Assembly (NCBI RefSeq): GCF_003751225.1 | Contig: NZ_RJKE01000001.1 | Location: 5,828,001-5,892,000 of the forward strand | Reading direction: 5' to 3' | Length of the DNA stretch: 64,000 nucleotides | Origin: Actinocorallia herbida | GTDB taxonomy: Bacteria; Actinomycetota; Actinomycetes; Streptosporangiales; Streptosporangiaceae | In this document: in pieces, positions 1 to 64,000 of the stretch | Position numbering within the stretch: the first letter of the stretch is position 1 | How the letters are laid out: each line of letters begins with the position of its first letter | Position numbers and translations under genes: made by a program | Notes under the pieces: generated by a model | What the model saw: the letters and a program-made list of their open reading frames with translations, nothing else | Databases searched by the model: none | What the model was told of the DNA's origin: nothing

Positions 1-156
1 CCCCCGCCCCCGCGAGCGCGCACCGTCTCGACTCCGATCCCGGAGGATCCGCCGGTGACGATCATCCGGCATCCGCTCAGATCGACTCCGTCGAGTACCT
101 CCGAGGCCGTGGCGCCCTTGGTGAGGAATGGTCTCCGACCCCGCGAAAAACCGCAA

Positions 157-166
157 GTCAAACGAC
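157..166 (+). promoter_or_regulatory. candidate LAL-type operator decamer upstream of SDR gene
   Basis: GTCAAACGAC lies 126 bases before the SDR start. The same ten bases recur at 31181-31190 in front of another LAL gene, and close variants lie in other promoters of this window (GTCATACGAC, GTCATCCGAC). The first 291 bases otherwise show no convincing gene. A role as binding site is inferred from recurrence only. Confidence 0.4.
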
Positions 167-291
167 AGATGTCCGTCCCACGGCGCACCACGACATTGGG
201 ACACGGCAACACTCCGCCGTGCTCGGGCCCGCACCGCCCACCCGGGCACGGCGGACCATCCGGAACATCGACGAAGAACGAAGGTCCGAGC

Positions 292-1125
292 ATGTCCCGT
301 ACATGGTTGATCACCGGAGCGTCCCGCGGCTTCGGGCGTGCCCTCGCCGAAGCGGTCCTGGCGGCCGGCGACCGCCTGGTCGCCACCGCGCGCCGTCCGG
401 AGCGGCTGGCCGATCTCGCCTCGGCCTACGGCGATCGGGTCCTGCCGACCGCACTGGACGTCACGGACGCGTCCGCCGCTCGGCACGCGGTCCGGTCTGC
501 CGTCGCGTGCTTCGGCCGACTCGACGTCGTCGTGAACAACGCCGGCTATGCCAACAGCGGGCCGATCGAGGAGATGGCGGAGGACGACTTCCGCGCGCAG
601 TTCGAGGCGAACTTCTTCGGGGTCGTCAACGTCACCCGGGCCGCCCTTCCGGTCCTGCGCCGGCAGCGCTCGGGAATGTTCGTCCAGTTCTCCTCCCTCG
701 GCGGCCGGGTCGGCGGCACCCCGGGCATGGGCGCCTACCAGAGCGCCAAGTTCGCCGTGGAGGGCTTCTCCGAGGTCCTGGCCGGCGAGGTCGCCCCGTT
801 CGGCGTCAAGGTCCTCATCGTCGAGCCGGGCGCCTTCCGCACGGATTGGCAGGGCTCGTCGATGGAACTGCACCCCGTGGGCCCCGACTACGAGGAGACG
901 GTCGGCGCCATGAACCGGTACCGGGCGCAGAACAACGGCGCCCAGCCCGGTGACCCGGTCCGCGCCGCCGAGATCCTCATCGACGCCGTGAACGACGACG
1001 CCCCGCCGCGCCGGCTCCTGCTCGGCGCCGCTGCGGTGACCGCGGCCCTGGAGGCCGGTGAGGCCCGCGCCGCGGAGACGCGGAAGTGGGCCCTGATCAG
1101 CGCCGCCGCCGACTTCCCGGCCTAG
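292..1125 (+). CDS. SDR family NAD(P)-dependent oxidoreductase
   Basis: Classical short-chain dehydrogenase/reductase of 277 residues, expected to oxidise or reduce an alcohol or carbonyl with NAD(P)H in the cytoplasm; the substrate is unknown. The N-terminal cofactor motif TGASRGFG, the NNAG motif, the catalytic Ser in QFSSLGG and the active-site motif YQSAK are all present. The ATG at 292 was chosen because the Rossmann strand starts right there (MSRTWLITGASRG) and GAAGG lies at SD distance; the longer open frame upstream is low-complexity Arg/Pro sequence. The next gene, a hydrolase in the same direction, follows after 97 bases and may be co-transcribed. Confidence 0.93.
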   Translation: MSRTWLITGASRGFGRALAEAVLAAGDRLVATARRPERLADLASAYGDRVLPTALDVTDASAARHAVRSAVACFGRLDVVVNNAGYANSGPIEEMAEDDFRAQFEANFFGVVNVTRAALPVLRRQRSGMFVQFSSLGGRVGGTPGMGAYQSAKFAVEGFSEVLAGEVAPFGVKVLIVEPGAFRTDWQGSSMELHPVGPDYEETVGAMNRYRAQNNGAQPGDPVRAAEILIDAVNDDAPPRRLLLGAAAVTAALEAGEARAAETRKWALISAAADFPA

Positions 1126-1126
1126 G

Positions 1127-1142
1127 CGGGCCGCCGGGCCCG
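1127..1142 (+). terminator. short hairpin after SDR gene
   Basis: CGGGCC and GGCCCG flank a GCCG loop directly after the SDR stop. There is no T tract and the stem is short, so it may only attenuate read-through into the hydrolase gene. Confidence 0.3.
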
Positions 1143-1222
1143 GCGCGCCACGTCGCCGACCGGACCGATCCGTCCGCCAGGCGTCCCCTCCCTGTCAGAA
1201 CAGCACACCCTTCGGAGATCCG

Positions 1223-2143
1223 ATGCACTCGTCGATCGCGCACACCGCTCCCCTCTCCCCCGGCACCCACGCCTACCGGCTGGCGGGCCTCGTCCAGCGC
1301 TACCACGTCCACGGCAGCGGCCCGGTGTGCGTGGCGCACTCCGGCGGCCCCGGCATCTTCTACGAGTATCTGCGGATGCCCGCACTCGAAGAGCACCTCA
1401 CCATGGTGTACGTCGAGCCCATCGGCACCGCGGAGGACAGTCGGCTGCCCTCACACCCGCACGGTTACACGAGGGAGCGCTACAGCAGGTTCCTGGAGAT
1501 CCTGATCAACCGGCTCGGCGTCCCGAAGGTGCATCTGCTGGGGCACTCGCACGGCGCGTTCGTGGCCGCCCACCACGCCCTGCACCGCCCGGAGAGGCTG
1601 GCGGGCGTCGTGCTGTACGAGGGCTCCCCGGTCACCGGCCCCGAACACGCCGCGGAGGCGGGTCGCATGGTAGAGGAGTTCGCGGCGGAGCACTCGGGCC
1701 ATCCGGGACTGCCCGGTGTGCTGGCCGCGTTCGACGCGATGTCCCGCATCTCCAGCGACGAGGAGGCCGAGGCGGTGGCCAAGGGCGTGCTGCCCTCATA
1801 CTTCGCGGACTTCTGGGGCGACGAGGCACGGTACGCCCCGCTCCGGGACGCGGTCCAGGCCACCTACATCTCGGGCCTGGACGAGGACCTGGCCCCCGAC
1901 GTCGTCAACGACCGCGCTGCGCTCAGGGACCTGACGCTGCCGGCCCTGGTGATCGTGGGCCGGCACGACGTGATCTGCGGCGTGCGCTGGGGACGCGAAC
2001 TGCACGAGCTGATCCCCGGCTCCCGGCTGCTGATCCTGGAGAACAGCGGTCACCTGGGCCATGTGGAGGAGCCGGCGCTGTTCGCGGACGCCGTCCGCAG
2101 CTTCGTCCTGGAGACCACGGCCGAGGCGGACGGGGCCGCGTAG
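1223..2143 (+). CDS. alpha/beta hydrolase, proline iminopeptidase-like
   Basis: 306-residue alpha/beta hydrolase resembling the S33 proline iminopeptidase group. The oxyanion-type motif SGGPG lies near residue 40, the nucleophile elbow is GHSHG, the acidic residue is in GRHDVICG and the His in NSGHLGHVEEP, so the Ser-Asp-His triad looks complete. The cap between elbow and acid is helical and acidic. Start ATG at 1223 follows CGGAGATCC. It runs in the same direction as the SDR gene upstream and converges on the next hydrolase, with a strong hairpin between them. Peptide, ester or lactone could be the substrate. Confidence 0.88.
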   Translation: MHSSIAHTAPLSPGTHAYRLAGLVQRYHVHGSGPVCVAHSGGPGIFYEYLRMPALEEHLTMVYVEPIGTAEDSRLPSHPHGYTRERYSRFLEILINRLGVPKVHLLGHSHGAFVAAHHALHRPERLAGVVLYEGSPVTGPEHAAEAGRMVEEFAAEHSGHPGLPGVLAAFDAMSRISSDEEAEAVAKGVLPSYFADFWGDEARYAPLRDAVQATYISGLDEDLAPDVVNDRAALRDLTLPALVIVGRHDVICGVRWGRELHELIPGSRLLILENSGHLGHVEEPALFADAVRSFVLETTAEADGAA

Positions 2144-2189
2144 CGCACGTCCTCCGCGCGTCCCGGACGCGGCGTCCGCGTGCGGAGGT

Positions 2190-2222
2190 CCGCGGGAGAT
2201 CCCCGGCCGGGATCTCCCGCGG
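2190..2222. terminator. bidirectional hairpin between convergent hydrolase genes
   Basis: A perfect 14-base stem (CCGCGGGAGATCCC with GGGATCTCCCGCGG) closes a CGGCC loop between two genes that converge. No T tract, as is usual in high-GC actinobacteria. It can serve both strands. Confidence 0.8.
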
Positions 2223-2311
2223 CGTCACCCGGGCCGGGCGGGCGCGGAGCGGACTCCCATCCGGATCGGCGCGGCCTCGGAACCCGGCCGCATCCGGTAC
2301 CCGGCCCCGCC

Positions 2312-3154
2312 TCAGCCGTCCAGGCGGGCGAGAAAGCCCAGAAGAGCCGTGGCCAGTTCGGCGGTGTGGGTCCAGTGCAAGCCGTGCGGGGCATCGGGGA
2401 TCTCCAGATAGCGGGCCCGAGGGAGCAGTTCGTACAGGGGGACGGCGGTCCCGCGAAGGGGCAGGAGGCGGTCGTCGGTCCCATGGACGATGAGCACGGG
2501 GACGGTCAGGGCGGCGTAGTCACCGCGGAAATCGGTGATCCACGAGGGGACGATCGCGCTGTGCACCTGAGGCGAGACGGACGCGGCGATCGTGAGGAAG
2601 GCGTCGAACTCCTCGGGGGCCAGCCGCCCTCCCTCGTGCTCGATGGCGCTGAAGTAGTCGCGCCGGATCTCGTGGAGATGGGCGTCGGAGTCGCGGAGCG
2701 CGTCGGAGATGATCTGGTCGAACCGGCCGAGGCCGAGGCCGTGCGGGTTCCGCTCGGTCAGCAGCAGATGGGGTCCCAGTCCTGCCAGGAAGGCGGCTCC
2801 CGCGGCGCGCCCGCAGCCGAGGGAGTGCAGATGACGGACGATGTCCCCGGAACCTGAACCGTGGCTGACGAGGACCGCGTCGCGCAGGTCGAGTTCGGTG
2901 AGCAGGGCGGCGAGGTCGGCGGCGAAGGCGTCGTAGTCGTAGCCCCCCGCCGTTCGGGTCGAGGCGCCGAATCCGCGGCGATCGTAGGTGATCACCCGGT
3001 GCCCGGCGGCGAGCAGGACGGGGGTCAGGCGGTCCCAGGTCCTGCTGTCGAGCGGATAGCCGTGGACGAGCACGACAGGCCGCCCGTTCCCCTGATCCCG
3101 GTAGGCGATCCGGATGGGAGCGCCGTCCTCGTATCCGGCGGTGACGAAGAGCAT
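2312..3154 (-). CDS. alpha/beta hydrolase, chloroperoxidase-like, nucleophile Ser apparently missing
   Basis: 280-residue alpha/beta hydrolase related to non-haem chloroperoxidases and small esterases. VHGYPLDSRTWDR near residue 35 is the oxyanion strand, HGTDDRLLP carries the acidic residue and DAPHGLHWTH the His. At the nucleophile elbow, where relatives read GFSMG, this protein reads SHGSGSG, so the usual Ser position is Gly; a neighbouring Ser might substitute. The ATG at 3154 follows AGGAAACC and matches the family N-terminus; the longer frame upstream lacks homologous character. Divergently transcribed from the LAL regulator at 3294 across a 139-base region, which suggests regulation by it. 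Confidence 0.87.
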   Translation of the reverse strand: MLFVTAGYEDGAPIRIAYRDQGNGRPVVLVHGYPLDSRTWDRLTPVLLAAGHRVITYDRRGFGASTRTAGGYDYDAFAADLAALLTELDLRDAVLVSHGSGSGDIVRHLHSLGCGRAAGAAFLAGLGPHLLLTERNPHGLGLGRFDQIISDALRDSDAHLHEIRRDYFSAIEHEGGRLAPEEFDAFLTIAASVSPQVHSAIVPSWITDFRGDYAALTVPVLIVHGTDDRLLPLRGTAVPLYELLPRARYLEIPDAPHGLHWTHTAELATALLGFLARLDG

Positions 3155-3250
3155 GCTGGTGGTTTCCTGGTGATCTGTGAGGTAGTTGTGATCTGTGGGG
3201 TCGTTGTAGCCTGACTCCGAGTCTGGAGCCTTTCGTCGCTCCGCACATCC

Positions 3251-3260
3251 GTCATACGAC
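3251..3260 (+). promoter_or_regulatory. candidate LAL operator decamer in divergent promoter
   Basis: GTCATACGAC, followed by TG, lies 97 bases upstream of the hydrolase start and 34 bases upstream of the LAL start. The preceding CCGCACATCC resembles the left arm of the long inverted repeat at 39218-39256 (CCGCACATCGGTCATCTGAC), so the similarity extends over about 20 bases. Confidence 0.45.
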
Positions 3261-3293
3261 TGTGGTCCCGCGTGCGGTCCGGAGAGGCGAACC

Positions 3294-6023
3294 ATGATCC
3301 CCCGATCCCAGATGGTCGGCCGCATCGAGGATGTGCGCCGCCTCTGCGAGATCTTCTCGGGGGGAGCCGGTCGCAACCCCGGCCTTCATGTGATCGGCAC
3401 GGCGGGAGTCGGCAAGAGCGCGCTCCTGGACGCCGTCGCCGAGACGCTCACCGCGGCCGGTACCCGGGTCCTGCGCGCCGACGGCGTCGAGTTCGAGGCG
3501 GACATCGCCTACGCCGGACTTCACCAGCTGCTCCTTCCGGTGCTGGACCTGGTCAAGGACCTCGCGCCGGCCCACCGTGCGGTCCTTCTCACCGCTCTCG
3601 GCTTCCAGACGGGGCCGTCCCCCGAGCGGCTCCACCTCGTCAACGCCACGCTCGACCTGCTGCGCGAGGTCGCGGCGGAGCGGCCCGTCCTGCTGCTCGT
3701 CGACGACCTGCCCTGGCTGGACCGGGCCAGCGCCGTCCTGCTGTGGTCGGTCGCCCGCAGGCTGCCCGCCGGCACGATCGGCTTCCTCGCCGCGTCGCGG
3801 ACGGGTGCCGAGAGCCCGTTCGGCCACGGAGGACTCGCCGAGTACGAGTTGCGGCCCCTGGACGACGCCTCGGCCAACCTGCTGATCTCGGCCCGCTACC
3901 CGGCCATCGCCGCGCGGGTGCGGGCCCGGATCGTCGCCGAGGCCGGCGGCAACCCGCTGGCCCTGCTGGAACTGCCGCTGGAGCTGAGCGACTCGCAGCG
4001 CGCCGCGCAGGAGGAACTGCCCGCGATACTCCCGCTCAGCGAGCGCCTCAAGGCTCTTTTCCACGCCCGGGTCACGGCGCTGCCCGAGCCGACGCGCCGC
4101 CTGCTGCTGATGGCGGCCCTCGACGGCACCGGCGACCTCCGGGCGCTCAGCGCGGCGGCGGAGAAGGAGACCGCCGGGCTGAGCGCGCTGGCGTTCGCGG
4201 AACGCGACCGGCTGGTGCGGATCGACGCGGCCTCCCGGCGGCTGGTGTTCCACCATCCGCTGATCAGGTCTGCGGCCGTCACGGCCTCGACGCTCACCGA
4301 GCGCCGTGCCGCACACCTCGCCCTCGCCTCCGTCCTGCCCGACCAGTCCGAGCACCGCGCCTGGCATCTGGCCGAGGCGGCCATCGACGCCGACGAGAAG
4401 GTCGCCCGCCTCCTCCAGGACGCCGGCCACGCGGTACTCCGCCGGGGTGACGCAGTCGGCGCGGTCGCCGCGCTCACCCGCGCCGCCGAGCTCAGTCCGG
4501 ACGCCGTCACCCGCGGCAGGCGCCTGGCCGAGGCCGCCTACATCGGAGCGGAGGCCACAGGCGACATCCTGAACTCCTCGGACCTCCTGCGCCGCGCCGA
4601 GAGCACCGGAAGCGAAACCCTGTACACGGCGGCGGCGGCCGCCTACGTGCTCACCAACTCCGACGCCAACATCGACACCGTCTATCGGCTCCTGGTCGGC
4701 GCGGTGGAGGGGGCGGGCCCGGTCCTTGACGCCGGTGATCCCGCCGTCATCGACCTTCTGCACACCCTCCACCTGGTGTGCTGGTGGGGCGGGCGGCCGG
4801 AGCTGTGGCCCCCGTTCTTCGCCGCCATCGACCGGCTGCGCCCGGCGCCGCCGCCGGTGCTCGCGCTCGCCGTCCGCTCCTTCCCCGATCCGGCTCGCAC
4901 CGGCCACTCCGCGCTGGAGCACCTGGACGCATTCCACGACACCGTCCGCCGCTCGAGTGACCCGATGCTCGTCGTGCGCGGGGCGACCGCCGGCGTCTAC
5001 CTCGACCGGGTCGGCGAGATCCAGGACCTGCTCTGGGACCTGGTCCGCGTCGGCCGGGACGGCGGCCTGGCGGTCCGCCGTCATCTGGGCGCGCTCATGC
5101 ATCTGTGCATGGAGAGTTTCCTCATCGGCGAATGGGCCGAGGACCAGAAACTCGTCGACGAGGCGCTGGCGCTGTGCGCGGGCGAATATCCGTTCTTCAC
5201 GTGGTATTTCCAGTTCAACCAGTTGCTGCTGCACGGCGGCCGGGGCGAGGCCGACGCGGGCAACGCACTCGCCGAGCAGGTCATCCGGTGGGCGACGCGG
5301 CGCGGCGTCGGCTCCGCCCGGATCTTCGCGCTCCAGGCGCAGACCCTGGTCAGCCTGGGTGCAGGCGACTACGAAGCCGCCTACGCCCAGGCGGTCGCCA
5401 TCACCCCCGCCGGGACCCTCGCCCCCTACACCGCGCATGCGCTCTGGGGCGTCTACGACCTAGTGGAAGCGGCAGTCGCCACCGGTCGGGACGGCGCCGC
5501 GGAAGCCCATGTCCGGACCTTGCGGGAGCTGCGGATCGACCGGCTGTCGAGCCGGTACGCCATGCTCGTGGCGGGCGCTGAGGGCCTGGCCACGCCCGGG
5601 GAGGCGGGAATCGCGCATTTCGAGCGCGCGCTGGCGACGCCCGGCTCGGACCGCTGGGCGTTCGAGGCCGCCCGGATCAGGCTCGCACTCGGTGAGCGCC
5701 TGGGCCGGACCCCCCGAGCGCGGACGGAACTGGCCGCGGCGCTGGACTGCTTCACCCGGCTGGGCGCCGTCCCCTGGGCGGACCGGGCCCGCAGGGAGCT
5801 GCGCGCGCCCGGGCAACCGCGCGCCGGGTCGCCCCTGACGCCGCAGGAACTGGAGATCGCCCGGCTCGCCGCGTCGGGCATGACGAACAAGCAGATCGGC
5901 GAGCGGTTGTTCCTGTCGCACCGGACCATCGGCGCGCATCTCTACCAGATCTTCCCCAAGCTCGGCATCACCACCCGGGCGGCCCTGCGCGATGCGCTGA
6001 ACGCGCTGGGCGACACCGTCTGA
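3294..6023 (+). CDS. LAL family LuxR-type transcriptional regulator
   Basis: 909-residue MalT-like regulator. The N-terminal STAND/AAA ATPase has Walker A GTAGVGKS near residues 35-42 and Walker B LLLVDDLPWLD near 140; a long helical TPR-like middle follows, and the last 65 residues are a LuxR HTH whose recognition region reads SHRTIGAHLYQIFPKLGIT. Such proteins usually bind an inducer and ATP and then activate nearby promoters. The ATG at 3294 follows GGAGAGG at good distance. It faces the hydrolase at 2312-3154 and is followed after 79 bases by a second LAL gene with a different recognition helix. The ligand is unknown. Confidence 0.93.
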   Translation: MIPRSQMVGRIEDVRRLCEIFSGGAGRNPGLHVIGTAGVGKSALLDAVAETLTAAGTRVLRADGVEFEADIAYAGLHQLLLPVLDLVKDLAPAHRAVLLTALGFQTGPSPERLHLVNATLDLLREVAAERPVLLLVDDLPWLDRASAVLLWSVARRLPAGTIGFLAASRTGAESPFGHGGLAEYELRPLDDASANLLISARYPAIAARVRARIVAEAGGNPLALLELPLELSDSQRAAQEELPAILPLSERLKALFHARVTALPEPTRRLLLMAALDGTGDLRALSAAAEKETAGLSALAFAERDRLVRIDAASRRLVFHHPLIRSAAVTASTLTERRAAHLALASVLPDQSEHRAWHLAEAAIDADEKVARLLQDAGHAVLRRGDAVGAVAALTRAAELSPDAVTRGRRLAEAAYIGAEATGDILNSSDLLRRAESTGSETLYTAAAAAYVLTNSDANIDTVYRLLVGAVEGAGPVLDAGDPAVIDLLHTLHLVCWWGGRPELWPPFFAAIDRLRPAPPPVLALAVRSFPDPARTGHSALEHLDAFHDTVRRSSDPMLVVRGATAGVYLDRVGEIQDLLWDLVRVGRDGGLAVRRHLGALMHLCMESFLIGEWAEDQKLVDEALALCAGEYPFFTWYFQFNQLLLHGGRGEADAGNALAEQVIRWATRRGVGSARIFALQAQTLVSLGAGDYEAAYAQAVAITPAGTLAPYTAHALWGVYDLVEAAVATGRDGAAEAHVRTLRELRIDRLSSRYAMLVAGAEGLATPGEAGIAHFERALATPGSDRWAFEAARIRLALGERLGRTPRARTELAAALDCFTRLGAVPWADRARRELRAPGQPRAGSPLTPQELEIARLAASGMTNKQIGERLFLSHRTIGAHLYQIFPKLGITTRAALRDALNALGDTV

Positions 6024-6028
6024 AGACA

Positions 6029-6080
6029 GTCATATGACAGTGGCTCAGCCGGTGGTCGAATGACCGTGGCGTCATCGGAC
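6029..6080. promoter_or_regulatory. cluster of three decamer sites between two LAL genes
   Basis: GTCATATGAC at 6029-6038 is a perfect palindrome, GTCGAATGAC at 6055-6064 is the reverse complement of GTCATTCGAC, and GTCATCGGAC at 6071-6080 differs from the consensus at one position. Three copies in 52 bases, 26 and 16 bases apart, suggest cooperative binding in front of the second LAL gene. Confidence 0.45.
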
Positions 6081-6102
6081 GCTGACAGGCGAGTCTGATC
6101 CC

Positions 6103-8889
6103 ATGATCAAGGAGGAGGCTCGGCAGCCCGCTGCCACCGGACGGCCGGATATCGCCCGTTTTGGGAACCGCGTACCAGAGCAGGCGGTGGTCAACGATCT
6201 GGTGGAGACGGTCCGGGCGGGTGGGAACCGGTCGCTGGCGGTGCGCGGCGAGCGGGGAATGGGCAAGACGACGCTGCTGGAGTACGCGGCGGAGCAGGCG
6301 GCGGGCTGCCGCGTCCTGCGGGTCACCGGTCACCAGTACGAGGCGAGGCTGGCGTTCGCGGGCCTGCACCAGCTCTGCGCGCCGCTGCTGCCGTTCGCCG
6401 ACGCGCTCACCGTGCCGCAGCGGGAGGCGCTGCACTTGGCGTTCGGGTTGTCCGCCGGCCCTGAGCCTGACCGGTTCCACATCGGCCTGGCAGTTCTCGC
6501 CCTGCTCGCCAAGGCCACCGCCGAACGCCCGCTGCTCTGCGTCGTGGACGATCACCAGTGGCTGGATCGGGCTTCGGCACGGGTCCTCGGATTCGTCGCG
6601 CGCCGACTCGGCGAGATCCCGGTCGGCCTGGTCTTCGGTACCCGCGCGGACCACGACGAGTTGACGGGCCTGGACGACCTGCGGCTGACCGGCCTGCCCG
6701 ATCCGGACGCCCGCGCGCTGCTGGCGGCGACCATGCCGGGGCCGCTGGACGAGCGGGTCCGCGACCACATCATCGCCGAGACCGGCGGCAACCCGGCGGA
6801 ACTGCTCGGCATCACGCGAGGTCTCTCCCCGGTCGACCTGGCGGGCGGCTTCGGCCTGCCCGGCGCGCTCGCACCGGAACTCCACGACCCGCGGGTCGAC
6901 GACCTGACCGCGGACGCCCGGACACTGCTGACCTTGGCCGCGGCAGATCCGACCGGGGAAACCTCCCTGGTCCTGAGGGCCGCGATGCGGTCCGGCCTCC
7001 CCCTCCACACCGCGCCGCGGGCCGTCGAGAAGGCGGGTCTGGCGGTCTTCGCCGACCGCATCCGGTTCTGCGATCCGCGACTGCGGTCGTCCGTCTACCA
7101 CGCGGCGACCGACCAGGACCGGCGGGCGGCGCACCGTGCGCTCGCCGACGCCGTCATCGACGCGGACTGGCGGGCCTGGCACCGCGCGCTGAGCGTAGTG
7201 GAACCGGACGAGGAAGCGGCCTCCGATCTCGTGCGCGCGGCCGAGCAGGCCCGGTCACGCGGCGGTCCCGCCGCGGCCTCGGCGTTCTTCGGCCGGGCCG
7301 CCGCCCTCACGGCCGACCCGGAGCGCCGTGTGGCATGGCTTCTCTCGGCCGCGGAGCACGGCCTGCGGTGCGGCGCCTTCGACAGCGTCCGGGACCACTC
7401 GCACCTCGTCCTCGCCGGCCCGCTGGCCGAACCGCACGCGGCCCGGCTGGAGCAGGTGCGGGGCCGTGCCGCGTTCCTGACCGGTCAAGGCGGCGCGGCC
7501 CCCGGCCTGCTCCTGTCGGCGGCGGAACGCCTGGCGCCCCACGACCGGGAACGCGCTCGCGACGGTTACCTGATCGCCTGGACGGCCGCGCTCTACGTCG
7601 GGGCCCTCACCGACGGCCCCGGGCTGAAAGAGATATCCGCCGCCGCCCGCACGCTCCCGGCCGCCTCGCGTCCCGCTCTGCCCGACCGGCTGCTGGACGC
7701 TCTCGCCGCCCTGGTCCTGGACGGCTCGCGCTCCGCCCTGCCCCGGCTCCGCGAGGTCACCGACGCCTTCACCGCGACGGCCGCCGGTACTTCCGACGAA
7801 CTCCGCTGGGGCTGGCCCGTGCAAGCGGCGGCGGGCGCGCTCTGGGATCCGCGCGGCTGGCTGGGCATGCTCACCCGCCAAGCCGGTCTGGCCCGTGCGA
7901 ACGGCGATGTCCACCAGCTCCCGATCGTGCTCGCCGAACTCGGGACGCTCAGAGCCTGGATGGGTGAGGTCGCCGCCGCCGAGCGGCTTGCCGTCGAATC
8001 CGAGACGGCCACCGCGGCCACCGAGATGCGATTGGCCCCCTACGCCCGGATCGCCATGGCAGGGCTGCGCGGTGACCCCGCGCTCGCCCGGCCGCATTTC
8101 CGGATCGGCGCCTACCTGGGGCGTTCACACGGGCAGGAAGTGGCGATGACCGCGGTGAACTGGGCCGCCGCGGTCCTGCGCAACGGGCTGGGCGATCACG
8201 ACCGTGCCCTGCCGCACGCACTTGACGCCGCCGAAACCTCCCCCGCCCTGTTCCTGTCGCTGTGGGCGCTGCCCGAGGCGGTCGAGGCCGCGGTGCGATC
8301 CGGCCGCCCCGACGTGGCACGCAAGGCCTTGGACCGACTCGTTGACGCCGCAGGGCCGGCCGGCACGGACCACGCCGACGGTCTGATCGCTCGCTGCCGC
8401 GCACTCGTCTCGGAAGGCACGACCACCGAGGGCTGCCATCACGAGGCGATCGCCCGGCTGGAGCGGGCGGGGCTCCGGCCGGACCACGCCCGCGCCCGGC
8501 TGCTCTACGGCGAGTGGCTGCACGCGGCGGGCCGTCCGGCCGAGGCACGCACCGAGCTGCACGCCGCCCATGACGCCCTCGCCGATCTCGGCATGGACGC
8601 CTTCGCCGAGCGTGCCCGCCGGGAGCTGTCCGCCTGCGGCGGCAGAGCCCGGCGCCGCCCGGAGGACGCCACCCTCACCGACCAGGAGGCGCAGGTCGCC
8701 CGGTTGGCACTCGACGGCCACACCAACGCTGAGATCGGCGCGCAGATGTTCATCAGCGCCCGTACCGTCGAATGGCATCTGCGCAAGATCTTCACGAAAC
8801 TGAACATCTCGTCGCGGAAGGAGCTGAAGGGAGTACTCTCCGTGCCTGCGTCCCACGGTGTGGGTGCGAAGGGCCGGGACGAGACCTGA
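6103..8889 (+). CDS. LAL family LuxR-type transcriptional regulator
   Basis: 928-residue LAL protein. FGNR near residue 20 replaces the usual FVGR entry motif, Walker A is GERGMGKT at 49-56, Walker B is LLCVVDDHQWLD, and the C-terminal HTH ends in SARTVEWHLRKIFTKLNIS, a recognition region unlike that of the gene upstream. The start at 6103 is supported by the position of FGNR, but no clear SD precedes it; oddly AAGGAGGAGG lies just inside the gene with no usable start after it. Tandem with the LAL gene at 3294. The strong hairpin after the stop ends the unit. Confidence 0.91.
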   Translation: MIKEEARQPAATGRPDIARFGNRVPEQAVVNDLVETVRAGGNRSLAVRGERGMGKTTLLEYAAEQAAGCRVLRVTGHQYEARLAFAGLHQLCAPLLPFADALTVPQREALHLAFGLSAGPEPDRFHIGLAVLALLAKATAERPLLCVVDDHQWLDRASARVLGFVARRLGEIPVGLVFGTRADHDELTGLDDLRLTGLPDPDARALLAATMPGPLDERVRDHIIAETGGNPAELLGITRGLSPVDLAGGFGLPGALAPELHDPRVDDLTADARTLLTLAAADPTGETSLVLRAAMRSGLPLHTAPRAVEKAGLAVFADRIRFCDPRLRSSVYHAATDQDRRAAHRALADAVIDADWRAWHRALSVVEPDEEAASDLVRAAEQARSRGGPAAASAFFGRAAALTADPERRVAWLLSAAEHGLRCGAFDSVRDHSHLVLAGPLAEPHAARLEQVRGRAAFLTGQGGAAPGLLLSAAERLAPHDRERARDGYLIAWTAALYVGALTDGPGLKEISAAARTLPAASRPALPDRLLDALAALVLDGSRSALPRLREVTDAFTATAAGTSDELRWGWPVQAAAGALWDPRGWLGMLTRQAGLARANGDVHQLPIVLAELGTLRAWMGEVAAAERLAVESETATAATEMRLAPYARIAMAGLRGDPALARPHFRIGAYLGRSHGQEVAMTAVNWAAAVLRNGLGDHDRALPHALDAAETSPALFLSLWALPEAVEAAVRSGRPDVARKALDRLVDAAGPAGTDHADGLIARCRALVSEGTTTEGCHHEAIARLERAGLRPDHARARLLYGEWLHAAGRPAEARTELHAAHDALADLGMDAFAERARRELSACGGRARRRPEDATLTDQEAQVARLALDGHTNAEIGAQMFISARTVEWHLRKIFTKLNISSRKELKGVLSVPASHGVGAKGRDET

Positions 8890-8945
8890 CCTGACGTCCG
8901 CAGGCTGGGCCGGCGGCTGCCGGGACCCCGCTCACCTGTGCGAGG

Positions 8946-8990
8946 GCGGCGGACCCGGGCGGCCGGGAAGCGGCCGCCCGGGTCCGCCGC
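8946..8990. terminator. very long bidirectional hairpin
   Basis: A perfect 19-base stem (left arm GCGGCGGACCCGGGCGGCC) closes a 7-base loop GGGAAGC between the converging LAL gene and the Bax-inhibitor-like gene. It is one of the longest stems in the window. Confidence 0.85.
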
Positions 8991-9008
8991 CGTGCGCGGA
9001 CGCCCTGC

Positions 9009-9665
9009 TCAGCGCTCCGACCGGCCCGAGAAGAGGGTCAGGAAGAGCAGGAAGACGTTCAGGACGTCGAGAAAGATCGACGCGGCGAGGAACGGCGCCT
9101 CGGTGTCCTCCCCGGTCCGGAGCCTTTGGAAGTCGACCATGATGAGCGCCGCGAAGATCACCAGACCGATCACCGAGTAGACCAGCGCGCCGCCCGGAAT
9201 GCTGACGAACGCCAGCACGATCCCGAACACGATCAGTGCGAGCAGCGCCCAGGACGACACGCGGGCGACGCCCGTCAGATCGCGCCTGGTCGCGTAACCG
9301 GCCGTCCCGGTCGCCGCGACGAACAGCGAGGTCGCACCGCCGGCCCTCCAGAGGGCGTCCGGGTCGGCGTCGGCGTAGTAGGCCAGCGTCGGGCCCATCG
9401 CCAGCCCCATGAGCAGGCCGAACGCCATGAGCAGCGCCACCGTCAGCGGGAGCGAGCGCGTGGCGAACCGCATCGCGATCAGGGCCCCGAAGGCGCCCAA
9501 GAACGCGGCGATCGCGGCCCCTCCGCCCGCGTCGCGGCCCAGGTAGGAGCCCAGTGCGAAGACCGCGGTCGTGGCCGCGACATGGCCCATGGTCTGGGCG
9601 AACAGGGTGTGCGCCCGGTCGCGGGACACAGGTGCTCCCGACCGGTATGAAATGGCGTCCTCCAT
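9009..9665 (-). CDS. Bax inhibitor-1/YccA family membrane protein
   Basis: 218-residue integral membrane protein with seven hydrophobic segments. Family features are visible: a long run of small and hydrophobic residues, a basic DFQRLRTGED loop after the sixth segment and the last segment ASIFLDVLNVFLLFLTLFSG with its buried Asp. Bacterial relatives such as YetJ are pH-dependent calcium leak channels; here transport is inferred from the family only. ATG at 9665 lies 18 bases after the stop of the SRPBCC gene upstream, and both probably belong to one operon with the SnoaL-like gene at 10150. Confidence 0.9.
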   Translation of the reverse strand: MEDAISYRSGAPVSRDRAHTLFAQTMGHVAATTAVFALGSYLGRDAGGGAAIAAFLGAFGALIAMRFATRSLPLTVALLMAFGLLMGLAMGPTLAYYADADPDALWRAGGATSLFVAATGTAGYATRRDLTGVARVSSWALLALIVFGIVLAFVSIPGGALVYSVIGLVIFAALIMVDFQRLRTGEDTEAPFLAASIFLDVLNVFLLFLTLFSGRSER

Positions 9666-9683
9666 GTCGGTGGTCCCCCTTCC

Positions 9684-10112
9684 TCAAACGCCCCGCAGCG
9701 GGCCCTTGAAGGACTTGCGCAGCGAGGGCGGACCGGCGAGGGGCAGCAGCAGGGCGAGGAGACGGCCGCGCAGCGCGGTCGGGTTGCGGGTCAGCTCGAT
9801 GTCGACTCGGGTCAGGTCGCCCTCGGGTGTCATGCTGAACCGCCAGCCGCCACCGGCTCCGAACAGCTTCGACTCCTCGGTGCCGATCACGACCTCATGC
9901 GCGTCGGGATCCCACTCGTAGCGCGCCCGCTCCCAGGCCGACTCGGTGCCCTCGGTCACCACGGCCCAGGTGTCTCCCTGCTCGTGCACCTTGAAGTGGT
10001 CGGCGTCGATCGTCGGCCACGCCTCTGCGCGCGCTGGACCGAAGTCGGTCAGCACCGCCATCACCTCGTCCGGCTTCAGTTCGGACATGAGGTGGAAACG
10101 GATGGTGGTCAT
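9684..10112 (-). CDS. SRPBCC/START-like ligand-binding protein
   Basis: 142-residue protein with the shape of the polyketide cyclase/START superfamily: N-terminal beta strand, alpha segment with a WPTIDADHFKV strand, alternating strands GTESAWERARYEWDP and WRFSMTPEGDLTRVDIEL, and a long C-terminal helix rich in Leu and Arg. Members bind hydrophobic small molecules or lipids in a deep pocket. ATG at 10112 follows GGAGAGACC; the longer upstream frame is a shadow of the SnoaL-like gene. Middle gene of a three-gene minus-strand operon. Confidence 0.75.
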   Translation of the reverse strand: MTTIRFHLMSELKPDEVMAVLTDFGPARAEAWPTIDADHFKVHEQGDTWAVVTEGTESAWERARYEWDPDAHEVVIGTEESKLFGAGGGWRFSMTPEGDLTRVDIELTRNPTALRGRLLALLLPLAGPPSLRKSFKGPLRGV

Positions 10113-10149
10113 GGTCTCTCCTTCTGTGGATCGGGTCTCGGGTGCGGCG

Positions 10150-10536
10150 TTAAAGCAGGGTGCGTGCGTATTCGGCGTTGGTGTAGTCGCGCCATTCGGT
10201 GATCTGGCCGTTGCGCATCCGGTAGACGGCCATGTTCCTGATCGCGGCGAGGGGGCGGCCGGGCAGGGCGAGTCCGTGGATCTGCTCGGCGATGACGGTG
10301 TCGCCATCGACCGCTTGGCGGAGGGTGGTGAACTCGACGCGCTCCATGCTGGAGAACACCCCGTCCCACAGGCCGACCACCTGGTCCCGGCCTCGGATCA
10401 CAGGGCTCCCGTAGTTCTCGAAGACGATTTCCTCGGCGAAGTAGGGCGCAAGTTCGGCGGCGTCCTTCCGGGCGAAGAGGTCGAGGAACTCTCTGATGAC
10501 GGTGCCGTGGTCACGGGCCGTCCGCTGGTCACTCAT
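10150..10536 (-). CDS. SnoaL-like / nuclear transport factor 2-fold protein
   Basis: 128-residue NTF2-fold protein (cone-shaped alpha+beta barrel) similar to SnoaL-like polyketide cyclases and limonene-1,2-epoxide hydrolases. Helix REFLDLFARKDAAELAPYF, strand EEIVFENYGSP and the C-terminal strand pair MAVYRMRNGQITEWRDYTN are typical. The ATG at 10536 sits nine bases after AGGA; an ATG nine bases upstream has the SD too close. First gene of the operon running to the Bax-inhibitor-like gene. Reaction unknown; ring opening or cyclisation is possible. Confidence 0.85.
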   Translation of the reverse strand: MSDQRTARDHGTVIREFLDLFARKDAAELAPYFAEEIVFENYGSPVIRGRDQVVGLWDGVFSSMERVEFTTLRQAVDGDTVIAEQIHGLALPGRPLAAIRNMAVYRMRNGQITEWRDYTNAEYARTLL

Positions 10537-10700
10537 ATCTCTCATTCCTGTCTGGTGTCCGAGGTGTCCGAGCACCCCGGGTCGGATGCGGTCATATCTG
10601 GATACGCCAGGTACCGGACCTGCACATCGGCCATGTGGCTGTGAGTCACGCGCGGCCCCGCCACCGGGATGCGCCGGACCGTCCGTGACTCCATGCCGCT

Positions 10701-12809
10701 TCATCTGGTGGCAGGCCGACGGGCTTCGGGCCCGGCCCGGTCGAGAACGACCCGGGCCAGCTCCACTCGGGAGCCGACGCCGAGTTTGCGGTAGGCGTGC
10801 ATGAGGTGGGTCCCGATCGTGTGATGGGACAGGAACAGCCGGTCGGCGGCCTCCCGGTTCGTGACGCCCTCCGAGATCACGGCGACGACCTGGCGTTCGG
10901 CCTCGGTGAGGGCGTCCCAGCCGAGTTCGGAGCGGCGGCTGCGCCGTCCGGACCGGACACCCGCCCGGTGCAGCTTGTGCCGCAGCCGGCCCGCCTCGCC
11001 GTCCGCACCGGCGTCGCGGTGAATGCGCAGTGCCCGTTGGAGCAGGGGGACTCCCCTGTCCCGGTCCGTGCCGAGGAGCCGGGTGCCCGCATCCTCCAGT
11101 GCGGACGCCAGGGCCAGCGGCCGGGCCGACTCCTCGAGCAGTTCGACGGCCCGCAGGAGTTCGGCGACATCGTCGAGGACGAGCCCGCGGGCGTGCGCGG
11201 CGACGGCGGCGAACAGCGGTAGGCCCGGGTTGCGCGCCTCCCGCAGTTCGGCGAGGTCCAAGGCGCGCCGGGCCGCCTCCGGACGGCCGCCGAGCAGCGC
11301 GATCCGGACGAGGACCGGCGGGTCCGCCGCGTCGGCCGGTCGCGAGATGTAGGCGGTGAGCCCGTCGATGACGTCCGCCGCGGCGGCGATTCTCTCGCCG
11401 TCCTCGGCGCGGGCGGCGGCTTGGACTCCCAGCCACAGGCCCGCCTGGCGGATGAGCGGATCGACGCCTTGGCTGAGCACGGCGGCCCGCGCCAGTGCCT
11501 CCTCGACACGCCCGGTGAGCAGTTCGGCCCGGCCCGCGACGTATGACCCGTGCGAGCCCACGAGGTCGTCGGTCCCTGCGAACTCCTCGGCCATGTCGGC
11601 CGCATGGGCGATCCGGCCGGCCTTGAGCAGCGTCCGGCACATGACGGTGCCCCACAGCCGCTCGGCCCCGGCGTCCCCTCTGCGGCGGGCACGTTCGAGT
11701 CCTTCTCCCATTTCGCGCAGGGCGAGGTCGGCGTGCCCTGTGTGGCCGCGCAGGAATGAGCGCCACGCTTCCTGCGGGGCGGTGTCCATGCCCCCGGTGG
11801 CCGGGCCGGCATCCATCTCGACCGCCAGGTCCGCGCCGGACAGCGCGTCCTCGTAGTACTGGCGGTGCGCCCGGAGGAGCGACTCCGCGGCGCGGACCGT
11901 CGCCAGTGCGGCGCGGCTGTCACAGGCCGAGGCCTCCCGTTCCGCGGTGGTGAGCAAGCCCTCGGCCTCGTCCAGGCGCCCTAGGAACGCCAGGGTCCGG
12001 CAGAGGAGCGCCAAGGCCCGCGCGTTCAGCCGCGCGGGCGCATCGCCCTGCGCGACGACCTCCCGGTAGCGCCGCACGGCCTCCGCGGGCTGCGGCTGCA
12101 CGGCCGCGTTGCCGAGCCGGATGCGCGCGGCCTCCGGACCGGGCAGCCCGGGCCGCTCCAGCGCCGCCCTGCTGAGTTCACTGGCGTCCGCCCGGGCGCC
12201 CGCCCGGATGAGGAGCGGCAGCACATCGGCGACGAGCCGCGGCCGTGAGGGGTCGGACGGCGGGATCAGGCCGAGCGCCCAGACGGCCAGCCGGGCCACG
12301 GTGGCCGGGGCCGCCTCCGGCTCCCGCATCGCACGTTGGAGCAGCGCGACGGCCTCGGGCTCACCGGGCTCGGCGGCCTCGGCGAGCGCCTCCGCGACCG
12401 CGGCGAGGGGTGCGCCGTGAGCCAGCCGCAGAGCCGCGGCCTTCCGCCGCAGCGCCCGCCGCTCGGCGATCGGCAGCGTGCCCTGCACCGTCTCGCGCAC
12501 CGCGCCGTTCCGGAACGACAGATCCTGCTCCGTCTCGGTCACCAGGCCCGCGGCGATCGCGTCCCGCATCGGCCGGAGCAGCCCTGCCACGGGACGCGCG
12601 GTGATGTCGGCGAGCTGCTCCGGCTCGATGCGGAGCCCGAGTGCGGCGGCCACCCGCAGCAATCGTCCGGCGTCAGGGGACAGCCGCTCCAGCCGCTCGC
12701 GGACCTCCGCGGGGGACGGCTCTCCGTCTCCTCCGGCAGGTGCGCCTGCTTCCGGGTCCGGGGCGGCACGCGGCGTCCGGAGGGGGCCGGAGCCCCGGTG
12801 CCCGGTCAT
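10701..12809 (-). CDS. LAL-type LuxR regulator lacking the ATPase domain
   Basis: 702-residue protein that aligns by eye with the part of LAL proteins after the ATPase core: a winged-helix-like start (LSPDAGRLLRVAAALGLRI), a TPR-like helical middle and a C-terminal LuxR HTH ending SHHTIGTHLMHAYRKLGVGSR. No Walker A or B is present. The ATG at 12809 overlaps the stop of the upstream LAL gene by four bases (ATGA), implying translational coupling and co-production. The long Arg-rich frame upstream of this ATG is an out-of-frame shadow of the neighbour. It may work as a heteromer with that neighbour. Confidence 0.85.
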   Translation of the reverse strand: MTGHRGSGPLRTPRAAPDPEAGAPAGGDGEPSPAEVRERLERLSPDAGRLLRVAAALGLRIEPEQLADITARPVAGLLRPMRDAIAAGLVTETEQDLSFRNGAVRETVQGTLPIAERRALRRKAAALRLAHGAPLAAVAEALAEAAEPGEPEAVALLQRAMREPEAAPATVARLAVWALGLIPPSDPSRPRLVADVLPLLIRAGARADASELSRAALERPGLPGPEAARIRLGNAAVQPQPAEAVRRYREVVAQGDAPARLNARALALLCRTLAFLGRLDEAEGLLTTAEREASACDSRAALATVRAAESLLRAHRQYYEDALSGADLAVEMDAGPATGGMDTAPQEAWRSFLRGHTGHADLALREMGEGLERARRRGDAGAERLWGTVMCRTLLKAGRIAHAADMAEEFAGTDDLVGSHGSYVAGRAELLTGRVEEALARAAVLSQGVDPLIRQAGLWLGVQAAARAEDGERIAAAADVIDGLTAYISRPADAADPPVLVRIALLGGRPEAARRALDLAELREARNPGLPLFAAVAAHARGLVLDDVAELLRAVELLEESARPLALASALEDAGTRLLGTDRDRGVPLLQRALRIHRDAGADGEAGRLRHKLHRAGVRSGRRSRRSELGWDALTEAERQVVAVISEGVTNREAADRLFLSHHTIGTHLMHAYRKLGVGSRVELARVVLDRAGPEARRPATR

Positions 12810-15541
12810 GCGGTCTCGTGCGCGTGGACGAGGCGGGCCAGATCCACCCGCGAGCCGATGCCCCACTTGACGAAGATGTGCCGCAGGTGGGTGCCGACGG
12901 TGTTCGACGACAGGAACAGCCGCTCGGCGATCCGCCGGTTGGTGGCGCCCTGCGCGACGAGCCGGGCGATCCGCACCTCTGTCGCGGTCAGCCCCCACCG
13001 GGCCTCACCGTCGGTCTCCCGGACCGGAGGTCGCACGCCGAGCGCGCGCAGACGTCTGCGGACGCGGGCGGCGTCGCGGTCTGCGCCGCACTGGTCGTAG
13101 AGGCGAAGGGCGGTCTCCAGGTGGCCGCGCGCCGCAGGATCGCTCTTGAGCACCCGGCCCGCGTCCTCGGCCGCGCAAGCCCGCACCAACGGGCGGTCGG
13201 TGTCCGCGAGCAGTCCGGCGGCATGGGCGAGGAGGTCCGGGGCGCCGGTAACGAGACCGCGGGTGTGGAAGGCCACGCCGCGCAGGAGCGGGAATCCGTC
13301 GTCGAGGACCGCTGCTCGTGTCGCGGCCTCCGCCGCCAGATCGGGCATCGCCCCGCGCAGCGCGATCCGCGCGAGCACGGCGAGGTCGGCGGGGTCGGGC
13401 GGCGCACCGGGTCCCGCGGTTCCGTCCCACGCCCGACGGGCGAGTTCGGCGGCGCGGGCCGGGGCGCCTTCGGCATCGGCCGCGAGCGCCGCGAGCCACG
13501 CACCGGCCTGCCGGACGACCGGGTTTCCTGCGCCCTCCATCCGGGCGCCTTCGGCGACGCAGCGGCCCGGGCCGTCGGTGTCGGCGAGGCGCAGGGCGGC
13601 ACGGGCGCGCGCGTACCGCGCCGTGGTGGCGGCGAAGTCCCCCGCACCCAGGTCCCCTGCGGACGCAAGGGCGGACTCGGAGGCGGTCACCGCTTCGGTG
13701 AGGCGGCCCGCGTCGAGCAGCAGCCGCGCGCGGGTCATCGACCACAGTCGCGCCGCGGTCGTCTGCCCGTTCCGCGCGGCGGCGGCCAAGCCCGCCCCGG
13801 CCTCCCGCAACGCGGAGTCCGTTCGGCCGACGGCGGAGAGCAGGAACGCCCGCCCGCAGGCCTCCGCCGGATCGGGGAGGCCCAGGGAGTCCGCGCGGTC
13901 CAGGTACGCGAAGGCGGCGCCCTGGTTCAGCCGGGACGACTCTGCTCCGGCACGCACGGCGAGCACCACGGCGTCCGTCATGGGCCCGGAGACGACCCGC
14001 GCCGCGGCGGCCAGTGCGCCCGGAACGTCCCCCATCCGGTTCAGGTGCAGGGCCTCGGCGGCAGTCAGCCGGGCCCGCAGCCCGCTCGGCAGGTCTGGCA
14101 GGCTCAGCCCGATCCGGCATTGGCGGACCGCCTCCGTCGCCGACATGGGGCCGGCCTGACGCCCGAGCTCCAGCCTGATCCGGGCTTCCGCCGCCGAGGT
14201 GAGGAATCCGGAGAGCGCATCCTCGGCGAGCTTCCGGGCCTCACCGGTGCGTCCGCCCCGCCACAGCAGCTCCATGGTCTCGCCGATGATCTCCGCGGTC
14301 TGCGGGCTCTCGGGACCCGCGAGCCGCAGTGCCCCGCGGCTCAGCTCCGATGCTTCAGCCGGGTCGGTGGCTGCGAGGCTTGCCGCGGCCTCGCGCAGCA
14401 GGGCCACCGCCCTGTGGTCTCCGGGCAGCGCGGTCTCGGCGAGTACCGCGGCGACGTCCACCGGACTGCCGCCCCGCATGAGCCGGACGTCCACCGCCTG
14501 ACGCCGCAGGCAACGGCGCAGTGGCGCGGGGAGGTCGGCGGAGATCGCCTCTCGGACCAGGTCATGGCAGAAGCCGAGGCGTCGGTTCGTGCCGGTCAGG
14601 ATGCCCGCCGCCACCGCCTCCGCGGCCACCGCCGGCCCGCTCGCGGACATGCCCGCGAGCTCGCCCAGTTCCTCGGCGGAGAAGTCCCCGTCGAGTACGG
14701 ACGCCGCCTGCACGCCCTCGCACACCGATGGCGACAGCCGGCCCAGCCGGTGCCGTACGAGGACCCGCATCCGGCGCGGGACGGCTTCGGCGGCACCCGC
14801 CCGCAAGGTGAACCCCTCCTCTTCCATCCCCCGGACCATCTCCACGATGAACTGCGGCACGCCCTGCGCCCGCCGGACGACCCGCGTCACCGCCTCGTCG
14901 GGCTCCTCCCGGAGCACGTCGGCGGCGACCCCGAGGGCGTCGGCGTCGGACAGCGGGCCGAGGCCGATCCGCTGTCCGCACGCCGCCCCGACGCGCGCCA
15001 ATGCCGGGACCGGCCCTCCGGGAGCGGTTCCCGTGGCCAGCACCCACAGGACCGGATGCTCCGACAGTCCGCGCAGCAGGGCAGGAAGGGCGGACAGCGT
15101 CATGGGGTCGCACTGCTCGATGTCGTCGATGCAGACCGCCAGAGGTCCCTGCCCGGCGCGCCGGGCGAGCGTGTCGCGGACACGCCGCGGCGTCCACCAC
15201 CAGTAAGCCGGGACGTCGCGCCGCGCGGGGCCCGCAGCGCGCAGGGCGTCGACGAGAGAGCGGAGCGGGACCGGGCGCCGGTCCGGCCCCGGCTCGCCCT
15301 GGCACCACGAAACCCCCGCGGCACGGGCCATTGCGCGAGCCTCGGCGAGCAGCCGGGTCCGGCCCGACCCGGACGGCCCCTCGACGAGCACCGCCCCGCC
15401 CTCCCCTCGGGCCAGCGAGTCGATGAGCCCGCTGAGCAGGCCGACCTCGATCTCACGTCCACGCAGCGGCAGGGCCTCCTGTTCCGCCGAAAGCACGGGA
15501 ACCACGGTTCCGCCCGCGCACTCCCTCATCTCGGTGACCAT
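12806..15541 (-). CDS. LAL family LuxR-type regulator with Arg in the P-loop
   Basis: 911 residues from the chosen start. LRGREIEV opens the ATPase domain, but Walker A reads GPSGSGRT near residues 55-62, with Arg where Lys normally contacts phosphate; Walker B AVCIDDIEQCD is kept. A helical middle and the HTH (SSNTVGTHLRHIFVKWGIGSR) follow. The ATG at 15541 has GGAGG eight bases upstream; an ATG at 15556 is an alternative. The stop overlaps the start of the ATPase-less paralog at 10701-12809 by four bases. The two share the GTHL..GVGSR/GIGSR type of recognition helix, different from the other LAL proteins here. Confidence 0.9.
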   Translation of the reverse strand: MVTEMRECAGGTVVPVLSAEQEALPLRGREIEVGLLSGLIDSLARGEGGAVLVEGPSGSGRTRLLAEARAMARAAGVSWCQGEPGPDRRPVPLRSLVDALRAAGPARRDVPAYWWWTPRRVRDTLARRAGQGPLAVCIDDIEQCDPMTLSALPALLRGLSEHPVLWVLATGTAPGGPVPALARVGAACGQRIGLGPLSDADALGVAADVLREEPDEAVTRVVRRAQGVPQFIVEMVRGMEEEGFTLRAGAAEAVPRRMRVLVRHRLGRLSPSVCEGVQAASVLDGDFSAEELGELAGMSASGPAVAAEAVAAGILTGTNRRLGFCHDLVREAISADLPAPLRRCLRRQAVDVRLMRGGSPVDVAAVLAETALPGDHRAVALLREAAASLAATDPAEASELSRGALRLAGPESPQTAEIIGETMELLWRGGRTGEARKLAEDALSGFLTSAAEARIRLELGRQAGPMSATEAVRQCRIGLSLPDLPSGLRARLTAAEALHLNRMGDVPGALAAAARVVSGPMTDAVVLAVRAGAESSRLNQGAAFAYLDRADSLGLPDPAEACGRAFLLSAVGRTDSALREAGAGLAAAARNGQTTAARLWSMTRARLLLDAGRLTEAVTASESALASAGDLGAGDFAATTARYARARAALRLADTDGPGRCVAEGARMEGAGNPVVRQAGAWLAALAADAEGAPARAAELARRAWDGTAGPGAPPDPADLAVLARIALRGAMPDLAAEAATRAAVLDDGFPLLRGVAFHTRGLVTGAPDLLAHAAGLLADTDRPLVRACAAEDAGRVLKSDPAARGHLETALRLYDQCGADRDAARVRRRLRALGVRPPVRETDGEARWGLTATEVRIARLVAQGATNRRIAERLFLSSNTVGTHLRHIFVKWGIGSRVDLARLVHAHETA

Positions 15542-15794
15542 CGAGATGCCCTCCATCCGTCCTCTGCAGGCGACCGCCGCCCGCCGCACTCAATGTGCCG
15601 CGAGGGCGGACCCGCGGGACCAGGGAGAACGACTTGCCCGGACCCTGGAGCACGCCCCCGGGTACCCGGGACCTGGAGCGGCCGGCGCGTACCCAGGCAG
15701 ACCCGAGGGAGCCCACCGGTTCCGTTCCCAGGAGGTGATCCAGAGGTCGATGAGGTCGCGTCGCGGGCCCTGCGGGGAGTCGGGCACCACAAGA

Positions 15795-15810
15795 TGGACC
15801 GTTAGGTCCA
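15795..15810. promoter_or_regulatory. TetR operator at its own promoter
   Basis: TGGACC-GTTA-GGTCCA is a perfect 6-base inverted repeat with a 4-base spacer. It lies 21 bases before the TetR start and overlaps a possible -35 (TGGACC), with GATGCT at 15819-15824 as a possible -10 that would give a leaderless or nearly leaderless transcript. Related palindromes lie at 16439-16460 and 31343-31360. Confidence 0.65.
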
Positions 15811-15830
15811 ATATGTGGGATGCTGGAAGC

Positions 15831-16418
15831 ATGAACAGAGGACTGACGGCGAAGGGCCGGGCGACGCGGCAGCGGATCGTCGCGGCCGCGTCGCTTCTCA
15901 TAAGGGAGCAGGGGGTCGCCGAGACGACGCTCGACGATGTGCGGGTGGCCACGGCGACGAGCAAGAGCCAGTTGTTCCACTATTTTCCCGAGGGCAGGTC
16001 CGACATCCTGGCGGCCGTGGCCGAGTACGAGGCCGCGCAGGTATTGGAGGCGCAGCAGCCGTACCTGGGCGACCTGTCGACCTGGGAGTCCTGGCAGGGA
16101 TGGCAGAAGGCGGTGCTCGACCACTACACGGAGCTGGGGCGGCGGTGCCCGCTGGGCAGCCTCACCGCCGAGCTGGGCAAGGCCTCGCCCCAGGCCCGCG
16201 CGATCATCTCCGCCCTCTATGACTCCTGGGAGGCGGCCCTCGTGCGCGGCGTCGAGGCGGTGACCTCCGATGGACCGGAGGAGTCCCGCGCCCGCGCGCG
16301 GAGCATTCTGGCGGCCGTCCAGGGAGGTGTGGTGATGCTCCAGGGGACGGGGCGCACGGATTACCTGGAGGCGGCGCTGCCCGCGGCGACCGGCGCACTT
16401 CGGCCCGTGAGCGCATAG
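15831..16418 (+). CDS. TetR/AcrR family transcriptional repressor
   Basis: 195 residues. The N-terminal HTH is clear: RQRIVAAASLLIREQGVAETTLDDVRVATATSKSQLFHYFPEG split over helices 1-4, with LFHYF as the recognition end. The C-terminal ligand domain contains RRCPLGSLTAELG, a pattern common in the LmrA/YxaF-like group, which often represses drug pumps. ATG at 15831; GGAAG is too close to serve well as SD, so leaderless expression is possible. It precedes the MFS gene in the same direction; matching palindromes in both promoters point to autoregulation and pump control. Confidence 0.93.
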   Translation: MNRGLTAKGRATRQRIVAAASLLIREQGVAETTLDDVRVATATSKSQLFHYFPEGRSDILAAVAEYEAAQVLEAQQPYLGDLSTWESWQGWQKAVLDHYTELGRRCPLGSLTAELGKASPQARAIISALYDSWEAALVRGVEAVTSDGPEESRARARSILAAVQGGVVMLQGTGRTDYLEAALPAATGALRPVSA

Positions 16419-16438
16419 ACCTCGGGGGCGCCGCGCAA

Positions 16439-16494
16439 CATTGGACTTGACAGTCCAATGTTGACGGCGCAAGATTGGACCATGTCATCCAATC
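16439..16494. promoter_or_regulatory. double TetR operator and promoter of the MFS gene
   Basis: Site 1 (16439-16460) has 9-base arms CATTGGACT and AGTCCAATG around TGAC. Site 2 (16473-16494) has 7-base arms GATTGGA and TCCAATC with an 8-base spacer; both span 22 bases. TTGACA at 16447-16452 within site 1 is a good -35, and AAGATT at 16471-16476 a weak -10, putting the transcript start near the ATG at 16482. Repressor on site 1 would cover the -35, and on site 2 the start codon. Confidence 0.7.
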
Positions 16495-17948
16495 CTGGCG
16501 CGGTGGATTCCGCCGTCCTTCCCGCGCCCCGTCCCCCCGCCCCCGCGGGTGGATTGCGGGCCTCACTGCTGCTCCTTTCGGTCGCCGCGGTCTCCTATTC
16601 CCTGGTCCAGTCCGTGGTGAATCCCGGATTGGAGGCACTGCGCGATCACGTGCACACCAGCCAGCTGGGCGTGGGGTGGGTGCTCACCGGCTTCCTGCTC
16701 GCGAGCGCCGTGCTGACCCCGGTGCTGGGCCGCGTGGGCGACCAGATCGGCAAGGACCGCGTGCTCGTGGCGGTTCTCGCGCTGCTCGCGCTCGGAAGCG
16801 TGATCGGAGCCCTCGCCACCAGCCTCCCCGTCCTGGTCACCGGCCGGGTTCTGCAAGGTGCCGGGGGCGCCACCCTGCCTCTGGCCTTCGGCCTGGTGCG
16901 TGATCTGGTGCCCCGGCACAAGGTCGGCATGGCGGTCGGCACGATCGCCGCGGTCAGCTCGGTCGGCGGGGCGCTCGGTGTGCTCGCGGCAGGCCCGATC
17001 GTCTCGGCGCTCGGTGTCCCGTGGCTGTTCTGGCTGCCCGCCCTCGCCAACGCGCTCGTGGCGATCGCCGTGTTCGCCCTCCTGCCGCCCTCCCGCGGCG
17101 CGACCGCGGGCGGGCAGCTGAACGTGGGCGCCATCGTGACGCTGGCCGGCACGCTGGTCCTGCTCCTGCTGCCGCTGAGTCTCGGCCAGGAGTGGGGCTG
17201 GGGGTCCGGGCGGACGCTCGGCCTGCTCGCCGGGGCCCTGGCGGTCGGCACGCTCTGGATCTGGTGGGAGCACCGCTCCCGGCATCCGCTGATCGACATG
17301 CGCGTCTTCCGGATGCGCCCGGTCTGGACGGCGAACCTCGCCTCGTTCCTCTTCGGTTTCACCCTGTACTCGGTCTTCGGTTTCGTCCCGTCCTTCCTCC
17401 AGGTGCCCACCCTCACCGGCTACGGTCTCGGCCAGTCGATCACCGTCGCCGGCTTGATCTTCCTGCCGGTGACGCTCACCCAGTTCGCGAGCGGGATCAT
17501 GACCGGGCCGCTCGCCGCCCGGATTCCGGCCAAGATCCTCCTCATCGTCGGCTCCCTGCCGGTGATGGCCAGCCTTCTGCTGCTCGCGGCCTTCCACGAG
17601 GCGCCATGGCAGATCTCCCTCCTGCTCGCCGTGGCGGGCATCGGGTTCGGCGTCGCGCTGTCGGCGCTGTCGGCGCTGGTCGTGCACGCGGTGCCCGCCG
17701 AGCACACCGGTGCCGTGAGCGGGATGAACGCCAACATCCGCACCATCGGCGGCGCGGTCGGCGCGGCCGTCGTCACCACGGTCCTGGCCTCCACCACACG
17801 GGCCGGCGGCTTTCCGAGCGAGGGCGGCTGGGTCGCGGTGTTCCTGCTGCTGGCCGGCGCCGGGCTCGTCGGACTCGCGTCCTGCCTGCTGATCCCCGAC
17901 AGTTCCCAGGGCCCGCACCGGCGGGAAGCCCGCACCGCCGCAGTCTGA
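16482..17948 (+). CDS. MFS transporter, DHA2-like drug exporter
   Basis: 488-residue major facilitator protein with about 14 hydrophobic segments, typical of the DHA2 (proton antiporter, drug export) family. Motif A-like sequence GRVGDQIGKDR follows the second segment and GRVLQGAGGA resembles family motif B. A charged loop EHRSRHPLIDMRVFRM sits mid-protein, as usual. Two starts are possible: ATG 16458 lies inside operator 1, while ATG 16482 fits the predicted promoter as a leaderless start and removes an unusual leader, so it was preferred. Likely repressed by the TetR protein encoded just upstream; the exported compound is unknown. Confidence 0.9.
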   Translation: MSSNPGAVDSAVLPAPRPPAPAGGLRASLLLLSVAAVSYSLVQSVVNPGLEALRDHVHTSQLGVGWVLTGFLLASAVLTPVLGRVGDQIGKDRVLVAVLALLALGSVIGALATSLPVLVTGRVLQGAGGATLPLAFGLVRDLVPRHKVGMAVGTIAAVSSVGGALGVLAAGPIVSALGVPWLFWLPALANALVAIAVFALLPPSRGATAGGQLNVGAIVTLAGTLVLLLLPLSLGQEWGWGSGRTLGLLAGALAVGTLWIWWEHRSRHPLIDMRVFRMRPVWTANLASFLFGFTLYSVFGFVPSFLQVPTLTGYGLGQSITVAGLIFLPVTLTQFASGIMTGPLAARIPAKILLIVGSLPVMASLLLLAAFHEAPWQISLLLAVAGIGFGVALSALSALVVHAVPAEHTGAVSGMNANIRTIGGAVGAAVVTTVLASTTRAGGFPSEGGWVAVFLLLAGAGLVGLASCLLIPDSSQGPHRREARTAAV

Positions 17949-18019
17949 AGGGCGGAGCCCGACTCGCAGATCCCGCTGACGAATCCGGCGGGCCCTCGCC
18001 CCGGACCCACATGTGCTCA

Positions 18020-18033
18020 CGGTCACGTGACCG
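18020..18033. promoter_or_regulatory. 14-base perfect palindrome before SnoaL/epoxide hydrolase operon 1
   Basis: CGGTCACGTGACCG is self-complementary without spacer and lies 63 bases upstream of the SnoaL-like gene. Its core GTCACGTGAC matches nine of ten positions of the decamer seen at other LAL-linked promoters. Confidence 0.45.
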
Positions 18034-18096
18034 ATGCGCAGGCACGACGCCTGCCGTACTCAGATGAAGCAGCACTCGGCGAAAGGGAGTACACGC

Positions 18097-18540
18097 ATGA
18101 ACGCCGCGACACATGCCGACCTCGACCGGATCCGCGAACTGAGGGCCCGCTATGCCCGCTACGCCGACACCAAAAGATGGGAGGAGGTGGCAGGGCTCTT
18201 CACCGATGACGCCGTGATGCGGTTCCGGGGCGTCGACGGCGGCCTCCTCAACGAAGTCACCGCCGCCGAGTTCGCGAAGACGATCGGCGCCCGGGTGGGC
18301 GCGGGCCAGCCCGTGCACCACCTGTTCACGCACGAGATCACCTTCACCTCCGACACCACGGCCGAAGGCGTCTGGGCGATGGAGGACCTGATCTTCCACG
18401 ACCGCGAGGCCCACCCCGAGGCACCCTTCTCCTTCATGCACGGCTTCGGCCACTACCACGACACGTACCGCAAGGTCGACGGCCGATGGCGCATCTCCGG
18501 ATGCGAGCTCACCCGGCTGCGGCTCGAAATCGTCTCCTGA
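18097..18540 (+). CDS. SnoaL-like nuclear transport factor 2-fold protein
   Basis: 147-residue NTF2-fold protein. The opening ARYARYADTKRWEEVAGLFTDDAVM, taken as helix plus first strand, and HGFGHYHDTYRKVDGRWRI near the end are hallmarks of the SnoaL_4-type group, in which a His/Asp-lined pocket acts on small hydrophobic substrates. ATG at 18097 follows AAGGGAG. It is co-directional with, and 43 bases ahead of, an epoxide hydrolase; a paralogous gene pair occurs at 31470-33212. Likely a partner acting on the same substrate series. Confidence 0.88.
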   Translation: MNAATHADLDRIRELRARYARYADTKRWEEVAGLFTDDAVMRFRGVDGGLLNEVTAAEFAKTIGARVGAGQPVHHLFTHEITFTSDTTAEGVWAMEDLIFHDREAHPEAPFSFMHGFGHYHDTYRKVDGRWRISGCELTRLRLEIVS

Positions 18541-18583
18541 CCGGCCACTCGGCCACCGCACCATCCGACAGAGAGGCACCCGA

Positions 18584-19813
18584 ATGTCCACCCGCGCTTT
18601 CCCGCTGACCCCTGTTCCCGTCCATGTCTCCGACGAGGTGCTCACCGACCTGAGGAACCGCCTGGAGCGCACTCGCTACGCCGTCGACGCCGGCAACCAG
18701 GACTGGTACTACGGCGTGAACGGCCGGTACCTGAAGGAACTCGTCGACTACTGGATCGACGACTACGACTGGCGCAAGGCAGAGGCCGAGATCAACCGGT
18801 ACGAGCACTACCGGGTCGAGGTCGACGGCGTGCCGGTCCACTTCATGCGCAAGCCCGGCGTCGGCCCGGACCCGAAGCCGATGCTCATCAGCCACGGCTG
18901 GCCCTGGACCTTCTGGTTCGCCTCCAAGATCATCGACCCTCTCGCCGATCCGGGCGCCCACGGCGGCGACCCCGCCGAGGCGTTCGACGTGATCGTGCCC
19001 TCGCTGCCCGGCTTCGGCTGGTCCACGCCGCTGCCCGACCATCCGGACATGAACTTCTGGAAGATCGCCGACGTGTTCCACCAGCTGATGACCGAGGTCC
19101 TCGGCTACGAGAAGTACGCCGCGACCGGCTCCGACATGGGCTCCCTCGTCACCGCTCAGCTCGGCCACAAGTACGCCGACTCGCTGTACGGCATCCACGT
19201 CGGATCGCCGATCCCCCTCAACATGTTCAACGGCGAACGGGCCTGGGACCTGACCGGCGGAAAAACGATCCCGGAAAGCGTTCCCGACGACATCCGCGCC
19301 GGAATCCTCTCCGTCCACAAGCGGTTCGTCGCGCACGTCGCCGTGCACAGCCTCGACTCCAGCACGCTCGGCCACGCGCTGAGCGACTCCCCCGCAGGAA
19401 TGCTCGCCTGGATCCTGGAGCGCTGGACCAACTGGAGCGACAACGACGGCGACGTGGAGAACGTCTTCACCAAGGACGAGATCCTCACCCACGCGATGAT
19501 CTACTGGGTCACCGACTCGATCAGCACATCGATGCGGCTGTACGCCAACGCCAACCGCTACCCCTGGACCCCCTCCCACGATCTCACCCCGCCGGTCCAG
19601 GCACCCACCGGCATCACCCTCGTCGGCTACGAGAACCCGCCGGGCGTGACCACCGAGAACCGCGTCCAGGACTTCCTGAACAGCCCCCGCGCCCCCTGGT
19701 TCAACCACGTCAACGTCACCGCCCACCCGCGCGGAGGCCACTTCGTGTACTGGGAGATCCCCGACGGATGGATCGACGACGTGCGCCGCACCTTCCGCGG
19801 ACGCACCCGCTGA
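18584..19813 (+). CDS. epoxide hydrolase, EHN-domain alpha/beta hydrolase (copy 1)
   Basis: 409 residues. Residues 1-90 form the EHN N-terminal domain of microsomal-type epoxide hydrolases (VHVSDEVLTDLRNRLERTR, then YWIDDYDWRKAE). The oxyanion motif HGWP is at 104-107 and the nucleophile is Asp184 in GSDMGS, which would form the ester intermediate; the C-terminal HPRGGHF supplies the His. Water addition to an epoxide giving a diol is the expected reaction. ATG at 18584 follows GAGAGG. Second gene after the SnoaL-like gene; paralog of 31977-33212 with the same order. Confidence 0.92.
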   Translation: MSTRAFPLTPVPVHVSDEVLTDLRNRLERTRYAVDAGNQDWYYGVNGRYLKELVDYWIDDYDWRKAEAEINRYEHYRVEVDGVPVHFMRKPGVGPDPKPMLISHGWPWTFWFASKIIDPLADPGAHGGDPAEAFDVIVPSLPGFGWSTPLPDHPDMNFWKIADVFHQLMTEVLGYEKYAATGSDMGSLVTAQLGHKYADSLYGIHVGSPIPLNMFNGERAWDLTGGKTIPESVPDDIRAGILSVHKRFVAHVAVHSLDSSTLGHALSDSPAGMLAWILERWTNWSDNDGDVENVFTKDEILTHAMIYWVTDSISTSMRLYANANRYPWTPSHDLTPPVQAPTGITLVGYENPPGVTTENRVQDFLNSPRAPWFNHVNVTAHPRGGHFVYWEIPDGWIDDVRRTFRGRTR

Positions 19814-19866
19814 CGGCCGCACACCGCACCGGAACTCCGCGTACTTCGACCCGGACCCACAGGCGG

Positions 19867-19888
19867 GAGTCGCGCTCCGGCGCGGCTC
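19867..19888. terminator. imperfect hairpin between convergent genes
   Basis: GAGTCGCG and CGCGGCTC pair with one G-T wobble around CTCCGG, between the epoxide hydrolase and the converging LAL gene. Modest evidence. Confidence 0.35.
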
Positions 19889-19982
19889 CGCTGCGGCCTG
19901 GTCCGCGGCCCGTCTGCCCGGCGACGCAGGGGCCGCGCCCGGCCTGGCCGCGAAGCGGTGCCGGACCGCCCGCCTGCCTCCG

Positions 19983-22736
19983 TCAGGCCGTGGACGCGAA
20001 ACCGGACCGGGCCTGATCCAGGGCCGCGGGGAGGCCGCGGCGGGAGGTGATGGAGAGTTTGGTGAAGATCTTGCGGAGGTGCCATTCGACGGTTCGCGGG
20101 CTGAGAAACAGGCTCGTGCCGATTTCGGAGTTGGTGCGGCCTGCCGCAGCCATCTGGGCGATCTCGGATTCCTGAGTGGTCAGGGTGTCGAAGACGTGCG
20201 GGACCGGATGGTGCGGCGTCTCGCCGGCGGCCGCGAGTTCACGGCGGGCGCGTTCGGCGAAGGCGTCCATGTGCGTTTCAAGGAAGAGGGCATGGGCGCG
20301 GCGAAGATGGTCGCGCGCGGGAGTGGGATGGCGGGTGCGGCGGAGCCATTCGCCGTAGAGGAGGTGGGTGCGGGCCAGGTCGGGGCGGACGCGGGTCCGG
20401 AAAAGGTGTTCGAGTGCCTCTTGGTAGAGGGCGTCGGCCGCGGGGCCGTCGGTGAGCAGGGCGCGCAGGCGGGCCACGGTGCCGAGGGCCCAGTCGGTCC
20501 CGGCGGCGGTGGCGCTTTCGCAGAGGCGGTCGAAGGCGGGGCGGGCGGCCTCGGGGCGGCCGGTCCTGGTGGCCGCCTCGACCAGTTCGGCCGCGGCCCA
20601 GTCGGCGATCCAGAGTTCGGGCGCTTCCGCGCAGGCCTGCTCGGCAGCGGTCAGCGCCTCCTCGTAGCGGCCCAGCCCGTTGTAGAGCACGGCGGTGGAC
20701 CAGCGGGCGTACTGGGCCGCGCAGCCCTGTCCGGCCTCGGTCGCCGCCGCGATGGTCGCGGCGAACAGCCTGCGGGCGCCGGCCTCGTGGCCGCGCAGGC
20801 CCGCGAGCATGATGTCGGCGTAGGAGGCGATCTGTGAGCCTGTCGTCCGGGTCACGACGCCGGCCTCGGCGGTCAGCAGGGCCGCTCCTCTGAGGTCGCC
20901 GCCCACGCAGCGCGCCTGGGCCAGGACGTCGAGGGCGACGGCCAGGACGCTCAGCGCGCCCGACTCCCGGGCGATCCGGACCTGGTGGGTCGGAAGTTCG
21001 GCCCAGGTGTCGTAGTCCCACACCATGACGGCCGCCGCGGACGAGCGGACGACCTCCTCGATCGTTGCCGTCCCGTGGTCGAAGGCGTCGGCCGCGCGGC
21101 GCAGCAGGGGCGCCGCCGCACCCCGTCCCTTGGTGAGGGCGAGGGAGAGCCCGTCAAGGAGAAGGTCGGCGGGACGCGGCGCGCCCTCAGGACGCGGGGC
21201 GGCCAGCGCCCTGCGCGAGATCTCGACCATGCTGGTGCCGCGGATCTCGGCACCAGCGAACAGCGCTGCGCACCAGGCGTCGAGGTAGGTCGCGCGCGCG
21301 AGCCCTGGATCGAGCGGTTCGAGCGTCTCCGCCGCCCGCGACAGCAGCAGGGCACCGTCGCCGCCGCGGGTCCGCCAGTACCGGGTCTGGGCGTGCAGCA
21401 GGCTCACGCGTGCGCGCTGCAAATCGTCGAGCGGAGCGGCCTCGGCCGTGGCCAGCAGCCCCAGCGCCGTGTCGAATCCGCCTGCCCGGACGTTCGCCAG
21501 GGCGGCGTTGAGCGCACGGTCCGTCCGCCGTGCCGGATCGGCCGTGAGATCCACGGCGCGCTGCAGGTACGAGGCCGCCGCGGCCAGTCCTCCACGGGCT
21601 TGAGCCTGAACGGCGGAGCGCTCCAGTTCCGCCGCCAGCTCTTCGTCCGGCCCCTCCGCCGCAGCGGCGAGATGCCAGGCGCGCCGGGCGGGGTCGGCGT
21701 CCCTGCCGGTCGCTTCGGCCAGAGCCAGGTGCGCCGCTCGCCGGTCCTCCGTCGAGGCCGACCGGTAGACCGCCGTGCGTACGAGGGAGTGCCGGAAGAT
21801 CACGTGCTCCCCGATCGCCAGGAGCCCGTCCGCCTCGGCCGGATCGGCCGCGGCGGGCTGAACGCCCAGCCGGTCGGCCGCCCGCCACAGCAGCAGCGGA
21901 TCGCCGAGCGGCTCCGCCGCCGCCACGAGCAGAAGCGTCCGGGACTGTGCGGGAAGCGCCTCGACTCGCCGGCGGCAGTCGTCCACGAGGCCGGTCATGA
22001 TCCCCGGCCGTCCGGCCGACCCGAACCCGCCCTCCAGCTCCTCGGCCGGCAGGCCGCGGAGCAGCTCCAGCAGGGCGAGCGGATTCCCGCCCGTTTCGGC
22101 CACGAGCCGGTCCCGTACCCGCTCGTCCAGGCGTCCCGGCCGAGCCCGCTCCAGCAGCGCCCGCGAGTCCTCGGGCCCCAGCCCGCGGACCACGAGCTCC
22201 GGCAGGCCCTGCAGGCTCTTCTCCGCATCGGGCTCGCGCACCGCGAACACCATGGCGACCGATTCGGCCGCCAGCCGCCGGGCCACGAAGCCCAGTGCCT
22301 GGCCCGACTCCCGGTCCAGCCACTGAACATCGTCGATCACGCAGACGAGCGGCCGCTCATCGGCGCCTTCGGACAACAGCGTCAGGACGGCCAGCCCGAT
22401 CAGGAACCTGTCGGGAGCGGGCCCGCCCTGCAGACCGAACGCCGTCCGCAGCGCATGCGCCTGCGGACCTGGCAACCGCGGCAGCCGATTCAGGAAAGGC
22501 GCGCAGAGCTGGTGCAGCCCGGCGAACGCCAGTTCCATCTCCGACTCGACCCCCGCCGCCCGTGCCACCTGGCATCCGTCCGCTCGCCCGCACAGCTCGT
22601 CCAGCAGCGCCGTCTTGCCGATCCCGGCCTCCCCGCGCACCACCAGGACCCCGCTCTGGCCCTCCCGCGCGCCTTCCACCAGCCACCCCAGAATCTCGCG
22701 CTCACGCCGACGACCCCGCAGAAGGTCTCCACCCAC
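19983..22736 (-). CDS. LAL family LuxR-type transcriptional regulator
   Basis: 917 residues. Entry motif LLRGRRREREIL, Walker A GEAGIGKT at 35-42, Walker B VCVIDDVQWLD, a helical TPR-like middle, and a C-terminal HTH ending SPRTVEWHLRKIFTKLSITSR. The start is GTG at 22736; no SD is visible, but TAGCGT six bases upstream could be a -10 for a leaderless transcript. The LAL gene at 22808 lies directly upstream in the same direction and is close in sequence, including the same recognition helix, so the pair looks like a tandem duplication. It converges on epoxide hydrolase operon 1. Confidence 0.91.
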   Translation of the reverse strand: MGGDLLRGRRREREILGWLVEGAREGQSGVLVVRGEAGIGKTALLDELCGRADGCQVARAAGVESEMELAFAGLHQLCAPFLNRLPRLPGPQAHALRTAFGLQGGPAPDRFLIGLAVLTLLSEGADERPLVCVIDDVQWLDRESGQALGFVARRLAAESVAMVFAVREPDAEKSLQGLPELVVRGLGPEDSRALLERARPGRLDERVRDRLVAETGGNPLALLELLRGLPAEELEGGFGSAGRPGIMTGLVDDCRRRVEALPAQSRTLLLVAAAEPLGDPLLLWRAADRLGVQPAAADPAEADGLLAIGEHVIFRHSLVRTAVYRSASTEDRRAAHLALAEATGRDADPARRAWHLAAAAEGPDEELAAELERSAVQAQARGGLAAAASYLQRAVDLTADPARRTDRALNAALANVRAGGFDTALGLLATAEAAPLDDLQRARVSLLHAQTRYWRTRGGDGALLLSRAAETLEPLDPGLARATYLDAWCAALFAGAEIRGTSMVEISRRALAAPRPEGAPRPADLLLDGLSLALTKGRGAAAPLLRRAADAFDHGTATIEEVVRSSAAAVMVWDYDTWAELPTHQVRIARESGALSVLAVALDVLAQARCVGGDLRGAALLTAEAGVVTRTTGSQIASYADIMLAGLRGHEAGARRLFAATIAAATEAGQGCAAQYARWSTAVLYNGLGRYEEALTAAEQACAEAPELWIADWAAAELVEAATRTGRPEAARPAFDRLCESATAAGTDWALGTVARLRALLTDGPAADALYQEALEHLFRTRVRPDLARTHLLYGEWLRRTRHPTPARDHLRRAHALFLETHMDAFAERARRELAAAGETPHHPVPHVFDTLTTQESEIAQMAAAGRTNSEIGTSLFLSPRTVEWHLRKIFTKLSITSRRGLPAALDQARSGFASTA

Positions 22737-22807
22737 AAGATCACGCTACCGTTTCTCTACATTCAGGGATGTACATCGCACTCCACGATCACCGCCGGTA
22801 TGGCCTG

Positions 22808-25630
22808 TCAGGCCGGTATGGTCGTCCGGCCGGTCCCGTCCAGCGCACCCGCCAGCTCGTGGCGGGAGCCCACCCCGAGCTTCATGAACACCTTGCGCAG
22901 ATGCCATTCGACGGTGCGCGGACTGAGGAACAGCCGGGCACCGATCTCCCGGTTGCTGCGCCCGGCCACGGCGAACCGGACGATCTCGGCCTCTTGGGGG
23001 CTCAGATCGCTGAGCGCGTCGGCGCGGGGCCGCACCCGTTCCCCGGTAGCGGCCAGTTCTCCACGAGCCCGCGCCGCGAACGCCTCCATGCCGCACTCGC
23101 CGAACATCGTGTACGCCGACCGCAAATGGCGGCGCGCGAGCGTGCGCCGGCCGCCGCCGCGCAGCCACTCGCCGTAGACCAGGTGCGCGCGGGCCAGCTC
23201 AGAACGCATTCGCGTCCGCGACAGCAGCTCGATCGCCTCGCGGTACAGCTCGTCGGCGGCTTCGCCGTCGCTCAGCAGCGCGCGCAGCCGGGCCCGCACC
23301 CCGAGCCCCCAGTCGGTACCGGCCACGGCGGTCCGCTCGGCGAGCCGGTCGAAAGCGGCCTGTGCGGCCTCCGGTCGGTCTGTCTTCGCAGCCGCCTCGA
23401 CCAGCTCGATCGCGGCCAAGTCGGCGACGTACAGCTCGGGGGTCTCCTCGCAGGCCTGACGAGCCGCCGTCAAAGCCTCCTCGTACAGGCCGAGGCCGTT
23501 GCAGAGGATCGCGGTGGCCCACTGTGCGCGCTGCACAACGGCGCTCTGCCCGTCCTCCGCCGCCTCCGAGAGCGTCACCTCGATCAGCGTTCGGGCCTCG
23601 GTCTCCCGGCCCCGCTGGGCCGCCAGCAGAAGCCGGCCGCCGCCGAGGGCGGCCCTGGACCCTGTCACCTGCGCGACCTTGTCGGCCTCGGCGGCCGGAG
23701 CGTCCGCCGCGCGCAGGTCTCCGGCCAGGCACAGCGCCCCGGCCAGAGAGTCCAGGCCGCCGGCCAACGCGGGGAGCGCACCCGACTCCCGGGCGAGCCC
23801 GACCCGGCACCTCATGATCGCGAGGGCGGCCTCGTGGTCCCACACCATGAGGGCCGCCGCACTCGCCTGAGCGCCCCAGCGGCGCGCCTCTTCGTCGGTG
23901 ACCCCGCTCCCGGCGAAACCCGCCGCCGCCCGCCGCAACAACGGGGCGGCGGCCGAACGGCCGTGCGTGAAAGGAAGCGCGAGTCCTTCCAAGAGCAGGT
24001 CGACCGGTCCCCTGGATCCCTCGTCCGCCCGCACGGCCAGCGCACGGCGAGAGATCTCCGCCAAGGCCGCGCCGGCCGCCGGGGAACCGGCGGCCGCGGC
24101 CCAGGCTTCCAGATAAGCCTCCCGCGCCAGCCGGGAATCGAGCGGCTCCAGCGTCTGCGCCGCGAGCAGCAGCCGCGGCGCCGCGTCTCGGACATGGCCC
24201 TTCTCCAACAGGGCCCGGGCGCGCAGTACGGTCACGCGCGCTCTCTGCAGGTCGTCCAGCTGCCCGGTGTCCGCCGTGGCCAGCAGCCCGAGCGCGGCAT
24301 CGAAGGCACCCGCCTGAAGACCCGCCTCGGCGGCGGCGATCGCGCGGGCCGCCCGCCGGACGGGTTCGGTGCTCAGCATCGCCGCACGCCTCAGGTACGA
24401 GGCCGCCGCCGCCAGGCCGCCGCGCGCCTGCGCCTGGCCCGCAGCACGTTCCAGCTCCTCCGCGACCTGCTCGTCGGGCGCTGCCGCGGCCGCGGCGAGA
24501 TGCCACGCGTACCGCACCGAATCCGCGTCCCTGCCGCTCGCCTCGGCCAGCGCCAGATGCGCGGCCCGCAGCTCGGCCGCCGGGGCTGAGCGGTAGGCCA
24601 CCGAGCGCACCAGCGGACTCGGGAAGACGACCTGGGCACCGATCCTCAGCAGGCCCTCGGCCCGTGCCGGTTCGGCCGCCGCGGGCTCGATGCCCAGAAG
24701 CCCGGCCGCGCGCCACAGCAGGACCGGATCGGCGAGGGGTTCCGCCGCCGCGACCCACAGCAGCGCCCTGGTCCGGCCAGGGAGCGTCTCGATACGGCTG
24801 CGGAGGTCCGCCTCGACATCTGCCGGGCCGACCGGCCACCTCGCCGAGCCGAAGCCGCCCGCGAACTCGCCGACCGCCATGCCGCGCGGCAGCTCCAGCA
24901 GCGCACGTGGATTTCCGTGGGTCTCGGCCAGCAGCCGGTCGCGCACCCGCGCGTCCATGGGACCCGGCTGCGCCCACTCCAGCAGAGCCTGTGCATCGCC
25001 GGGCTCGACGCCGCGGATCACCAGCTCCGGGAGGGTCGCGAGGTCCGCCTCGTCGGGCTCCCGCAGGGTGAACACCATCACGACCGGTTCGGCGGCCAGC
25101 CGCCGGGCCGCGATGGCCAGCACCTGCTTCGAGGCCGGATCCACCCACTGAACGTCGTCGACGACGCAGACCAGCGGCCGCTCCCGCGCCACTTCCGACA
25201 GGAGCGCCAGCACGGCCAGGCCGACGACGAGCCGGTTCGGGGCGTCCCCACCCCGCAGCCCCAGGGCGGACTTCAGCGCGTCGGCCTGCGCACCGGGCAG
25301 GCGCGGCAGATGGTCGAGGAACGGCGCGCAGAGCCGGTGCAGGCCGGCGAACTCCAGCTCCGTCTCGGCCGCTACGCCCGCCGACCGCGCGACCTGGAAT
25401 CCGGCGGCGCGGCCGCACAGTCGGTCGAGCAGGGCGGTCTTGCCGACGCCGGCCTCCCCGCGCAGCACGAGGACGCCGCTCCGACCGGCGCGTGCGCCCG
25501 CGACCAGCCGGTCCAGCGTCTCGCCCTCGCTCCATCGGCCGCGCAGCCCGGGTACGAGCCGTTCGTACGGCCAGGGGGGAAAGCCGTCCTCGCGCCTGTC
25601 GCCGACATGTGCCTCTTCGAGCCTGCGCAC
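22808..25630 (-). CDS. LAL family LuxR-type transcriptional regulator
   Basis: 940 residues from GTG 25630, chosen because GGGGAGGAA sits five bases upstream; the open frame extends 50 codons further without LAL-like sequence. Walker A GEAGVGKT lies near 58-65, Walker B is VCVVDDVQWVD, and the HTH ends SPRTVEWHLRKVFMKLGVGSR. An N-terminal extension of about 28 residues (rich in Glu, Arg and aromatic residues) precedes the ATPase domain, which its neighbour lacks. Paralog and probable duplicate of the gene at 19983-22736, 71 bases downstream. Confidence 0.89.
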   Translation of the reverse strand: MRRLEEAHVGDRREDGFPPWPYERLVPGLRGRWSEGETLDRLVAGARAGRSGVLVLRGEAGVGKTALLDRLCGRAAGFQVARSAGVAAETELEFAGLHRLCAPFLDHLPRLPGAQADALKSALGLRGGDAPNRLVVGLAVLALLSEVARERPLVCVVDDVQWVDPASKQVLAIAARRLAAEPVVMVFTLREPDEADLATLPELVIRGVEPGDAQALLEWAQPGPMDARVRDRLLAETHGNPRALLELPRGMAVGEFAGGFGSARWPVGPADVEADLRSRIETLPGRTRALLWVAAAEPLADPVLLWRAAGLLGIEPAAAEPARAEGLLRIGAQVVFPSPLVRSVAYRSAPAAELRAAHLALAEASGRDADSVRYAWHLAAAAAAPDEQVAEELERAAGQAQARGGLAAAASYLRRAAMLSTEPVRRAARAIAAAEAGLQAGAFDAALGLLATADTGQLDDLQRARVTVLRARALLEKGHVRDAAPRLLLAAQTLEPLDSRLAREAYLEAWAAAAGSPAAGAALAEISRRALAVRADEGSRGPVDLLLEGLALPFTHGRSAAAPLLRRAAAGFAGSGVTDEEARRWGAQASAAALMVWDHEAALAIMRCRVGLARESGALPALAGGLDSLAGALCLAGDLRAADAPAAEADKVAQVTGSRAALGGGRLLLAAQRGRETEARTLIEVTLSEAAEDGQSAVVQRAQWATAILCNGLGLYEEALTAARQACEETPELYVADLAAIELVEAAAKTDRPEAAQAAFDRLAERTAVAGTDWGLGVRARLRALLSDGEAADELYREAIELLSRTRMRSELARAHLVYGEWLRGGGRRTLARRHLRSAYTMFGECGMEAFAARARGELAATGERVRPRADALSDLSPQEAEIVRFAVAGRSNREIGARLFLSPRTVEWHLRKVFMKLGVGSRHELAGALDGTGRTTIPA

Positions 25631-25707
25631 TGATTCCTCCCCGTCCCGTGCACCGCCGGTCGGCCGTGCTCGGCCGACTCTAGGTACGGGGGCGTCAAGA
25701 CTCGTCG

Positions 25708-25719
25708 GGCATCCGACTG
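25708..25719 (+). promoter_or_regulatory. decamer-like site upstream of LAL gene
   Basis: GGCATCCGACTG differs by one base from GTCATCCGACTG, matching the decamer plus the TG extension seen at 3251 and 31181. It lies 78 bases upstream of the GTG at 25630. The preceding GTCGG makes an inverted repeat with CCGAC. Confidence 0.35.
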
Positions 25720-25840
25720 CGCATCCGATCCGCAGTATCCGAACGCCGGGTGATCGAATCGCACGTTCGGTGAACAGCATCGGGTATCGATGAGTATCGG
25801 TACCGCCCTGTATCAGTCATCGTGTCCGACGCCGGCCGTG

Positions 25841-28624
25841 TCAGGCGCCGGCGACGGGATCCTGCGGGCCTACCACCGCGGCGAGCTGCGCCCGGGTGCT
25901 GACGTCGAGTTTGGGGAAGATCCGGTACAGGTGGGAGCCGACCGTGCGGTGCGACAGGTAGAGACGCTCGCCGATCTCCTTGTTGGACAGACCCTCAGCG
26001 GCGAGCCGGGCGATCTGCAGCTCCTGAGCCGTCAACGAGGACAGCCCGTTGGCCTTCCCGGTGGCGGCCTGGCCGCGCCCGCCGGCGGCGCGCAGTTCGA
26101 CCCTGGTCGACTCGGCCCAGCTCCGCGCGCCGATCAGGTCGAAGGTGAGCTGCGCGGAATGCAGTGGCCGCCGCGCCTCGGCGACCCGGCGCTGCCGGCG
26201 CAGCCACTGCCCGAAAGCCAGTTCGAGCCGGGCCCGCAGCCACGGCCAGCGGGTCAGGTCCGCGCTGAGCGCGGCGAGGAAGGCCTCCTCCGCCTCATCG
26301 TCGGAGGCCAGCACCGCACGCGCATAGGTGAGCTGCCTGACCAGGATGGGCGAGCGGACGGTGACGGCCTCCGACTCCAGGTCGGCGATCACCTCGTGGA
26401 CCTCGCCGGCCAGGCCCGCGTGCACCGCGGCCTCGGCGAGGAAGCTGACGGCGTGGAACCGTTCGTGCACGTGGAAGGCCGGATCGTCCTGGTCGAACAG
26501 CCGCCGCAGCGCGTGGTAGGCGTCCGCGGGCCGGCCCGCGCTCAGGTAGGCGAACCCGCGTGCGAGCTGCCCGCAGGCCAGCAGGTTGCTGAGCTTCTTT
26601 CCCGCCGCCGACCGCTCCACCTCCGCGGCGATCTCCAGCGACCTCCCATGGTCGCCGCGCAACGCCAGGAGCATGGCGTACCCCGCCTGCGATCCGGCGT
26701 CCCAGATCGCCTGCCCGGTGTCCGCGGCCAGGCGGCGACCCTCCTCGCTGGCCGCCCAGGCGTGTTCCCAGTCGCCGATCTCCATGCTGTCGCTCACGCT
26801 CATCGTCAGTACCTGGGACAGCAGGCCGAGCCTGCCCTGCTGGCGCAGCATGATCTCCGCGCGGCCCAGGAGGTCGACCGAGCGGACCGGGTCCGCGGTG
26901 GCGGCGGCGGCCATGCCGTAGAGCCACAGGGCGGCCGGGTCGGTGATGCTCTCCAGCCGCACGCCCGCCAGGCTGTCGGCCACGGTCTGGTATTCGCCCA
27001 GCGGGTCGGCGATGCTGAAGATCGCGGTGAGCTGGGCGTCGCCGCGCGGGCGGTCGACCCGGCGGGCGACCTCGCAGACCAGGGCCCGGGCCTCCGGGCC
27101 GGTGTCGGCCCACCAGCAGCGCAGCCCGGCCGCCTGGAGCAGGTTCAGCGCGAGCGCCGAGTCCCCGGCGTCGATCGCCTCCTGCGCCGCCTCGCAGAGG
27201 GTGCGGATGTGGTCGGCGTCGCCGGGCACTCCGTCGTGGAAGATCTCCCCGAGCCACTGCATCCGCACCTGGTCGAGCCGGGTCAGCGAGGTGCGGCCCG
27301 CGCGCTCCAGCAGCTGGTCGACGAGGTCGGCGCGGCCGAGGCCGAAGGCGTGCTCGGCGGCGAGCATCAGCCTCCGCCCCCGCGTGGCCGAGTCGGTGGT
27401 GAGCTCAGCGGACCGTTCCAGGGCCCAGATGACCTCGGAGACCGAGCCGCGGCGCAGCGGGATGGCGTGCGCCCGCTCCATCTCGTCGGCCACTTCGTCG
27501 TCCTGCCCGCCGATCGACTGCGCCCGGTGCCAGACCCGCCGGTACGGCTCGTCGGTGAGCACCTCGGCCAGGGCCGCATGGGCCGCCTGTTTGCGGGCGA
27601 CCGATTCCTTGCTGATGACGGCCGCCCGCACCAGCGGATGCCGGAAGTGCGCGTAGAGGTTGTCGAACCGGACCAGGCCGGCTGTGACGGCGGCCTCCAG
27701 CACCGCGACGTGCGCCTCCTGCCCGGCGAGGATCGTGGCGCCCGCGATGATCTCCCGCAGGTCGTCGGCGTCGTCCACCGCCGCCACGAGCAGCGCGTCC
27801 TGGCAGAGCGGCGGCAGATCGCCCAGCCGCGCGGCGAAGGCCCGCTCGAGCCGCGCCGTCAGAGGGAGCGAGTGCGGCGGCTGCTCCCCGTACTCCGCCG
27901 CGAGCCGGCTCGCCGAGCGCAGGGCCAGCGGAAGCTCGGTCAGGGCCAACGGGTTCCCGGCCGCCTCCCGCAGGATGCGCTCCCGGTCGGCGTACCCCAG
28001 GTCGGCGGTGTTCCTGTCCAGCAGTTCGCGCGCGTCCTGCTCGGTGAGGCGGCCGACGTTCAGCTGCGGCAGGTCGGAGGCGGCGAACGCGATGTCGTGC
28101 CCGGCGCGGACCACCCCGATCAGTACGCAGGGATCGCTGCCGATCCTGCGCGCGACGAAGCCGAGGACGTCCTGGGTGGGCAGGTCGAGCCACTGCACGT
28201 CGTCGACCACGATGAGCAGCGGCTTCTGCGACGCCACGTCGGTCAGCGCGTTCAGGGTCGCCAGAGCGATCATGAACGGCTCGGGCGCCCCTTCGGCGGC
28301 GTCGGAGGGGCGCATGCCGAACGCGGCGTGCAGCGCGTCGCGCTGCGGCGTCGGCAGCCGGTCGGTCTCGGCCAGCACCGGTCGCAGCAGCTGGTGCAGG
28401 CCCGCGAACGGGAGGTGTGCCTCCGCTTCGACGCCGACGACCGACAGCACGGCGGCACCGGCGTTCTTACCGTGGGCGGCGGCGGCGCGCAGCAGAGACG
28501 TCTTCCCGATACCCGGATCGCCCATGACGACGATCGCCGATCCCTCGTCCTCGACCGCGTCGACCATGTCGGTGAGGACCCGCAGCTCACCGTCCCTGCC
28601 TATCAGCCCGCCCGCCTCCGGCAT
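25841..28624 (-). CDS. LAL family LuxR-type transcriptional regulator
   Basis: 927 residues. LIGRDGELRVL opens the ATPase domain, Walker A is GDPGIGKT at 35-42, Walker B LIVVDDVQWLD, and the HTH ends SHRTVGSHLYRIFPKLDVSTR, the same class as the LAL proteins at 3294 and 34491. ATG 28624 starts one base after the stop codon of the upstream HTH-less paralog; a GTG at 28636 would overlap it by 11 bases. The tight spacing predicts co-translation of the two proteins. Confidence 0.91.
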   Translation of the reverse strand: MPEAGGLIGRDGELRVLTDMVDAVEDEGSAIVVMGDPGIGKTSLLRAAAAHGKNAGAAVLSVVGVEAEAHLPFAGLHQLLRPVLAETDRLPTPQRDALHAAFGMRPSDAAEGAPEPFMIALATLNALTDVASQKPLLIVVDDVQWLDLPTQDVLGFVARRIGSDPCVLIGVVRAGHDIAFAASDLPQLNVGRLTEQDARELLDRNTADLGYADRERILREAAGNPLALTELPLALRSASRLAAEYGEQPPHSLPLTARLERAFAARLGDLPPLCQDALLVAAVDDADDLREIIAGATILAGQEAHVAVLEAAVTAGLVRFDNLYAHFRHPLVRAAVISKESVARKQAAHAALAEVLTDEPYRRVWHRAQSIGGQDDEVADEMERAHAIPLRRGSVSEVIWALERSAELTTDSATRGRRLMLAAEHAFGLGRADLVDQLLERAGRTSLTRLDQVRMQWLGEIFHDGVPGDADHIRTLCEAAQEAIDAGDSALALNLLQAAGLRCWWADTGPEARALVCEVARRVDRPRGDAQLTAIFSIADPLGEYQTVADSLAGVRLESITDPAALWLYGMAAAATADPVRSVDLLGRAEIMLRQQGRLGLLSQVLTMSVSDSMEIGDWEHAWAASEEGRRLAADTGQAIWDAGSQAGYAMLLALRGDHGRSLEIAAEVERSAAGKKLSNLLACGQLARGFAYLSAGRPADAYHALRRLFDQDDPAFHVHERFHAVSFLAEAAVHAGLAGEVHEVIADLESEAVTVRSPILVRQLTYARAVLASDDEAEEAFLAALSADLTRWPWLRARLELAFGQWLRRQRRVAEARRPLHSAQLTFDLIGARSWAESTRVELRAAGGRGQAATGKANGLSSLTAQELQIARLAAEGLSNKEIGERLYLSHRTVGSHLYRIFPKLDVSTRAQLAAVVGPQDPVAGA

Positions 28625-28625
28625 C

Positions 28626-31148
28626 CTAGAGCCCACTCAGGGCTGCCCCGAGCTCGGCCCGTGCCCGGTCGGCCCATGGCCTGGCACCGATGCGGTCGAG
28701 CTCCGCGACGGCAGGCCGCAACGCCGCCACCGCCTCCTCGCGCCGACCGAGCCGTCGCAGCCAGCCGCCGTGGGCCAGGTTCGCGCAGGCCTCGGCCCAA
28801 GGCCACCCGGCGAAATCCTGGTCCATCATGTCCGCATAAAGCGGACCAGCGATGGCGTCGTCACAGATCACGGCCCGAGCATAGCGGAGGTGAACGACCA
28901 GCAGCGGAGCGCGGGTCAGGTTCGCCACCTGCGACAACTCGGCCAGGACCGCGCTCGCGTCGGCCTCCCGCCCCGCCTCGACCGCCGCCTCGGCGAGGAA
29001 CATCACAGCGCCGAATCGCTCCCGCTGGTGGAAGCTCGGATCGTCGGCGCGGAACGCCCGCGCCAGTTCCCGGTACGCCTGAACGTGCCGCCCGGCGGCG
29101 GACAGCGCGGCTCCCTTCGCGAGCTGAGCCATCGACAGCAGCTGGTTCAGCCGCTGCCGACTCGCCGTCGCCTCCACCTCGGCCGCATAGCTGAGCGCCT
29201 GGTCCGAATCTCCCCGGAACGCGCTGCTCAGCGCGTCGCAGGCGAGGGCACCGATACGCCAGATCGGCTGTCCCGTCTCCTTCGCCAGCAGCTCCCCCTC
29301 CCGGGCTGCGGCCTGCGCACCCTTCCAGTCACCGGTCTCCAGCCGGTTGACGACACAGAGCGAGAGCACCTGGGACAGCAGTGCCAGCCGCCCCTGGCTG
29401 CGCAGCAGCGCCTCCGACCGGCCGAGGAAGGTCAGGCTGCGGACCGGGTCACCGATCGCGGTGGCGGCGATGCCGAAGACCCGCAGGGCATCGCCGTCTG
29501 CGATCTCCGCGGGCCGGACCTCGGACAGCAGGTCCATGACGGCGCCGCATTCGGCCACGGGCTCGGCGAGCGCGAGCGTCGCGACATAGCGGTGGTCGTG
29601 CGTGATGTCCGCCCCGCCGACCAGGGACTTCGCGGCGGAGACCACATCGGCCCTCGCGGCGGGCCCGGTATCGGCCCACCAGCACCGCAGTGCCGCCCCC
29701 AGCAGCAGGTTCAGCGCCAGATCGCGGTCGCCCACCGCATGCGACTGCCTTGCCGCGTCGCAGAGCTGATGCACCCGCGCGGCGTCGCCCGGCACCCCGT
29801 CGTGGAAGATCTCCCGCAGCCACTGCGCCCGCGCCCAGTCGAGCTCGGACAGGTCGCACCGCTCCGCGGCGGTCACCAGGAGTCCCACCTGTTCCTGCTG
29901 TCCGAGGCTGAAGGCGTGCTCCGCGGCCACCAGCAGCCGGCGCCCGCGCTGGGCCGAGGCGCCGGTCAGCTGCGCCGACCACTGCAGCAGGCGGATCGCG
30001 GACATGACCGCGCCGCGGCCGACGGCCACCGAGGCGTTCGCCTCCAGCTCGTCGGCGATCTCGTCGTCGGGGCCCATGATGGACTGCCCCCGGTGCCAGG
30101 CCCGACGGTACGGATCGGTGTCCAGCACCGCGGCGACAGCCGCGTTGGCGGCGTGCCTGCGCTCCAGCGTCTCGGCTTGCAGTACACCTGAGCGCACCAG
30201 CGGATGGCGCAGCTCCAGGCGACCGTGCTCGACCCGGACCAGGCCGGCCTCTACGGCGGGACGGAAGACATCGGCGGAGACCGGGGCCCCGTACAGGACC
30301 GCCGTGGCGGAAAGGATCTCGGCCACGTCGTCGACCGGGTCGACGGCCGCGATCAGCAGCGCGTCGCGGGCGGCCGGGTCCAGCTCGGCTACCCTGCTGC
30401 CGAACGCCCGCTCCAGCCTGGCGGTGAGCGGCTGCCAGTCCTGGGCCTCCGGATGGACTGCCCCGGCGAGGGTCTCGGGGAGTTCCAGCAGGGCCAATGG
30501 GTTCCCCTGGGCCTGTTCCCTGATGCGGCGCCGGTCGGCCACGCCGGCCACGCCGGCCAGACTGCTCAGGATCTCCTCGGCGGCGTCGCCGTCCACACCG
30601 GAGACCGCCAGCTCGGGCAGCCCCGCGGAGACGAACGGACCCGGGTACCCGGTCCGGACGGTCCCGATGATGGCGAGCCGCAGAGGTGCGCGGCGGTGTG
30701 CGATGAACGTGAGCACCTCTTGGCTCTGCGCGTCCAGCCACTGCACGTCGTCGACCAGGATGGCGAGTGGCTGCTGGGCGGCGGCCGCCTCGATCAGATC
30801 CACCGCCGCCAGCGCGACGCCGAAGATGTCCGGCCGCTCCCCCTCGGCCAGGCCGAACGCGGTCAGCAGGGCCTGCTGGCGCTGGTTCGGCCGGATGCCG
30901 AGCGGGCGCAGCACCTGGTGCAGCCCGGCGAACGGCAGCTGCGCCTCGGACTGCACGCCGACCGCCCCCAGGACCCTGAAACCCGCACCGCGCGCAGCCG
31001 CCCGGGCGGCGCGCAGCAGGGCCGTCTTGCCGATGCCGGGGTCTCCGAGAAGGACGAGGCACCGGCCCTCGTCGGAGACTCGGTCGATCATCTCCGTCAG
31101 AGCCCGGACCTCGGCGTCCCGGCCGAACAATACGCTGGTCATCAGCAT
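28626..31148 (-). CDS. LAL-type regulator without C-terminal HTH
   Basis: 840 residues. VLFGRDAEVRAL, Walker A GDPGIGKT at 35-42 and Walker B LAILVDDVQWLD are intact, and the TPR-like region is complete up to GARPWADRARAELGAALSGL, where the protein stops at the exact point where paralogs have a linker and then the HTH (compare GARSWAESTRVEL in the next gene). It thus has a sensing/ATPase half but no DNA-binding domain. The next gene, a full LAL protein, starts at its stop. It could act as a partner, decoy or ligand sensor for that protein. ATG 31148; ATG 31142 is an alternative. Confidence 0.88.
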   Translation of the reverse strand: MLMTSVLFGRDAEVRALTEMIDRVSDEGRCLVLLGDPGIGKTALLRAARAAARGAGFRVLGAVGVQSEAQLPFAGLHQVLRPLGIRPNQRQQALLTAFGLAEGERPDIFGVALAAVDLIEAAAAQQPLAILVDDVQWLDAQSQEVLTFIAHRRAPLRLAIIGTVRTGYPGPFVSAGLPELAVSGVDGDAAEEILSSLAGVAGVADRRRIREQAQGNPLALLELPETLAGAVHPEAQDWQPLTARLERAFGSRVAELDPAARDALLIAAVDPVDDVAEILSATAVLYGAPVSADVFRPAVEAGLVRVEHGRLELRHPLVRSGVLQAETLERRHAANAAVAAVLDTDPYRRAWHRGQSIMGPDDEIADELEANASVAVGRGAVMSAIRLLQWSAQLTGASAQRGRRLLVAAEHAFSLGQQEQVGLLVTAAERCDLSELDWARAQWLREIFHDGVPGDAARVHQLCDAARQSHAVGDRDLALNLLLGAALRCWWADTGPAARADVVSAAKSLVGGADITHDHRYVATLALAEPVAECGAVMDLLSEVRPAEIADGDALRVFGIAATAIGDPVRSLTFLGRSEALLRSQGRLALLSQVLSLCVVNRLETGDWKGAQAAAREGELLAKETGQPIWRIGALACDALSSAFRGDSDQALSYAAEVEATASRQRLNQLLSMAQLAKGAALSAAGRHVQAYRELARAFRADDPSFHQRERFGAVMFLAEAAVEAGREADASAVLAELSQVANLTRAPLLVVHLRYARAVICDDAIAGPLYADMMDQDFAGWPWAEACANLAHGGWLRRLGRREEAVAALRPAVAELDRIGARPWADRARAELGAALSGL

Positions 31149-31180
31149 AAAGTAGCCGCCCGCGCCCGCGAGATGAATGC

Positions 31181-31190
31181 GTCAAACGAC
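31181..31190 (+). promoter_or_regulatory. candidate LAL operator decamer
   Basis: GTCAAACGAC followed by TG lies 33 bases upstream of the HTH-less LAL gene. It is identical in ten bases to the site at 157-166 and differs by one base from GTCATACGACTG at 3251. Confidence 0.45.
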
Positions 31191-31342
31191 TGCACGGACC
31201 GGGCCAGGACCCTGACAGAGTCATCAGGCCGCCCGGCGCCCCGGTAGGTGTACGCCCGGTCCTTTCCCGAGGCGAAGCGCCGCAGCCGCGACGATGCGCC
31301 GCTGCACCACCCGACCCTTGATGTGTCTCAAGTCACTCTATT

Positions 31343-31396
31343 ATGGACTTGTCAGTCCATTTTTTGGGACGCATGATGAGTGGACCAGCAAGTCCA
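31343..31396. promoter_or_regulatory. double TetR-type operator before SnoaL/epoxide hydrolase operon 2
   Basis: Site 1 (31343-31360) has arms ATGGACT and AGTCCAT around TGTC; its 16-base core matches the MFS operator core in 15 positions. Site 2 (31381-31396), TGGACC-AGCA-AGTCCA, has one arm mismatch. TTGTCA inside site 1 could be the -35 and CATGAT at 31372-31377 the -10. The double-site layout copies that of the MFS promoter. Confidence 0.65.
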
Positions 31397-31469
31397 AAGC
31401 TGGTTCGGCCGCACACCCGCCTTGCCGGTGGATGTTCGGACCGTCGTCACTCCACAGGGATGGTCGATC

Positions 31470-31928
31470 ATGGACACTCTTGAGCGTCTCGGCACCACCG
31501 AGGATCTTCGTCGGCTGATGGCCCGCTACGTCCGGTACGCCGATCAGCAGCGCTGGCAGGACCTCACGGATCTGTTCACACCCGACGGTACGTTCACCCC
31601 GCACAAGCCCGACGGATCGGTGTGGCTGCACATGGACGGCCGGGAGGAGATCGCCGCGACGGTCGGCGCCAGCGGCGGCCCCGGCGTCACCCTGGTCCAC
31701 CACCTGTTCTCCGACGAGATCGACGTCGACTCGCCGACCACGGCCTACGGCGTATGGGCGATGGAGGACATCGTCACCCGGCCCGAGGACGCCGAGGTGT
31801 CCGAGGCCATCCCCTTCAAGCGTATGCACGGCTTCGGCCACTACCACGCGCGCTTCGTCAAGACCCACGGCTCCTGGTACATCGCCGAACTCATCCAGAC
31901 CCGGATCCGCCTGGACTTCACCGTCTGA
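31470..31928 (+). CDS. SnoaL-like nuclear transport factor 2-fold protein (copy 2)
   Basis: 152-residue NTF2-fold protein, paralog of the one at 18097: ARYVRYADQQRWQDLTDLFTPDG and HGFGHYHARFVKTHGSWYI match its start and end. The acidic insertion HMDGREEIAATVGASGGPG distinguishes it. ATG 31470 has AGGGA nine bases upstream. It precedes an epoxide hydrolase by 48 bases. Two TetR-type operators in the promoter suggest control by the TetR protein encoded at 15831. Its role is probably to act on the same substrate type as the hydrolase. Confidence 0.88.
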   Translation: MDTLERLGTTEDLRRLMARYVRYADQQRWQDLTDLFTPDGTFTPHKPDGSVWLHMDGREEIAATVGASGGPGVTLVHHLFSDEIDVDSPTTAYGVWAMEDIVTRPEDAEVSEAIPFKRMHGFGHYHARFVKTHGSWYIAELIQTRIRLDFTV

Positions 31929-31976
31929 CCGTCCTCGCGGCCACCCCACGAACACCAACACGAAAGAAGGATCGCC

Positions 31977-33212
31977 GTGAGCAACGTCGACAAGCCGACA
32001 GCGCTGGAGCCGTACAAGATCGACGTCCCCCAGGACGCCCTGGACGATCTCAAGGACCGGCTGAGGAAGACCCGCTTCTTCGACGACCTGGACAACGAAG
32101 AGGAGTACTACGGAATCAGCACCGCCTACCTCAGGCCGCTGGTGGAGTACTGGGCCGACGGCTTCGACTGGCGCGCCCAGGAGACTCGGCTGAACTCCCA
32201 CAACCAGCACAAGGTCGAGGTCGACGGCACGCCGGTGCACTTCGTGTACGAGCGGGGCACAGGCCCGAACGCGATCCCGCTGGTCGTGCTCCACGGCTGG
32301 CCCTGGCCGGGCGAGTTCAGCTACGGCCTCATCGGCCCCCTGACCGACCCGGCCGCCCACGGCGGTGACCCGTCGGACTCGTTCGACGTCATCGTGCCGG
32401 ACCTGCCCGGCTTCGCCTGGTCCACTCCCGTCGCCAGAGGCGATCTCAACTACTGGAAGATCGCCGACATCATTCACGAGCTCATGACCGAGGTCCTGGG
32501 CTACGAGAAGTACGCGGTGGCGGGCTCCGACTACGGTGCCCTGGTCACAAGCGCGCTCGGCCACAAGTACGCCGACAGCATCATCGGCCTGCACTACGGG
32601 CACGACTTGCCTCCGGGCCAGTTCGCAGGCGAGCGGTTCTGGGATCTGACCGACGGCGCCAAGATCCCCGAGGACGCCTCGCCGGAACTGCGGGCAGGGC
32701 TGGAGAACCTCGTCGGCACCTATGTCTCCCACGTCGCGGTCCACATGCTGGACGCGTCGACCCTCACCCACGGGCTGAACGACTCGCCCATCGGCATGCT
32801 CGCCTGGCTGCTGCGGCGATGGAAGAAGTGGAGCGACAAGCGGGGCGATTTCGAGGCCGACTTCCCCCGCGACTTCATCCTCACGCAGGCCACCGTCTTC
32901 TGGCTGACACAGTCCATCGGCAGCTCCATCCGCATGTACCGCAACGCCGTGCGCTACCCGTGGGTGCCCTCCCACAACCGTGAGCCCGTCGTCGAGCCGC
33001 CGGCCGGCTTCACCTTCCTCCTCGGCGACGCCTACCCGCCCGGCATCGACACCGTCGAAGAACGCATCGCCGCCTTCGAGAACGGGCCCACCCGCAGCTC
33101 CTTCAACGTGGTCAACGTCAACGCCCACCTGAAGGGCGGCCACTTCGTCCACTACGAGAACCCCGAGGCCTTCACCTCCGACCTCCGGGCGACATTCCGC
33201 GCACTCCGCTGA
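31977..33212 (+). CDS. epoxide hydrolase, EHN-domain alpha/beta hydrolase (copy 2)
   Basis: 411 residues, close paralog of the enzyme at 18584. EHN domain in residues 10-90 (QDALDDLKDRLRKTR; YWADGFDWRAQE), HGWP at 106-109, nucleophile Asp185 in GSDYGA, His in LKGGHFVHYEN. The start is GTG 31977 with AGAAGGA six bases upstream. Expected to open an epoxide to a diol in the cytoplasm. A hairpin terminator follows. Two copies with differing flanks (GSDMGS versus GSDYGA) suggest related but distinct substrates. Confidence 0.92.
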   Translation: MSNVDKPTALEPYKIDVPQDALDDLKDRLRKTRFFDDLDNEEEYYGISTAYLRPLVEYWADGFDWRAQETRLNSHNQHKVEVDGTPVHFVYERGTGPNAIPLVVLHGWPWPGEFSYGLIGPLTDPAAHGGDPSDSFDVIVPDLPGFAWSTPVARGDLNYWKIADIIHELMTEVLGYEKYAVAGSDYGALVTSALGHKYADSIIGLHYGHDLPPGQFAGERFWDLTDGAKIPEDASPELRAGLENLVGTYVSHVAVHMLDASTLTHGLNDSPIGMLAWLLRRWKKWSDKRGDFEADFPRDFILTQATVFWLTQSIGSSIRMYRNAVRYPWVPSHNREPVVEPPAGFTFLLGDAYPPGIDTVEERIAAFENGPTRSSFNVVNVNAHLKGGHFVHYENPEAFTSDLRATFRALR

Positions 33213-33295
33213 CCCGCCCGGCGGAGTACGGGCCGAGGTCGCGTGGGCGCCGCAGGACGCGGCCGAAATCTCTTCGCTCATCCGCTGCACCGTCT

Positions 33296-33338
33296 GGGTC
33301 CATGCGGGGGCCGGAATCCTCCGGCCCCGCATGGACCC
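33296..33338. terminator. long bidirectional hairpin
   Basis: GGGTCCATGCGGGG and its complement, extended to CCGGA/TCCGG, pair over about 19 bases with one bulged G and an ATCC loop, between the converging epoxide hydrolase and Tat-exported hydrolase genes. Confidence 0.82.
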
Positions 33339-33352
33339 TTCGGTGGTGCTCG

Positions 33353-34393
33353 TTACAGGCGGTCGGCGTCGACCACGGCCTGGGCGAAGGCCGTGGGCGC
33401 CTCCTGCGGCAGATTGTGCCCGATTCCGGTGAGCGTCCGGTGCGCGTACTTGCCGACGAAGAACTTCCGGTAGGCGGCGCCGTCCACGGCGGGCAGGAAC
33501 GGATCCCGGTCGGGATCGAGGGTGATGGTCGGAACCTTGATGGTGGGCTGGGCCGCCAGCTTCCGCTCGTAGCGGTCGTAGCGGAGCTCGCCGTCGGACA
33601 GGCCGAGGCGCCAGCGGTAGTTGTGGATCACGATGGGGGCGTAGTCGGGGTTGGCGAAGGCCGCCGCCGTGCGTTCGAAGGTGGCGTCGTCGAAGTCCCA
33701 GGTCGGGGAGACCTCGTCCCAGACCAGCCGGCACAGGTCGTGCCGCAGGGTCTCGGTCTCCATGGCCTGGCGCCCCCGCTCGGTGGCGAAGTAGTACTGG
33801 TACCACCACGTGTGCTCGGCCTTGGGCGGCAGCGGGTTCTTCTGCGCCTGGACGTTGGTGATCAGGTATCCGCTCACCGAGACGAGGGCCTTGACCCGCT
33901 CCGGCCAGAGCGCCGCGATGATGTCGGCGGTGCGCGATCCCCAGTCGAATCCCGCCAGCACCGCCTTGCGGATGCTCAGGGCGTCCATCAGGGCGATGAT
34001 GTCGAGCGCGATCGCGGACTGCTGCGCGTTGCGGATGGTGGTCGATGAAAGGAACCGGGTGGTGCCGTGGCCGCGCAGATACGGCACGATCACCCGGTAG
34101 CCGGCCGAGGCCAGCAGCGGAGCGACGTCCACGAAGCTGTGGATGTCGTAGGGCCAGCCGTGCAGGCAGATCACCACCGGGCCGTCGGCGGGGCCCCGCT
34201 CGGCGTAGCCGATGTCGAGCACTCCGGCCCGGACCTGCTTCAATTTCGGAAAGGCGGTGTGCGTGCCCGGGGGGATCATCGGAATGGCCCGGGGTATGGC
34301 CGCCGCCGAGTCGCCGCCCAGTACCCCGGCCACCCCGGTCGCCGCGCCCATGCCCAGACCGATCGCCTTGCTGAAGCTGCGCCTGCTGATCAC
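33353..34393 (-). CDS. Tat-exported epoxide-hydrolase-type alpha/beta hydrolase
   Basis: 346 residues. The N-terminus SRRSFSKAIG with a following hydrophobic stretch and AAA is a twin-arginine signal, so export in folded form is expected. The hydrolase part has HGWP near residue 78 and a nucleophile elbow GFDWGS with Asp150, as in epoxide hydrolases and haloalkane dehalogenases; GIGHNLPQEAP carries the His. GTG 34393 has AGGAGG seven bases upstream. The LAL gene at 34491 lies directly upstream, with a decamer between them, so regulation by that LAL protein is plausible. Confidence 0.89.
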   Translation of the reverse strand: MISRRSFSKAIGLGMGAATGVAGVLGGDSAAAIPRAIPMIPPGTHTAFPKLKQVRAGVLDIGYAERGPADGPVVICLHGWPYDIHSFVDVAPLLASAGYRVIVPYLRGHGTTRFLSSTTIRNAQQSAIALDIIALMDALSIRKAVLAGFDWGSRTADIIAALWPERVKALVSVSGYLITNVQAQKNPLPPKAEHTWWYQYYFATERGRQAMETETLRHDLCRLVWDEVSPTWDFDDATFERTAAAFANPDYAPIVIHNYRWRLGLSDGELRYDRYERKLAAQPTIKVPTITLDPDRDPFLPAVDGAAYRKFFVGKYAHRTLTGIGHNLPQEAPTAFAQAVVDADRL

Positions 34394-34459
34394 GTCTTGT
34401 CCTCCTTGTGTAGCCGTTCGCGTCTCTCACTGTCGTTCAGGGCTGGTTCCGGCACATCG

Positions 34460-34469
34460 GTCGGATGAC
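34460..34469 (-). promoter_or_regulatory. candidate LAL operator decamer
   Basis: GTCGGATGAC reads GTCATCCGAC on the minus strand, 67 bases upstream of the Tat hydrolase start. The preceding CACATCGG also matches the left arm of the inverted repeat at 39218-39256. Confidence 0.45.
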
Positions 34470-34490
34470 GCCGAGACACTCCGGTCAGAC

Positions 34491-37247
34491 CTATGCGGTG
34501 AGCTCGTCCTCCCAGCTCAAGGCGTCGCGCAGCGCGGCCCGCTTGGTGACGCCCAGCTTGGGGAAGATGCGGTACAGGTGTGAGCCGACCGTCCGCGGCG
34601 ACAGGTGCAGCCGCGTACCGATCTCCTTGTTCGTCATTCCGCTGGCGGCCAGGCCGGCGATCCTCCGTTCCTGCCACGTCAACGAGGCCAGGTTCAGCGT
34701 GGAGGCGCGCGGGGCTGCCGCGGTGATCCTCAGTTCGGTCCGGGCCCGCTCCGCCCACCCGCCGGCGCCGAGCCGTTCGAAGGACTCCGCCGCACGGACC
34801 AGGAGCCGCCGCGCCGCCGCGCGGTCCCGCACGTGGCGGAGCCGGATCCCGTGCGCGAGCCGGATCCGGGCCAGTTCGAACGGGAATCGCGCCGCGGCCG
34901 GGTGGGATTCGGCGCACTCGTACATTTCGGTGGCCTCCTTCTCATCGTCGGCGGTCATCATCAGCGCCCCGTAGGTGATCAGGGCCAAGCGTGGCGAGAG
35001 GTCGGTGAGGCCGGCGTCGCGGGCGGCGAGCGCGTGCAGGCGGGCCTCCTGCGCCCGCCCGGTGTGGAGGGCCGCCTCGACGAGGTCGAGCAGGGTGCGT
35101 GCGGCCTGACCGGACCACGGCTGAAAGGTTCCCGGACGGGTGATTTCGACCGCGTGGAGATAAGCGGTCTCGTAGTCACCGGCACTCAACGCGGCCGCCG
35201 CACCTGCGGCATCGACGATCTGGGTCAGGAACCCGACCCCGCGCGGCCGGGCCCAGGAGTCGACCACGGCTTGCAGCTCCCGCGCCCGTCCCGCCTGCCC
35301 GCGCAAGGCCGCGAGCTGCGCCAGATGAGCGCGGGTCTGGTGGGCCAGCAGCTCCTGACCATGCTCGGTCTCCAGCGAGAGGGCGCGCTGCGCCGTGCCC
35401 TCGGCGGCGTCCCACTCGCCGGCCGCCAGCTGCTCCAGCATGATCAGGTTCAGCATGACCATGCCGCTGAGCACCGCACCGGTCTCCAGCTCGCGCGTCA
35501 CGACGCGCTGGAGATGGGGCCGGAACTGGTTCAGGATGTCAAGGTGGTACGCCGAGACGGCCAGGCGCGTGACATCCCAGGGCTCCTGGTCCTGGAGGTT
35601 CGCCGCGGCCCGCTCCAGCGGCTCGGACCATCCGCTCCCGTGCCGGACCACGTCGCTCCAGGTGCTGCCGTAGATCCGCGACCTCTCGGTCACCAGATCG
35701 CCCAGGGAATCCAGGAGATCCCGGGTCGTCTCCCACAGGGTGTGGTCCGCGGCGTACTGGCTGATGGTGATCAGGAGGACCACGAGACGGTCGATGGTCT
35801 CGGCGGAGCGGGCCTGCCCACTGTCGCGCAGGCTCTCGATCGCCGCCGTGACCTGCCGGTGGGTGCAGTGCGCGGCACCGTCCTGGAACAGCGCCAAGTT
35901 GGCGGTGGCCACGACCGAGGCCGGGGACGGGCCCGGCCCTGCGGCAAGGTCGGACAGCACGAGCCGGTGCGCTTGGCCGAGACGGGCGGTGTGCCCGGCG
36001 ACGAAGGCCGCCCTGCTGAGCCTTCGGGATCGGTCGGTGGGGCTCTCGCTCAGTTCGGCGGCGCGGGTCAGCAGACCCACGGCCGCGATGGCGCCACCGC
36101 GCCGCGTCGCGCCACCGGCCGCCGCCTCAAGTATCTCGGCCACCTCACCGTCGGGATCGACCGCGGCCATCCCCAGGTGCACGGCGTGACGCTCGGGGTT
36201 GTCCCGATGCACCTGCGCCAGGGCCGCGTGCGCCGCGCGGCGCTGGTCAGGAGTGGCCATCTGCACGACGCTCGATCGCACGAGCGGATGCCGGAAGGTG
36301 ACATCGCCGGTGACCGGCTCGATGTCCAGCAGGCCGCAGGCCACCGCCTCGTCGACCTCGCGCATGCGGTAGCACGGCTCCCGGCTCCGGTCGCCCAAGC
36401 CCGCCCCGACCCCGTCGAGGGCTCCCATGAGCAGTTCCGCACCGACCGCGTCGGTGAGGGCCGCGATGCGAGTGCCGTACAGCCGCCGGAGCCGCCTCGG
36501 TAGCGGCACGCCGGGCCGTCCGAAGGCGTCCTCCGGAATCCTGCCGTCGGAGCCCGCGACGTGGGCGGGCAACTCCAGCAGTGCCAGGGGGTTCCCCCGG
36601 GCCTGGTCCAGCACCACCTGGCGGACACGCCTGCGCAAAGCCGGATGGCGCTGGTCCAAAAGGAGCGCCGCGTCCTCGTCCGTGAGCGCGCCGACCGGCA
36701 CTTCCGGCAGTGCCGCGGCGTCGAAGCGCGAGGGGACGTCGGCCCGGACGGCCACCAGCAGCTTCACCGGGGCTGCGGAGATGCGTCGGCCCGCGAACCC
36801 GAGGACGTCGGCGCTGGAGCCGTCCAGCCAATGGCCCTCGTCCAGGACCAGCAGCACCGGCCGCTTCGCGGCGACACGCGAGAGCAGGTCGAGCAGCGCG
36901 ATGCCGAGCATCATGACCGAGGGAAGCTCGGCAGTCGTCCGGTCGAAGACCGCGTCGAACACCGCGTCGAAGACCGCGCGGCGGCCGTCTTCCAGCCGGG
37001 CGATGTCGGGGAGCAGCGCGCTGAGGAGCTGGTGGAGCCCGGCGTAGGGCAGGTCGGATTCTGCCTCGACACCGGTCGCCCGGATCACGAGGTGGCCTTC
37101 CTGCGCCGCGATCTCGGCCGCGTGGTCGAGCAGGGCGGTCTTGCCGACCCCCGACTCTCCGATGACGACGAGCGATCGCCCGCCCGCGGCCCGCACATGG
37201 CCGGACAGTTGTTCCTTCTCGCTCTCCCGGCCGATCAGCGTCATCAT
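34491..37247 (-). CDS. LAL family LuxR-type transcriptional regulator
   Basis: 918 residues. LIGRESEKEQL, Walker A GESGVGKT near 30-37, Walker B LLVLDEGHWLDG (Glu in place of the second Asp), helical middle, and HTH ending SPRTVGSHLYRIFPKLGVTKR. Residues 91-102 read AVFDAVFDAVFD, encoded by three 12-base repeats at 36942-36977 and absent from paralogs. Start ATG 37247 or 37244; no clear SD. It is the only LAL gene of the set not adjacent to another and is flanked by hydrolase genes transcribed in the same direction. Confidence 0.91.
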   Translation of the reverse strand: MMTLIGRESEKEQLSGHVRAAGGRSLVVIGESGVGKTALLDHAAEIAAQEGHLVIRATGVEAESDLPYAGLHQLLSALLPDIARLEDGRRAVFDAVFDAVFDRTTAELPSVMMLGIALLDLLSRVAAKRPVLLVLDEGHWLDGSSADVLGFAGRRISAAPVKLLVAVRADVPSRFDAAALPEVPVGALTDEDAALLLDQRHPALRRRVRQVVLDQARGNPLALLELPAHVAGSDGRIPEDAFGRPGVPLPRRLRRLYGTRIAALTDAVGAELLMGALDGVGAGLGDRSREPCYRMREVDEAVACGLLDIEPVTGDVTFRHPLVRSSVVQMATPDQRRAAHAALAQVHRDNPERHAVHLGMAAVDPDGEVAEILEAAAGGATRRGGAIAAVGLLTRAAELSESPTDRSRRLSRAAFVAGHTARLGQAHRLVLSDLAAGPGPSPASVVATANLALFQDGAAHCTHRQVTAAIESLRDSGQARSAETIDRLVVLLITISQYAADHTLWETTRDLLDSLGDLVTERSRIYGSTWSDVVRHGSGWSEPLERAAANLQDQEPWDVTRLAVSAYHLDILNQFRPHLQRVVTRELETGAVLSGMVMLNLIMLEQLAAGEWDAAEGTAQRALSLETEHGQELLAHQTRAHLAQLAALRGQAGRARELQAVVDSWARPRGVGFLTQIVDAAGAAAALSAGDYETAYLHAVEITRPGTFQPWSGQAARTLLDLVEAALHTGRAQEARLHALAARDAGLTDLSPRLALITYGALMMTADDEKEATEMYECAESHPAAARFPFELARIRLAHGIRLRHVRDRAAARRLLVRAAESFERLGAGGWAERARTELRITAAAPRASTLNLASLTWQERRIAGLAASGMTNKEIGTRLHLSPRTVGSHLYRIFPKLGVTKRAALRDALSWEDELTA

Positions 37248-37550
37248 GACTGACTCAACGCCCCCATTCCTTTCCCCGCCCGACGATCGACCTCGGGCCC
37301 TTCAACCGATATCGATCACCTTCGCCGATCAGGGACCCGAGCGGACCAGGAGGACTCCCTGGCCGATCCCTGGGGTGCACCCGTCGCTGGGGCCCGGGTA
37401 CGGGGGCGCCGGGGACGGGCCAGGGAAAACGTTCGAGCCCGCATCCCCCCGGGATGCGGGCTCGAACCCTGCGCGCCGCGGTTCAGCCCCGCTGAACCAC
37501 CCCCCGGCGCGTGTTCCAGGGCGGCAGGCCGAACTGGGCCGCCGTGTGCA
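37248..37550. other. 303-base intergenic region
   Basis: No convincing gene. It holds the strong hairpin at 37431-37467 and GC-rich sequence with several CCCTGG/CCAGGG and CCCGGGTAC stretches that resemble those upstream of the LAL gene at 12806-15541. Confidence 0.7.
37431..37467 (-). terminator. hairpin downstream of tannase-family gene
   Basis: A perfect 17-base stem (left arm GTTCGAGCCCGCATCCC) closes a CCC loop 84 bases beyond the stop of the tannase-family gene. It also shields the LAL promoter. Confidence 0.82.
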
Positions 37551-39158
37551 TCAGTGCCGCGCGGCCGGAATGCAGCGGAAGCCGTCGGCGGCGTCGCGGC
37601 CGGTGTGGCGCGAAACCTTCGGGTAGCGGCACAGGTCGCGTTCGACGGTCTCGCCACCGGCATTGGTGAGGGTGGCGGGGAGCGTGTCCGGAGCCTTGCC
37701 GTCCTCGACCCACGCGGTCAGCGCCGCGAGGTCGTCGGTCTTGCCGGACAGGGCGCAGTGCGCGGTGCCCGGGGCCAGGAACAGCCGGTAGAAGTCGTCG
37801 ACCCGCTTCGATCCGCCCATCGCCCGCTCGACCCGCTCGCGGTAGTCGACCGTGCCGGCCGTGGGGATCAGCTGGTCGGCTCCGCCGTGCCAGGTGAGGA
37901 GCTTGCCGCCGGAGTCACGGAAGGCGGACAGGTCCGGGTCGGCGGTGCCGATGACGTCGTCGTACTCGGCACGGGCCTGACGGAAGATCTTTTCGAACTG
38001 GGCGTAGGTGAGCTTGGAGGTGTCGAACGAGGGCTGCTTCTTCACGAACGTGGAGACCCACGCCGAGGGAACGAGGAACGGCACGCCGTGGACCGTGCCG
38101 TCGGTCCCGGTGGAGGCGGCCAGGTAGTCGAAGGAGGCGCCGATCGGCAGCCCGTACCAGAGCCGCTTGCCCGAGGTGCTGCGCGGGCCGTCCCAGATCT
38201 TGCGGACGACTGCCGCGTCGGCCGCGGTGATGGTGGTCTGCGCACCGTCGCAGACCACCTTGGTGCCGATGAGCTTGCGCGGATCATAGTCGCAGCGCCC
38301 GGGGTCGCCGATCAGGCCGTCCTTGATCCCGTCGAGCCCGTCGCAGGCCTTGACCGCGGCCTGGTTGAAGGCGTTGAACTCGCAGGAGCTCGGGTAGGTC
38401 CGCTTCTCGTTCATCACCACCTGCGGCCACAGGGAGGCGACCTCGAACTGGTTCCAGTTGACGGCGGGCGCGTTCGCCAGGATGCCGTCGAAGTCGTCCG
38501 GATGGCGCTGGGCCTCCATGTAGCCCTGACGGCCGCCGGTCGAGCAGCCGTTCCAGTAGGAGTAGGAGGCGGCCTTACTGTAGACGTCGGCGATGACCTC
38601 CTTGCCGACGAGAGCCATCTCGTGCTGGGAGCGGTCGGCGAAGTTCTCCAGCAGCGCGGTGTCGACCTGACCGGAGTCGTTCAGCGCCCAACTCGTGTCG
38701 AGTGCTCCGCCGACACCGGCGTCGGTGGTGGCCGCGGCGTACCCCTGCTGGATCGCGGCGGCGAGCCCGCCGCCACTGTCGCCGGCGGCATAGGCGGAAC
38801 CACCGAGGGCCTGGAAGCGCCCGTTCCAGCCGCTCCGCGGCAGCCAGACCCGCACGGTGGCGTGGTCGTCGGCGCCCGGGTGGGTCAGGGTGACCGTCAC
38901 CTCGCACCGGGCTGGGACGTCGGGCACCGGGTAGCCGCCCAGCGGCGGTTCTCCGGGCACCTGGAAGGTGCCCGCCGGCAGGAGGTCCGCGGTCACCGAT
39001 TCCACCTCGGTGCCGGCGGGGGCGGTCACGTGGCCCGCGGAGCAGGTGAACCGGGTTTTGGCGGAGTCCGCCGGAGCCGTCGCGGCGCTCACCGGTGCGT
39101 AGACGGCGGCCGCGAGTCCCACTCCGGACACCGCGATCGCCAGAAGCCGTCTTTTCAA
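37551..39158 (-). CDS. secreted tannase/feruloyl esterase family protein
   Basis: 535 residues with a Sec signal peptide (MKRRLLAIAVSGVGLAAAVY, then ASAA-like APVSAATA). The tannase-family elbow GCSTGGRQG places the nucleophile at Ser206; acid in WHGGADQLIP and His in PGTAHC. The adjacent Cys205 and the Cys after the His (AHC) would form the disulphide that joins Ser and His in feruloyl esterases. Members hydrolyse esters of aromatic acids outside the cell. The start is TTG 39158 with GAGGAG five bases upstream. Divergent from the esterase at 39331 across a long inverted repeat. Confidence 0.92.
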   Translation of the reverse strand: MKRRLLAIAVSGVGLAAAVYAPVSAATAPADSAKTRFTCSAGHVTAPAGTEVESVTADLLPAGTFQVPGEPPLGGYPVPDVPARCEVTVTLTHPGADDHATVRVWLPRSGWNGRFQALGGSAYAAGDSGGGLAAAIQQGYAAATTDAGVGGALDTSWALNDSGQVDTALLENFADRSQHEMALVGKEVIADVYSKAASYSYWNGCSTGGRQGYMEAQRHPDDFDGILANAPAVNWNQFEVASLWPQVVMNEKRTYPSSCEFNAFNQAAVKACDGLDGIKDGLIGDPGRCDYDPRKLIGTKVVCDGAQTTITAADAAVVRKIWDGPRSTSGKRLWYGLPIGASFDYLAASTGTDGTVHGVPFLVPSAWVSTFVKKQPSFDTSKLTYAQFEKIFRQARAEYDDVIGTADPDLSAFRDSGGKLLTWHGGADQLIPTAGTVDYRERVERAMGGSKRVDDFYRLFLAPGTAHCALSGKTDDLAALTAWVEDGKAPDTLPATLTNAGGETVERDLCRYPKVSRHTGRDAADGFRCIPAARH

Positions 39159-39217
39159 GATCTCTCCTCAGGAGAAGCGAGCTGACGCCATCACTCTGGC
39201 CAGTGCGCCGGCCTCCG

Positions 39218-39256
39218 CACATCGGTCATCTGACGCTGCGTCGGATGACCGATGTG
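39218..39256. promoter_or_regulatory. 39-base near-perfect inverted repeat in divergent promoter
   Basis: Left arm CACATCGGTCATCTGACGC and right arm GCGTCGGATGACCGATGTG match in 18 of 19 positions with a single T between. Each arm holds one decamer (GTCATCTGAC at 39224-39233; GTCGGATGAC at 39240-39249). It lies 60 bases from the tannase start and 75 from the esterase start, a fitting place for a dimeric activator or repressor of both. A cruciform or terminator is less likely because it sits between divergent starts. Confidence 0.7.
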
Positions 39257-39330
39257 AAGCGAAGACACGCGGTCGAAAGTGGTGACCGCAAGGTTCACAC
39301 CGCTGGAAAACCACTGGAGGGTGATCTCCC

Positions 39331-40176
39331 ATGTCGACCACCAAGAGCCGGAGCGGACGGCGCCTGATCGCCGGTACCCTCACGACGGTCGCCGTCGCGG
39401 CCGTCGGTCTCCTCCCCCTCGCGAGCATGGCGAGCGCCGCGCCCCACGGGGCGACGGACCGAGGCCCGAAGCCGACCATAGTCCTCGAGCACGGCGCGTT
39501 CGCCGACGGGTCGAGCTGGGACGGCGTCATCACCGACCTGCGCCGCGACGGCTACCCGGTGGTCGCGGCCGCCAACCCGCTTCGCGGCCCGGCCTCCGAC
39601 GCTGCCGCGTTGCGGAGCCTGATCACGCACATCGACGGCCCGGTCGTCCTGGTCGGCCACTCCTACGGCGGGTCAGTGATCAGCGCGGCCGGCGCGGGCA
39701 ATCGGCAGGTCAAGGCGCTTGTCTACGTGGCCGCGTTCCTGCCGGCCCCGGGTGAGACCGCGCTTCAGTTGACGAACCGGTACCCCGGCTCCACGCTGCC
39801 CGACGCGCTGGACCCGGTCCCCGTCACGAACGCGGACGGCACCGCAGGCACCGAGCTGTACATCCAGCAGGACAGGTTCCGCCACCAGTTCGCCGCGGAC
39901 GTCCCCGCGCGGCAGGCCGCGCTGATGGCCGCGGCGCAGCGGCCGATCGCCCAGGCGGCGCTGGAGGAGAAGGCCACGGTCGCGGCGTGGCGGGAGAAGC
40001 CGAGCTGGGCCGTTCTCACCACGGAGGACCTGAACATTCCGGTGGCGGTCCAGCGCTTCATGGCCCAGCGCGCCCACGCCCGCACCACCGAGGTGGCCGC
40101 GTCGCACTCCGTCGCGGTCTCCCACCCCGGCCTGGTCGCGGACGTCATCCAAGAAGCCGCACTCGCCACCCGCTGA
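39331..40176 (+). CDS. secreted alpha/beta hydrolase
   Basis: 281 residues. A Sec signal peptide (basic start, hydrophobic core ending ASMASAAPHG) leads to a compact hydrolase with HGAFADGSSW as oxyanion segment, nucleophile elbow GHSYGG and His in AASHSVAVSHP. It resembles short esterases that lack a large cap. ATG 39331 is preceded by GGAGGG at about ten bases. A glyoxalase-fold gene follows after 26 bases, so the two probably form an operon, divergent from the tannase-family esterase; joint regulation through the inverted repeat is likely. Confidence 0.89.
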   Translation: MSTTKSRSGRRLIAGTLTTVAVAAVGLLPLASMASAAPHGATDRGPKPTIVLEHGAFADGSSWDGVITDLRRDGYPVVAAANPLRGPASDAAALRSLITHIDGPVVLVGHSYGGSVISAAGAGNRQVKALVYVAAFLPAPGETALQLTNRYPGSTLPDALDPVPVTNADGTAGTELYIQQDRFRHQFAADVPARQAALMAAAQRPIAQAALEEKATVAAWREKPSWAVLTTEDLNIPVAVQRFMAQRAHARTTEVAASHSVAVSHPGLVADVIQEAALATR

Positions 40177-40202
40177 CCCCCTTCGGAAAGGAGAACCCAG
40201 CC

Positions 40203-40649
40203 ATGGACATGAAGCTGGAAGTCATCGTCGTGCCGGTGTCGGACGTGGACCGCGCGAAGCTCTTCTACCTCGACCGGATGGGATTCCGTCTCGACGCGGA
40301 CTTCCGGGTCCGGGCCGGATACCGGGTCGTCCAGGTGACGCCGCCCGGCTCGGAATGCTCGATCATCTTCGGCGACGGACTGACCCCCACGGCACCGGGA
40401 ACCTACCTGGGGCTGCACCTGATCGTCACCGACATCGAAGCCGCCCGCCGGGAACTGACCGACCGCGGGGTCGAGGTCAGCGGCCCGTTCCGGGACATCA
40501 CCGGGGCGTTCCACCACCCCGGCACCGCGGAGCGGGTGCCCGGCCTCCACCCTGACCGCGCCAGCTACGGCTCATTCGCGTCGTTCCAGGACCCCGACGG
40601 GAACCAGTGGTTCCTCCAGGAGGTCACGCAGCGCGCGCCCGGCCGCTGA
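40203..40649 (+). CDS. VOC/glyoxalase-fold protein
   Basis: 148 residues with the paired beta-alpha-beta-beta-beta modules of the vicinal oxygen chelate fold: VIVVPVSDVDRAKLFYLDRMGFRL in the first half and LIVTDIEAARRELTDRGVEV with FQDPDGNQWFLQEV in the second. Metal ligands are not obvious at all four positions (His is replaced by Val in the first strand), so it may be a binding protein or a metal-independent member. ATG 40203 follows AAGGAG. It trails the secreted esterase and ends at a hairpin. Confidence 0.88.
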   Translation: MDMKLEVIVVPVSDVDRAKLFYLDRMGFRLDADFRVRAGYRVVQVTPPGSECSIIFGDGLTPTAPGTYLGLHLIVTDIEAARRELTDRGVEVSGPFRDITGAFHHPGTAERVPGLHPDRASYGSFASFQDPDGNQWFLQEVTQRAPGR

Positions 40650-40663
40650 CACCATCACGAAAC

Positions 40664-40691
40664 GCCGAGAGGGCGGCCCCGCCCTCTCGGC
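40664..40691 (+). terminator. hairpin after esterase/VOC operon
   Basis: GCCGAGAGGGC and GCCCTCTCGGC pair over 11 bases around GGCCCC, 14 bases after the VOC stop, followed by CGTCTTCC. Confidence 0.83.
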
Positions 40692-40928
40692 CGTCTTCCG
40701 GAGAAACGCCTGGCCGGACGGCGGGTCGCCGGCGCCCTGCGATACGACCGGGACTGCCGGGGAGAAGCCCGAGTCCTCATTCATCCCCGGCGCCGCGTCA
40801 TCGTCGGAGCCACCATCGCGACCGCACGAGCTGATCGGACGGCCCTGCCGAGAGGTGCAGAGTAAGCCGGCCCACGGGAGATCCTCACCGGACCCTGGGC
40901 ACTACCCGCAGGCAGGTGCGCTAGGCCG

Positions 40929-41243
40929 TCACGTGCCGCCGTACCGGAGGAGGAAGTCGCGGTCGGGGTCGCGGCCGCCCTGGGGGTCGGGCGGAGCAGC
41001 GGCTGGGTGGCCGGCGATCGTGTCTTCCAGCGCGATCGGCGGGGGCAGGTGGGTGAACCGATCGGGCGGAGCAGCGGGGGGCACGGCCTCCCCACCCGTC
41101 TGCTCACCGGCCATGTGATGCGCGTACCAGGCGGGCCAGCCCGGGTCGTCATGGCCGTGCTCCGCCTTGTGGCGGGCATGTGCTTCGGCGGCCTGTCGAA
41201 GTGCCCTGACCAGGGCGTGGACCGAGTCGAAGGTCACTTTCAC
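40929..41243 (-). CDS. small conserved-type hypothetical protein
   Basis: 104 residues. The charged N-terminal helix VHALVRALRQAAEAHARHKAEHG is followed by PGWPAWYAHHMAGEQ, a W-x-x-WYA-x-x-M-x-x-EQ pattern I associate with small actinobacterial proteins of unknown role often found near regulators. GTG 41243 has GGGAG five bases upstream and overlaps the stop of the gene before it (GTGA), so the two are co-translated. The longer open frame upstream is Arg/Pro-rich shadow. Function unknown. Confidence 0.65.
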   Translation of the reverse strand: MKVTFDSVHALVRALRQAAEAHARHKAEHGHDDPGWPAWYAHHMAGEQTGGEAVPPAAPPDRFTHLPPPIALEDTIAGHPAAAPPDPQGGRDPDRDFLLRYGGT

Positions 41244-41587
41244 GGGTGCTCCCGGGCCGGTCGGGTGATCGTCAGGGGGCCGGTGCGCAGCCCTTCCGAG
41301 GTGCGGAGAACGTCGGCCCGATGGCGGTGCCGTCGCGGGCCGGAGCATCGCGCGGTGACCCGGAGCGGCCAGGCGCGCTTGCGGACGCGAGGCGGACCCA
41401 GAGGCGCTCCGCACCTCGCGCAGGACGTCTCGGCAGCGATCACCCCGTAGACGACCTCGATCAGCGAGCGCTCGGCGGCGGCCACCGGGCGCTGGTGGAC
41501 CTCCGGCTCGGTGATCGGCCATACCGTCGTGTCGAATGATCCGGTCAGGTACGCCATGTACGCCATCGGCGGCCAGAACCAGTCCAC
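41240..41587 (-). CDS. small hypothetical protein with CxxC motif
   Basis: 115 residues from GTG 41587, chosen because AAAGGAG sits five bases upstream; ATG 41602 has no SD. An aromatic N-terminus (WFWPPMAYMAYLTGSF) precedes a helix (AAAERSLIEVVYGVIAAE) and CARCGAPLG, a possible zinc-binding pair, then a basic tail. Translationally coupled to the next gene by a 4-base overlap. I do not recognise the family. Confidence 0.55.
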   Translation of the reverse strand: MDWFWPPMAYMAYLTGSFDTTVWPITEPEVHQRPVAAAERSLIEVVYGVIAAETSCARCGAPLGPPRVRKRAWPLRVTARCSGPRRHRHRADVLRTSEGLRTGPLTITRPAREHP

Positions 41588-42050
41588 CCCCGCTCCTTTC
41601 ATCGATCCCGGCGGAAAGCGCCCGGCAGCGGCGCCCTGACGGCCGGATCCTGTTCGGTGGTTCGTCCGAGGACTGTCGATCGCGATGGGCGGAGGACCTC
41701 GATACAAGGGATCATGCGGCCAGTCTCATCGCCGGCGACCCGGCCGGTACCCGGGAGAGTCCCTGGTCCGAGCACTGGTCAGTGCTACCGAGCGGTCCAG
41801 GGGGCCGCCCAGCACGGTCGCGGCGGCGAACAGGCAGGCCGGCGATCACCTGAGCGGGCACGCGGCACTCACGCTCGACCTGCGCGCCGAAAAAATCCCG
41901 GTGATCGCGCCTGGAGAGCCGCTGGAGTGGCGGTGTGGCCGCGCCCGGCCCTCGCCGTCCGCGGCCGCACCGCCCAGCCCGCTGCATGCGCCCCAACGCC
42001 GCCCGCGACCTGGTTCTCGGCCGAATCCCGCGACGTGGACGACCGGCCCG

Positions 42051-42408
42051 ATCCTGGCCGAAGCCGCCTACCCCGACGTCCTCGTCGCCCGCGCCGTCAC
42101 CGACGGCCACGACCTCGACCTCGACCTCGACCTCGACCTCGACCTCGTCCTCTACCCCGACAATCACCTCCGACCACACAGGCCGTGCGCTCCTCACCGT
42201 CGACCTCGGCAACCGCACCCACATCCGGGCCGCGTTGAAGGCCGGCACGCTCACCGACTCCACCCGAAACGCGCTTGCTGCGGCGCCGGACTACGAGTGG
42301 ACGAGCTCGCGATCGTCGCGGAGTTCCAGAACGACGACAAGGCGATGGAGCGGCTCGTCCGGGCACTCGTCGCCGGACCCGGTATCTGGATCTGCGGCGG
42401 CTGCGCGT
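42051..42408 (+). pseudogene. frame-broken remnant of unknown gene(s)
   Basis: Protein-like stretches switch frame twice. ILAEAAYPDVLVARAVTDGH plus a (DL)6 run is in one frame, TGRALLTVDLGNRTHIRAAL and TDSTRNALAAAPDYE in a second, and VDELAIVAEFQNDDKAMERL with GPGIWICGGC back in the first. No single start or stop joins them. The first part resembles C-terminal beta domains of some secreted glycan-active enzymes, but this is uncertain. Confidence 0.4.
42111..42146 (+). repeat. six tandem GACCTC hexamers
   Basis: Exactly six copies of GACCTC in a row, coding for alternating Asp-Leu in the best frame. The frame break of the surrounding remnant comes shortly after, so slippage in the repeat may have contributed. 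Confidence 0.9.
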
Positions 42409-42409
42409 C

Positions 42410-42724
42410 ATTGAGGACGCGGCGGGCCGAGCACCCGGAGTCGTCGGCCAGGCAGAACAGGACGTGCTCGGACCGGAACCGGGACTGGCCGCGCCGGGCG
42501 GCCGATCGGCGGGCTTGGGCGGTGGCCTGTTCGGCTTCGCCGTCGCCGACGACCCGGCGTTCCCGGCCTGCGCCGTCGGCGATCACCGCGGGCTCGAACA
42601 GGCGGGCGCTGGCTTCGCGGACCTTCTCGCGGGTGACGCCGAGGCTGTCGAGGATGTTCGCGGTCACCCCGAAGTGCAAGGGTTGGGGAAGCTGTGGACC
42701 GCCATTGGCGGTACCTGCCAGTAG
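42410..42724 (-). pseudogene. Clp N-terminal-domain-like remnant
   Basis: On the minus strand, ILDSLGVTREKVREASARLF and later SEHVLFCLADDSGCSARRVLND resemble the paired repeats of Clp N domains (LGVT..VRE; TEHLLLGL..ARRVL). The sequence then runs straight into the antisense of the plus-strand fragment, and no proper N-terminus is visible, so both ends look truncated. Confidence 0.45.
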
Positions 42725-42817
42725 CTTCAGGCGGGTGCAGGTGACCGGCCGTGCACGCTGCCTGCCCCCGACCGGGTCCCGATCCCGGGCAGGGGCTGGT
42801 CTTGTATGTTCCTTGTT

Positions 42818-43132
42818 CTAGGCGTCTTCGTTGGTGGTGGGTCTGGTTGCGGTAAGCAGCCGTTTGCGTTCTGGGGTGTAGTGCCACCATGGGCGGGCGG
42901 GTCGTCCTTCGGCCTGGTCCACGGCGGACATGATGGTGTCGAGCAGGCACGGGTCCAGGGCCTCACCGCAGGCGGCCGACATCTGCTCGTACACCTCGAT
43001 CGGGTCCCTGCCCGTCAGCTGTGCGCTGCGGGTGATCCCGACGCGTGCGAAGTAGCCGGCCACCGCCCGGCCAACGTTGACCAGATCGGTGAGGTCGGAA
43101 CCGGCCAAGTCATTCCGGTCGTGGGAGTTCAT
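42818..43132 (-). CDS. helix-hairpin-helix protein, Cdd1/pathogenicity-locus type
   Basis: 104 residues. DLVNVGRAVAGYFARVGITR followed by LTGRDPIEVYEQMSAACGE matches the short helix-hairpin-helix proteins of the Cdd1 family, which may bind DNA; the end is RPWWHYTPERKRLL. ATG 43132 overlaps the stop of the LLM oxidoreductase gene by four bases (ATGA), so it is the last gene of a three-gene operon. Its cellular role is not established. Confidence 0.8.
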   Translation of the reverse strand: MNSHDRNDLAGSDLTDLVNVGRAVAGYFARVGITRSAQLTGRDPIEVYEQMSAACGEALDPCLLDTIMSAVDQAEGRPARPWWHYTPERKRLLTATRPTTNEDA

Positions 43133-44016
43133 GGCGCCGCCTCCTTGGCCGGTGTCCGGCGCGTCTGGTCGAGGGCATCGGCGAGCAGGCCGATCTGCCG
43201 GGGATCGCCCGAGCAGGGCAGCAGTACCAGGTCGTCGGCGCCCGCCGCGGTCAGGCGGGCGATCTCCAGGCGTAGCCGGTCGGGGCCGGTCAGCAGGTCG
43301 GGCTGGATGTGAGGAAGGTAGTCGGGGCCGTAGTAGTGCGCCACGTAGGCTTCGGCGGTCTGGGCCGCGCCGGGCCCCAGGCAGAAGTAGCGCTCGACGA
43401 TGATGCGCGGCCGTCCGGGGCGTGCGGCCCGGGTCCATTCCCGGTGGACGGCCTCGACGCCCTGTTCGAGGGTTCGCAGGCCGAAGGACGGGGCCACCCA
43501 GCCGTCGGACAGGCGGGCGGCTCGAGCGAACCCGGCGGGTACCAGACCGGCCAGGAGCAGTCCGGGACGGCCTTCAGGGAGGGCGGGGACCGGGCCGGAT
43601 GCTCCAGTCGTCTCCCCGCGCCACACGGCGCGCATCGCCGCGAGGCCCGCCTCGAACGCCGCGCCGCGCCGGGTCACCGGTACATCGCTGGCGGCATAGT
43701 CCTCGGGCCAACCGCCCATGCCCAGGCCCACGGTCAGTCGTCCGGCGCACAGCCGCTCCAGCGAGCCGATCTGCTTGGCCAGCAGTACGGGGTTGCCGCG
43801 GTAACCGGCGTTGAGGACAGTGGTCAACAGCTCGATGCGCTCAGTTCGGGCCGCCGCTGCGGCCAGCGCGACGAGCGGGTCCAGGTTGTCGTACACCAGC
43901 CGGTCGATCACCCCCAGGGAGGCGAAGCCGCGCTCCTCGCTCTCCGCGGCCCAGTTCCCGATGACCGTGGCGTCCGTGTCCGGCACGGCGGCGGGCAGCC
44001 CTATTCCGACCCGCAA
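43129..44016 (-). CDS. LLM class oxidoreductase, probably F420- or flavin-dependent
   Basis: 295 residues of the luciferase-like TIM-barrel fold: RVGIGLPAAVPDTD at the N-terminus, ERGFASLGVIDRL, then ERIELLTTVLNAGYRGNPVLLAKQ split over the third and fourth strands, and LTVGLGMGGWPEDY. These are typical of the actinobacterial group that uses coenzyme F420 or FMN. The start is TTG 44016, supported by GGGAGG five bases upstream. It lies 57 bases after the FAD oxidoreductase gene and overlaps the HhH gene. Hydride transfer to an unknown substrate is expected. Confidence 0.88.
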   Translation of the reverse strand: MRVGIGLPAAVPDTDATVIGNWAAESEERGFASLGVIDRLVYDNLDPLVALAAAAARTERIELLTTVLNAGYRGNPVLLAKQIGSLERLCAGRLTVGLGMGGWPEDYAASDVPVTRRGAAFEAGLAAMRAVWRGETTGASGPVPALPEGRPGLLLAGLVPAGFARAARLSDGWVAPSFGLRTLEQGVEAVHREWTRAARPGRPRIIVERYFCLGPGAAQTAEAYVAHYYGPDYLPHIQPDLLTGPDRLRLEIARLTAAGADDLVLLPCSGDPRQIGLLADALDQTRRTPAKEAAP

Positions 44017-44073
44017 GACTTCCTCCCGTGATTGTGGTTGTGTGCAGGTTGGGATGCGGATCCGGCCGCGCCG

Positions 44074-45417
44074 TCATGCCGGCGCCCCCTTCGGAGGGAT
44101 GTTGAAGTTGATCCGGAAGACGTTGCCGGGGTCGTAGACGGCTTTGAGCTCGGTCAGGCGGGTGTAATCGCCGGGCCGGTAGGCGGTGCGGACGATGGCC
44201 GGGTCGGTGTCCTCCACACCGGCGAAGTTGATGTTGGTGCCACCGGTGCTCCAGGGACGCATGCCCGCTAGGAACCGGTCGCGCGCCTCCCGGCTCCCGG
44301 GGGCGGGCGTCGCGCCGGTGAACAGGGAGAACACCGTGTCCCTGCCGCCGACGCAGTTGGGGAGCTCGGGCGGGCGGGCGTAGGCGCCGCCGAAGTGCCG
44401 CAGCTCGGTGATGAACGGCGGCTGCGCGTCTGGTCCTGCGTGGGCCAGGAGCGTGTCGACCGCGTCCTTGCCGATCTCGTGCAGGAGCACGTTGCGGTCA
44501 TAGGCCGCGTAGGGGGCATCGGTGGGCTCGTGGTGGATGGTGCCGACCTCGGCGTAGGGCATGTCCCGCAGCGTGTCCATCAAGGTGGAGCCGATCTCCC
44601 GCAGCGGACGCACCAGTTCCTCTCCGCTTTCGGTGCCGCTGAAGGCGATCCGTACATGCGTGACGAACCTGCCGCGCAACGGCGCCGGCACGCCGGGCAG
44701 GTCCGGGTTCTGGGCCAGCAGCACCGAAGAGGCCATGTGCTCCGGCAGCGAACGGGTCCATTCGGCGTAGGCGTGCAGGACGTCGCCGGTGGCGTCGGCG
44801 GGGAAGTAGAGGCCGCCGCCGTACAGCCGCGACACCGGGAACAGTTCGATCTCCATGCCGACGACGACGCCGAAGTTGTCCTTGCCGCCGCGCACCGCCC
44901 AGAACAGATCGGGGTCGCTGCCAGGGCCGGCCTCGCGCAGACGGCCGTCGGCGGTGACCACGCGCAGCCGCCGTACGTGATCGGCGGCGAAGCCGAAGCG
45001 GCGGCCGAGCAGGCCCGCGCCACCGCCGGTCGTGTACCCGACCGCGCCCACGTTCGGGCTGGAGCCGTTGAGCGGAGCCAGGCCGTGCGGGGCGGCCCGC
45101 TCCACGACCTGCCCCCAACGCGTCCCTGCCTCCACCCAGGCGGACCTGGCCTGCGGGTTCACCTCGACACCGTTCAGCCGCCCGGTGTTGATCAGCACGG
45201 CGCCGTCCGCCGCCACCGACGGGCTGTGGCCGGTGGCCATCACACCGACAGCCCGGCCCTGCGCCACCGCCATCCGCACGGCGGCGACCACGTCCTGCTC
45301 ACCGGCCACGCCGACCACGCACGCCGGACGCGATTCCACAGCCCGGTTGAGCCCCACCCGCTCCTGGTCATACGCATGCTCACCAGGTCGAAAGATCTGG
45401 TCTGGAGATAGGTTCAT
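44074..45417 (-). CDS. FAD-linked oxidoreductase, BBE-like
   Basis: 447 residues. The PCMH-type FAD-binding half shows ATGHSPS, whose His is the usual site of covalent FAD attachment, then [18 protein letters not shown]-like [17 protein letters not shown]; the C-terminus [15 protein letters not shown] is the berberine bridge enzyme-type tail that completes the FAD site. The second covalent Cys of bicovalent members is not evident. ATG 45417 has no SD; TACGTT about 12 bases upstream could be a -10 for a leaderless transcript. First gene of the operon with the LLM and HhH genes. Confidence 0.88.
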
Positions 45418-45742
45418 GCAGGTCAACGTATCGACGCAATGGACGGCGGTCTTGTAGGAATCGGACACCGTGCGCCCGGCGAAGTCACCGACCCCGCGAT
45501 CCGCACCGCCCGAAACGGGGTCGACCAGCATCGGAACGAAAAGTCGCGTTAGCGGGCCTGGTGGCGTCGGCATAGCGCGGATGGTCGTTCCGATCCGGGT
45601 GGTGCGCTCAGGAGGGGTGGTCTGTGACCAGTTCGATCTCAATGGCCAGGACTCCCAGCGCTTCCTTCTCCGGGCCGTGGATACGGCGGATGTTGGCGAG
45701 CTGCTGGTCGCGCTGGTGGCGTTGCAGCTGCGCCGGGCCAGC
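45418..45742. other. 325-base region between two minus-strand genes
   Basis: It should hold the promoter of the FAD oxidoreductase. On the minus strand, bases 45608-45742 continue the dehalogenase frame after its stop with protein-like sequence ([31 protein letters not shown]) ending at a TGA; this may be the tail of a lost gene. Nothing else was recognised. Confidence 0.45.
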
Positions 45743-46609
45743 TCAGATGAGGTGATGGCGGTTCAGCCAGCCGGCGATGGCCTGGCCGATGGCGTGGGGC
45801 TGGTCCTCGGGAGCCTGATGGCCGGCGGGTCCGATCCCTTCGATTTCGAGGGCGGCGATGTTCCGGCGAGCCCAGTCCACGATCTCGGGGGAGGCGATAC
45901 CGACACCCTCCTCGACCGTGAGGAGAAGTTTGGGCACCTCGGGGCTGCCGGCGAGCCATTCGCCGTAGGTGTCCATGCGCTCGGCCACATCGGCCGGTTC
46001 GCGGTCGTAGGGAATCTCGCGAGGCCACTGGAGCAGCGGAAGGCGCGACGCAGGGTCGGTGTAGGGCGCGCGGTAGACGTCGTGGTCCTCTGGGCTGAGG
46101 CCTGTCTTGATGGCGAACGGGTGGGGCAGGGCGAACTCGATGGCGGCATTCTCCTCCAGCAGTAGCCGCTCGCCGAGCCCGGGGGTGCGCAGCGCCTTGG
46201 AATGGTCGATCACGTCCTGCGGCAGCTCCGCCCACATCTGCGGCCGCAGGAACGTCTCCAGGACGGCGACGCCGCGCACCTGGTCGGGGTGGCGTGCGGC
46301 ACGGTCCATGGCCAGTGCGCCGCCCCAATCGTGGCCGACCAGGACGGCCTCCTTCAGCTCCATGGCTTCGAACCACGCGTCCAGGTAGCGAGCGTGGTCG
46401 GCGAAGCGGTAACCGATGTCGGGCTTTCCCGAGGCGCCCATCCCGATCAGATCAGGGGCCAGGACCTTGGCGCGATCGGCGACGTGCGGGATGACGTTGC
46501 GCCAGATGTAGGACGAGGTGGGGCTGCCGTGCAGGAACACCACGGGCGACTCGCCCTGCCCGGTCTCTATGTAGGCGAGGTGGGAGTCGAGAACGGCGAC
46601 AGTGTGCAT
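45743..46609 (-). CDS. haloalkane dehalogenase-like alpha/beta hydrolase
   Basis: 288 residues similar to HLD-II haloalkane dehalogenases. Nucleophile Asp94 in GHDWGG with the halide-binding Trp95, catalytic acid Glu118 in LETFLRP, and His in [10 protein letters not shown] near residue 265. The second halide ligand, Asn in HGNPTSS of characterised enzymes, is Ser here (HGSPTSS), so activity on halides is uncertain and an epoxide or ester substrate is possible. ATG 46609 with AAGGG upstream. Divergent from a double-MarR regulator; a good promoter lies between. Confidence 0.88.
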
Positions 46610-46642
46610 GATCGTTAGACCCTTCGCTGGTTTGGCACCTGG

Positions 46643-46672
46643 AACCTAGATCTACACTCCTCCAACTGTCAA
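46643..46672 (-). promoter_or_regulatory. promoter of the dehalogenase-like gene
   Basis: Read on the minus strand, TTGACA (46667-46672) and TAGGTT (46643-46648) are separated by 18 bases, a near-consensus housekeeping sigma promoter. Transcription would start about 27 bases before the ATG. Confidence 0.65.
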
Positions 46673-46686
46673 CTTCCCAAGTAATT

Positions 46687-46717
46687 CTGATGCAACCATC
46701 ACTGACAGAAGCATCAG
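46687..46717. promoter_or_regulatory. inverted repeat, candidate MarR operator
   Basis: CTGATGC and GCATCAG are 7-base arms 17 bases apart in the AT-richer divergent region between the dehalogenase-like gene and the double-MarR gene. Confidence 0.45.
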
Positions 46718-46748
46718 CCTGCTAACATCACGCCCGGAGGTGAGGCTC

Positions 46749-47603
46749 GTGCCCGACCAGGCAGGAAACGTCGTCGACGACGAATCCGGACCGCTGCATG
46801 CGACCACCGGTCACCTGATGCGCCGCGTGTTCACGACCGTCACCGCTCACGCCGTGAAGGACGGGCCCCAGTCGCGCGAGTTCGTGGTGCTCGACATCCT
46901 CGCCGACGCGGACGCTCCCTCCCAGCAGGACCTCGCCCACCGACTCGGCATCAACCGTACGATCATGGTCAGGCTGCTCGATCGGCTCCAAGAGGCGGGC
47001 CATATCGTCCGCACTCGCAACCCGGCCAACCGCCGCACCTACATGCTGTCGCTGACCGAGGCGGGCCGTACCGCCCTGGACGGTATGCGCCAAGCCGTCG
47101 CCGACAGCGATGCCCGGGTCACCGCCGCGCTCACCGACCTCGAACGGCGGCGCCTCACCGCGCTGTTGACCATGCTCGTCGCCGACGACGGGCCATCCGC
47201 CATCCGCAGCATCGAGCACCTGATAGCTCAAGCCCACTACCGCCTGCGCCGTCTTGGGGATCATCGGCTCGCGGCGCACGGCCTGCGCACCCGCCATTTC
47301 GCCTTGCTGCCCGCGCTGGACCGGCTCGCCCCCTGCCCGCAAGAGCAACTGGCCCGATACCTGCACCTGACCGAGCCCGCCGTCGCATCGCTCATCGAGG
47401 AACTGGTCCGGGCCGGCATCGTGTCCCGCGGCCAGGACCCGCACGACCGACGCCGCTATGCCCTGCAGCTCACCGACCTCGGCCGCGCCCGCATGCCTGT
47501 AGTGCGTGAAGCCCTGGAGAGCATGGAGCGCTACATCGACGACGTCCTCGGCCCGGACCGCGCGCAAGAACTTCGCGCCCTTCTCACCAAGCTCTTGCCG
47601 TAA
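46749..47603 (+). CDS. regulator with two tandem MarR domains
   Basis: 284 residues made of two winged-helix MarR domains in one chain. Domain 1 (about residues 20-125) has SQQDLAHRLGINRTIMVRLL and wing RNPANRRTYMLSLT; domain 2 (about 150-284) has PQEQLARYLHLTEPAVASLI and wing DPHDRRRYALQLT. MarR proteins normally dimerise, so this chain could mimic a dimer by itself. GTG 46749 was chosen because GGAGGTGA lies just upstream; GTG 46740 overlaps that SD. Divergent from the dehalogenase-like gene, its likely target. Confidence 0.9.
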   Translation: MPDQAGNVVDDESGPLHATTGHLMRRVFTTVTAHAVKDGPQSREFVVLDILADADAPSQQDLAHRLGINRTIMVRLLDRLQEAGHIVRTRNPANRRTYMLSLTEAGRTALDGMRQAVADSDARVTAALTDLERRRLTALLTMLVADDGPSAIRSIEHLIAQAHYRLRRLGDHRLAAHGLRTRHFALLPALDRLAPCPQEQLARYLHLTEPAVASLIEELVRAGIVSRGQDPHDRRRYALQLTDLGRARMPVVREALESMERYIDDVLGPDRAQELRALLTKLLP

Positions 47604-47735
47604 GCAGATCGACACACCCCGCCCCATCTCGCGGGGAAGCTCAGCCTTGGATGAGCTCGCAATCCATCTGCTCTCTCCCGAGGATCGGGCTCGGGAGGCT
47701 GATGAAGCCGCTGCGGTGAGGGCCGAGGTAGCTCG

Positions 47736-47945
47736 ATGGAAATCGCTGCCAAGCTGACGGATTGCCGGGCCCTCCGCGTACTCGATTAGCAAACTCGCGA
47801 ACGGCTCGGGCACTGGGGTCGGCGGGTCTCCGAGCTTCAGGAGCACCTCGCCGTCGGTGCCGGTGGTGATGTCGTCGGTGGTGAGTAGAACGATTCTGCT
47901 GACGGGATGGGCACAGAGCAGGATCAAGATGGATCTGGGCCGCCA
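47736..47945 (-). pseudogene. remnant of site-specific recombinase/integrase-type gene
   Basis: On the minus strand, ILILLCAHPVSRIVLLTTDD, then GEVLLKLGDPPTPVPEPFAS and AIRQL match, by memory, a segment common in actinobacterial integrase-like proteins (LLYAQPVSRI..LT..D; LGDPPSPVPEPF; AIRQH). Both ends are missing and an internal part between the last two motifs seems deleted. The rest of 47604-48089 (the gap between the MarR and ArsR genes) shows nothing else recognisable apart from the inverted repeat near 48040. Confidence 0.5.
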
Positions 47946-48036
47946 CGGGACCCCGTCCCCCGGCCGCCCTGGCGCTGCTCGTCGACCGCGTCGACTCAGG
48001 GACATCTCAGGGTTGAGCCCTCTCCCCGACCTCCGA

Positions 48037-48055
48037 TGGAAATGTTATGTTTCCA
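48037..48055. promoter_or_regulatory. inverted repeat upstream of ArsR-like gene
   Basis: TGGAAA and TTTCCA flank TGTTATG, 34 bases before the ArsR-like start, in a locally AT-rich stretch. Likely operator for autoregulation. Confidence 0.5.
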
Positions 48056-48089
48056 CCTGTCAGAGTTTTCTTACACATGAAGGAGCGAC

Positions 48090-48413
48090 ATGACAGCCAC
48101 TCCGCCGACCGGCGACGAGCTGGTCGGAATGCTGGCTGCGCTGTCCAATCCCCTGCGTTTGCGCATCGTCGCCGAGCTGGCGAACGGCCGTGACTACGTG
48201 AGCAACCTCGCCCGCGTGATCGGTGTGAGCCGCCCCCTGCTTCACATGCACCTGCAACGTCTGGAGGCCGTCGGCCTGATCGTCGGCAGCCTCGAGCTCT
48301 CCGAGGACGGCAAAGCCATGAAGTACTACGAAGTCGCCGACTTCGACGTCCGCCTCACCGCGAGCACCCTCGCCGAGGCCGTCACCACCCTGACCCTGAA
48401 GGAGAAGTCGTGA
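48090..48413 (+). CDS. ArsR-like winged-helix regulator
   Basis: 107 residues. LAALSNPLRLRIVAELANG and YVSNLARVIGVSRPLLHMHL form a winged-helix DNA-binding domain, followed by a wing and LTASTLAEAVTTL. No Cys-based metal site is evident, so it probably senses something other than a thiophilic metal. ATG 48090 follows AAGGAG. GTGA overlap with the next gene starts a three-gene operon ending in an MMPL transporter. Confidence 0.88.
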   Translation: MTATPPTGDELVGMLAALSNPLRLRIVAELANGRDYVSNLARVIGVSRPLLHMHLQRLEAVGLIVGSLELSEDGKAMKYYEVADFDVRLTASTLAEAVTTLTLKEKS

Positions 48414-48697
48414 ACACCGTCGCCGCCGATGAGGCGATCGCCTGGCCGGAGGTGACCGCCTTCCTGGGCATGTTCCTCATCGCCACCATCCTGATCGGCA
48501 TCGTGATCTCGAGCTGGCTCGAGGCCCGCAAGCAGAAGCTCGGCGCCCACCAGGCCGACGACCTGCGCCAGCTCGTCCAGCGGTTCGAGCAGCTCGCCGA
48601 GTCCACCCTCGACGCCCAGCAGCGTTCCGCCGCCGACCTGGCCGAGCTCAGGTCCCGCACCGCGGCGATCGAGAAGATCCTGCGAAGCGTCGAATGA
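48410..48697 (+). CDS. single-span membrane protein with coiled coil
   Basis: 95 residues. A hydrophobic segment of about 22 residues (VTAFLGMFLIATILIGIVI) follows a short N-terminus; the C-terminal half (LRQLVQRFEQLAESTLDAQQ onward) is a heptad-like helix expected to form a coiled coil in the cytoplasm. GTG 48410 overlaps the ArsR stop, and its own stop overlaps the MMPL start (ATGA). Perhaps a small accessory subunit for the transporter or a link to the regulator. Confidence 0.82.
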   Translation: MNTVAADEAIAWPEVTAFLGMFLIATILIGIVISSWLEARKQKLGAHQADDLRQLVQRFEQLAESTLDAQQRSAADLAELRSRTAAIEKILRSVE

Positions 48698-50775
48698 ACC
48701 GGCCCCGCTCCGTGAGCCGGTTCCGCCTCCTCGCGTGGGGCGCCCTGGCGCTGTGGACCGCCGTCTCCGCCCTGCTGATACCCCTCGCCGGCAGGTCGGG
48801 AGAGATCGTCTCCAAGGACCCCGCGCTGCTGCTGCCGCGCAGTTCCGAGGCGACCCGGGCCCTGCTCGCCGAGCGGCTGGCCTTCCCCGGTGCCGACACC
48901 CCCGAGGCCGTGGTCGTCTACGTCCGCGCCACGGGGCTCACCCCGGCCGACCGGGCCGCGGCCGACGCAGACCGGACGGCCTTCGCCGCCCTCGCCAAGG
49001 ACGGCCGGATCGCGCCCACCGCGGTGAGCGCCGACGGTCAGGCCCTCCTCGTCTCCTTCCCCCTGCGCAAGGACGGCGACCCCGAGGCCGTCGTCAAGAG
49101 GGTCAAGGCGGGGCTCGAGGACGCGCCGCCGGGCCTGGAGACGGCCGTCACCGGTTCGGCCGGGGCCCTGTCCGACATCTCCGACGCCGTCGGGGGCACC
49201 GACACGACACTGCTGCTGTCGGCCGCCCTGGTCGTCGCGATCCTGCTGCTCATCACCTACCGCAGCCCGTCCATGTGGATCCTGCCGCTGTTCGCGGTCG
49301 GCCTCGCCAGCCAGATCGCCACCGGGATCGTCTTCCTGCTGGGGAAGCACGCGGGCGTCACGGTCACCGAGGACGCGACCGCGCTGATGCTCATCATGGT
49401 CTTCGGGGTCGGCACGGACTACGCACTGCTGCTGATCGCCCGCTACCGCGAGGAGCTGTACCGGCACGAGGACCGGTTCGCCGCGATGGCCGTCGCGGTC
49501 CGGCACTCGTTCCCGGCGATCCTGGCCTCGGCGGGGACCGTCACGGTCGGGATGCTGTGCCTGCTGGCCGCGCGGATGAACGACGTGCGCGGGTTCGGGC
49601 CGATCGCCGCGGCGGGGATCGTGGTCGCGTTCGCGGTGATGACCACGCTGCTCCCCGCGCTGCTGGTGCTGCTCGGCCGCTGGGTGTTCTGGCCGTTCGT
49701 GCCGCGCGCGGGCCGGGCTCCGAAGGCGCGGAGCCGGGCGGGCGGGGTCTGGGAGCGGGCCGCGGCGCTCGTCGACCGGCGGCCCCGCCGGATCTGGGTG
49801 CTCAGCACGCTCGCCCTCGCCGTGCTGTCCCTCGGCGTGCTCGGGTTCCGGCCCGGGCTGACCGCCGAGCAGACCTACACCGAGAAGGTCGGATCGGTCG
49901 TCGGGCAAGAACTCATCGCGCAGCACTATCCGGGCGGCGCGTCCGGGCCGGCGCGGATCATCGTCCCGGTGGACTCCGCCGGGGCCGTCTCGGGCGCGGC
50001 GAAGGTCCGCGGAGTGGCCTCGGTGGGCGCACCCGTGATCTCCGCCGACGGCCGGACCGCCAGGATCGACGCCGTCCTCGCCGATCCGCCCGACTCCGAG
50101 GCCGCCAAGGACACCGTCGACCGCCTCAGGAACGCTTTCCACGGCACAGGCGCCCTGGTCGGCGGCCAGACCGCGACCACCCTCGACGTCGAACGGGCCT
50201 CCCATCACGACAACCTGGTCGTGCCCCCGCTGATCCTCGTGGTCGTCCTCGCGGTGCTGGTCCTGCTGCTGCGGGCCGTAGTCGCCCCGATCCTGCTGGC
50301 CGCGAGCGTGGTCCTCTCCTTCGCCGCGGCGATGGGCGCGGCCGGGCTGCTGATGCAGCTCCTCGGGCATCCGCACTTCATACCGTCGCTGCCGCTCTAC
50401 GGGTTCCTGTTCCTTGTCACCCTCGGCATCGACTACACGATCTTCCTGATGACCAGGGCACGGGAGGAAGTCGCCGTCCGGGGCCACCGTCAGGGCGTCC
50501 TGACCGCCCTGACGGTCACCGGCGGGGTGATCACCAGCGCCGGGATCGTGCTGGCGGCCACCTTCGCCACCCTGATCACCCTGCCGATCGTGATGGCCCT
50601 CCAGATCGGCGCGATCGTGGCCATCGGCGTCCTGCTCGACACCCTCGTGGTCCGGACGCTCCTCATCCCCGCCCTGATCATCGACGTGGGAGACCGCGTG
50701 TGGTGGCCCGGCAGAAGGAACGCCAGGCCGCCTGCGGAACGCCTCAGCCGCGACGCCGTCGACCTTGTGGGATAA
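48694..50775 (+). CDS. MMPL family RND-type transporter
   Basis: 693 residues. Large extracytoplasmic loop after the first membrane segment, then a membrane bundle with GVGTDYALLLIARYREEL, and a second half with GIDYTIFLMTRAREEV; these Asp-Tyr motifs carry the proton-relay residues of MMPL transporters, which move lipids or hydrophobic compounds to the cell surface. ATG 48694 overlaps the preceding stop. Last gene of an operon of regulator, small membrane protein and transporter, ended by a strong hairpin. Confidence 0.92.
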   Translation: MNRPRSVSRFRLLAWGALALWTAVSALLIPLAGRSGEIVSKDPALLLPRSSEATRALLAERLAFPGADTPEAVVVYVRATGLTPADRAAADADRTAFAALAKDGRIAPTAVSADGQALLVSFPLRKDGDPEAVVKRVKAGLEDAPPGLETAVTGSAGALSDISDAVGGTDTTLLLSAALVVAILLLITYRSPSMWILPLFAVGLASQIATGIVFLLGKHAGVTVTEDATALMLIMVFGVGTDYALLLIARYREELYRHEDRFAAMAVAVRHSFPAILASAGTVTVGMLCLLAARMNDVRGFGPIAAAGIVVAFAVMTTLLPALLVLLGRWVFWPFVPRAGRAPKARSRAGGVWERAAALVDRRPRRIWVLSTLALAVLSLGVLGFRPGLTAEQTYTEKVGSVVGQELIAQHYPGGASGPARIIVPVDSAGAVSGAAKVRGVASVGAPVISADGRTARIDAVLADPPDSEAAKDTVDRLRNAFHGTGALVGGQTATTLDVERASHHDNLVVPPLILVVVLAVLVLLLRAVVAPILLAASVVLSFAAAMGAAGLLMQLLGHPHFIPSLPLYGFLFLVTLGIDYTIFLMTRAREEVAVRGHRQGVLTALTVTGGVITSAGIVLAATFATLITLPIVMALQIGAIVAIGVLLDTLVVRTLLIPALIIDVGDRVWWPGRRNARPPAERLSRDAVDLVG

Positions 50776-50777
50776 GG

Positions 50778-50803
50778 GCCGGGACGCCCCAGTGCGTCCC
50801 GGC
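50778..50803 (+). terminator. hairpin after MMPL gene
   Basis: GCCGGGACG and CGTCCCGGC pair over nine bases around CCCCAGTG, three bases after the stop. Confidence 0.83.
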
Positions 50804-50959
50804 TCCGAATTCCTTGTGAGACCGGGAGCGGCTGCCAGCCGTCTCAGCAGGGTGTGAGCTTCCCCCGTGCGACGGACAGCTTGATCGTGGTTCTGTCTGA
50901 AGCGCCCCGGCAATGCGCCTGGCGAGACATGCCGTGTCGCGACTGGTGTGCTCGCGGCT

Positions 50960-51229
50960 TCAGCCGGTCCAGGTCATGGCGACGATGACGACACGTCGTT
51001 GATCGTCTTCTTCATGCTCAAGGATGAGGTACCAGGCCAGGCCCCGGCCAACGGCGAAGCTCATGGTCCTGGAATCGGCGGCCGCCGGATTGCTCCGGTT
51101 GTAAGGCTCACCGCCCCAGGGGGCGAGTTCCAGCTAGGCACGCAGTTCCAGGTAGCCCTCAAGACCATCGGTCCGCACATCGGCGAGCGCTTCCAGAACC
51201 GCATCGGTCTCCTCGACGACGTAGGTCAC
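50960..51229 (-). pseudogene. RelE/ParE-like toxin gene with internal amber stop
   Basis: A 90-codon frame from GTG 51229 to TGA 50960 reads VTYVVEETDAVLEALADV, then a TAG at 51134-51136 (probably a former CAG), then LELAPWGGEPYNRSNP and RGLAWYLILEHEEDDQRR ending VVIVAMTWTG. Length and layout fit the small RelE/ParE-type toxin fold. The GTG overlaps the stop of an upstream frame ending IRARLAAER (GTGA), which could be the tail of an antitoxin. Apart from this, the transposase tail and the MMPL hairpin, bases 50776-51694 show no gene. Confidence 0.5.
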
Positions 51230-51581
51230 CGCTCGGCGGCGAGCCGTGCCCGGATCATGTCCACCGCCGAACCGGTGGGAACGTGCTCACCGCTCCGGCC
51301 TCGCCGAGCTCCGCCGCTACCACGACCTCACAGACTGGCAGCCGATCTGGGTGCAGACCGCCTGACCCGCCTGCCCGCTGCGACCGTCGCCACCGGTGGC
51401 GGTGGCGGTGGTCGCAGCGTAGCTCCGGGACCCGTGCGCCTGCACCCCGGCTCAAGCAGGTCACTGGGACCGCTTCGCATTCGAGTGCTTGTGTCGCGTG
51501 TTGCTGCTGGTGGCAGCGGCGCCAGGGCAGGAGGAGGAGGTTCTTGCCCGCCACCGCGGCCAGCGCCGCGGACTCGTTCGG

Positions 51582-51686
51582 GTGACCGGAGCGGACCTCG
51601 CCACCCGCTACGAGAAACTCGCAGCCCGCTACGAAGCCGTCCTCCACATCGCCATCATCAACGACCGGCTCCAGACCTCGCTTTGA
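51582..51686 (+). mobile_element. C-terminal transposase remnant, IS5-like
   Basis: DLATRYEKLAARYEAVLHIA followed by a short tail and a stop resembles the end of IS5-group transposases of actinobacteria (TRYDKLA..Y.A.V..AAI). Nothing upstream completes the enzyme, so this is a scar of an insertion. Confidence 0.5.
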
Positions 51687-51694
51687 GACAGGCC

Positions 51695-52444
51695 TCAGTG
51701 CTGTTCGTCGCCTCCGTCGGCGAACAGCTCACTGCCGGTGACGAAGCTGCTCTGGTCGGAGGCGAGGAACAGGACGGCGTTGGCGACCTCCTCGGGGCGG
51801 CCCGGACGGCCGAGCGGCACGGACTCTCCCAACTCGCGGACCAGGGCGTCGGCCGCGGTCTGATCCGGGGCGAGGCCGCGCAGTCCCTCGGTCTCGATCG
51901 GACCCGGCACGATCGTGTTCACCCGGATGCCCCGTCCGGCCAGCTCCACCGCCCAGGTGCGGGCGAACGACCGGATCGCGGCCTTGCTCGCGGCGTAGAC
52001 GCCGAAGGCCGCCGTGCCGCTCGTGGCCGCGGTCGAGCCGGCCAGGACGACCGACGCTCCCGGGTTGAGCAGTTCGAGGGACTTCTGCACGGTGAACAGC
52101 GTGCCGCGCACGTTGATCGAGAACGTCCGGTCGAAGTGCTCCGGGGTGACGTCGGGCAGGGCGGCGAAGGAGCCGCCTCCGGCGTTGGCGAACAGCACGT
52201 CGAGGCCGCGTCCGTGCTCGCGGATCCGCGCGAAGATCTCCTCCAGGTCCTCGGCGCGGGAGATGTCCCCGCGTACTCCCCGGCCGCGGTCGCCCAGCAT
52301 CGCGACCGTGGCGTCGAGTTCGGCCTGGCGGCGGCCGGTGACGAAGACGAACGCGCCCTCCTCGGCGAACCGCTGCGCCGTCGCCCGGCCGATGCCCGAG
52401 GTGCCACCGGTGACCAGGGCAATCTTGTTGTCCAGCTGACCCAT
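51695..52444 (-). CDS. SDR family oxidoreductase
   Basis: 249-residue classical SDR: TGGTSGIG cofactor loop, NAGGG, catalytic Ser in LAGSTAATSG and YAASK, and the C-terminal FVTGSELFADGG typical of FabG-like members. ATG 52444 follows AGGAG. A 69-codon frame lies just upstream in the same direction; the MarR gene at 52815 is divergent, with two matching palindromes between, so the SDR is probably repressed by that MarR protein until an electrophile or aromatic ligand appears. Confidence 0.92.
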   Translation of the reverse strand: MGQLDNKIALVTGGTSGIGRATAQRFAEEGAFVFVTGRRQAELDATVAMLGDRGRGVRGDISRAEDLEEIFARIREHGRGLDVLFANAGGGSFAALPDVTPEHFDRTFSINVRGTLFTVQKSLELLNPGASVVLAGSTAATSGTAAFGVYAASKAAIRSFARTWAVELAGRGIRVNTIVPGPIETEGLRGLAPDQTAADALVRELGESVPLGRPGRPEEVANAVLFLASDQSSFVTGSELFADGGDEQH

Positions 52445-52466
52445 GATGATGCTCCTGTCGAAAGTC

Positions 52467-52676
52467 TCAGCCCTGCGTGGACGGCAGGACGTCGGTCCGC
52501 GGCTCGCCGGTCTCCGGCCCGCGGCGGTTCCGTGCGGCGTCGGTCGGCGTGACCACCCGGCCGGATCGACCGCGGCGGCGGGCGCACAGGGCGCCGGAAG
52601 CGTCGATGACCGCGCCCACCGGCCGGACGGCCGCACGGGCGACCGCGTGGTCACCGGTCATGATCGCTTTCGTCAT
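52467..52676 (-). CDS. possible small protein ahead of the SDR gene
   Basis: 69 residues starting MTKAIMTGDHAVARAAVRPV, then basic sequence. ATG 52676 is preceded by GGGAGGGAGG, an unusually strong SD, and the frame ends 22 bases before the SDR ATG. It could be a leader peptide or small regulator, or simply a chance frame in the SDR leader. No family recognised. Confidence 0.4.
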   Translation of the reverse strand: MTKAIMTGDHAVARAAVRPVGAVIDASGALCARRRGRSGRVVTPTDAARNRRGPETGEPRTDVLPSTQG

Positions 52677-52709
52677 CGCCGCCTCCCTCCCTCTTCCACT
52701 CTCCCGCTT

Positions 52710-52749
52710 GCGTGATGTTTCATGCTTCGTCTAACGTGATGTGTCACGT
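52710..52749. promoter_or_regulatory. two MarR-type operator copies
   Basis: GCGTGA-TGTT-TCATGC (52710-52725) and ACGTGA-TGTG-TCACGT (52734-52749) share the pattern CGTGATGTKTCAYG, 24 bases apart centre to centre. The second is a perfect inverted repeat. They lie between the divergent SDR unit and MarR gene. Confidence 0.6.
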
Positions 52750-52814
52750 AATTAATTCCGTGCCTTCCAGCAGGCCCGCGGCCGGAGCACTCGGACTCGG
52801 GAGGTATCGGGCAC

Positions 52815-53378
52815 ATGACGAAGGCGGAGAACCAGCGGAACCGCGCGACCGAGCCGGCACCCGGTCGGCGCGACGACAGGCTGACCGCCGAGCAGGAGGC
52901 GACCTGGTTCGCTTACATGCGGGTCTCACTGCGGCTCGACTACGAGATCAACCGCGCGCTGCAGGCCGAAGAAGACCTCTCCCATCAGGACTTCCACGTC
53001 CTCAACGCCCTGGCGGACTCCCCCGGCCGACGGCTCCAGGTCACCGACCTCGCGATCCGCATCGGCTGGGAGCGCAGCCGCGTGTCCCATCAGATACGCC
53101 GCATGGAGGCACGCGGCCTGGTGGACCGCCTCCCTTCGAGCAGTGACGCCCGCGCCACCGACGCCGTGCTGACCCCGCAGGGCTCCGCGGCACTGCGCCA
53201 CGCCACCCCCGGACACGCCGCCCTGGTGAAGCGGCTGTTCTTCGACGGCCTGGACCCCGCCCTGCTGCCCTCCCTGCGCACCGCCCTCGACCAGATCCAC
53301 GAGCAGATCCTCGCCCAGGGCGCCCTGCCCCGCCCCTCCGCCCAGCAGACCCGCTGGACCACCACCGCCGAGGACTGA
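52815..53378 (+). CDS. MarR family transcriptional regulator
   Basis: 187 residues. LSHQDFHVLNALADSPGRRL, then VTDLAIRIGWERSRVSHQIR as DNA-reading helices and a wing with SSSDARATDAVLTPQG; the last 25 residues form a Pro/Thr-rich tail. ATG 52815 has GGGAGG about ten bases upstream. Divergent from the SDR gene at 51695-52444; two palindromes between them are the likely operators for both directions. Confidence 0.9.
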   Translation: MTKAENQRNRATEPAPGRRDDRLTAEQEATWFAYMRVSLRLDYEINRALQAEEDLSHQDFHVLNALADSPGRRLQVTDLAIRIGWERSRVSHQIRRMEARGLVDRLPSSSDARATDAVLTPQGSAALRHATPGHAALVKRLFFDGLDPALLPSLRTALDQIHEQILAQGALPRPSAQQTRWTTTAED

Positions 53379-53395
53379 CCCTCCGCCGCTTCACG

Positions 53396-53635
53396 GGATC
53401 TGAATACCGCCACGCACAGATCGCGGCCCGCATCGATCCGCAGGACGGCCGACTGCCCGATCGTGTTGCCGTCGTGGCCGAACGCCGGGCCGCCCGGCAG
53501 GTCGTAGAGCTCCCCGCCCAGCCCCTAGGCCGTCCCCCAGCCGATGCCTGGCAGGACGACCTGCGGCTCCCGCATCGCCCGCAGCCCGTCTTCGACCAGA
53601 CGACGCGCGAAGGCCAGCAGGTCACGCGCGGTCAT
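53396..53635 (-). pseudogene. remnant of beta-lactamase-family serine hydrolase
   Basis: On the minus strand, MTARDLLAFARRLVEDGLRA, PGIGWGTA, an in-frame TAG at 53525-53527, then ELYDLPGGPAFGHDGNTIGQ and AVLRIDAGRDLCVAVFRS match the C-terminal part of class C beta-lactamase-type hydrolases (HDGNTIG stands at the KTG box). The active-site SxxK half is missing. It begins inside the 3' end of the SDR gene at 53622. Confidence 0.65.
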
Positions 53636-54497
53636 GGCGAGCATCGACCCGGCGGGCGCGTTCGAGGGTTCCCGCGTCGACCTTGAGCTGGAGGCCGGTG
53701 ACGTAGCGGGAGGAGTCGGATGCCAGGAACAGGACGGCCTCGGAGATGTCCTCGGGCTGCAGGGTCGGGACCGGGAGCTTGTGCATGGCCTGGAAGCCGG
53801 GCTGGGCGTCCTCCCAGGTCGGGTTCTCCAGGTCGGGGCGGAACAGGCGGTACAGGGCCTCGTTGCGGATCATCGGGGTGTCGATGTTGCCCGGCAGGAC
53901 CGCGTTGACGCGGATCGAGCGGGGCGCGAGCTGGAGCGCGAGGTCGTGGACGAGGCGGGACGCGGCCCGCTTGGAGTGGGCGTAGGCCGCGCCGCCCGGG
54001 CCGGCGGCCGGGTTGTCCACCATGCCCTCCATCATCGCCGCCATCGACGAGATGCAGATCAGTGAGGCGTTCTCCCGCAGGTGCGGGAACGCCGCCTCCA
54101 GGGTGTTGATGACACCGCTGAGGTTGGTCGAGACCGTGTCGAACCAGCCCATCATCGGCACCTCGGGCCCGACGAGGCTGATGCCGGCGTTGGCGACGAC
54201 GATGTCGATCCCGCCCAGCTCGGCGGCGGCCTCGGCGACCGCGACGGTGAGCGGGGTCCGCTCCCGCACGTCGGCGACGCGGGTGACGGCGCGCCGGCCG
54301 AGCTCGGCGACGAGCCGTGCGGTCTCGGCCAGGTCCGCCTCGGTGGCGAGATCGTAGTTCGCCGTCTCGATCTGCGCGCAGATGTCGACGGCGATGATGT
54401 CGGCGCCCTCGCGCGCCAGCCGTACCGCGTGGGCGCGTCCCTGCCCGCGCGCCGCTCCCGTGATGAAGGCGACCTTGCCTTCGAGACTTCCGGCCAT
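53622..54497 (-). CDS. mycofactocin-coupled type SDR
   Basis: 291 residues. GAARGQGRAHAVRLAREGAD with AVDIC is the cofactor region of the SDR group predicted to hold NAD tightly and to exchange electrons with mycofactocin; NAGIS, Ser in CISSMAA and YAHSK complete the site. After the usual VTGLQLKVDAG end, an extra 15 or so residues (LERARRVDARHDRA) come from sequence next to the beta-lactamase remnant, suggesting that the normal stop was lost by a deletion. ATG 54497. Divergent from TetR at 54578. Confidence 0.9.
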   Translation of the reverse strand: MAGSLEGKVAFITGAARGQGRAHAVRLAREGADIIAVDICAQIETANYDLATEADLAETARLVAELGRRAVTRVADVRERTPLTVAVAEAAAELGGIDIVVANAGISLVGPEVPMMGWFDTVSTNLSGVINTLEAAFPHLRENASLICISSMAAMMEGMVDNPAAGPGGAAYAHSKRAASRLVHDLALQLAPRSIRVNAVLPGNIDTPMIRNEALYRLFRPDLENPTWEDAQPGFQAMHKLPVPTLQPEDISEAVLFLASDSSRYVTGLQLKVDAGTLERARRVDARHDRA

Positions 54498-54528
54498 GAT
54501 TGATCTCCTCGACGTACCGGTCTGCTTA

Positions 54529-54547
54529 CCGACCGGAGCGGTCGGTC
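54529..54547. promoter_or_regulatory. TetR operator between SDR and TetR genes
   Basis: ACCGACC and GGTCGGT are perfect 7-base arms around GGAGC, 32 bases from the SDR ATG and 31 from the TetR ATG, so one site can control both directions. Confidence 0.7.
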
Positions 54548-54577
54548 GATCTACCGGAATTTCGGGCGAAAGGCAAG

Positions 54578-55144
54578 ATGTCCGTCGTGACGAGAGCGTT
54601 CCGGCAGCAGATCGACGAGGGCATCCTCGACCACGCCGCCGGGCTGTTCGCCCGCCACGGATACCCCCTGACGTCGATCCGGGCCGTCGCCGACGCCGTC
54701 GGCCTGTCCAAGCCGGGTCTCCTGCACCGCTTCCCGTCCAAGGAGGCGCTGCGCGAGGCCGTCGTCCGGCGCAGCCAGGAGCTCCAGCGGGACGTCTACA
54801 GCCAGGTCCACGACATGCCGCCGGGGCCCGAGCGGGACAGGGCCGTCATCGAGACCGTCGTCGACCAGGCGCAGGCGCACCCCGGCCTGCTCTCCCTCAC
54901 CCTCGGTTTCCACACCCTCCTGGAGACCGACGCGCGCGACGCGCCCGGCGGCGACACCCGCATCCTCATCGAGGCCTTCGGCAGCGGCCCCGAACCCGAA
55001 CCCGAACGGCTCCTGCGCATCACCGCGGCGTTCTCGGCCGTGTCGATGCTCGTCCTGGCCGCCCACCGCGCCGGCAAGCCCTCGGCCTGGCGCCCCCACA
55101 TCGTCGCCATCGCCTGCGACTCCTTCGGCCACCCCCACCCCTGA
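54578..55144 (+). CDS. TetR family transcriptional regulator
   Basis: 188 residues. HTH in residues 10-55: ILDHAAGLFARHGYPLTSIR, AVADAVGLSKPGLLHRFPSK. The C-terminal domain is short and helical. ATG 54578 with AAGGC upstream; the longer open frame starts before the operator and is not needed. Divergent from the mycofactocin-type SDR, which it most likely represses through the palindrome between them. Confidence 0.9.
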   Translation: MSVVTRAFRQQIDEGILDHAAGLFARHGYPLTSIRAVADAVGLSKPGLLHRFPSKEALREAVVRRSQELQRDVYSQVHDMPPGPERDRAVIETVVDQAQAHPGLLSLTLGFHTLLETDARDAPGGDTRILIEAFGSGPEPEPERLLRITAAFSAVSMLVLAAHRAGKPSAWRPHIVAIACDSFGHPHP

Positions 55145-55665
55145 CCGAAGCGGCCGGCGCACGGACCCAGACCCACTGCGCCGCCTCCCGATCCGCGCCG
55201 CTCCGTCGGCGGGGCCGGCCCGCGAAGAAGGCGGCCAGGTCCGGGAGGACAGGTCACACCCGCGACGCGCGTGGGCGCATCGGCGTCGACTCCCCCGCCA
55301 CCCGACCCGGCTACCCGACGCCCCGGGTCTGCGTGCCACGACGACCTCCCGCCCAGAAGGCAGCCCGTGAACCTTGACGCCCCGGGGCGGGCACCGTGGC
55401 GCGGCGGCGGCACGTATGCCGCCACGCCGTCGATGCCAGGCGGCTCCCGAACTCGGCGACACGACATCCGTGCCGAGGCGAGCGGCCGTCAGGAGACCGA
55501 CAGACGGCTCTCGAACTCAGGATTCAGCACCGAGTCTGAGCTCCCCCGGTGCGACCCTCACCGACGCCCTGGTGCCGCGCCGCTGACTTCGTAGGGCGTG
55601 GAGCTTCACCAAATCTCCACATTCGGCACACGAAGCCCCCGCAGGGTTCTCATACGCTCACCTCC
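55145..55665. other. 521-base intergenic region
   Basis: No convincing gene; open frames are Arg/Pro-rich on both strands. A hairpin at 55406-55423 (GGCGGCA and TGCCGCC around CGTA) may end the TetR transcript. TACGCT at 55653-55658 is a likely -10 for the response regulator gene. Confidence 0.65.
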
Positions 55666-56325
55666 GTGGCAGCGCAGCGCATTCTCATCGTCGAGGACGA
55701 CCCGACCATCGTTCAGGCAGTGGCCGAACGGCTGATAGTCGAGGGTTTTGAGGTCGCGACGGCCGCCGACGGTCCCGCCGGGGTGACCGTGGCGGCCTCC
55801 TTCTTGCCCGATCTCCTGGTGCTCGACGTGATGCTGCCCGGTTTCGACGGCCTTGAGGTCTGCCGCCAGGTGCAGGCGGCCCGGCCGGTCCCCGTCCTGA
55901 TGCTGACCGCTCGCGATGACGAGACCGATCTTCTGGTGGGCCTCGGCGTCGGGGCCGACGACTACGTGACCAAACCTTTCAGCATGCGGGAGTTGGTCGC
56001 CCGGATCCGGGCCCTGCTGCGCCGCTCAGCTGTGACGGCCGCCGTCGCCCACGAGAAACTCAAGATCGACGAAGCCGCGCGGCGGGTCCATCTGGAGGGA
56101 ACCGAACTCCATCTGACGCCGACGGAGTTCGACCTGCTGGCTTGCCTGGCCCGTGATCCCGGCACCGTGATGACCCGGTCCGTTCTGCTGGAAGCGGTAT
56201 GGAACTGGGTGGGTTCGTCGGATTCCCGGGTGATCGACACCCATGTGAAGACACTGCGGCGCAAGCTGGGCACCTCCTGGATCCGGACCGTGCACGGCGT
56301 CGGTTACGCGCTGGATCGGCAGTGA
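55666..56325 (+). CDS. OmpR-family response regulator
   Basis: 219 residues. Receiver domain with acidic pocket in VEDDP, phosphoacceptor Asp54 in LVLDVMLPG, and Lys103 in VTKPFS; winged-helix DNA-binding domain with LHLTPTEFDLLACLA and the C-terminal RVIDTHVKTLRRKLG. GTG 55666 was chosen because the receiver strand begins there and TACGCT seven bases upstream suggests a leaderless transcript; upstream codons look non-coding. GTGA overlap with the kinase gene that follows. Confidence 0.93.
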   Translation: MAAQRILIVEDDPTIVQAVAERLIVEGFEVATAADGPAGVTVAASFLPDLLVLDVMLPGFDGLEVCRQVQAARPVPVLMLTARDDETDLLVGLGVGADDYVTKPFSMRELVARIRALLRRSAVTAAVAHEKLKIDEAARRVHLEGTELHLTPTEFDLLACLARDPGTVMTRSVLLEAVWNWVGSSDSRVIDTHVKTLRRKLGTSWIRTVHGVGYALDRQ

Positions 56326-58817
56326 GCTGGCCGCGCCCGCTCGACCCGCTGCGGTCGATCAAGATCAAATTTGGGGTGATCGCGATGTTCACCGCGCTCA
56401 CCTCGGCGTTGCTCGTCAAATGGGGCTACTACATCGGTTTCAAGGGGCGAATCACCTTGCCGGTCGCTGTGCTCGGGTCAATGGCCGTCACCCAGTTGAT
56501 CGCGCACGGGATGACCGCGCCGCTGCGGGAGATGACGGCAGCGGCCCGCTCCATGGCGAGCGGCCGGTACGACCGGAGGGTCCGCGTCACCTCCAATGAC
56601 GAGGTCGGCGAGCTAGGGGAAGCGTTCAATACCATGGCCGCCGACCTGGCCGAGGTCGACCGGCAGCGGCGCGAGTTCGTCGCGAACGTCTCCCACGAGC
56701 TACGCACCCCCATCACCGCGCTCCGGGCCGTACTGGAGAACGTTGCCGACGGCGTGACCCCGGCCACGCCGGCGGTCCTGGAGGGCGCGGTCGGCCAGAC
56801 CGAGCGGCTCGGACGCCTGGTGACCCAGCTCCTCGACCTGTCACGGGTCGACGCCGGAGCGGTCCCGCTGGAGCTCACGCACTTCGACGTACGGGACTTC
56901 CTGGCCGAGGTCTGCGCCTCCGCGCCCGTGGTCCTGGTGGTACAGGCCGGGCTGACGGCCCACGCCGATCGGGACCGGCTCTTCCAGGTCGTGGCGAACC
57001 TCGTCGACAATGCCTGCCGGCACAGCCCGCCCGACGGCGCCGTGACCGTCCGGGCCTCGATCGTCCTCACCGAGCTGGTCCTGGAGGTGATCGACGAAGG
57101 GCCCGGGATTCCCGAATCCGAGCGTCCCTGGGTCTTCGAGCGCTTCGTCCGGGGAGGCTCCTCCGACGGCGGCACCGGGCTGGGCCTGGCCATCGCCCGC
57201 TGGGCCGTCGACCTCCACCACGGCACCATCGCCGTCCTCGACACCGAAACCGGCTGCCACATCGGTGTGACCATCCCCCTTCACCACCGGAGAACCGCCA
57301 TGCCCGCCGACTGGACCGCACCCGCGCCGCAACCGTCCGCGCCAGGACCCCATCCCGGCGATTTCGCGCCGGCCCTGACCCAGTTCATGAACGACACCGA
57401 CGAGCGGGTCGCTCGTGCCTGGCCCGCCCCTTCCGGTCCTGCCACGCTGCGCGTGCTCCTGCCGGCCGGCGCGGCCGGAATCGCCGGAGCGACCTTTCTG
57501 AACGGCAAACCCGGCATCGGGGCGGCCCTGACGACCGTCGCCATGGTGCTCGCGCTCCTGCCGGTCCTGCGCGGCCGGCTGACCCTGCGCAACCGCACCG
57601 GGCTGGTCTTCGCGACCCTGGGCCTCGGACTGGTGCTGATGCCCGTCCTGCGCGACGCTCCTTGGCTGCTCGTGCTGACCACGGCGCTGGCGCTGCCCTT
57701 GCTCTCGTATGCGTTGGTCGGCGGACGGAGCTGGTTCGAGGTCATCGGCGGAGGGCTGACCCTGCCGGGCGCGTTGGTGTCCATGCTTCCGTGGTCCAGC
57801 CGGGGCATCGCCTCGGCGGCCAAAGCGGGTCGGGGCACGGGAACTGCCGCGTTCCGCACGGCGGGCTTGGCCGGTCTGCTGCTTCTGGTCTTCGGAGCCC
57901 TGCTGACCAGCGCCGACGCGGCCTTCAGCGAGATGATCTCGGCGCTCCTCCCGGACCTGGGCCTCGGTTCGATCCTGGCGCGCACCTTCTGGTTCCTGAT
58001 CATCACCAGCCTGGTGCTGGCCTTCGCCTACCTCACGATCACGCCGCCCCGGCTCAAGGAACTGGCTCCCGCCCCCGGCACCCCTGCGGGCCGCTGGGCC
58101 TGGGCCGTGCCGCTCCTCTCCCTCAACCTGCTCTTTCTGGCCTTCTGCGCGGTGCAGGCCCGGGTCCTGCTCGACCACGCCGCCCTGCCGGCCGGAGTGT
58201 CCTACTCCTCATACGCCCGCCAGGGCTTCTTCCAGCTGGTCGTCGTCACCGTGCTGGTCCTCGCCGTGATCGCCATCGCGGTCCGGCACCGCCCCGTCTC
58301 CTCCGCGGCCCTGATCCGCCTCCTGCTCGGCGCCCTGTGCGTGCTGACGCTGGTCGTCGTCGCGGTCGCCCTGCGCCGCCTCTACCTTTACGAGGAGTCC
58401 TCCGGCTGGACCCGTCTGCGCCTGTGGGTCCACGCCTTCGAACTCTGGCTCGGCCTGGTCATCGTGATGATCACCGTCGCCGGAATCCGGATGAAGGCGA
58501 ACTGGCTGCCCCGCGCGGTCGCCGCCACCGGCGCCGCCGGCCTCCTGCTCCTCGGCCTGATCAACCCCGACGGTTTCATCGCCTCCCGCAACGTCGACCG
58601 TCTCGCCCGCGCCGAGCGTGTCGTCGTGCCCTATCTCAACGGCCTCTCCGCCGACGCCGTCCCCGCCCTGGACCGCCTCCCCGAACCCCGCCGCTCCTGC
58701 GTCCTCCAAGAGATCGCCCGCGACCTGGAAAAGCCCGATGGCTGGACTTCGAAGAACCTTTCCAGAGAACGCGCCCGCCGTATCCTCGCCGAGCGCCCCG
58801 TCCTGCCCTGCAGATGA
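56322..58817 (+). CDS. histidine kinase fused to DUF4173-like membrane domain
   Basis: 831 residues. Residues 14-62 hold two membrane segments with a very short loop, typical of kinases that sense within the membrane; then HAMP (64-116), phosphoacceptor His125 in NVSHELRTP, N box NLVDNACRHS, G boxes DEGPGIPE and GGTGLGLAIAR. After IPLHHRR the chain continues with a Pro-rich linker and about 430 residues with roughly ten membrane segments resembling DUF4153/DUF4173 proteins (SADAAFSEM, SYARQGFFQLV). No stop or frame change separates the halves. Overlaps the response regulator by four bases. Confidence 0.88.
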   Translation: MSWPRPLDPLRSIKIKFGVIAMFTALTSALLVKWGYYIGFKGRITLPVAVLGSMAVTQLIAHGMTAPLREMTAAARSMASGRYDRRVRVTSNDEVGELGEAFNTMAADLAEVDRQRREFVANVSHELRTPITALRAVLENVADGVTPATPAVLEGAVGQTERLGRLVTQLLDLSRVDAGAVPLELTHFDVRDFLAEVCASAPVVLVVQAGLTAHADRDRLFQVVANLVDNACRHSPPDGAVTVRASIVLTELVLEVIDEGPGIPESERPWVFERFVRGGSSDGGTGLGLAIARWAVDLHHGTIAVLDTETGCHIGVTIPLHHRRTAMPADWTAPAPQPSAPGPHPGDFAPALTQFMNDTDERVARAWPAPSGPATLRVLLPAGAAGIAGATFLNGKPGIGAALTTVAMVLALLPVLRGRLTLRNRTGLVFATLGLGLVLMPVLRDAPWLLVLTTALALPLLSYALVGGRSWFEVIGGGLTLPGALVSMLPWSSRGIASAAKAGRGTGTAAFRTAGLAGLLLLVFGALLTSADAAFSEMISALLPDLGLGSILARTFWFLIITSLVLAFAYLTITPPRLKELAPAPGTPAGRWAWAVPLLSLNLLFLAFCAVQARVLLDHAALPAGVSYSSYARQGFFQLVVVTVLVLAVIAIAVRHRPVSSAALIRLLLGALCVLTLVVVAVALRRLYLYEESSGWTRLRLWVHAFELWLGLVIVMITVAGIRMKANWLPRAVAATGAAGLLLLGLINPDGFIASRNVDRLARAERVVVPYLNGLSADAVPALDRLPEPRRSCVLQEIARDLEKPDGWTSKNLSRERARRILAERPVLPCR

Positions 58818-59060
58818 CCCCGACGGCGGGCGGCTTCCGACTCGTGCGCAGACGATCGACCGGTCCGGCCGAGACCCGCGCGCGACGAACTCCGACCACG
58901 TCCACGGCGGCGTCCTCCCGATCACCGAAGCGGGCCGCGCCCGCGCCGACATCCACCACCTCGTCGGCTTCCAGGACCATCCGATCGGTCCGCTCCGGCG
59001 TGGGAGGGCGGCCTCCGACGCAGAGCTCGGGGCCGGGCCTCTCTCACCGGTTGCGGACTG

Positions 59061-59306
59061 TCACGGGCGGGGGATGATCCGCGCGACGTCCAGGACGTCG
59101 AGCTCCGCCAGGACCCGCTGGATCCGCTCGATCGCAGCGTCCTCGATGAGGTCGTCGGGCAGTTCCAGGTCCAGGTGGCACCCGCCCGTACCGGTCCCCG
59201 CTCCCGTGACCGGCTCCTGGCTCTCAGCCGCGAACTCCTCGATCAGCGCGTCTTCGACATCGTCCCGGTCAACCGTCAGACCTCTGAACACGATCTCGTA
59301 GAGCAT
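59061..59306 (-). CDS. small acidic hypothetical protein
   Basis: 81 residues, strongly acidic: DDVEDALIEEFAAES, a Gly/Thr linker, then LDLELPDDLIEDAAIERIQR and a final strand VLDVARIIPRP. The two beta-alpha halves suggest a small ferredoxin-like domain. ATG 59306 follows GGAGGTGG, a strong SD. Downstream of the secreted protein gene by 107 bases, same strand. Family not recognised. Confidence 0.7.
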   Translation of the reverse strand: MLYEIVFRGLTVDRDDVEDALIEEFAAESQEPVTGAGTGTGGCHLDLELPDDLIEDAAIERIQRVLAELDVLDVARIIPRP

Positions 59307-59413
59307 TCACCACCTCCGCCGGTATCGACATCAGATCATGAGCGGCGGGAGCGAGGCCGTCACCAGTGACCACGAGCAGGGCATCGACCGAGGCTCTCGG
59401 CGGCTTTCGGTGC

Positions 59414-60361
59414 TCAGCGGCGGCGGAACGATTCGTCGTCGAGTTCGACGGTGTCCAGAAGCTTGCCCGTGTTGTCGTAGGCGATGACCTTGTCGCCCTT
59501 GTCAGGAGTGCGCAGGCCCCGCTCTTCGGGCAGGTGGACGTAGTAGCCCTGGAGCCTGCCGACCGGCTTCAACACCACCGGGAACCTCCGCCCGTCGTTC
59601 AGGACGATCTCGGCGGACGCGACCCGCTCATCCGCCACGCCCCACCACCAGAACCTCGGCATGAACGCGGTCGCCGCCGTGATCGCCTCTCCGGAGTAGA
59701 GGCGCTCGGAGGTGCCCTCCTGCGATTCCGAGACCGTGGTGAGCTGGATCAGGGATCCATCGATCGCAAGCCGCGCCCTGCCCTCTTCCCCGCCGGAGGT
59801 GTAGTCGAAGAACGGCACGGAAGAGGTCTGCACGGTCGGGCTCGTGTACCTGTCCAGGGTGTTCAAGCCGATCGTCTCCAGGGTGCGGCCCTTGACGCCC
59901 TTCAACCGGAGCTTGGCCTTGGCCAGGTTCACCCGGCCGGTCACCGGCGCCGACCAGAACCGCTTCGTCCCGCTCGCCCGGTGGATCCTGATCTTCACCG
60001 CCTTCTTGCCGACCAGCACGGCACCCGACCCGACCTTGCTCCTGAGGGAGCCGACCAGCACGTCCTTACCGCCGACCCGGAACACCCCGGCGGCCCCTCC
60101 GTGCTTGCCGCGGGGCCCCCACGTCCAGCCCGGCGCGGTGTCGAAGCAGGTGCCGACCTTGATCCGGTAGCAGATCTGGCCGCGCTTGGTCAGCCACAGC
60201 CGGTACGTCCGGGGCGAGGTGAAGGTGAAGACCTTCCCGGCCGGCTTCAGCTCGGGCGCCAGATCGGCGGGCAGCCCGGTACCTGCGAACGCCGTCCCGG
60301 GCGTACCCGCCACCAGAGCGGCACCGATCGCCACGCAAGCAGACCAGCGCACACGAGCCAT
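59414..60361 (-). CDS. secreted hypothetical protein
   Basis: 315 residues. Signal peptide MARVRWSACVAIGAALVAGT ending at AFA-GTG; the mature part is beta-rich with Lys/Arg-rich strands (KAVKIRIHRASGTKRFW) and two Cys (ICYRIKVGTCF) that probably form a disulphide. The end (VIAYDNTGKLLDTVELDD) resembles turn-rich repeats but no known enzyme motif is visible. ATG 60361 has AAGAGGG eight bases upstream. Function unknown. Confidence 0.8.
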   Translation of the reverse strand: MARVRWSACVAIGAALVAGTPGTAFAGTGLPADLAPELKPAGKVFTFTSPRTYRLWLTKRGQICYRIKVGTCFDTAPGWTWGPRGKHGGAAGVFRVGGKDVLVGSLRSKVGSGAVLVGKKAVKIRIHRASGTKRFWSAPVTGRVNLAKAKLRLKGVKGRTLETIGLNTLDRYTSPTVQTSSVPFFDYTSGGEEGRARLAIDGSLIQLTTVSESQEGTSERLYSGEAITAATAFMPRFWWWGVADERVASAEIVLNDGRRFPVVLKPVGRLQGYYVHLPEERGLRTPDKGDKVIAYDNTGKLLDTVELDDESFRRR

Positions 60362-60509
60362 GGCAAAACCCTCTTTACTCTCCGAAGTCGCCGCAGGCTA
60401 TCAGGGCGGTGTGGGCTGCTATGGCTGGGGCGGGCGTGGAACACCTGAGCGGGTCGGCGTCCGGGCGGTCGGCGCGGTGGGGAGCGTTTCGGGGCGGTCG
60501 GTGTCGGGT

Positions 60510-61730
60510 TCATGGTGGGGAGAGGCGGACGGGCTGGGTGCGGAGGCCGCGGAGGACGGGGCTGGTCATACGGGTGGGCGGGCCGGCCGGGGACAGGTCG
60601 GGGAGGCGGCGGGCGAGGGCCTCCAGCGCGGCGCGGGCCTCCATGCGGGCCAGCAGGTGGCCGATGCAGTAGTGGATGCCGGTGCCGAAGGCCAGGTGGT
60701 CGCGGGTGTTCGGGCGGTCCAGCAGGAACTCGTCGGGCGACTCCCAGCGGGCGGGGTCGCGGTTGGCGGAGCCGAGCAGCACCAGGACCCGCGCGCCCGC
60801 CGGGATCGTCACCCCGGCCATGACGACGTCGGTCGTGGCGATCCGCAGCAGGCCCTGGGCGGGGCCGTCGAAGCGGAGCGCCTCCTCGACCGCCGCCTCC
60901 GCCAGCGAGGGGTCGGCGACGATCCGCGCCCACTGCTCCGGGCGGGCGAACAGCGCGGCCATGGCGCTGGAGACCAGGTTGGTGGTCGTCTCGTTGCCGG
61001 CGACCAGCAGCAGCACGCAGAACGTCACGAGCTCGGGGGCGGTCAGCGGCTCGTCGCCCTCGGCGGTCAGCAGGCTGATGAGGTCGTCGCCCGGCTCGCG
61101 GCGACGACGCCGCACCGTCCGGAGGAAGAACCAGCTGATGGCGGCCAGCCCGCGCATCATCCCGGCGCGGCTGCCGCCGGTGAACAGCCCGTCGATGAGC
61201 TGGTCGGACCACCGCTTGAAGTCCCGGTGGCGTTCGGCGGGGATGCCCATCAGCTCCGCGATGATCGTCGTGGGCAGCGGGGAGGCCAGGTCGCGCACCA
61301 GGTCGGCGGGGCCGCCGCGCTCGGCCATGCGCGCGACCAGTTCGTCGGCGACCTGCCGGATCCGGGGCTCCCACGCGGCGATCCGGCGCGGCGTGAACGC
61401 CTTGGCGACGCGGCGGCGCAGCATCGTGTGGTCGGGCGGGTCGGTGGTGAGCAGCACTCGCACCGACTGGACGCGCCGCAGCACCACGGCCGCCCACGGG
61501 GGCGCCGGGTTCGGGTTGAACGGGTCGTTGTCGACCGGCAGTCCCTGATGGGAGGAGAACCGCGCGTGGTCGCGCACGACGGCCATCACGTCCTCGTGGC
61601 GGCTGACGACCCACACGTCCGCGGCGGTGTCGTGGTGGACGGGCGCGTGCTCGCGCAGCCACGCGTAGTACGGGTACGGGTCGGCGATGGCCTCGGGCGA
61701 GGAGAGGCCCGTGTACGCCGGGGCGGTCAC
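60510..61730 (-). CDS. cytochrome P450
   Basis: 406 residues, soluble bacterial type. The I-helix AGNETT (proton delivery), ExxR in EEALRFDGP, and the haem loop FGTGIHYCIGH with the Cys ligand are all present. Expected to hydroxylate a hydrophobic substrate using ferredoxin and reductase, neither of which lies nearby. GTG 61730 overlaps the stop of the TetR gene (GTGA), so it is translated with its likely regulator; the long open frame upstream is shadow. Confidence 0.94.
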   Translation of the reverse strand: MTAPAYTGLSSPEAIADPYPYYAWLREHAPVHHDTAADVWVVSRHEDVMAVVRDHARFSSHQGLPVDNDPFNPNPAPPWAAVVLRRVQSVRVLLTTDPPDHTMLRRRVAKAFTPRRIAAWEPRIRQVADELVARMAERGGPADLVRDLASPLPTTIIAELMGIPAERHRDFKRWSDQLIDGLFTGGSRAGMMRGLAAISWFFLRTVRRRRREPGDDLISLLTAEGDEPLTAPELVTFCVLLLVAGNETTTNLVSSAMAALFARPEQWARIVADPSLAEAAVEEALRFDGPAQGLLRIATTDVVMAGVTIPAGARVLVLLGSANRDPARWESPDEFLLDRPNTRDHLAFGTGIHYCIGHLLARMEARAALEALARRLPDLSPAGPPTRMTSPVLRGLRTQPVRLSPP

Positions 61731-62323
61731 CGGCGCGCCCCGAGCGCGACCAGGAGGGTGGCGACCCACTGCCGGACGAACCTGTCGGCGTCCAGGTCGA
61801 ACGGCCGGCGGCCGTACACGTTCGTCGTCACCCAGTAGTTCTCCATGGCGCCCAGCCAGATCGTGGCGATGGACTCGAAGTCCTGCTCGGGAAGCTGCTC
61901 GCGGACGGCCCGCTCGGCCAGCCAGCCGACCAGGAACCGGTAGGACCGCACGAACAGCCGCTCCCGGACGTCGGCCATCACGGCGGGGAACTGGTCTGAT
62001 TCCTTCATCATCACGCGGATGAGGTCGCGCCAGCCGTCCATGAGCATGAGCGAGCCGCGCGCCAGCAGCGTGAGCTCCGCCTCCAGGTCGTCCAGCGCGA
62101 GCATGGGCGCCACGGCGAACCCGGCCTCGGCGATTTTGACGGCACCGTCCACGGCGGCGGCCATCACCTGCTCCTTCGACCCGAAGTGCGTATAGAGCGA
62201 CCCCGAGTTCGGCGACAGCCCCGCCGCCTTCTCGATCGCCGCGACGGACGTCCCGGCGTACCCCCGTTCGGCGAACAACCTCAGTGACTCGGTGATGATC
62301 CGCTCGCGTGTACCGTCGGCCAC
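61727..62323 (-). CDS. TetR family transcriptional regulator
   Basis: 198 residues. HTH region TRERIITESLRLFAERGYAG with VAAIEKAAGLS and GSLYTHFGSKEQV; C-terminal ligand domain with many aromatic residues (WRDLIRVMMKESDQF). GTG 62323 has GGAG six bases upstream. CCAA and TTGG flank GATC-centred sequence at 62331-62346, a possible weak operator. It leads an operon with the P450 gene, so it probably controls its own and the P450's expression. Confidence 0.9.
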   Translation of the reverse strand: MADGTRERIITESLRLFAERGYAGTSVAAIEKAAGLSPNSGSLYTHFGSKEQVMAAAVDGAVKIAEAGFAVAPMLALDDLEAELTLLARGSLMLMDGWRDLIRVMMKESDQFPAVMADVRERLFVRSYRFLVGWLAERAVREQLPEQDFESIATIWLGAMENYWVTTNVYGRRPFDLDADRFVRQWVATLLVALGARR

Positions 62324-62537
62324 GGCTACTCCAATCGATCACTTGGACAACCCGAACGTACGCTTGGTTCACCCAGCCGACAAGGCCCGCATCGCAGGCC
62401 TGGGCCGCCCGGCGAACGCCCTTGACGGGAGCGCGGGGAGTCGCCGCCTCGGTCGAGGCGGCGGGTAGGGCCGACGGCATGCGGCACAAAGTCGAAGACG
62501 CCGTGCGGGACTGGCTGGAGCACAACCGGGACCTGTC

Positions 62538-63026
62538 GTGGTGCCTCGACGTCGACCTTCGGCTACGCCACCGGGCGACCGAAGCGGAGCCCGCGGCTCC
62601 AGCGAGGAGGACGTGGAGCGGCTGCTCGCCGACCGCCTGAAACGCCAGCAGCGCTTCCTGTCCGGCCAGCGCCAGTACCTGTGGGCGCTCATCGACGAAG
62701 GCGTCCTTGACAGGTTCATCGCCCACCACGACATCATGCGCGGCCAGCTCGCCCACCTGCTGGAGCTGTCGGAGCTGGGCACCGTGGGCCTGCGCGTCGC
62801 TCCGCGCGGACGATTCCACGCGGGCCTGGACGGATCGTTCGAGCTGATGCAGTTCGGCGACGGGTCCCCGCCGATGGCCTATACGGAGGCCGTGTTCGGC
62901 TGGAGACTGGTCTCCGACGTCGCGGAAGTAGAATCGTTCGCGCTCCGCTACGACCGGCTGGGGAACCTCGCTCTGCCGGAAGACCAGACGCGAGACCTGG
63001 TCCGCAAGCTCCTGGAGACGATCTGA
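62538..63026 (+). pseudogene. DUF5753 protein lacking its HTH half
   Basis: SEEDVERLLADRLKRQQRFL, then DEGVLDRFIAHHDIMRGQLA and LGTVGLRVAPRGRFHAG match the C-terminal DUF5753 domain of XRE-type regulators, which are usually about 280 residues with an N-terminal HTH. Here the HTH and the start of the domain are missing, and the sequence before it is Arg/Pro-rich. The DUF397 gene that normally follows is intact and overlaps by one base. It may be non-functional or a stand-alone DUF5753 protein. Confidence 0.7.
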
Positions 63027-63211
63027 TGTCAGCCCCCGTCTGGCGGAAGGCCAGCCGCAGCAACTCCCAAGGCCAGAGCTGCGTCGAAGTCGCCGGACTC
63101 GGTCGCGCTACCGTCGGGCTCCGCGACTCCAAGCACGTCCACCGCGGCCACCTCACCGTGTCCGCGCCGCAGTTCCGCGCCCTCCTCGGCTCGATCAAGG
63201 CCACCCGCTAG
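63026..63211 (+). CDS. DUF397 domain protein
   Basis: 61 residues, the usual size. WRKASRSNSQGQSCVEVAG, RDSKH and the end FRALLGSIK are the DUF397 signature. Such proteins are encoded next to XRE/DUF5753 regulators in actinobacteria and may bind them. The ATG at 63026 shares a base with the preceding stop (TGATG). A short GC palindrome at 63220-63235 might act as terminator. Confidence 0.9.
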   Translation: MSAPVWRKASRSNSQGQSCVEVAGLGRATVGLRDSKHVHRGHLTVSAPQFRALLGSIKATR

Positions 63212-63315
63212 AGTCGCAGGGCCGCCGCGGCGGCCGGGCGCTCGACCGTCCGTGGTGGGTGCACGACCGGGGAGGGCCGGTGCTCGATGCTCTGCGGGCC
63301 CTTCGCTAGGCGGCG

Positions 63316-64000
63316 GTGGCGGCCTCCGATGACCGTCCCGCGACGTGGCGGGGCCGGGGCGTCTCGCCTGCGGAGATCCTGCGCTTCCACCGGCCGTACG
63401 GATATGACGAGGCCGTGCTGAACGACGGCGGCGCGCTGGTGGAGGCGCTGGAGATCCTCGTCCATGAGGGCCTGCTCGTTCGCGAAGGCTACGGGTACCG
63501 TGCGGTGCCCGATCCGGGCATCACCCAGGCGCATGCGGCGGTGCGCGTCGGCGCTCCTCCCTCCGCCGGAGTGATCGGTGCCGACGGGATGCTGACGGCC
63601 TGGAGGGACGGCGAGGCGGTCGAACTCGTCGACGCGCACGAGGACCCCGACTTCATGTTGTGCTGCCACGGCCCGAAAAGCGCCTGGGAGACACCGCACG
63701 GAATCGTCCTGCACCGGTACGGGCTCCACCTGGTGACCTGGAGCGGAGCGCGGCTGCCGCTCGGCGAAGGCTCCTACGAGAGCCCGGAGGCCGTCTCCGC
63801 GGACGGCCGCCGCCTCGCCGCCGTCAGCCGTGCCCCGCGACGGCGGGGTCGGGAGAGGGAACTCCACCTCATCGACCTGGTCGACGGAAGCCACGAGCAC
63901 ATCCGGACAGCGGAGGAATTGATACCGATCAGACCTGGTGTGCCCCCGTCAGGCACCCGGACCTTCGCCGTAGCGGAGGACGACCCCGCACGCGTCCTGA
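63316..64000 (+). CDS. unknown protein, 3' end beyond window
   Basis: One plus-strand frame stays open from TAG 63307 to the end of the window. From GTG 63316 it reads a Trp/Arg-rich start, SPAEILRFHRPYGYDEAVLN, a helix and wing-like EALEILVHEGLLVREGYGYR, then beta-rich repeats such as SADGRRLAAVSRAPRR and ELHLIDLVDGSHEH that recall propeller blades. In-frame coding character also appears just before the TAG (PVLDALRALR), so the start is uncertain and the gene could be broken. Not assigned to a family. Confidence 0.55.
   Translation, partial: MAASDDRPATWRGRGVSPAEILRFHRPYGYDEAVLNDGGALVEALEILVHEGLLVREGYGYRAVPDPGITQAHAAVRVGAPPSAGVIGADGMLTAWRDGEAVELVDAHEDPDFMLCCHGPKSAWETPHGIVLHRYGLHLVTWSGARLPLGEGSYESPEAVSADGRRLAAVSRAPRRRGRERELHLIDLVDGSHEHIRTAEELIPIRPGVPPSGTRTFAVAEDDPARVL

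Follow-up and report, generated by a model that had tools for sequence, protein, structure and literature searches.

LAL genes in the window

The window analyzed here is a 64,000-nucleotide stretch of the genome of the soil actinomycete Actinocorallia herbida. All nine MalT-like proteins of the original prediction were found at their positions, and all are of the LAL (large ATP-binding LuxR-like) type. According to Pfam, AAA_16 and GerE domains were both present in seven of the nine (about 910-990 amino acids), as predicted from a P-loop and an HTH, although strictly only six have the Walker A lysine. Both domains exceeded the Pfam cut-offs in the complete LALs W1 (3294-6023, plus strand), W2 (6103-8889, plus strand, in tandem with W1), W5 (19983-22736, minus strand), W6 (22808-25780, minus strand; 60% identical to W5 and its tandem duplicate), W7 (25841-28624, minus strand; AAA_16 77.2 bits, GerE 54.7 bits) and W10 (34491-37247, minus strand). 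In W4 (12806-15589, minus strand; AAA_16 54.9 bits), the Walker A lysine is replaced by arginine (GPSGSGRT), and a 56% relative in the sister species likewise reads GRT. The other two are W3 (10701-12809, minus strand; GerE 49.6 bits), which has no AAA_16 domain, and W8 (28626-31148, minus strand; AAA_16 74.8 bits), which has no GerE domain. The three predicted classes of HTH ends were all present: GxHLYxIFPKL in W1, W7 and W10, EWHLRKIF/V in W2, W5 and W6, and GTHL in W3 and W4. Four adjacent pairs and one lone gene had been proposed. The adjacency was correct, but two of the pairs form a single same-strand run of four genes, W8-W7-W6-W5, from 31148 to 19983.

The predicted unusual density of LAL genes was borne out. 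In this 9.8 Mb genome, 32 frames of at least 760 amino acids had a GerE match (150 of 165 candidate frames scored). Eight of them fell inside 30 kb, whereas the largest group in 20,000 random placements had five members. The LAL density in the window is far above chance.

The N-terminal AAA_16 and C-terminal LuxR HTH of the seven two-domain proteins are those of named LAL regulators, among which PMC3282765 lists PikD, RapH, NysRI/NysRIII, AmphRI/AmphRIII and SCO0877/SCO7173. By contrast, W8 lacks the HTH and W3 lacks the NBD. No polyketide synthase or peptide synthetase was found by Pfam among the window proteins scanned. The 702-amino-acid frame of W3 begins beyond the NBD region, most likely at 12809 in an ATGA overlap with the stop of W4. 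The idea that W3 is a selected, NBD-less counterpart of W8 was not supported, because all other W3 matches lie in frames of at least 942 amino acids. When the best nine candidates in each of 120 genomes of the family were scored, at least 12 matches appeared in five genomes and only W3 itself was short. W3 looks like a private truncation.

Hydrolase genes and a TetR repressor

Eight alpha/beta hydrolases had been reported near the LAL genes. By Pfam, there are five Abhydrolase proteins, two EHN-type epoxide hydrolases and one tannase, so that the number eight was reached by counting the tannase/feruloyl esterase as well as genes that lie slightly beyond the range first described. The first epoxide hydrolase (18584-19813, plus strand) follows a SnoaL-like gene (18034-18540, plus strand; PF13577, 88.8 bits) and an MFS transporter gene (16458-17948, plus strand; PF07690, 162.6 bits); the three probably form an MFS-SnoaL-EHN operon that starts with the MFS gene. 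The second SnoaL-like gene (31470-31928, plus strand; PF13577, 83.8 bits) lies in a frame open from 31380, and its ATG at 31470 agrees with relatives, of which L151 and L152 are 83-84% identical. It is followed by the second epoxide hydrolase gene (31977-33212, plus strand; EHN and Abhydrolase_1; 84-86% in the same two loci). Another alpha/beta hydrolase (39331-40176, plus strand; PF12697, 85.1 bits) has relatives that recur beside LAL genes.

Upstream of the MFS gene is a TetR-family repressor gene (15832-16418, plus strand), whose product passed the cut-offs for both the TetR_N domain (PF00440, 26.2 bits; cut-off 24) and the LmrA/YxaF-like C-terminal domain (PF21993, 29.8 bits; cut-off 27). 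A dyad, TGGACCGTTAGGTCCA, lies at 15795-15810 before its ATG at 15832, and TGGACTTGACAGTCCA (16442-16457) matches the same pattern directly before the MFS start. Two more dyads, TGGACTTGTCAGTCCA and TGGACCAGCAAGTCCA, 37 bp apart at 31344-31396, are candidate TetR operators before the second SnoaL and epoxide hydrolase genes. The pattern TGGACY-N4-RGTCCA was fitted to these four window sites (TGGACYNNNNRGTCCA), and it also matched once each in L050, L053 and L128, in other contexts. The unfitted form TGGACTNNNNAGTCCA, with up to two mismatches, had four sites against 1.35 expected, a number reached in two of 100 shuffles. The pair with equal spacing recurs in L152, and no dyad was seen before the SnoaL gene of genome G227. 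Since the dyads are common to the operons and the TetR promoter, they point to candidate TetR control, also or mainly, of the 31380/31977 operon and of the probable MFS-SnoaL-EHN operon. Repressors of the LmrA/YxaF type similarly have PF21993 and a dyad before their own gene; the present one differs in its linkage to SnoaL and epoxide hydrolase genes with candidate operators.

The original prediction was of a sensor array that matches different inducers to the nearby hydrolases, which we read as one inducer and one adjacent hydrolase per LAL. Linkage was indeed observed at some loci. Among the best three candidates scored per genome, the two nearest W5 orthologs (73 and 76%) adjoin the same SnoaL and epoxide hydrolase genes (83-86%), in the order W5-EHN-SnoaL in G227 and W10-SnoaL-EHN-W5, with a 72% W10 ortholog, in G280. 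Hydrolases similar to the one at 39331 were found within 6 kb in nine of the 17 W7/W8-clade loci, compared with 13 of the 61 other LAL loci. Around the next tier of W5-like LALs (52-55%; 15 loci), this hydrolase was present in seven, a distant EHN (31-32%) in two and SnoaL in none; therefore, the W5-SnoaL-EHN link is limited to the two close orthologs. One-to-one matching of inducers to hydrolases was not supported, in view of the TetR-type dyads at the SnoaL/EHN operon, the differing relatives of the parts, and the two Nocardia W8/W7 pairs (L001 and L005), which have neither EHN nor SnoaL within about 7-10 kb. We regard such an array as unlikely. SnoaL and EHN as the target of W8/W7 were likewise set aside as a leading idea, as these genes are absent within that distance of the two Nocardia pairs, accompany W5 orthologs instead and have TetR-type dyads in front.

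The relatives of the different pieces came from different places: those of W8/W7 from Nocardia, those of W5, W10, SnoaL and EHN from two genomes of the same family, those of the tannase, the 39331 hydrolase, the glyoxalase and 33353 from one genome of the family holding Nocardia, and that of W4 from the sister species. The locus therefore looks composite. Judged from sequence, LAL cassettes seem to have come together in a variable locus, and the array does not look like one coordinated system. W1/W2, W5/W6, W10 and W4 are LAL regulators of the ordinary kind, and some have a stable association with specific hydrolase genes.

W8, a LAL-derived ATPase without an HTH

W8 comprises 840 amino acids, in which an NBD, HD/WHD and arm are followed by TPR up to the C-terminus. 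It has the Walker A/B motifs, sensor arginine, GNP motif, WHD histidine and NBD-HD-WHD-arm-sensor order of a STAND ATPase. Neither a GerE/LuxR HTH nor a SARP or other DNA-binding domain was found in it by Pfam. The AF2 model (mean pLDDT 87.6) ends the frame with a final TPR helix at 823-838. Its top Foldseek match was the STAND-TPR protein 6MFV (E = 1e-12), with whole-chain TM-scores of only 0.25 and 0.31. The same domain order is shared by MalT of E. coli and by PH0952 (6MFV). Against the MalT family NF003420 (cut-off 537), W7 scored 21.9 bits, below the cut-off, and W8 had no match. MalT is a single protein kept in check by inhibitors unrelated to it, whereas W7 is paired with an HTH-less paralog. 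The SARP-LAL regulators PimR, SanG and PolR, as PMC5930380 describes them, also have a LAL-like half without the LuxR HTH, but PimR has an N-terminal SARP DNA-binding domain and Pfam found none in W8.

A frameshift or gene-call artefact was rejected for W8, as W7 starts one base past its stop and dN/dS is low (0.20-0.22 for W8, 0.20-0.29 for W7). The W8 relatives in two Nocardia end at the same position. At the junction, CTCTAGGATG, the ATG of W7 is at 28624; an alternative GTG at 28636 would overlap W8. W8 is derived from a LAL, and its ATP-switch residues and TPR sensor are under purifying selection.

The promoter region of W8/W7 (31149-31192, minus strand) contains a putative promoter with a -35-like TTCATC, a 17 bp spacer and a -10-like TACTTT (31149-31154), and the W8 transcript is probably leaderless. 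An in-frame ATG at 31142, 6 nt past the -10-like box, may be the real start of W8, since it agrees with the Nocardia starts. The upstream box CAGTCGTTYGACGCATT (31176-31192) is identical in the window, L001 and L005, with the remaining leader diverged. It had one exact match per genome in the three genomes searched, with no second strong site in any of them. Allowing up to two mismatches, three, two and three sites were found, against zero, zero and one with a reversed control. With up to three mismatches, the window had four sites (2.67 expected), and the exact one was only before W8.

Conservation of the W8/W7 pair

We refer to W8-like proteins, with no or a degenerate HTH, as p8 and to their HTH-bearing partners as p7. 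In all 12 cases that we collected, the p8 gene adjoined p7, with either of the two first, although four of the pairs were retrieved through p7, which biases toward seeing adjacency. The two frames overlapped or lay within a few bases of each other in eight pairs and were separated by tens of bases, up to 111, in the other four. The pairs span at least seven families, and the p8 state is common to relatives down to 43% identity; the Nocardia orthologs of W7 are 82-84% identical to it. Profile searches covered overlapping sets of 394, 35 and 301 genomes (the overlap being partial), mostly with the best two or three candidates per genome scored, and matches above 900 bits occurred solely as adjacent pairs. 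The distances among p8 and among p7 were correlated (r = 0.78, P = 0.0007, 12 pairs), and without the two Nocardia pairs r was 0.46 (P = 0.052).

In the best tree, built from the 12 pairs and 12 chosen single LALs, p8 formed one clade with support 91/39 (SH-aLRT 39), and the clade of p8 plus one p7 had support 100/98. A larger quick tree of 68 rows (the 62 nearest to W7/W8 and the other window LALs, with frames cut by contig ends, cores below 780 amino acids, the HTH-less L034, L048 and L053, and W3 omitted) gave a single p8 origin a support of 72. Support for a single origin was thus modest. The nearest relatives of p8 are LALs of the W7 clade. An HTH-less, LAL-like frame outside the p8 clade, L053:2419-5427, had no LAL frame adjoining it in the DNA examined.

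These data bear on the possibility that LALs, which multiply in actinomycetes, accumulated by chance in a hotspot and that W8 is a decaying duplicate. The differing relatives of the pieces would fit this, as would the resemblance of W3 to a private truncation and the different LAL set that the sister species (G001) has at a distance of 47-67 kb from the right flank common to both. However, dN/dS is equally low in W8 and W7, and the HTH-less or degenerate state extends over at least seven families, which makes the explanation quite improbable. It is slightly less probable still that W8 is a STAND ATPase with its own role, co-transcribed with W7 for convenience. STAND proteins do have many different roles, but the W7-clade LALs are both the nearest relatives of p8 and its neighbors in every collected pair, whichever the order.

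Being neighbors does not by itself show that two LALs form a complex, as tandem LALs that both have an HTH are also common. In 75 loci, which were chosen by similarity to W8, we found 24 places with same-strand adjacent LAL pairs, of which nine were HTH-less/HTH pairs. For this group, the earlier statement that LALs usually act alone goes too far.

A possible two-protein activator

Our overall reading, in which we place about even confidence, is that of a composite, LAL-rich variable locus where W8/W7 is a two-protein STAND activator and the two SnoaL/EHN operons are also or mainly TetR-controlled. W8 and W7 would be produced together. With its own TPR sensor occupied, W8 would set or nucleate an ATP-dependent oligomer of W7, and only W7 would contact DNA, beginning with the box that precedes their promoter. 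W8 would thus be the sensor or gating subunit and W7 the DNA-binding subunit. MalT is activated by oligomerisation via NBD surfaces (PMC10427625). The division into sensor and helper, within a MalT-type activator, would be as in NAIP-NLRC4, where the two STAND proteins are likewise related but differ in role. In PMC9975940, these eukaryotic immune receptors are reported to form a hetero-complex, in which NAIP2/NLRC4 nucleates NLRC4, whereas W8/W7 is known from adjacency, conservation and asymmetry, and the likeness is one that we propose. We put forward only tentatively the fuller form of this account: a bacterial sensor/helper STAND activator in which an inducer-sensing p8 nucleates a mixed oligomer with p7, the two being co-inherited, partly horizontally, in actinomycetes and perhaps a Thermoleophilia lineage.

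W8 could instead be an anti-activator that forms mixed non-binding oligomers or caps W7 until released by an inducer, much as MalY and Aes act on MalT. According to PMC10427625, MalY blocks MalT by covering an NBD oligomerisation surface. A di-arginine (RR) in the helix after Walker B was present in 94 of 103 HTH-bearing LALs (nine of them p7; five further HTH-bearing LALs that did not match the pattern were excluded) and in all 12 p7, but in only four of the 12 p8. As RR is less frequent in p8, its oligomerisation face may be altered. The comparison was post hoc among related sequences, and a scan of 134 conserved columns revealed further relaxed ones (L86, L116, R798 and R807), so the di-arginine difference is a hint only. 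A pure inhibitor, moreover, need not retain the full ATP switch, yet Walker A/B, R165, GNPL and HPL.RS are retained in all 12 p8, and so are many other conserved LAL columns. We consider the anti-activator doubtful, though somewhat less so than the array of LALs that each drive a hydrolase.

Implications for LAL regulators

LALs are described as single-protein activators in which one polypeptide combines the ATPase, the sensor and the HTH. Searches of the open-access literature listed no paper recognised as reporting a LAL that lacks the HTH and is retained next to an intact one. In several families, an HTH-less lineage has stayed adjacent to its intact sister. This implies that activators of the LAL/MalT type can be heteromers in which different chains sense the signal and bind DNA. 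It suggests that W8 and W7 work as a pair, somewhat as paired plant and animal immune receptors do. Overexpression of single genes is a common route to wake silent clusters. If LALs are paired, the search for and testing of their regulons would change, and such overexpression may need both genes. W8/W7 would then also serve as a compact bacterial model of NLR-like receptors that act in pairs.

LAL genes of the window

All nine LAL-type (large ATP-binding LuxR-like) proteins claimed in the original prediction were found in the Pfam search. Seven of them carry both AAA_16 and GerE: W1 (3294-6023) and W2 (6103-8889) on the forward strand, and W4 (12806-15589), W5 (19983-22736), W6 (22808-25780), W7 (25841-28624 or 28636) and W10 (34491-37247) on the reverse strand. 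The other two, also on the reverse strand, are W3 (10701-12809), without AAA_16, and W8 (28626-31148), without GerE. A 1029-aa frame at 31341-34430 was taken as spurious because it had no Pfam match and overlaps genes that have them. A Bax1-I family membrane protein is encoded at 9009-9665, between W2 and W3/W4.

The genome is a single contig of 9.80 Mb, of which the window covers positions 5,828,001-5,892,000. With 150 of its 165 candidates scored, it gave 81 GerE matches, 32 of them in frames of at least 760 aa. Eight of these 32 lie in the window, all inside 30 kb, while the densest 30 kb never held more than five genes when 32 genes were placed at random 20,000 times. The density is well above chance. 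W8-W7-W6-W5 form a single run. Identities are 60% for W5/W6, 48% for W7/W8, 45% for W2 to W5, 37% for W1 to W10 and 36% for W3/W4.

HTH-less paralogs beside complete LALs

Relatives of W8 were sought with peptide patterns in one genome per species (84,980 species), and by profile searches of further genomes. The patterns matched 362 stretches, 324 of which encode a relative; the best 80 of the 324, representing 76 loci, were kept. HTH-less or degenerate-HTH frames (p8) were found at 11 loci, making 12 cases with the window, and all 12 have an HTH-bearing LAL (p7) as direct neighbor. The loci are from Nocardia aurantia (L001), Planotetraspora sp. A-T 1434 (L002; a degenerate HTH of 20.7 bits with a local HMM), Nocardia sp. 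alder85J (L005), Streptomyces olivochromogenes (L006; no HTH HMM match, although vestigial letters remain), Hamadaea tsunoensis (L007), a Promicromonosporaceae MAG (L010), Paractinoplanes ferrugineus (L011), Demequina soli (L013), Nocardioides sp. CER19 (L028) and genomes G390 (L120) and G322 (L121). A thirteenth, partial case in a Thermoleophilia MAG (L015) is cut by contig ends.

Five of the named loci (L001, L002, L005, L006 and L011) were reached via p8 itself. Four (L007, L010, L013 and L028) were reached via p7, a route biased toward adjacency, so adjacency is favored in them. Profile searches without this bias covered 394 genomes of the class, 35 of the family of G390 and 301 of the family of G343, in partly overlapping sets. 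Matches above 900 bits occurred solely as adjacent pairs, in the window's own genome, G390, G322 and the N. aurantia genome (G892), with the best two candidates per genome scored in the set of 394, the best three in that of 301 and the best 27 in that of 35. All other matches listed for the 394 genomes had at most 805 bits; for the sets of 35 and 301, very strong matches alone were listed, with E up to 1e-260.

The p8 gene comes first in ten pairs and p7 in Hamadaea and S. olivochromogenes; adjacency is kept despite the differing order. By our reading, the W8/W7 junction in the window is TAG-G-ATG. On the same reading, a few bases separate the genes in L001, L005 and L121, and L007, L010, L011 and L013 have ATGA- or GTGA-type overlaps. 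Wider gaps occur in L002, L028 and L120 (tens of bases each) and in L006 (111 bp). A strict rule that an HTH-less frame has a LAL neighbor is contradicted by L053:2419-5427 (reverse strand) of Paractinoplanes maris, a LAL-like frame without HTH outside the p8 clade, which has no adjoining LAL frame within the locus DNA examined.

One protein family recurs near the pairs in L007, L010, L011 and L028, starting with MSHHLDSPxxRxDxRLN in three of them; we take it to be DUF4331-like. In three of the four genomes it has a small neighbor, presumably cupin-like. Separately, six Streptomyces loci (L027, L029, L031, L033, L037 and L052) have two complete LALs of differing HTH type in tandem, with a near-constant gap of about 67-82 bp, possibly another fixed pair.

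Descent, constraint and probable transfer

In a maximum-likelihood tree of 12 pairs and 12 single LALs, with the HTH excluded, the 12 p8 lay on one side of one branch (bootstrap 91, SH-aLRT 39), and the 12 p8 plus the Hamadaea p7 formed a set with support 100/98. A quick tree of 68 rows gave a like picture for the ten p8 then known (support 72). The p8 and p7 pairwise distances were correlated (Mantel r 0.78, P = 0.0007; r 0.46, P = 0.052 minus the two Nocardia pairs).

By simple NG86 counts against the two Nocardia orthologs, dN/dS was 0.21 and 0.22 for W8, and 0.29 and 0.26 for W7; between the Nocardia it was 0.20 for p8 and p7 alike. The Walker A, Walker B, sensor Arg, GNPL and HPL.RS motifs are conserved in 12/12 p8. 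Given the low dN/dS and these switch residues, W8 looks like a functional protein rather than a relic.

In the two other genomes of the genus, a search for the W7/W8 pair at E 1e-120 gave nothing. Among 297 genomes of the family, judged by identity and frame length, it was found in just one other, Planotetraspora (G060). Two Nocardia, of another order, have versions at 80-84% with a low dS of 0.38-0.55 to the window. Because the pair is patchy in its own family, yet has close versions in another order, we infer that it spread by horizontal transfer.

Structure and possible mechanism

W8 ends immediately past its last TPR helix, residues 823-838 in an AF2 model (10-sequence alignment, mean pLDDT 87.6, pTM 0.75). 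The top Foldseek match of the model was 6MFV, the STAND-TPR protein PH0952 (E 1e-12). As the whole-chain TM-scores were 0.25 and 0.31, the predicted likeness is at the level of domains, not of the overall pose. PH0952 is described as homologous to MalT and as made up of a NOD that binds ADP, an arm and a TPR sensor (PMC6468293).

MalT is described as cycling between two states, a monomer with ADP and an oligomer with ATP, its C-terminal domains being stabilized for DNA binding through oligomerization, which MalY blocks at an NBD surface (PMC10427625). In mammals, NAIP2 is reported as the sensor that nucleates NLRC4 (PMC9975940). For a paralog that lacks the HTH but is conserved, retains a competent switch and adjoins a complete LAL, the simplest reading would be a mixed assembly, in which W8 would sense or gate and W7 would bind DNA. 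The main rival has the opposite sign, with W8 capping W7. Following Walker B, a helix carries a di-Arg position roughly one turn from that of MalT R143. Of 103 HTH-bearing LALs (nine of the 103 being p7), 94 have RR there, and so do 12/12 p7 versus 4/12 p8, a contrast that was noticed post hoc and is accompanied by further relaxed columns.

The W8 leaders of the window, L001 and L005 are barely alignable apart from CAGTCGTTYGACGCATT and a -10-like TAC(T/C/G)TT common to all three, 6 nt upstream of the start codon (ATG 31142 in the window). As we read it, the CAGTCGTTYGACGCATT box would abut a -35-like hexamer, itself separated by 17 bp from the -10, which is a usual position for an activator. 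Its exact match occurs once per genome, before p8, in the three genomes searched. This candidate box fits a possible self-activation by W7.

Hydrolase neighborhoods and TetR-type dyads

The nearest W5 orthologs, in G227 (76%) and G280 (73%), adjoin orthologs of SnoaL 31380 and epoxide hydrolase (EHN) 31977 (83-86%). The order in G280 is W10 (72%)-SnoaL-EHN-W5, and in the window W6, W7 and W8 intervene between W5 and the SnoaL/EHN operon. Among 15 further W5-like loci (52-55%), none had SnoaL, two had a distant EHN and seven a hydrolase like the alpha/beta hydrolase 39331. A 39331-like hydrolase lies within 6 kb in 9/17 W7/W8-clade loci versus 13/61 other LAL loci; the window's own genome has only six copies, three within about 7 kb of LALs. 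Relatives (62-74%) of the tannase, 39331, glyoxalase and 33353 cluster near a LAL in L130 (G622), a genome that shares its family (f4) with G892.

Four TGGACYNNNNRGTCCA dyads were found in the window (0.01 expected, the pattern being fitted to those sites): at 15795-15810 before a TetR gene (ATG 15832), at 16442-16457 directly before an MFS gene (16458), and two at 31344-31396, 37 bp apart, before SnoaL/EHN 31470-33212, so that the two loci sharing them are 15 kb apart. The first-searched form, TGGACTNNNNAGTCCA with at most two mismatches, gave the same four sites against 1.35 expected, a count reached in 2/100 shuffles. Before the G280 (L152) orthologs, the two SnoaL/EHN dyads recur at an unchanged spacing, which is independent support for these candidate operators. 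The dyads were not seen before the G227 orthologs, and single matches occur at other positions in L050, L053 and L128. SnoaL 18034 and EHN 18584 lie downstream of the MFS gene on the same strand, and one TetR regulon probably includes both SnoaL/EHN operons. The proposal that the LAL array drives nearby hydrolases gains from the W5-SnoaL-EHN conservation in G227 and G280, but a purely LAL-driven array is disfavored because TetR-type dyads precede the SnoaL/EHN operon and the MFS gene.

Several other features of this region were noted. An inverted repeat at 37431-37467, with perfect 17-bp arms around a loop of 3 nt, separates the stop of the tannase gene from the start of W10 and may be either a terminator or an operator. 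A haloalkane dehalogenase is encoded at 45743-46609 (NF002938, 394.8 bits, cut-off 241), and a single 287-aa protein with two MarR stretches at 46740-47603. Stretches 49966-50804 (839 bp, 100%) and 50855-51291 (about 437 bp, 93%) have near copies at genome positions 5,795,572 and 5,931,604, suggesting either recent duplication or a mobile element.

In the sister genome G001, a relative of W4 (56%) lies with three further LALs at a distance of 47-67 kb from a flank matching window 55551-58820 at 95%; W7/W8 were not found in it. LALs near a shared flank without W7/W8 point to turnover of this LAL-rich locus. Overall, what was originally observed is confirmed, and its interpretation is partly supported. 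What makes the locus unusual is not how many LALs it has but the pairing of an HTH-less protein with an HTH-bearing one.
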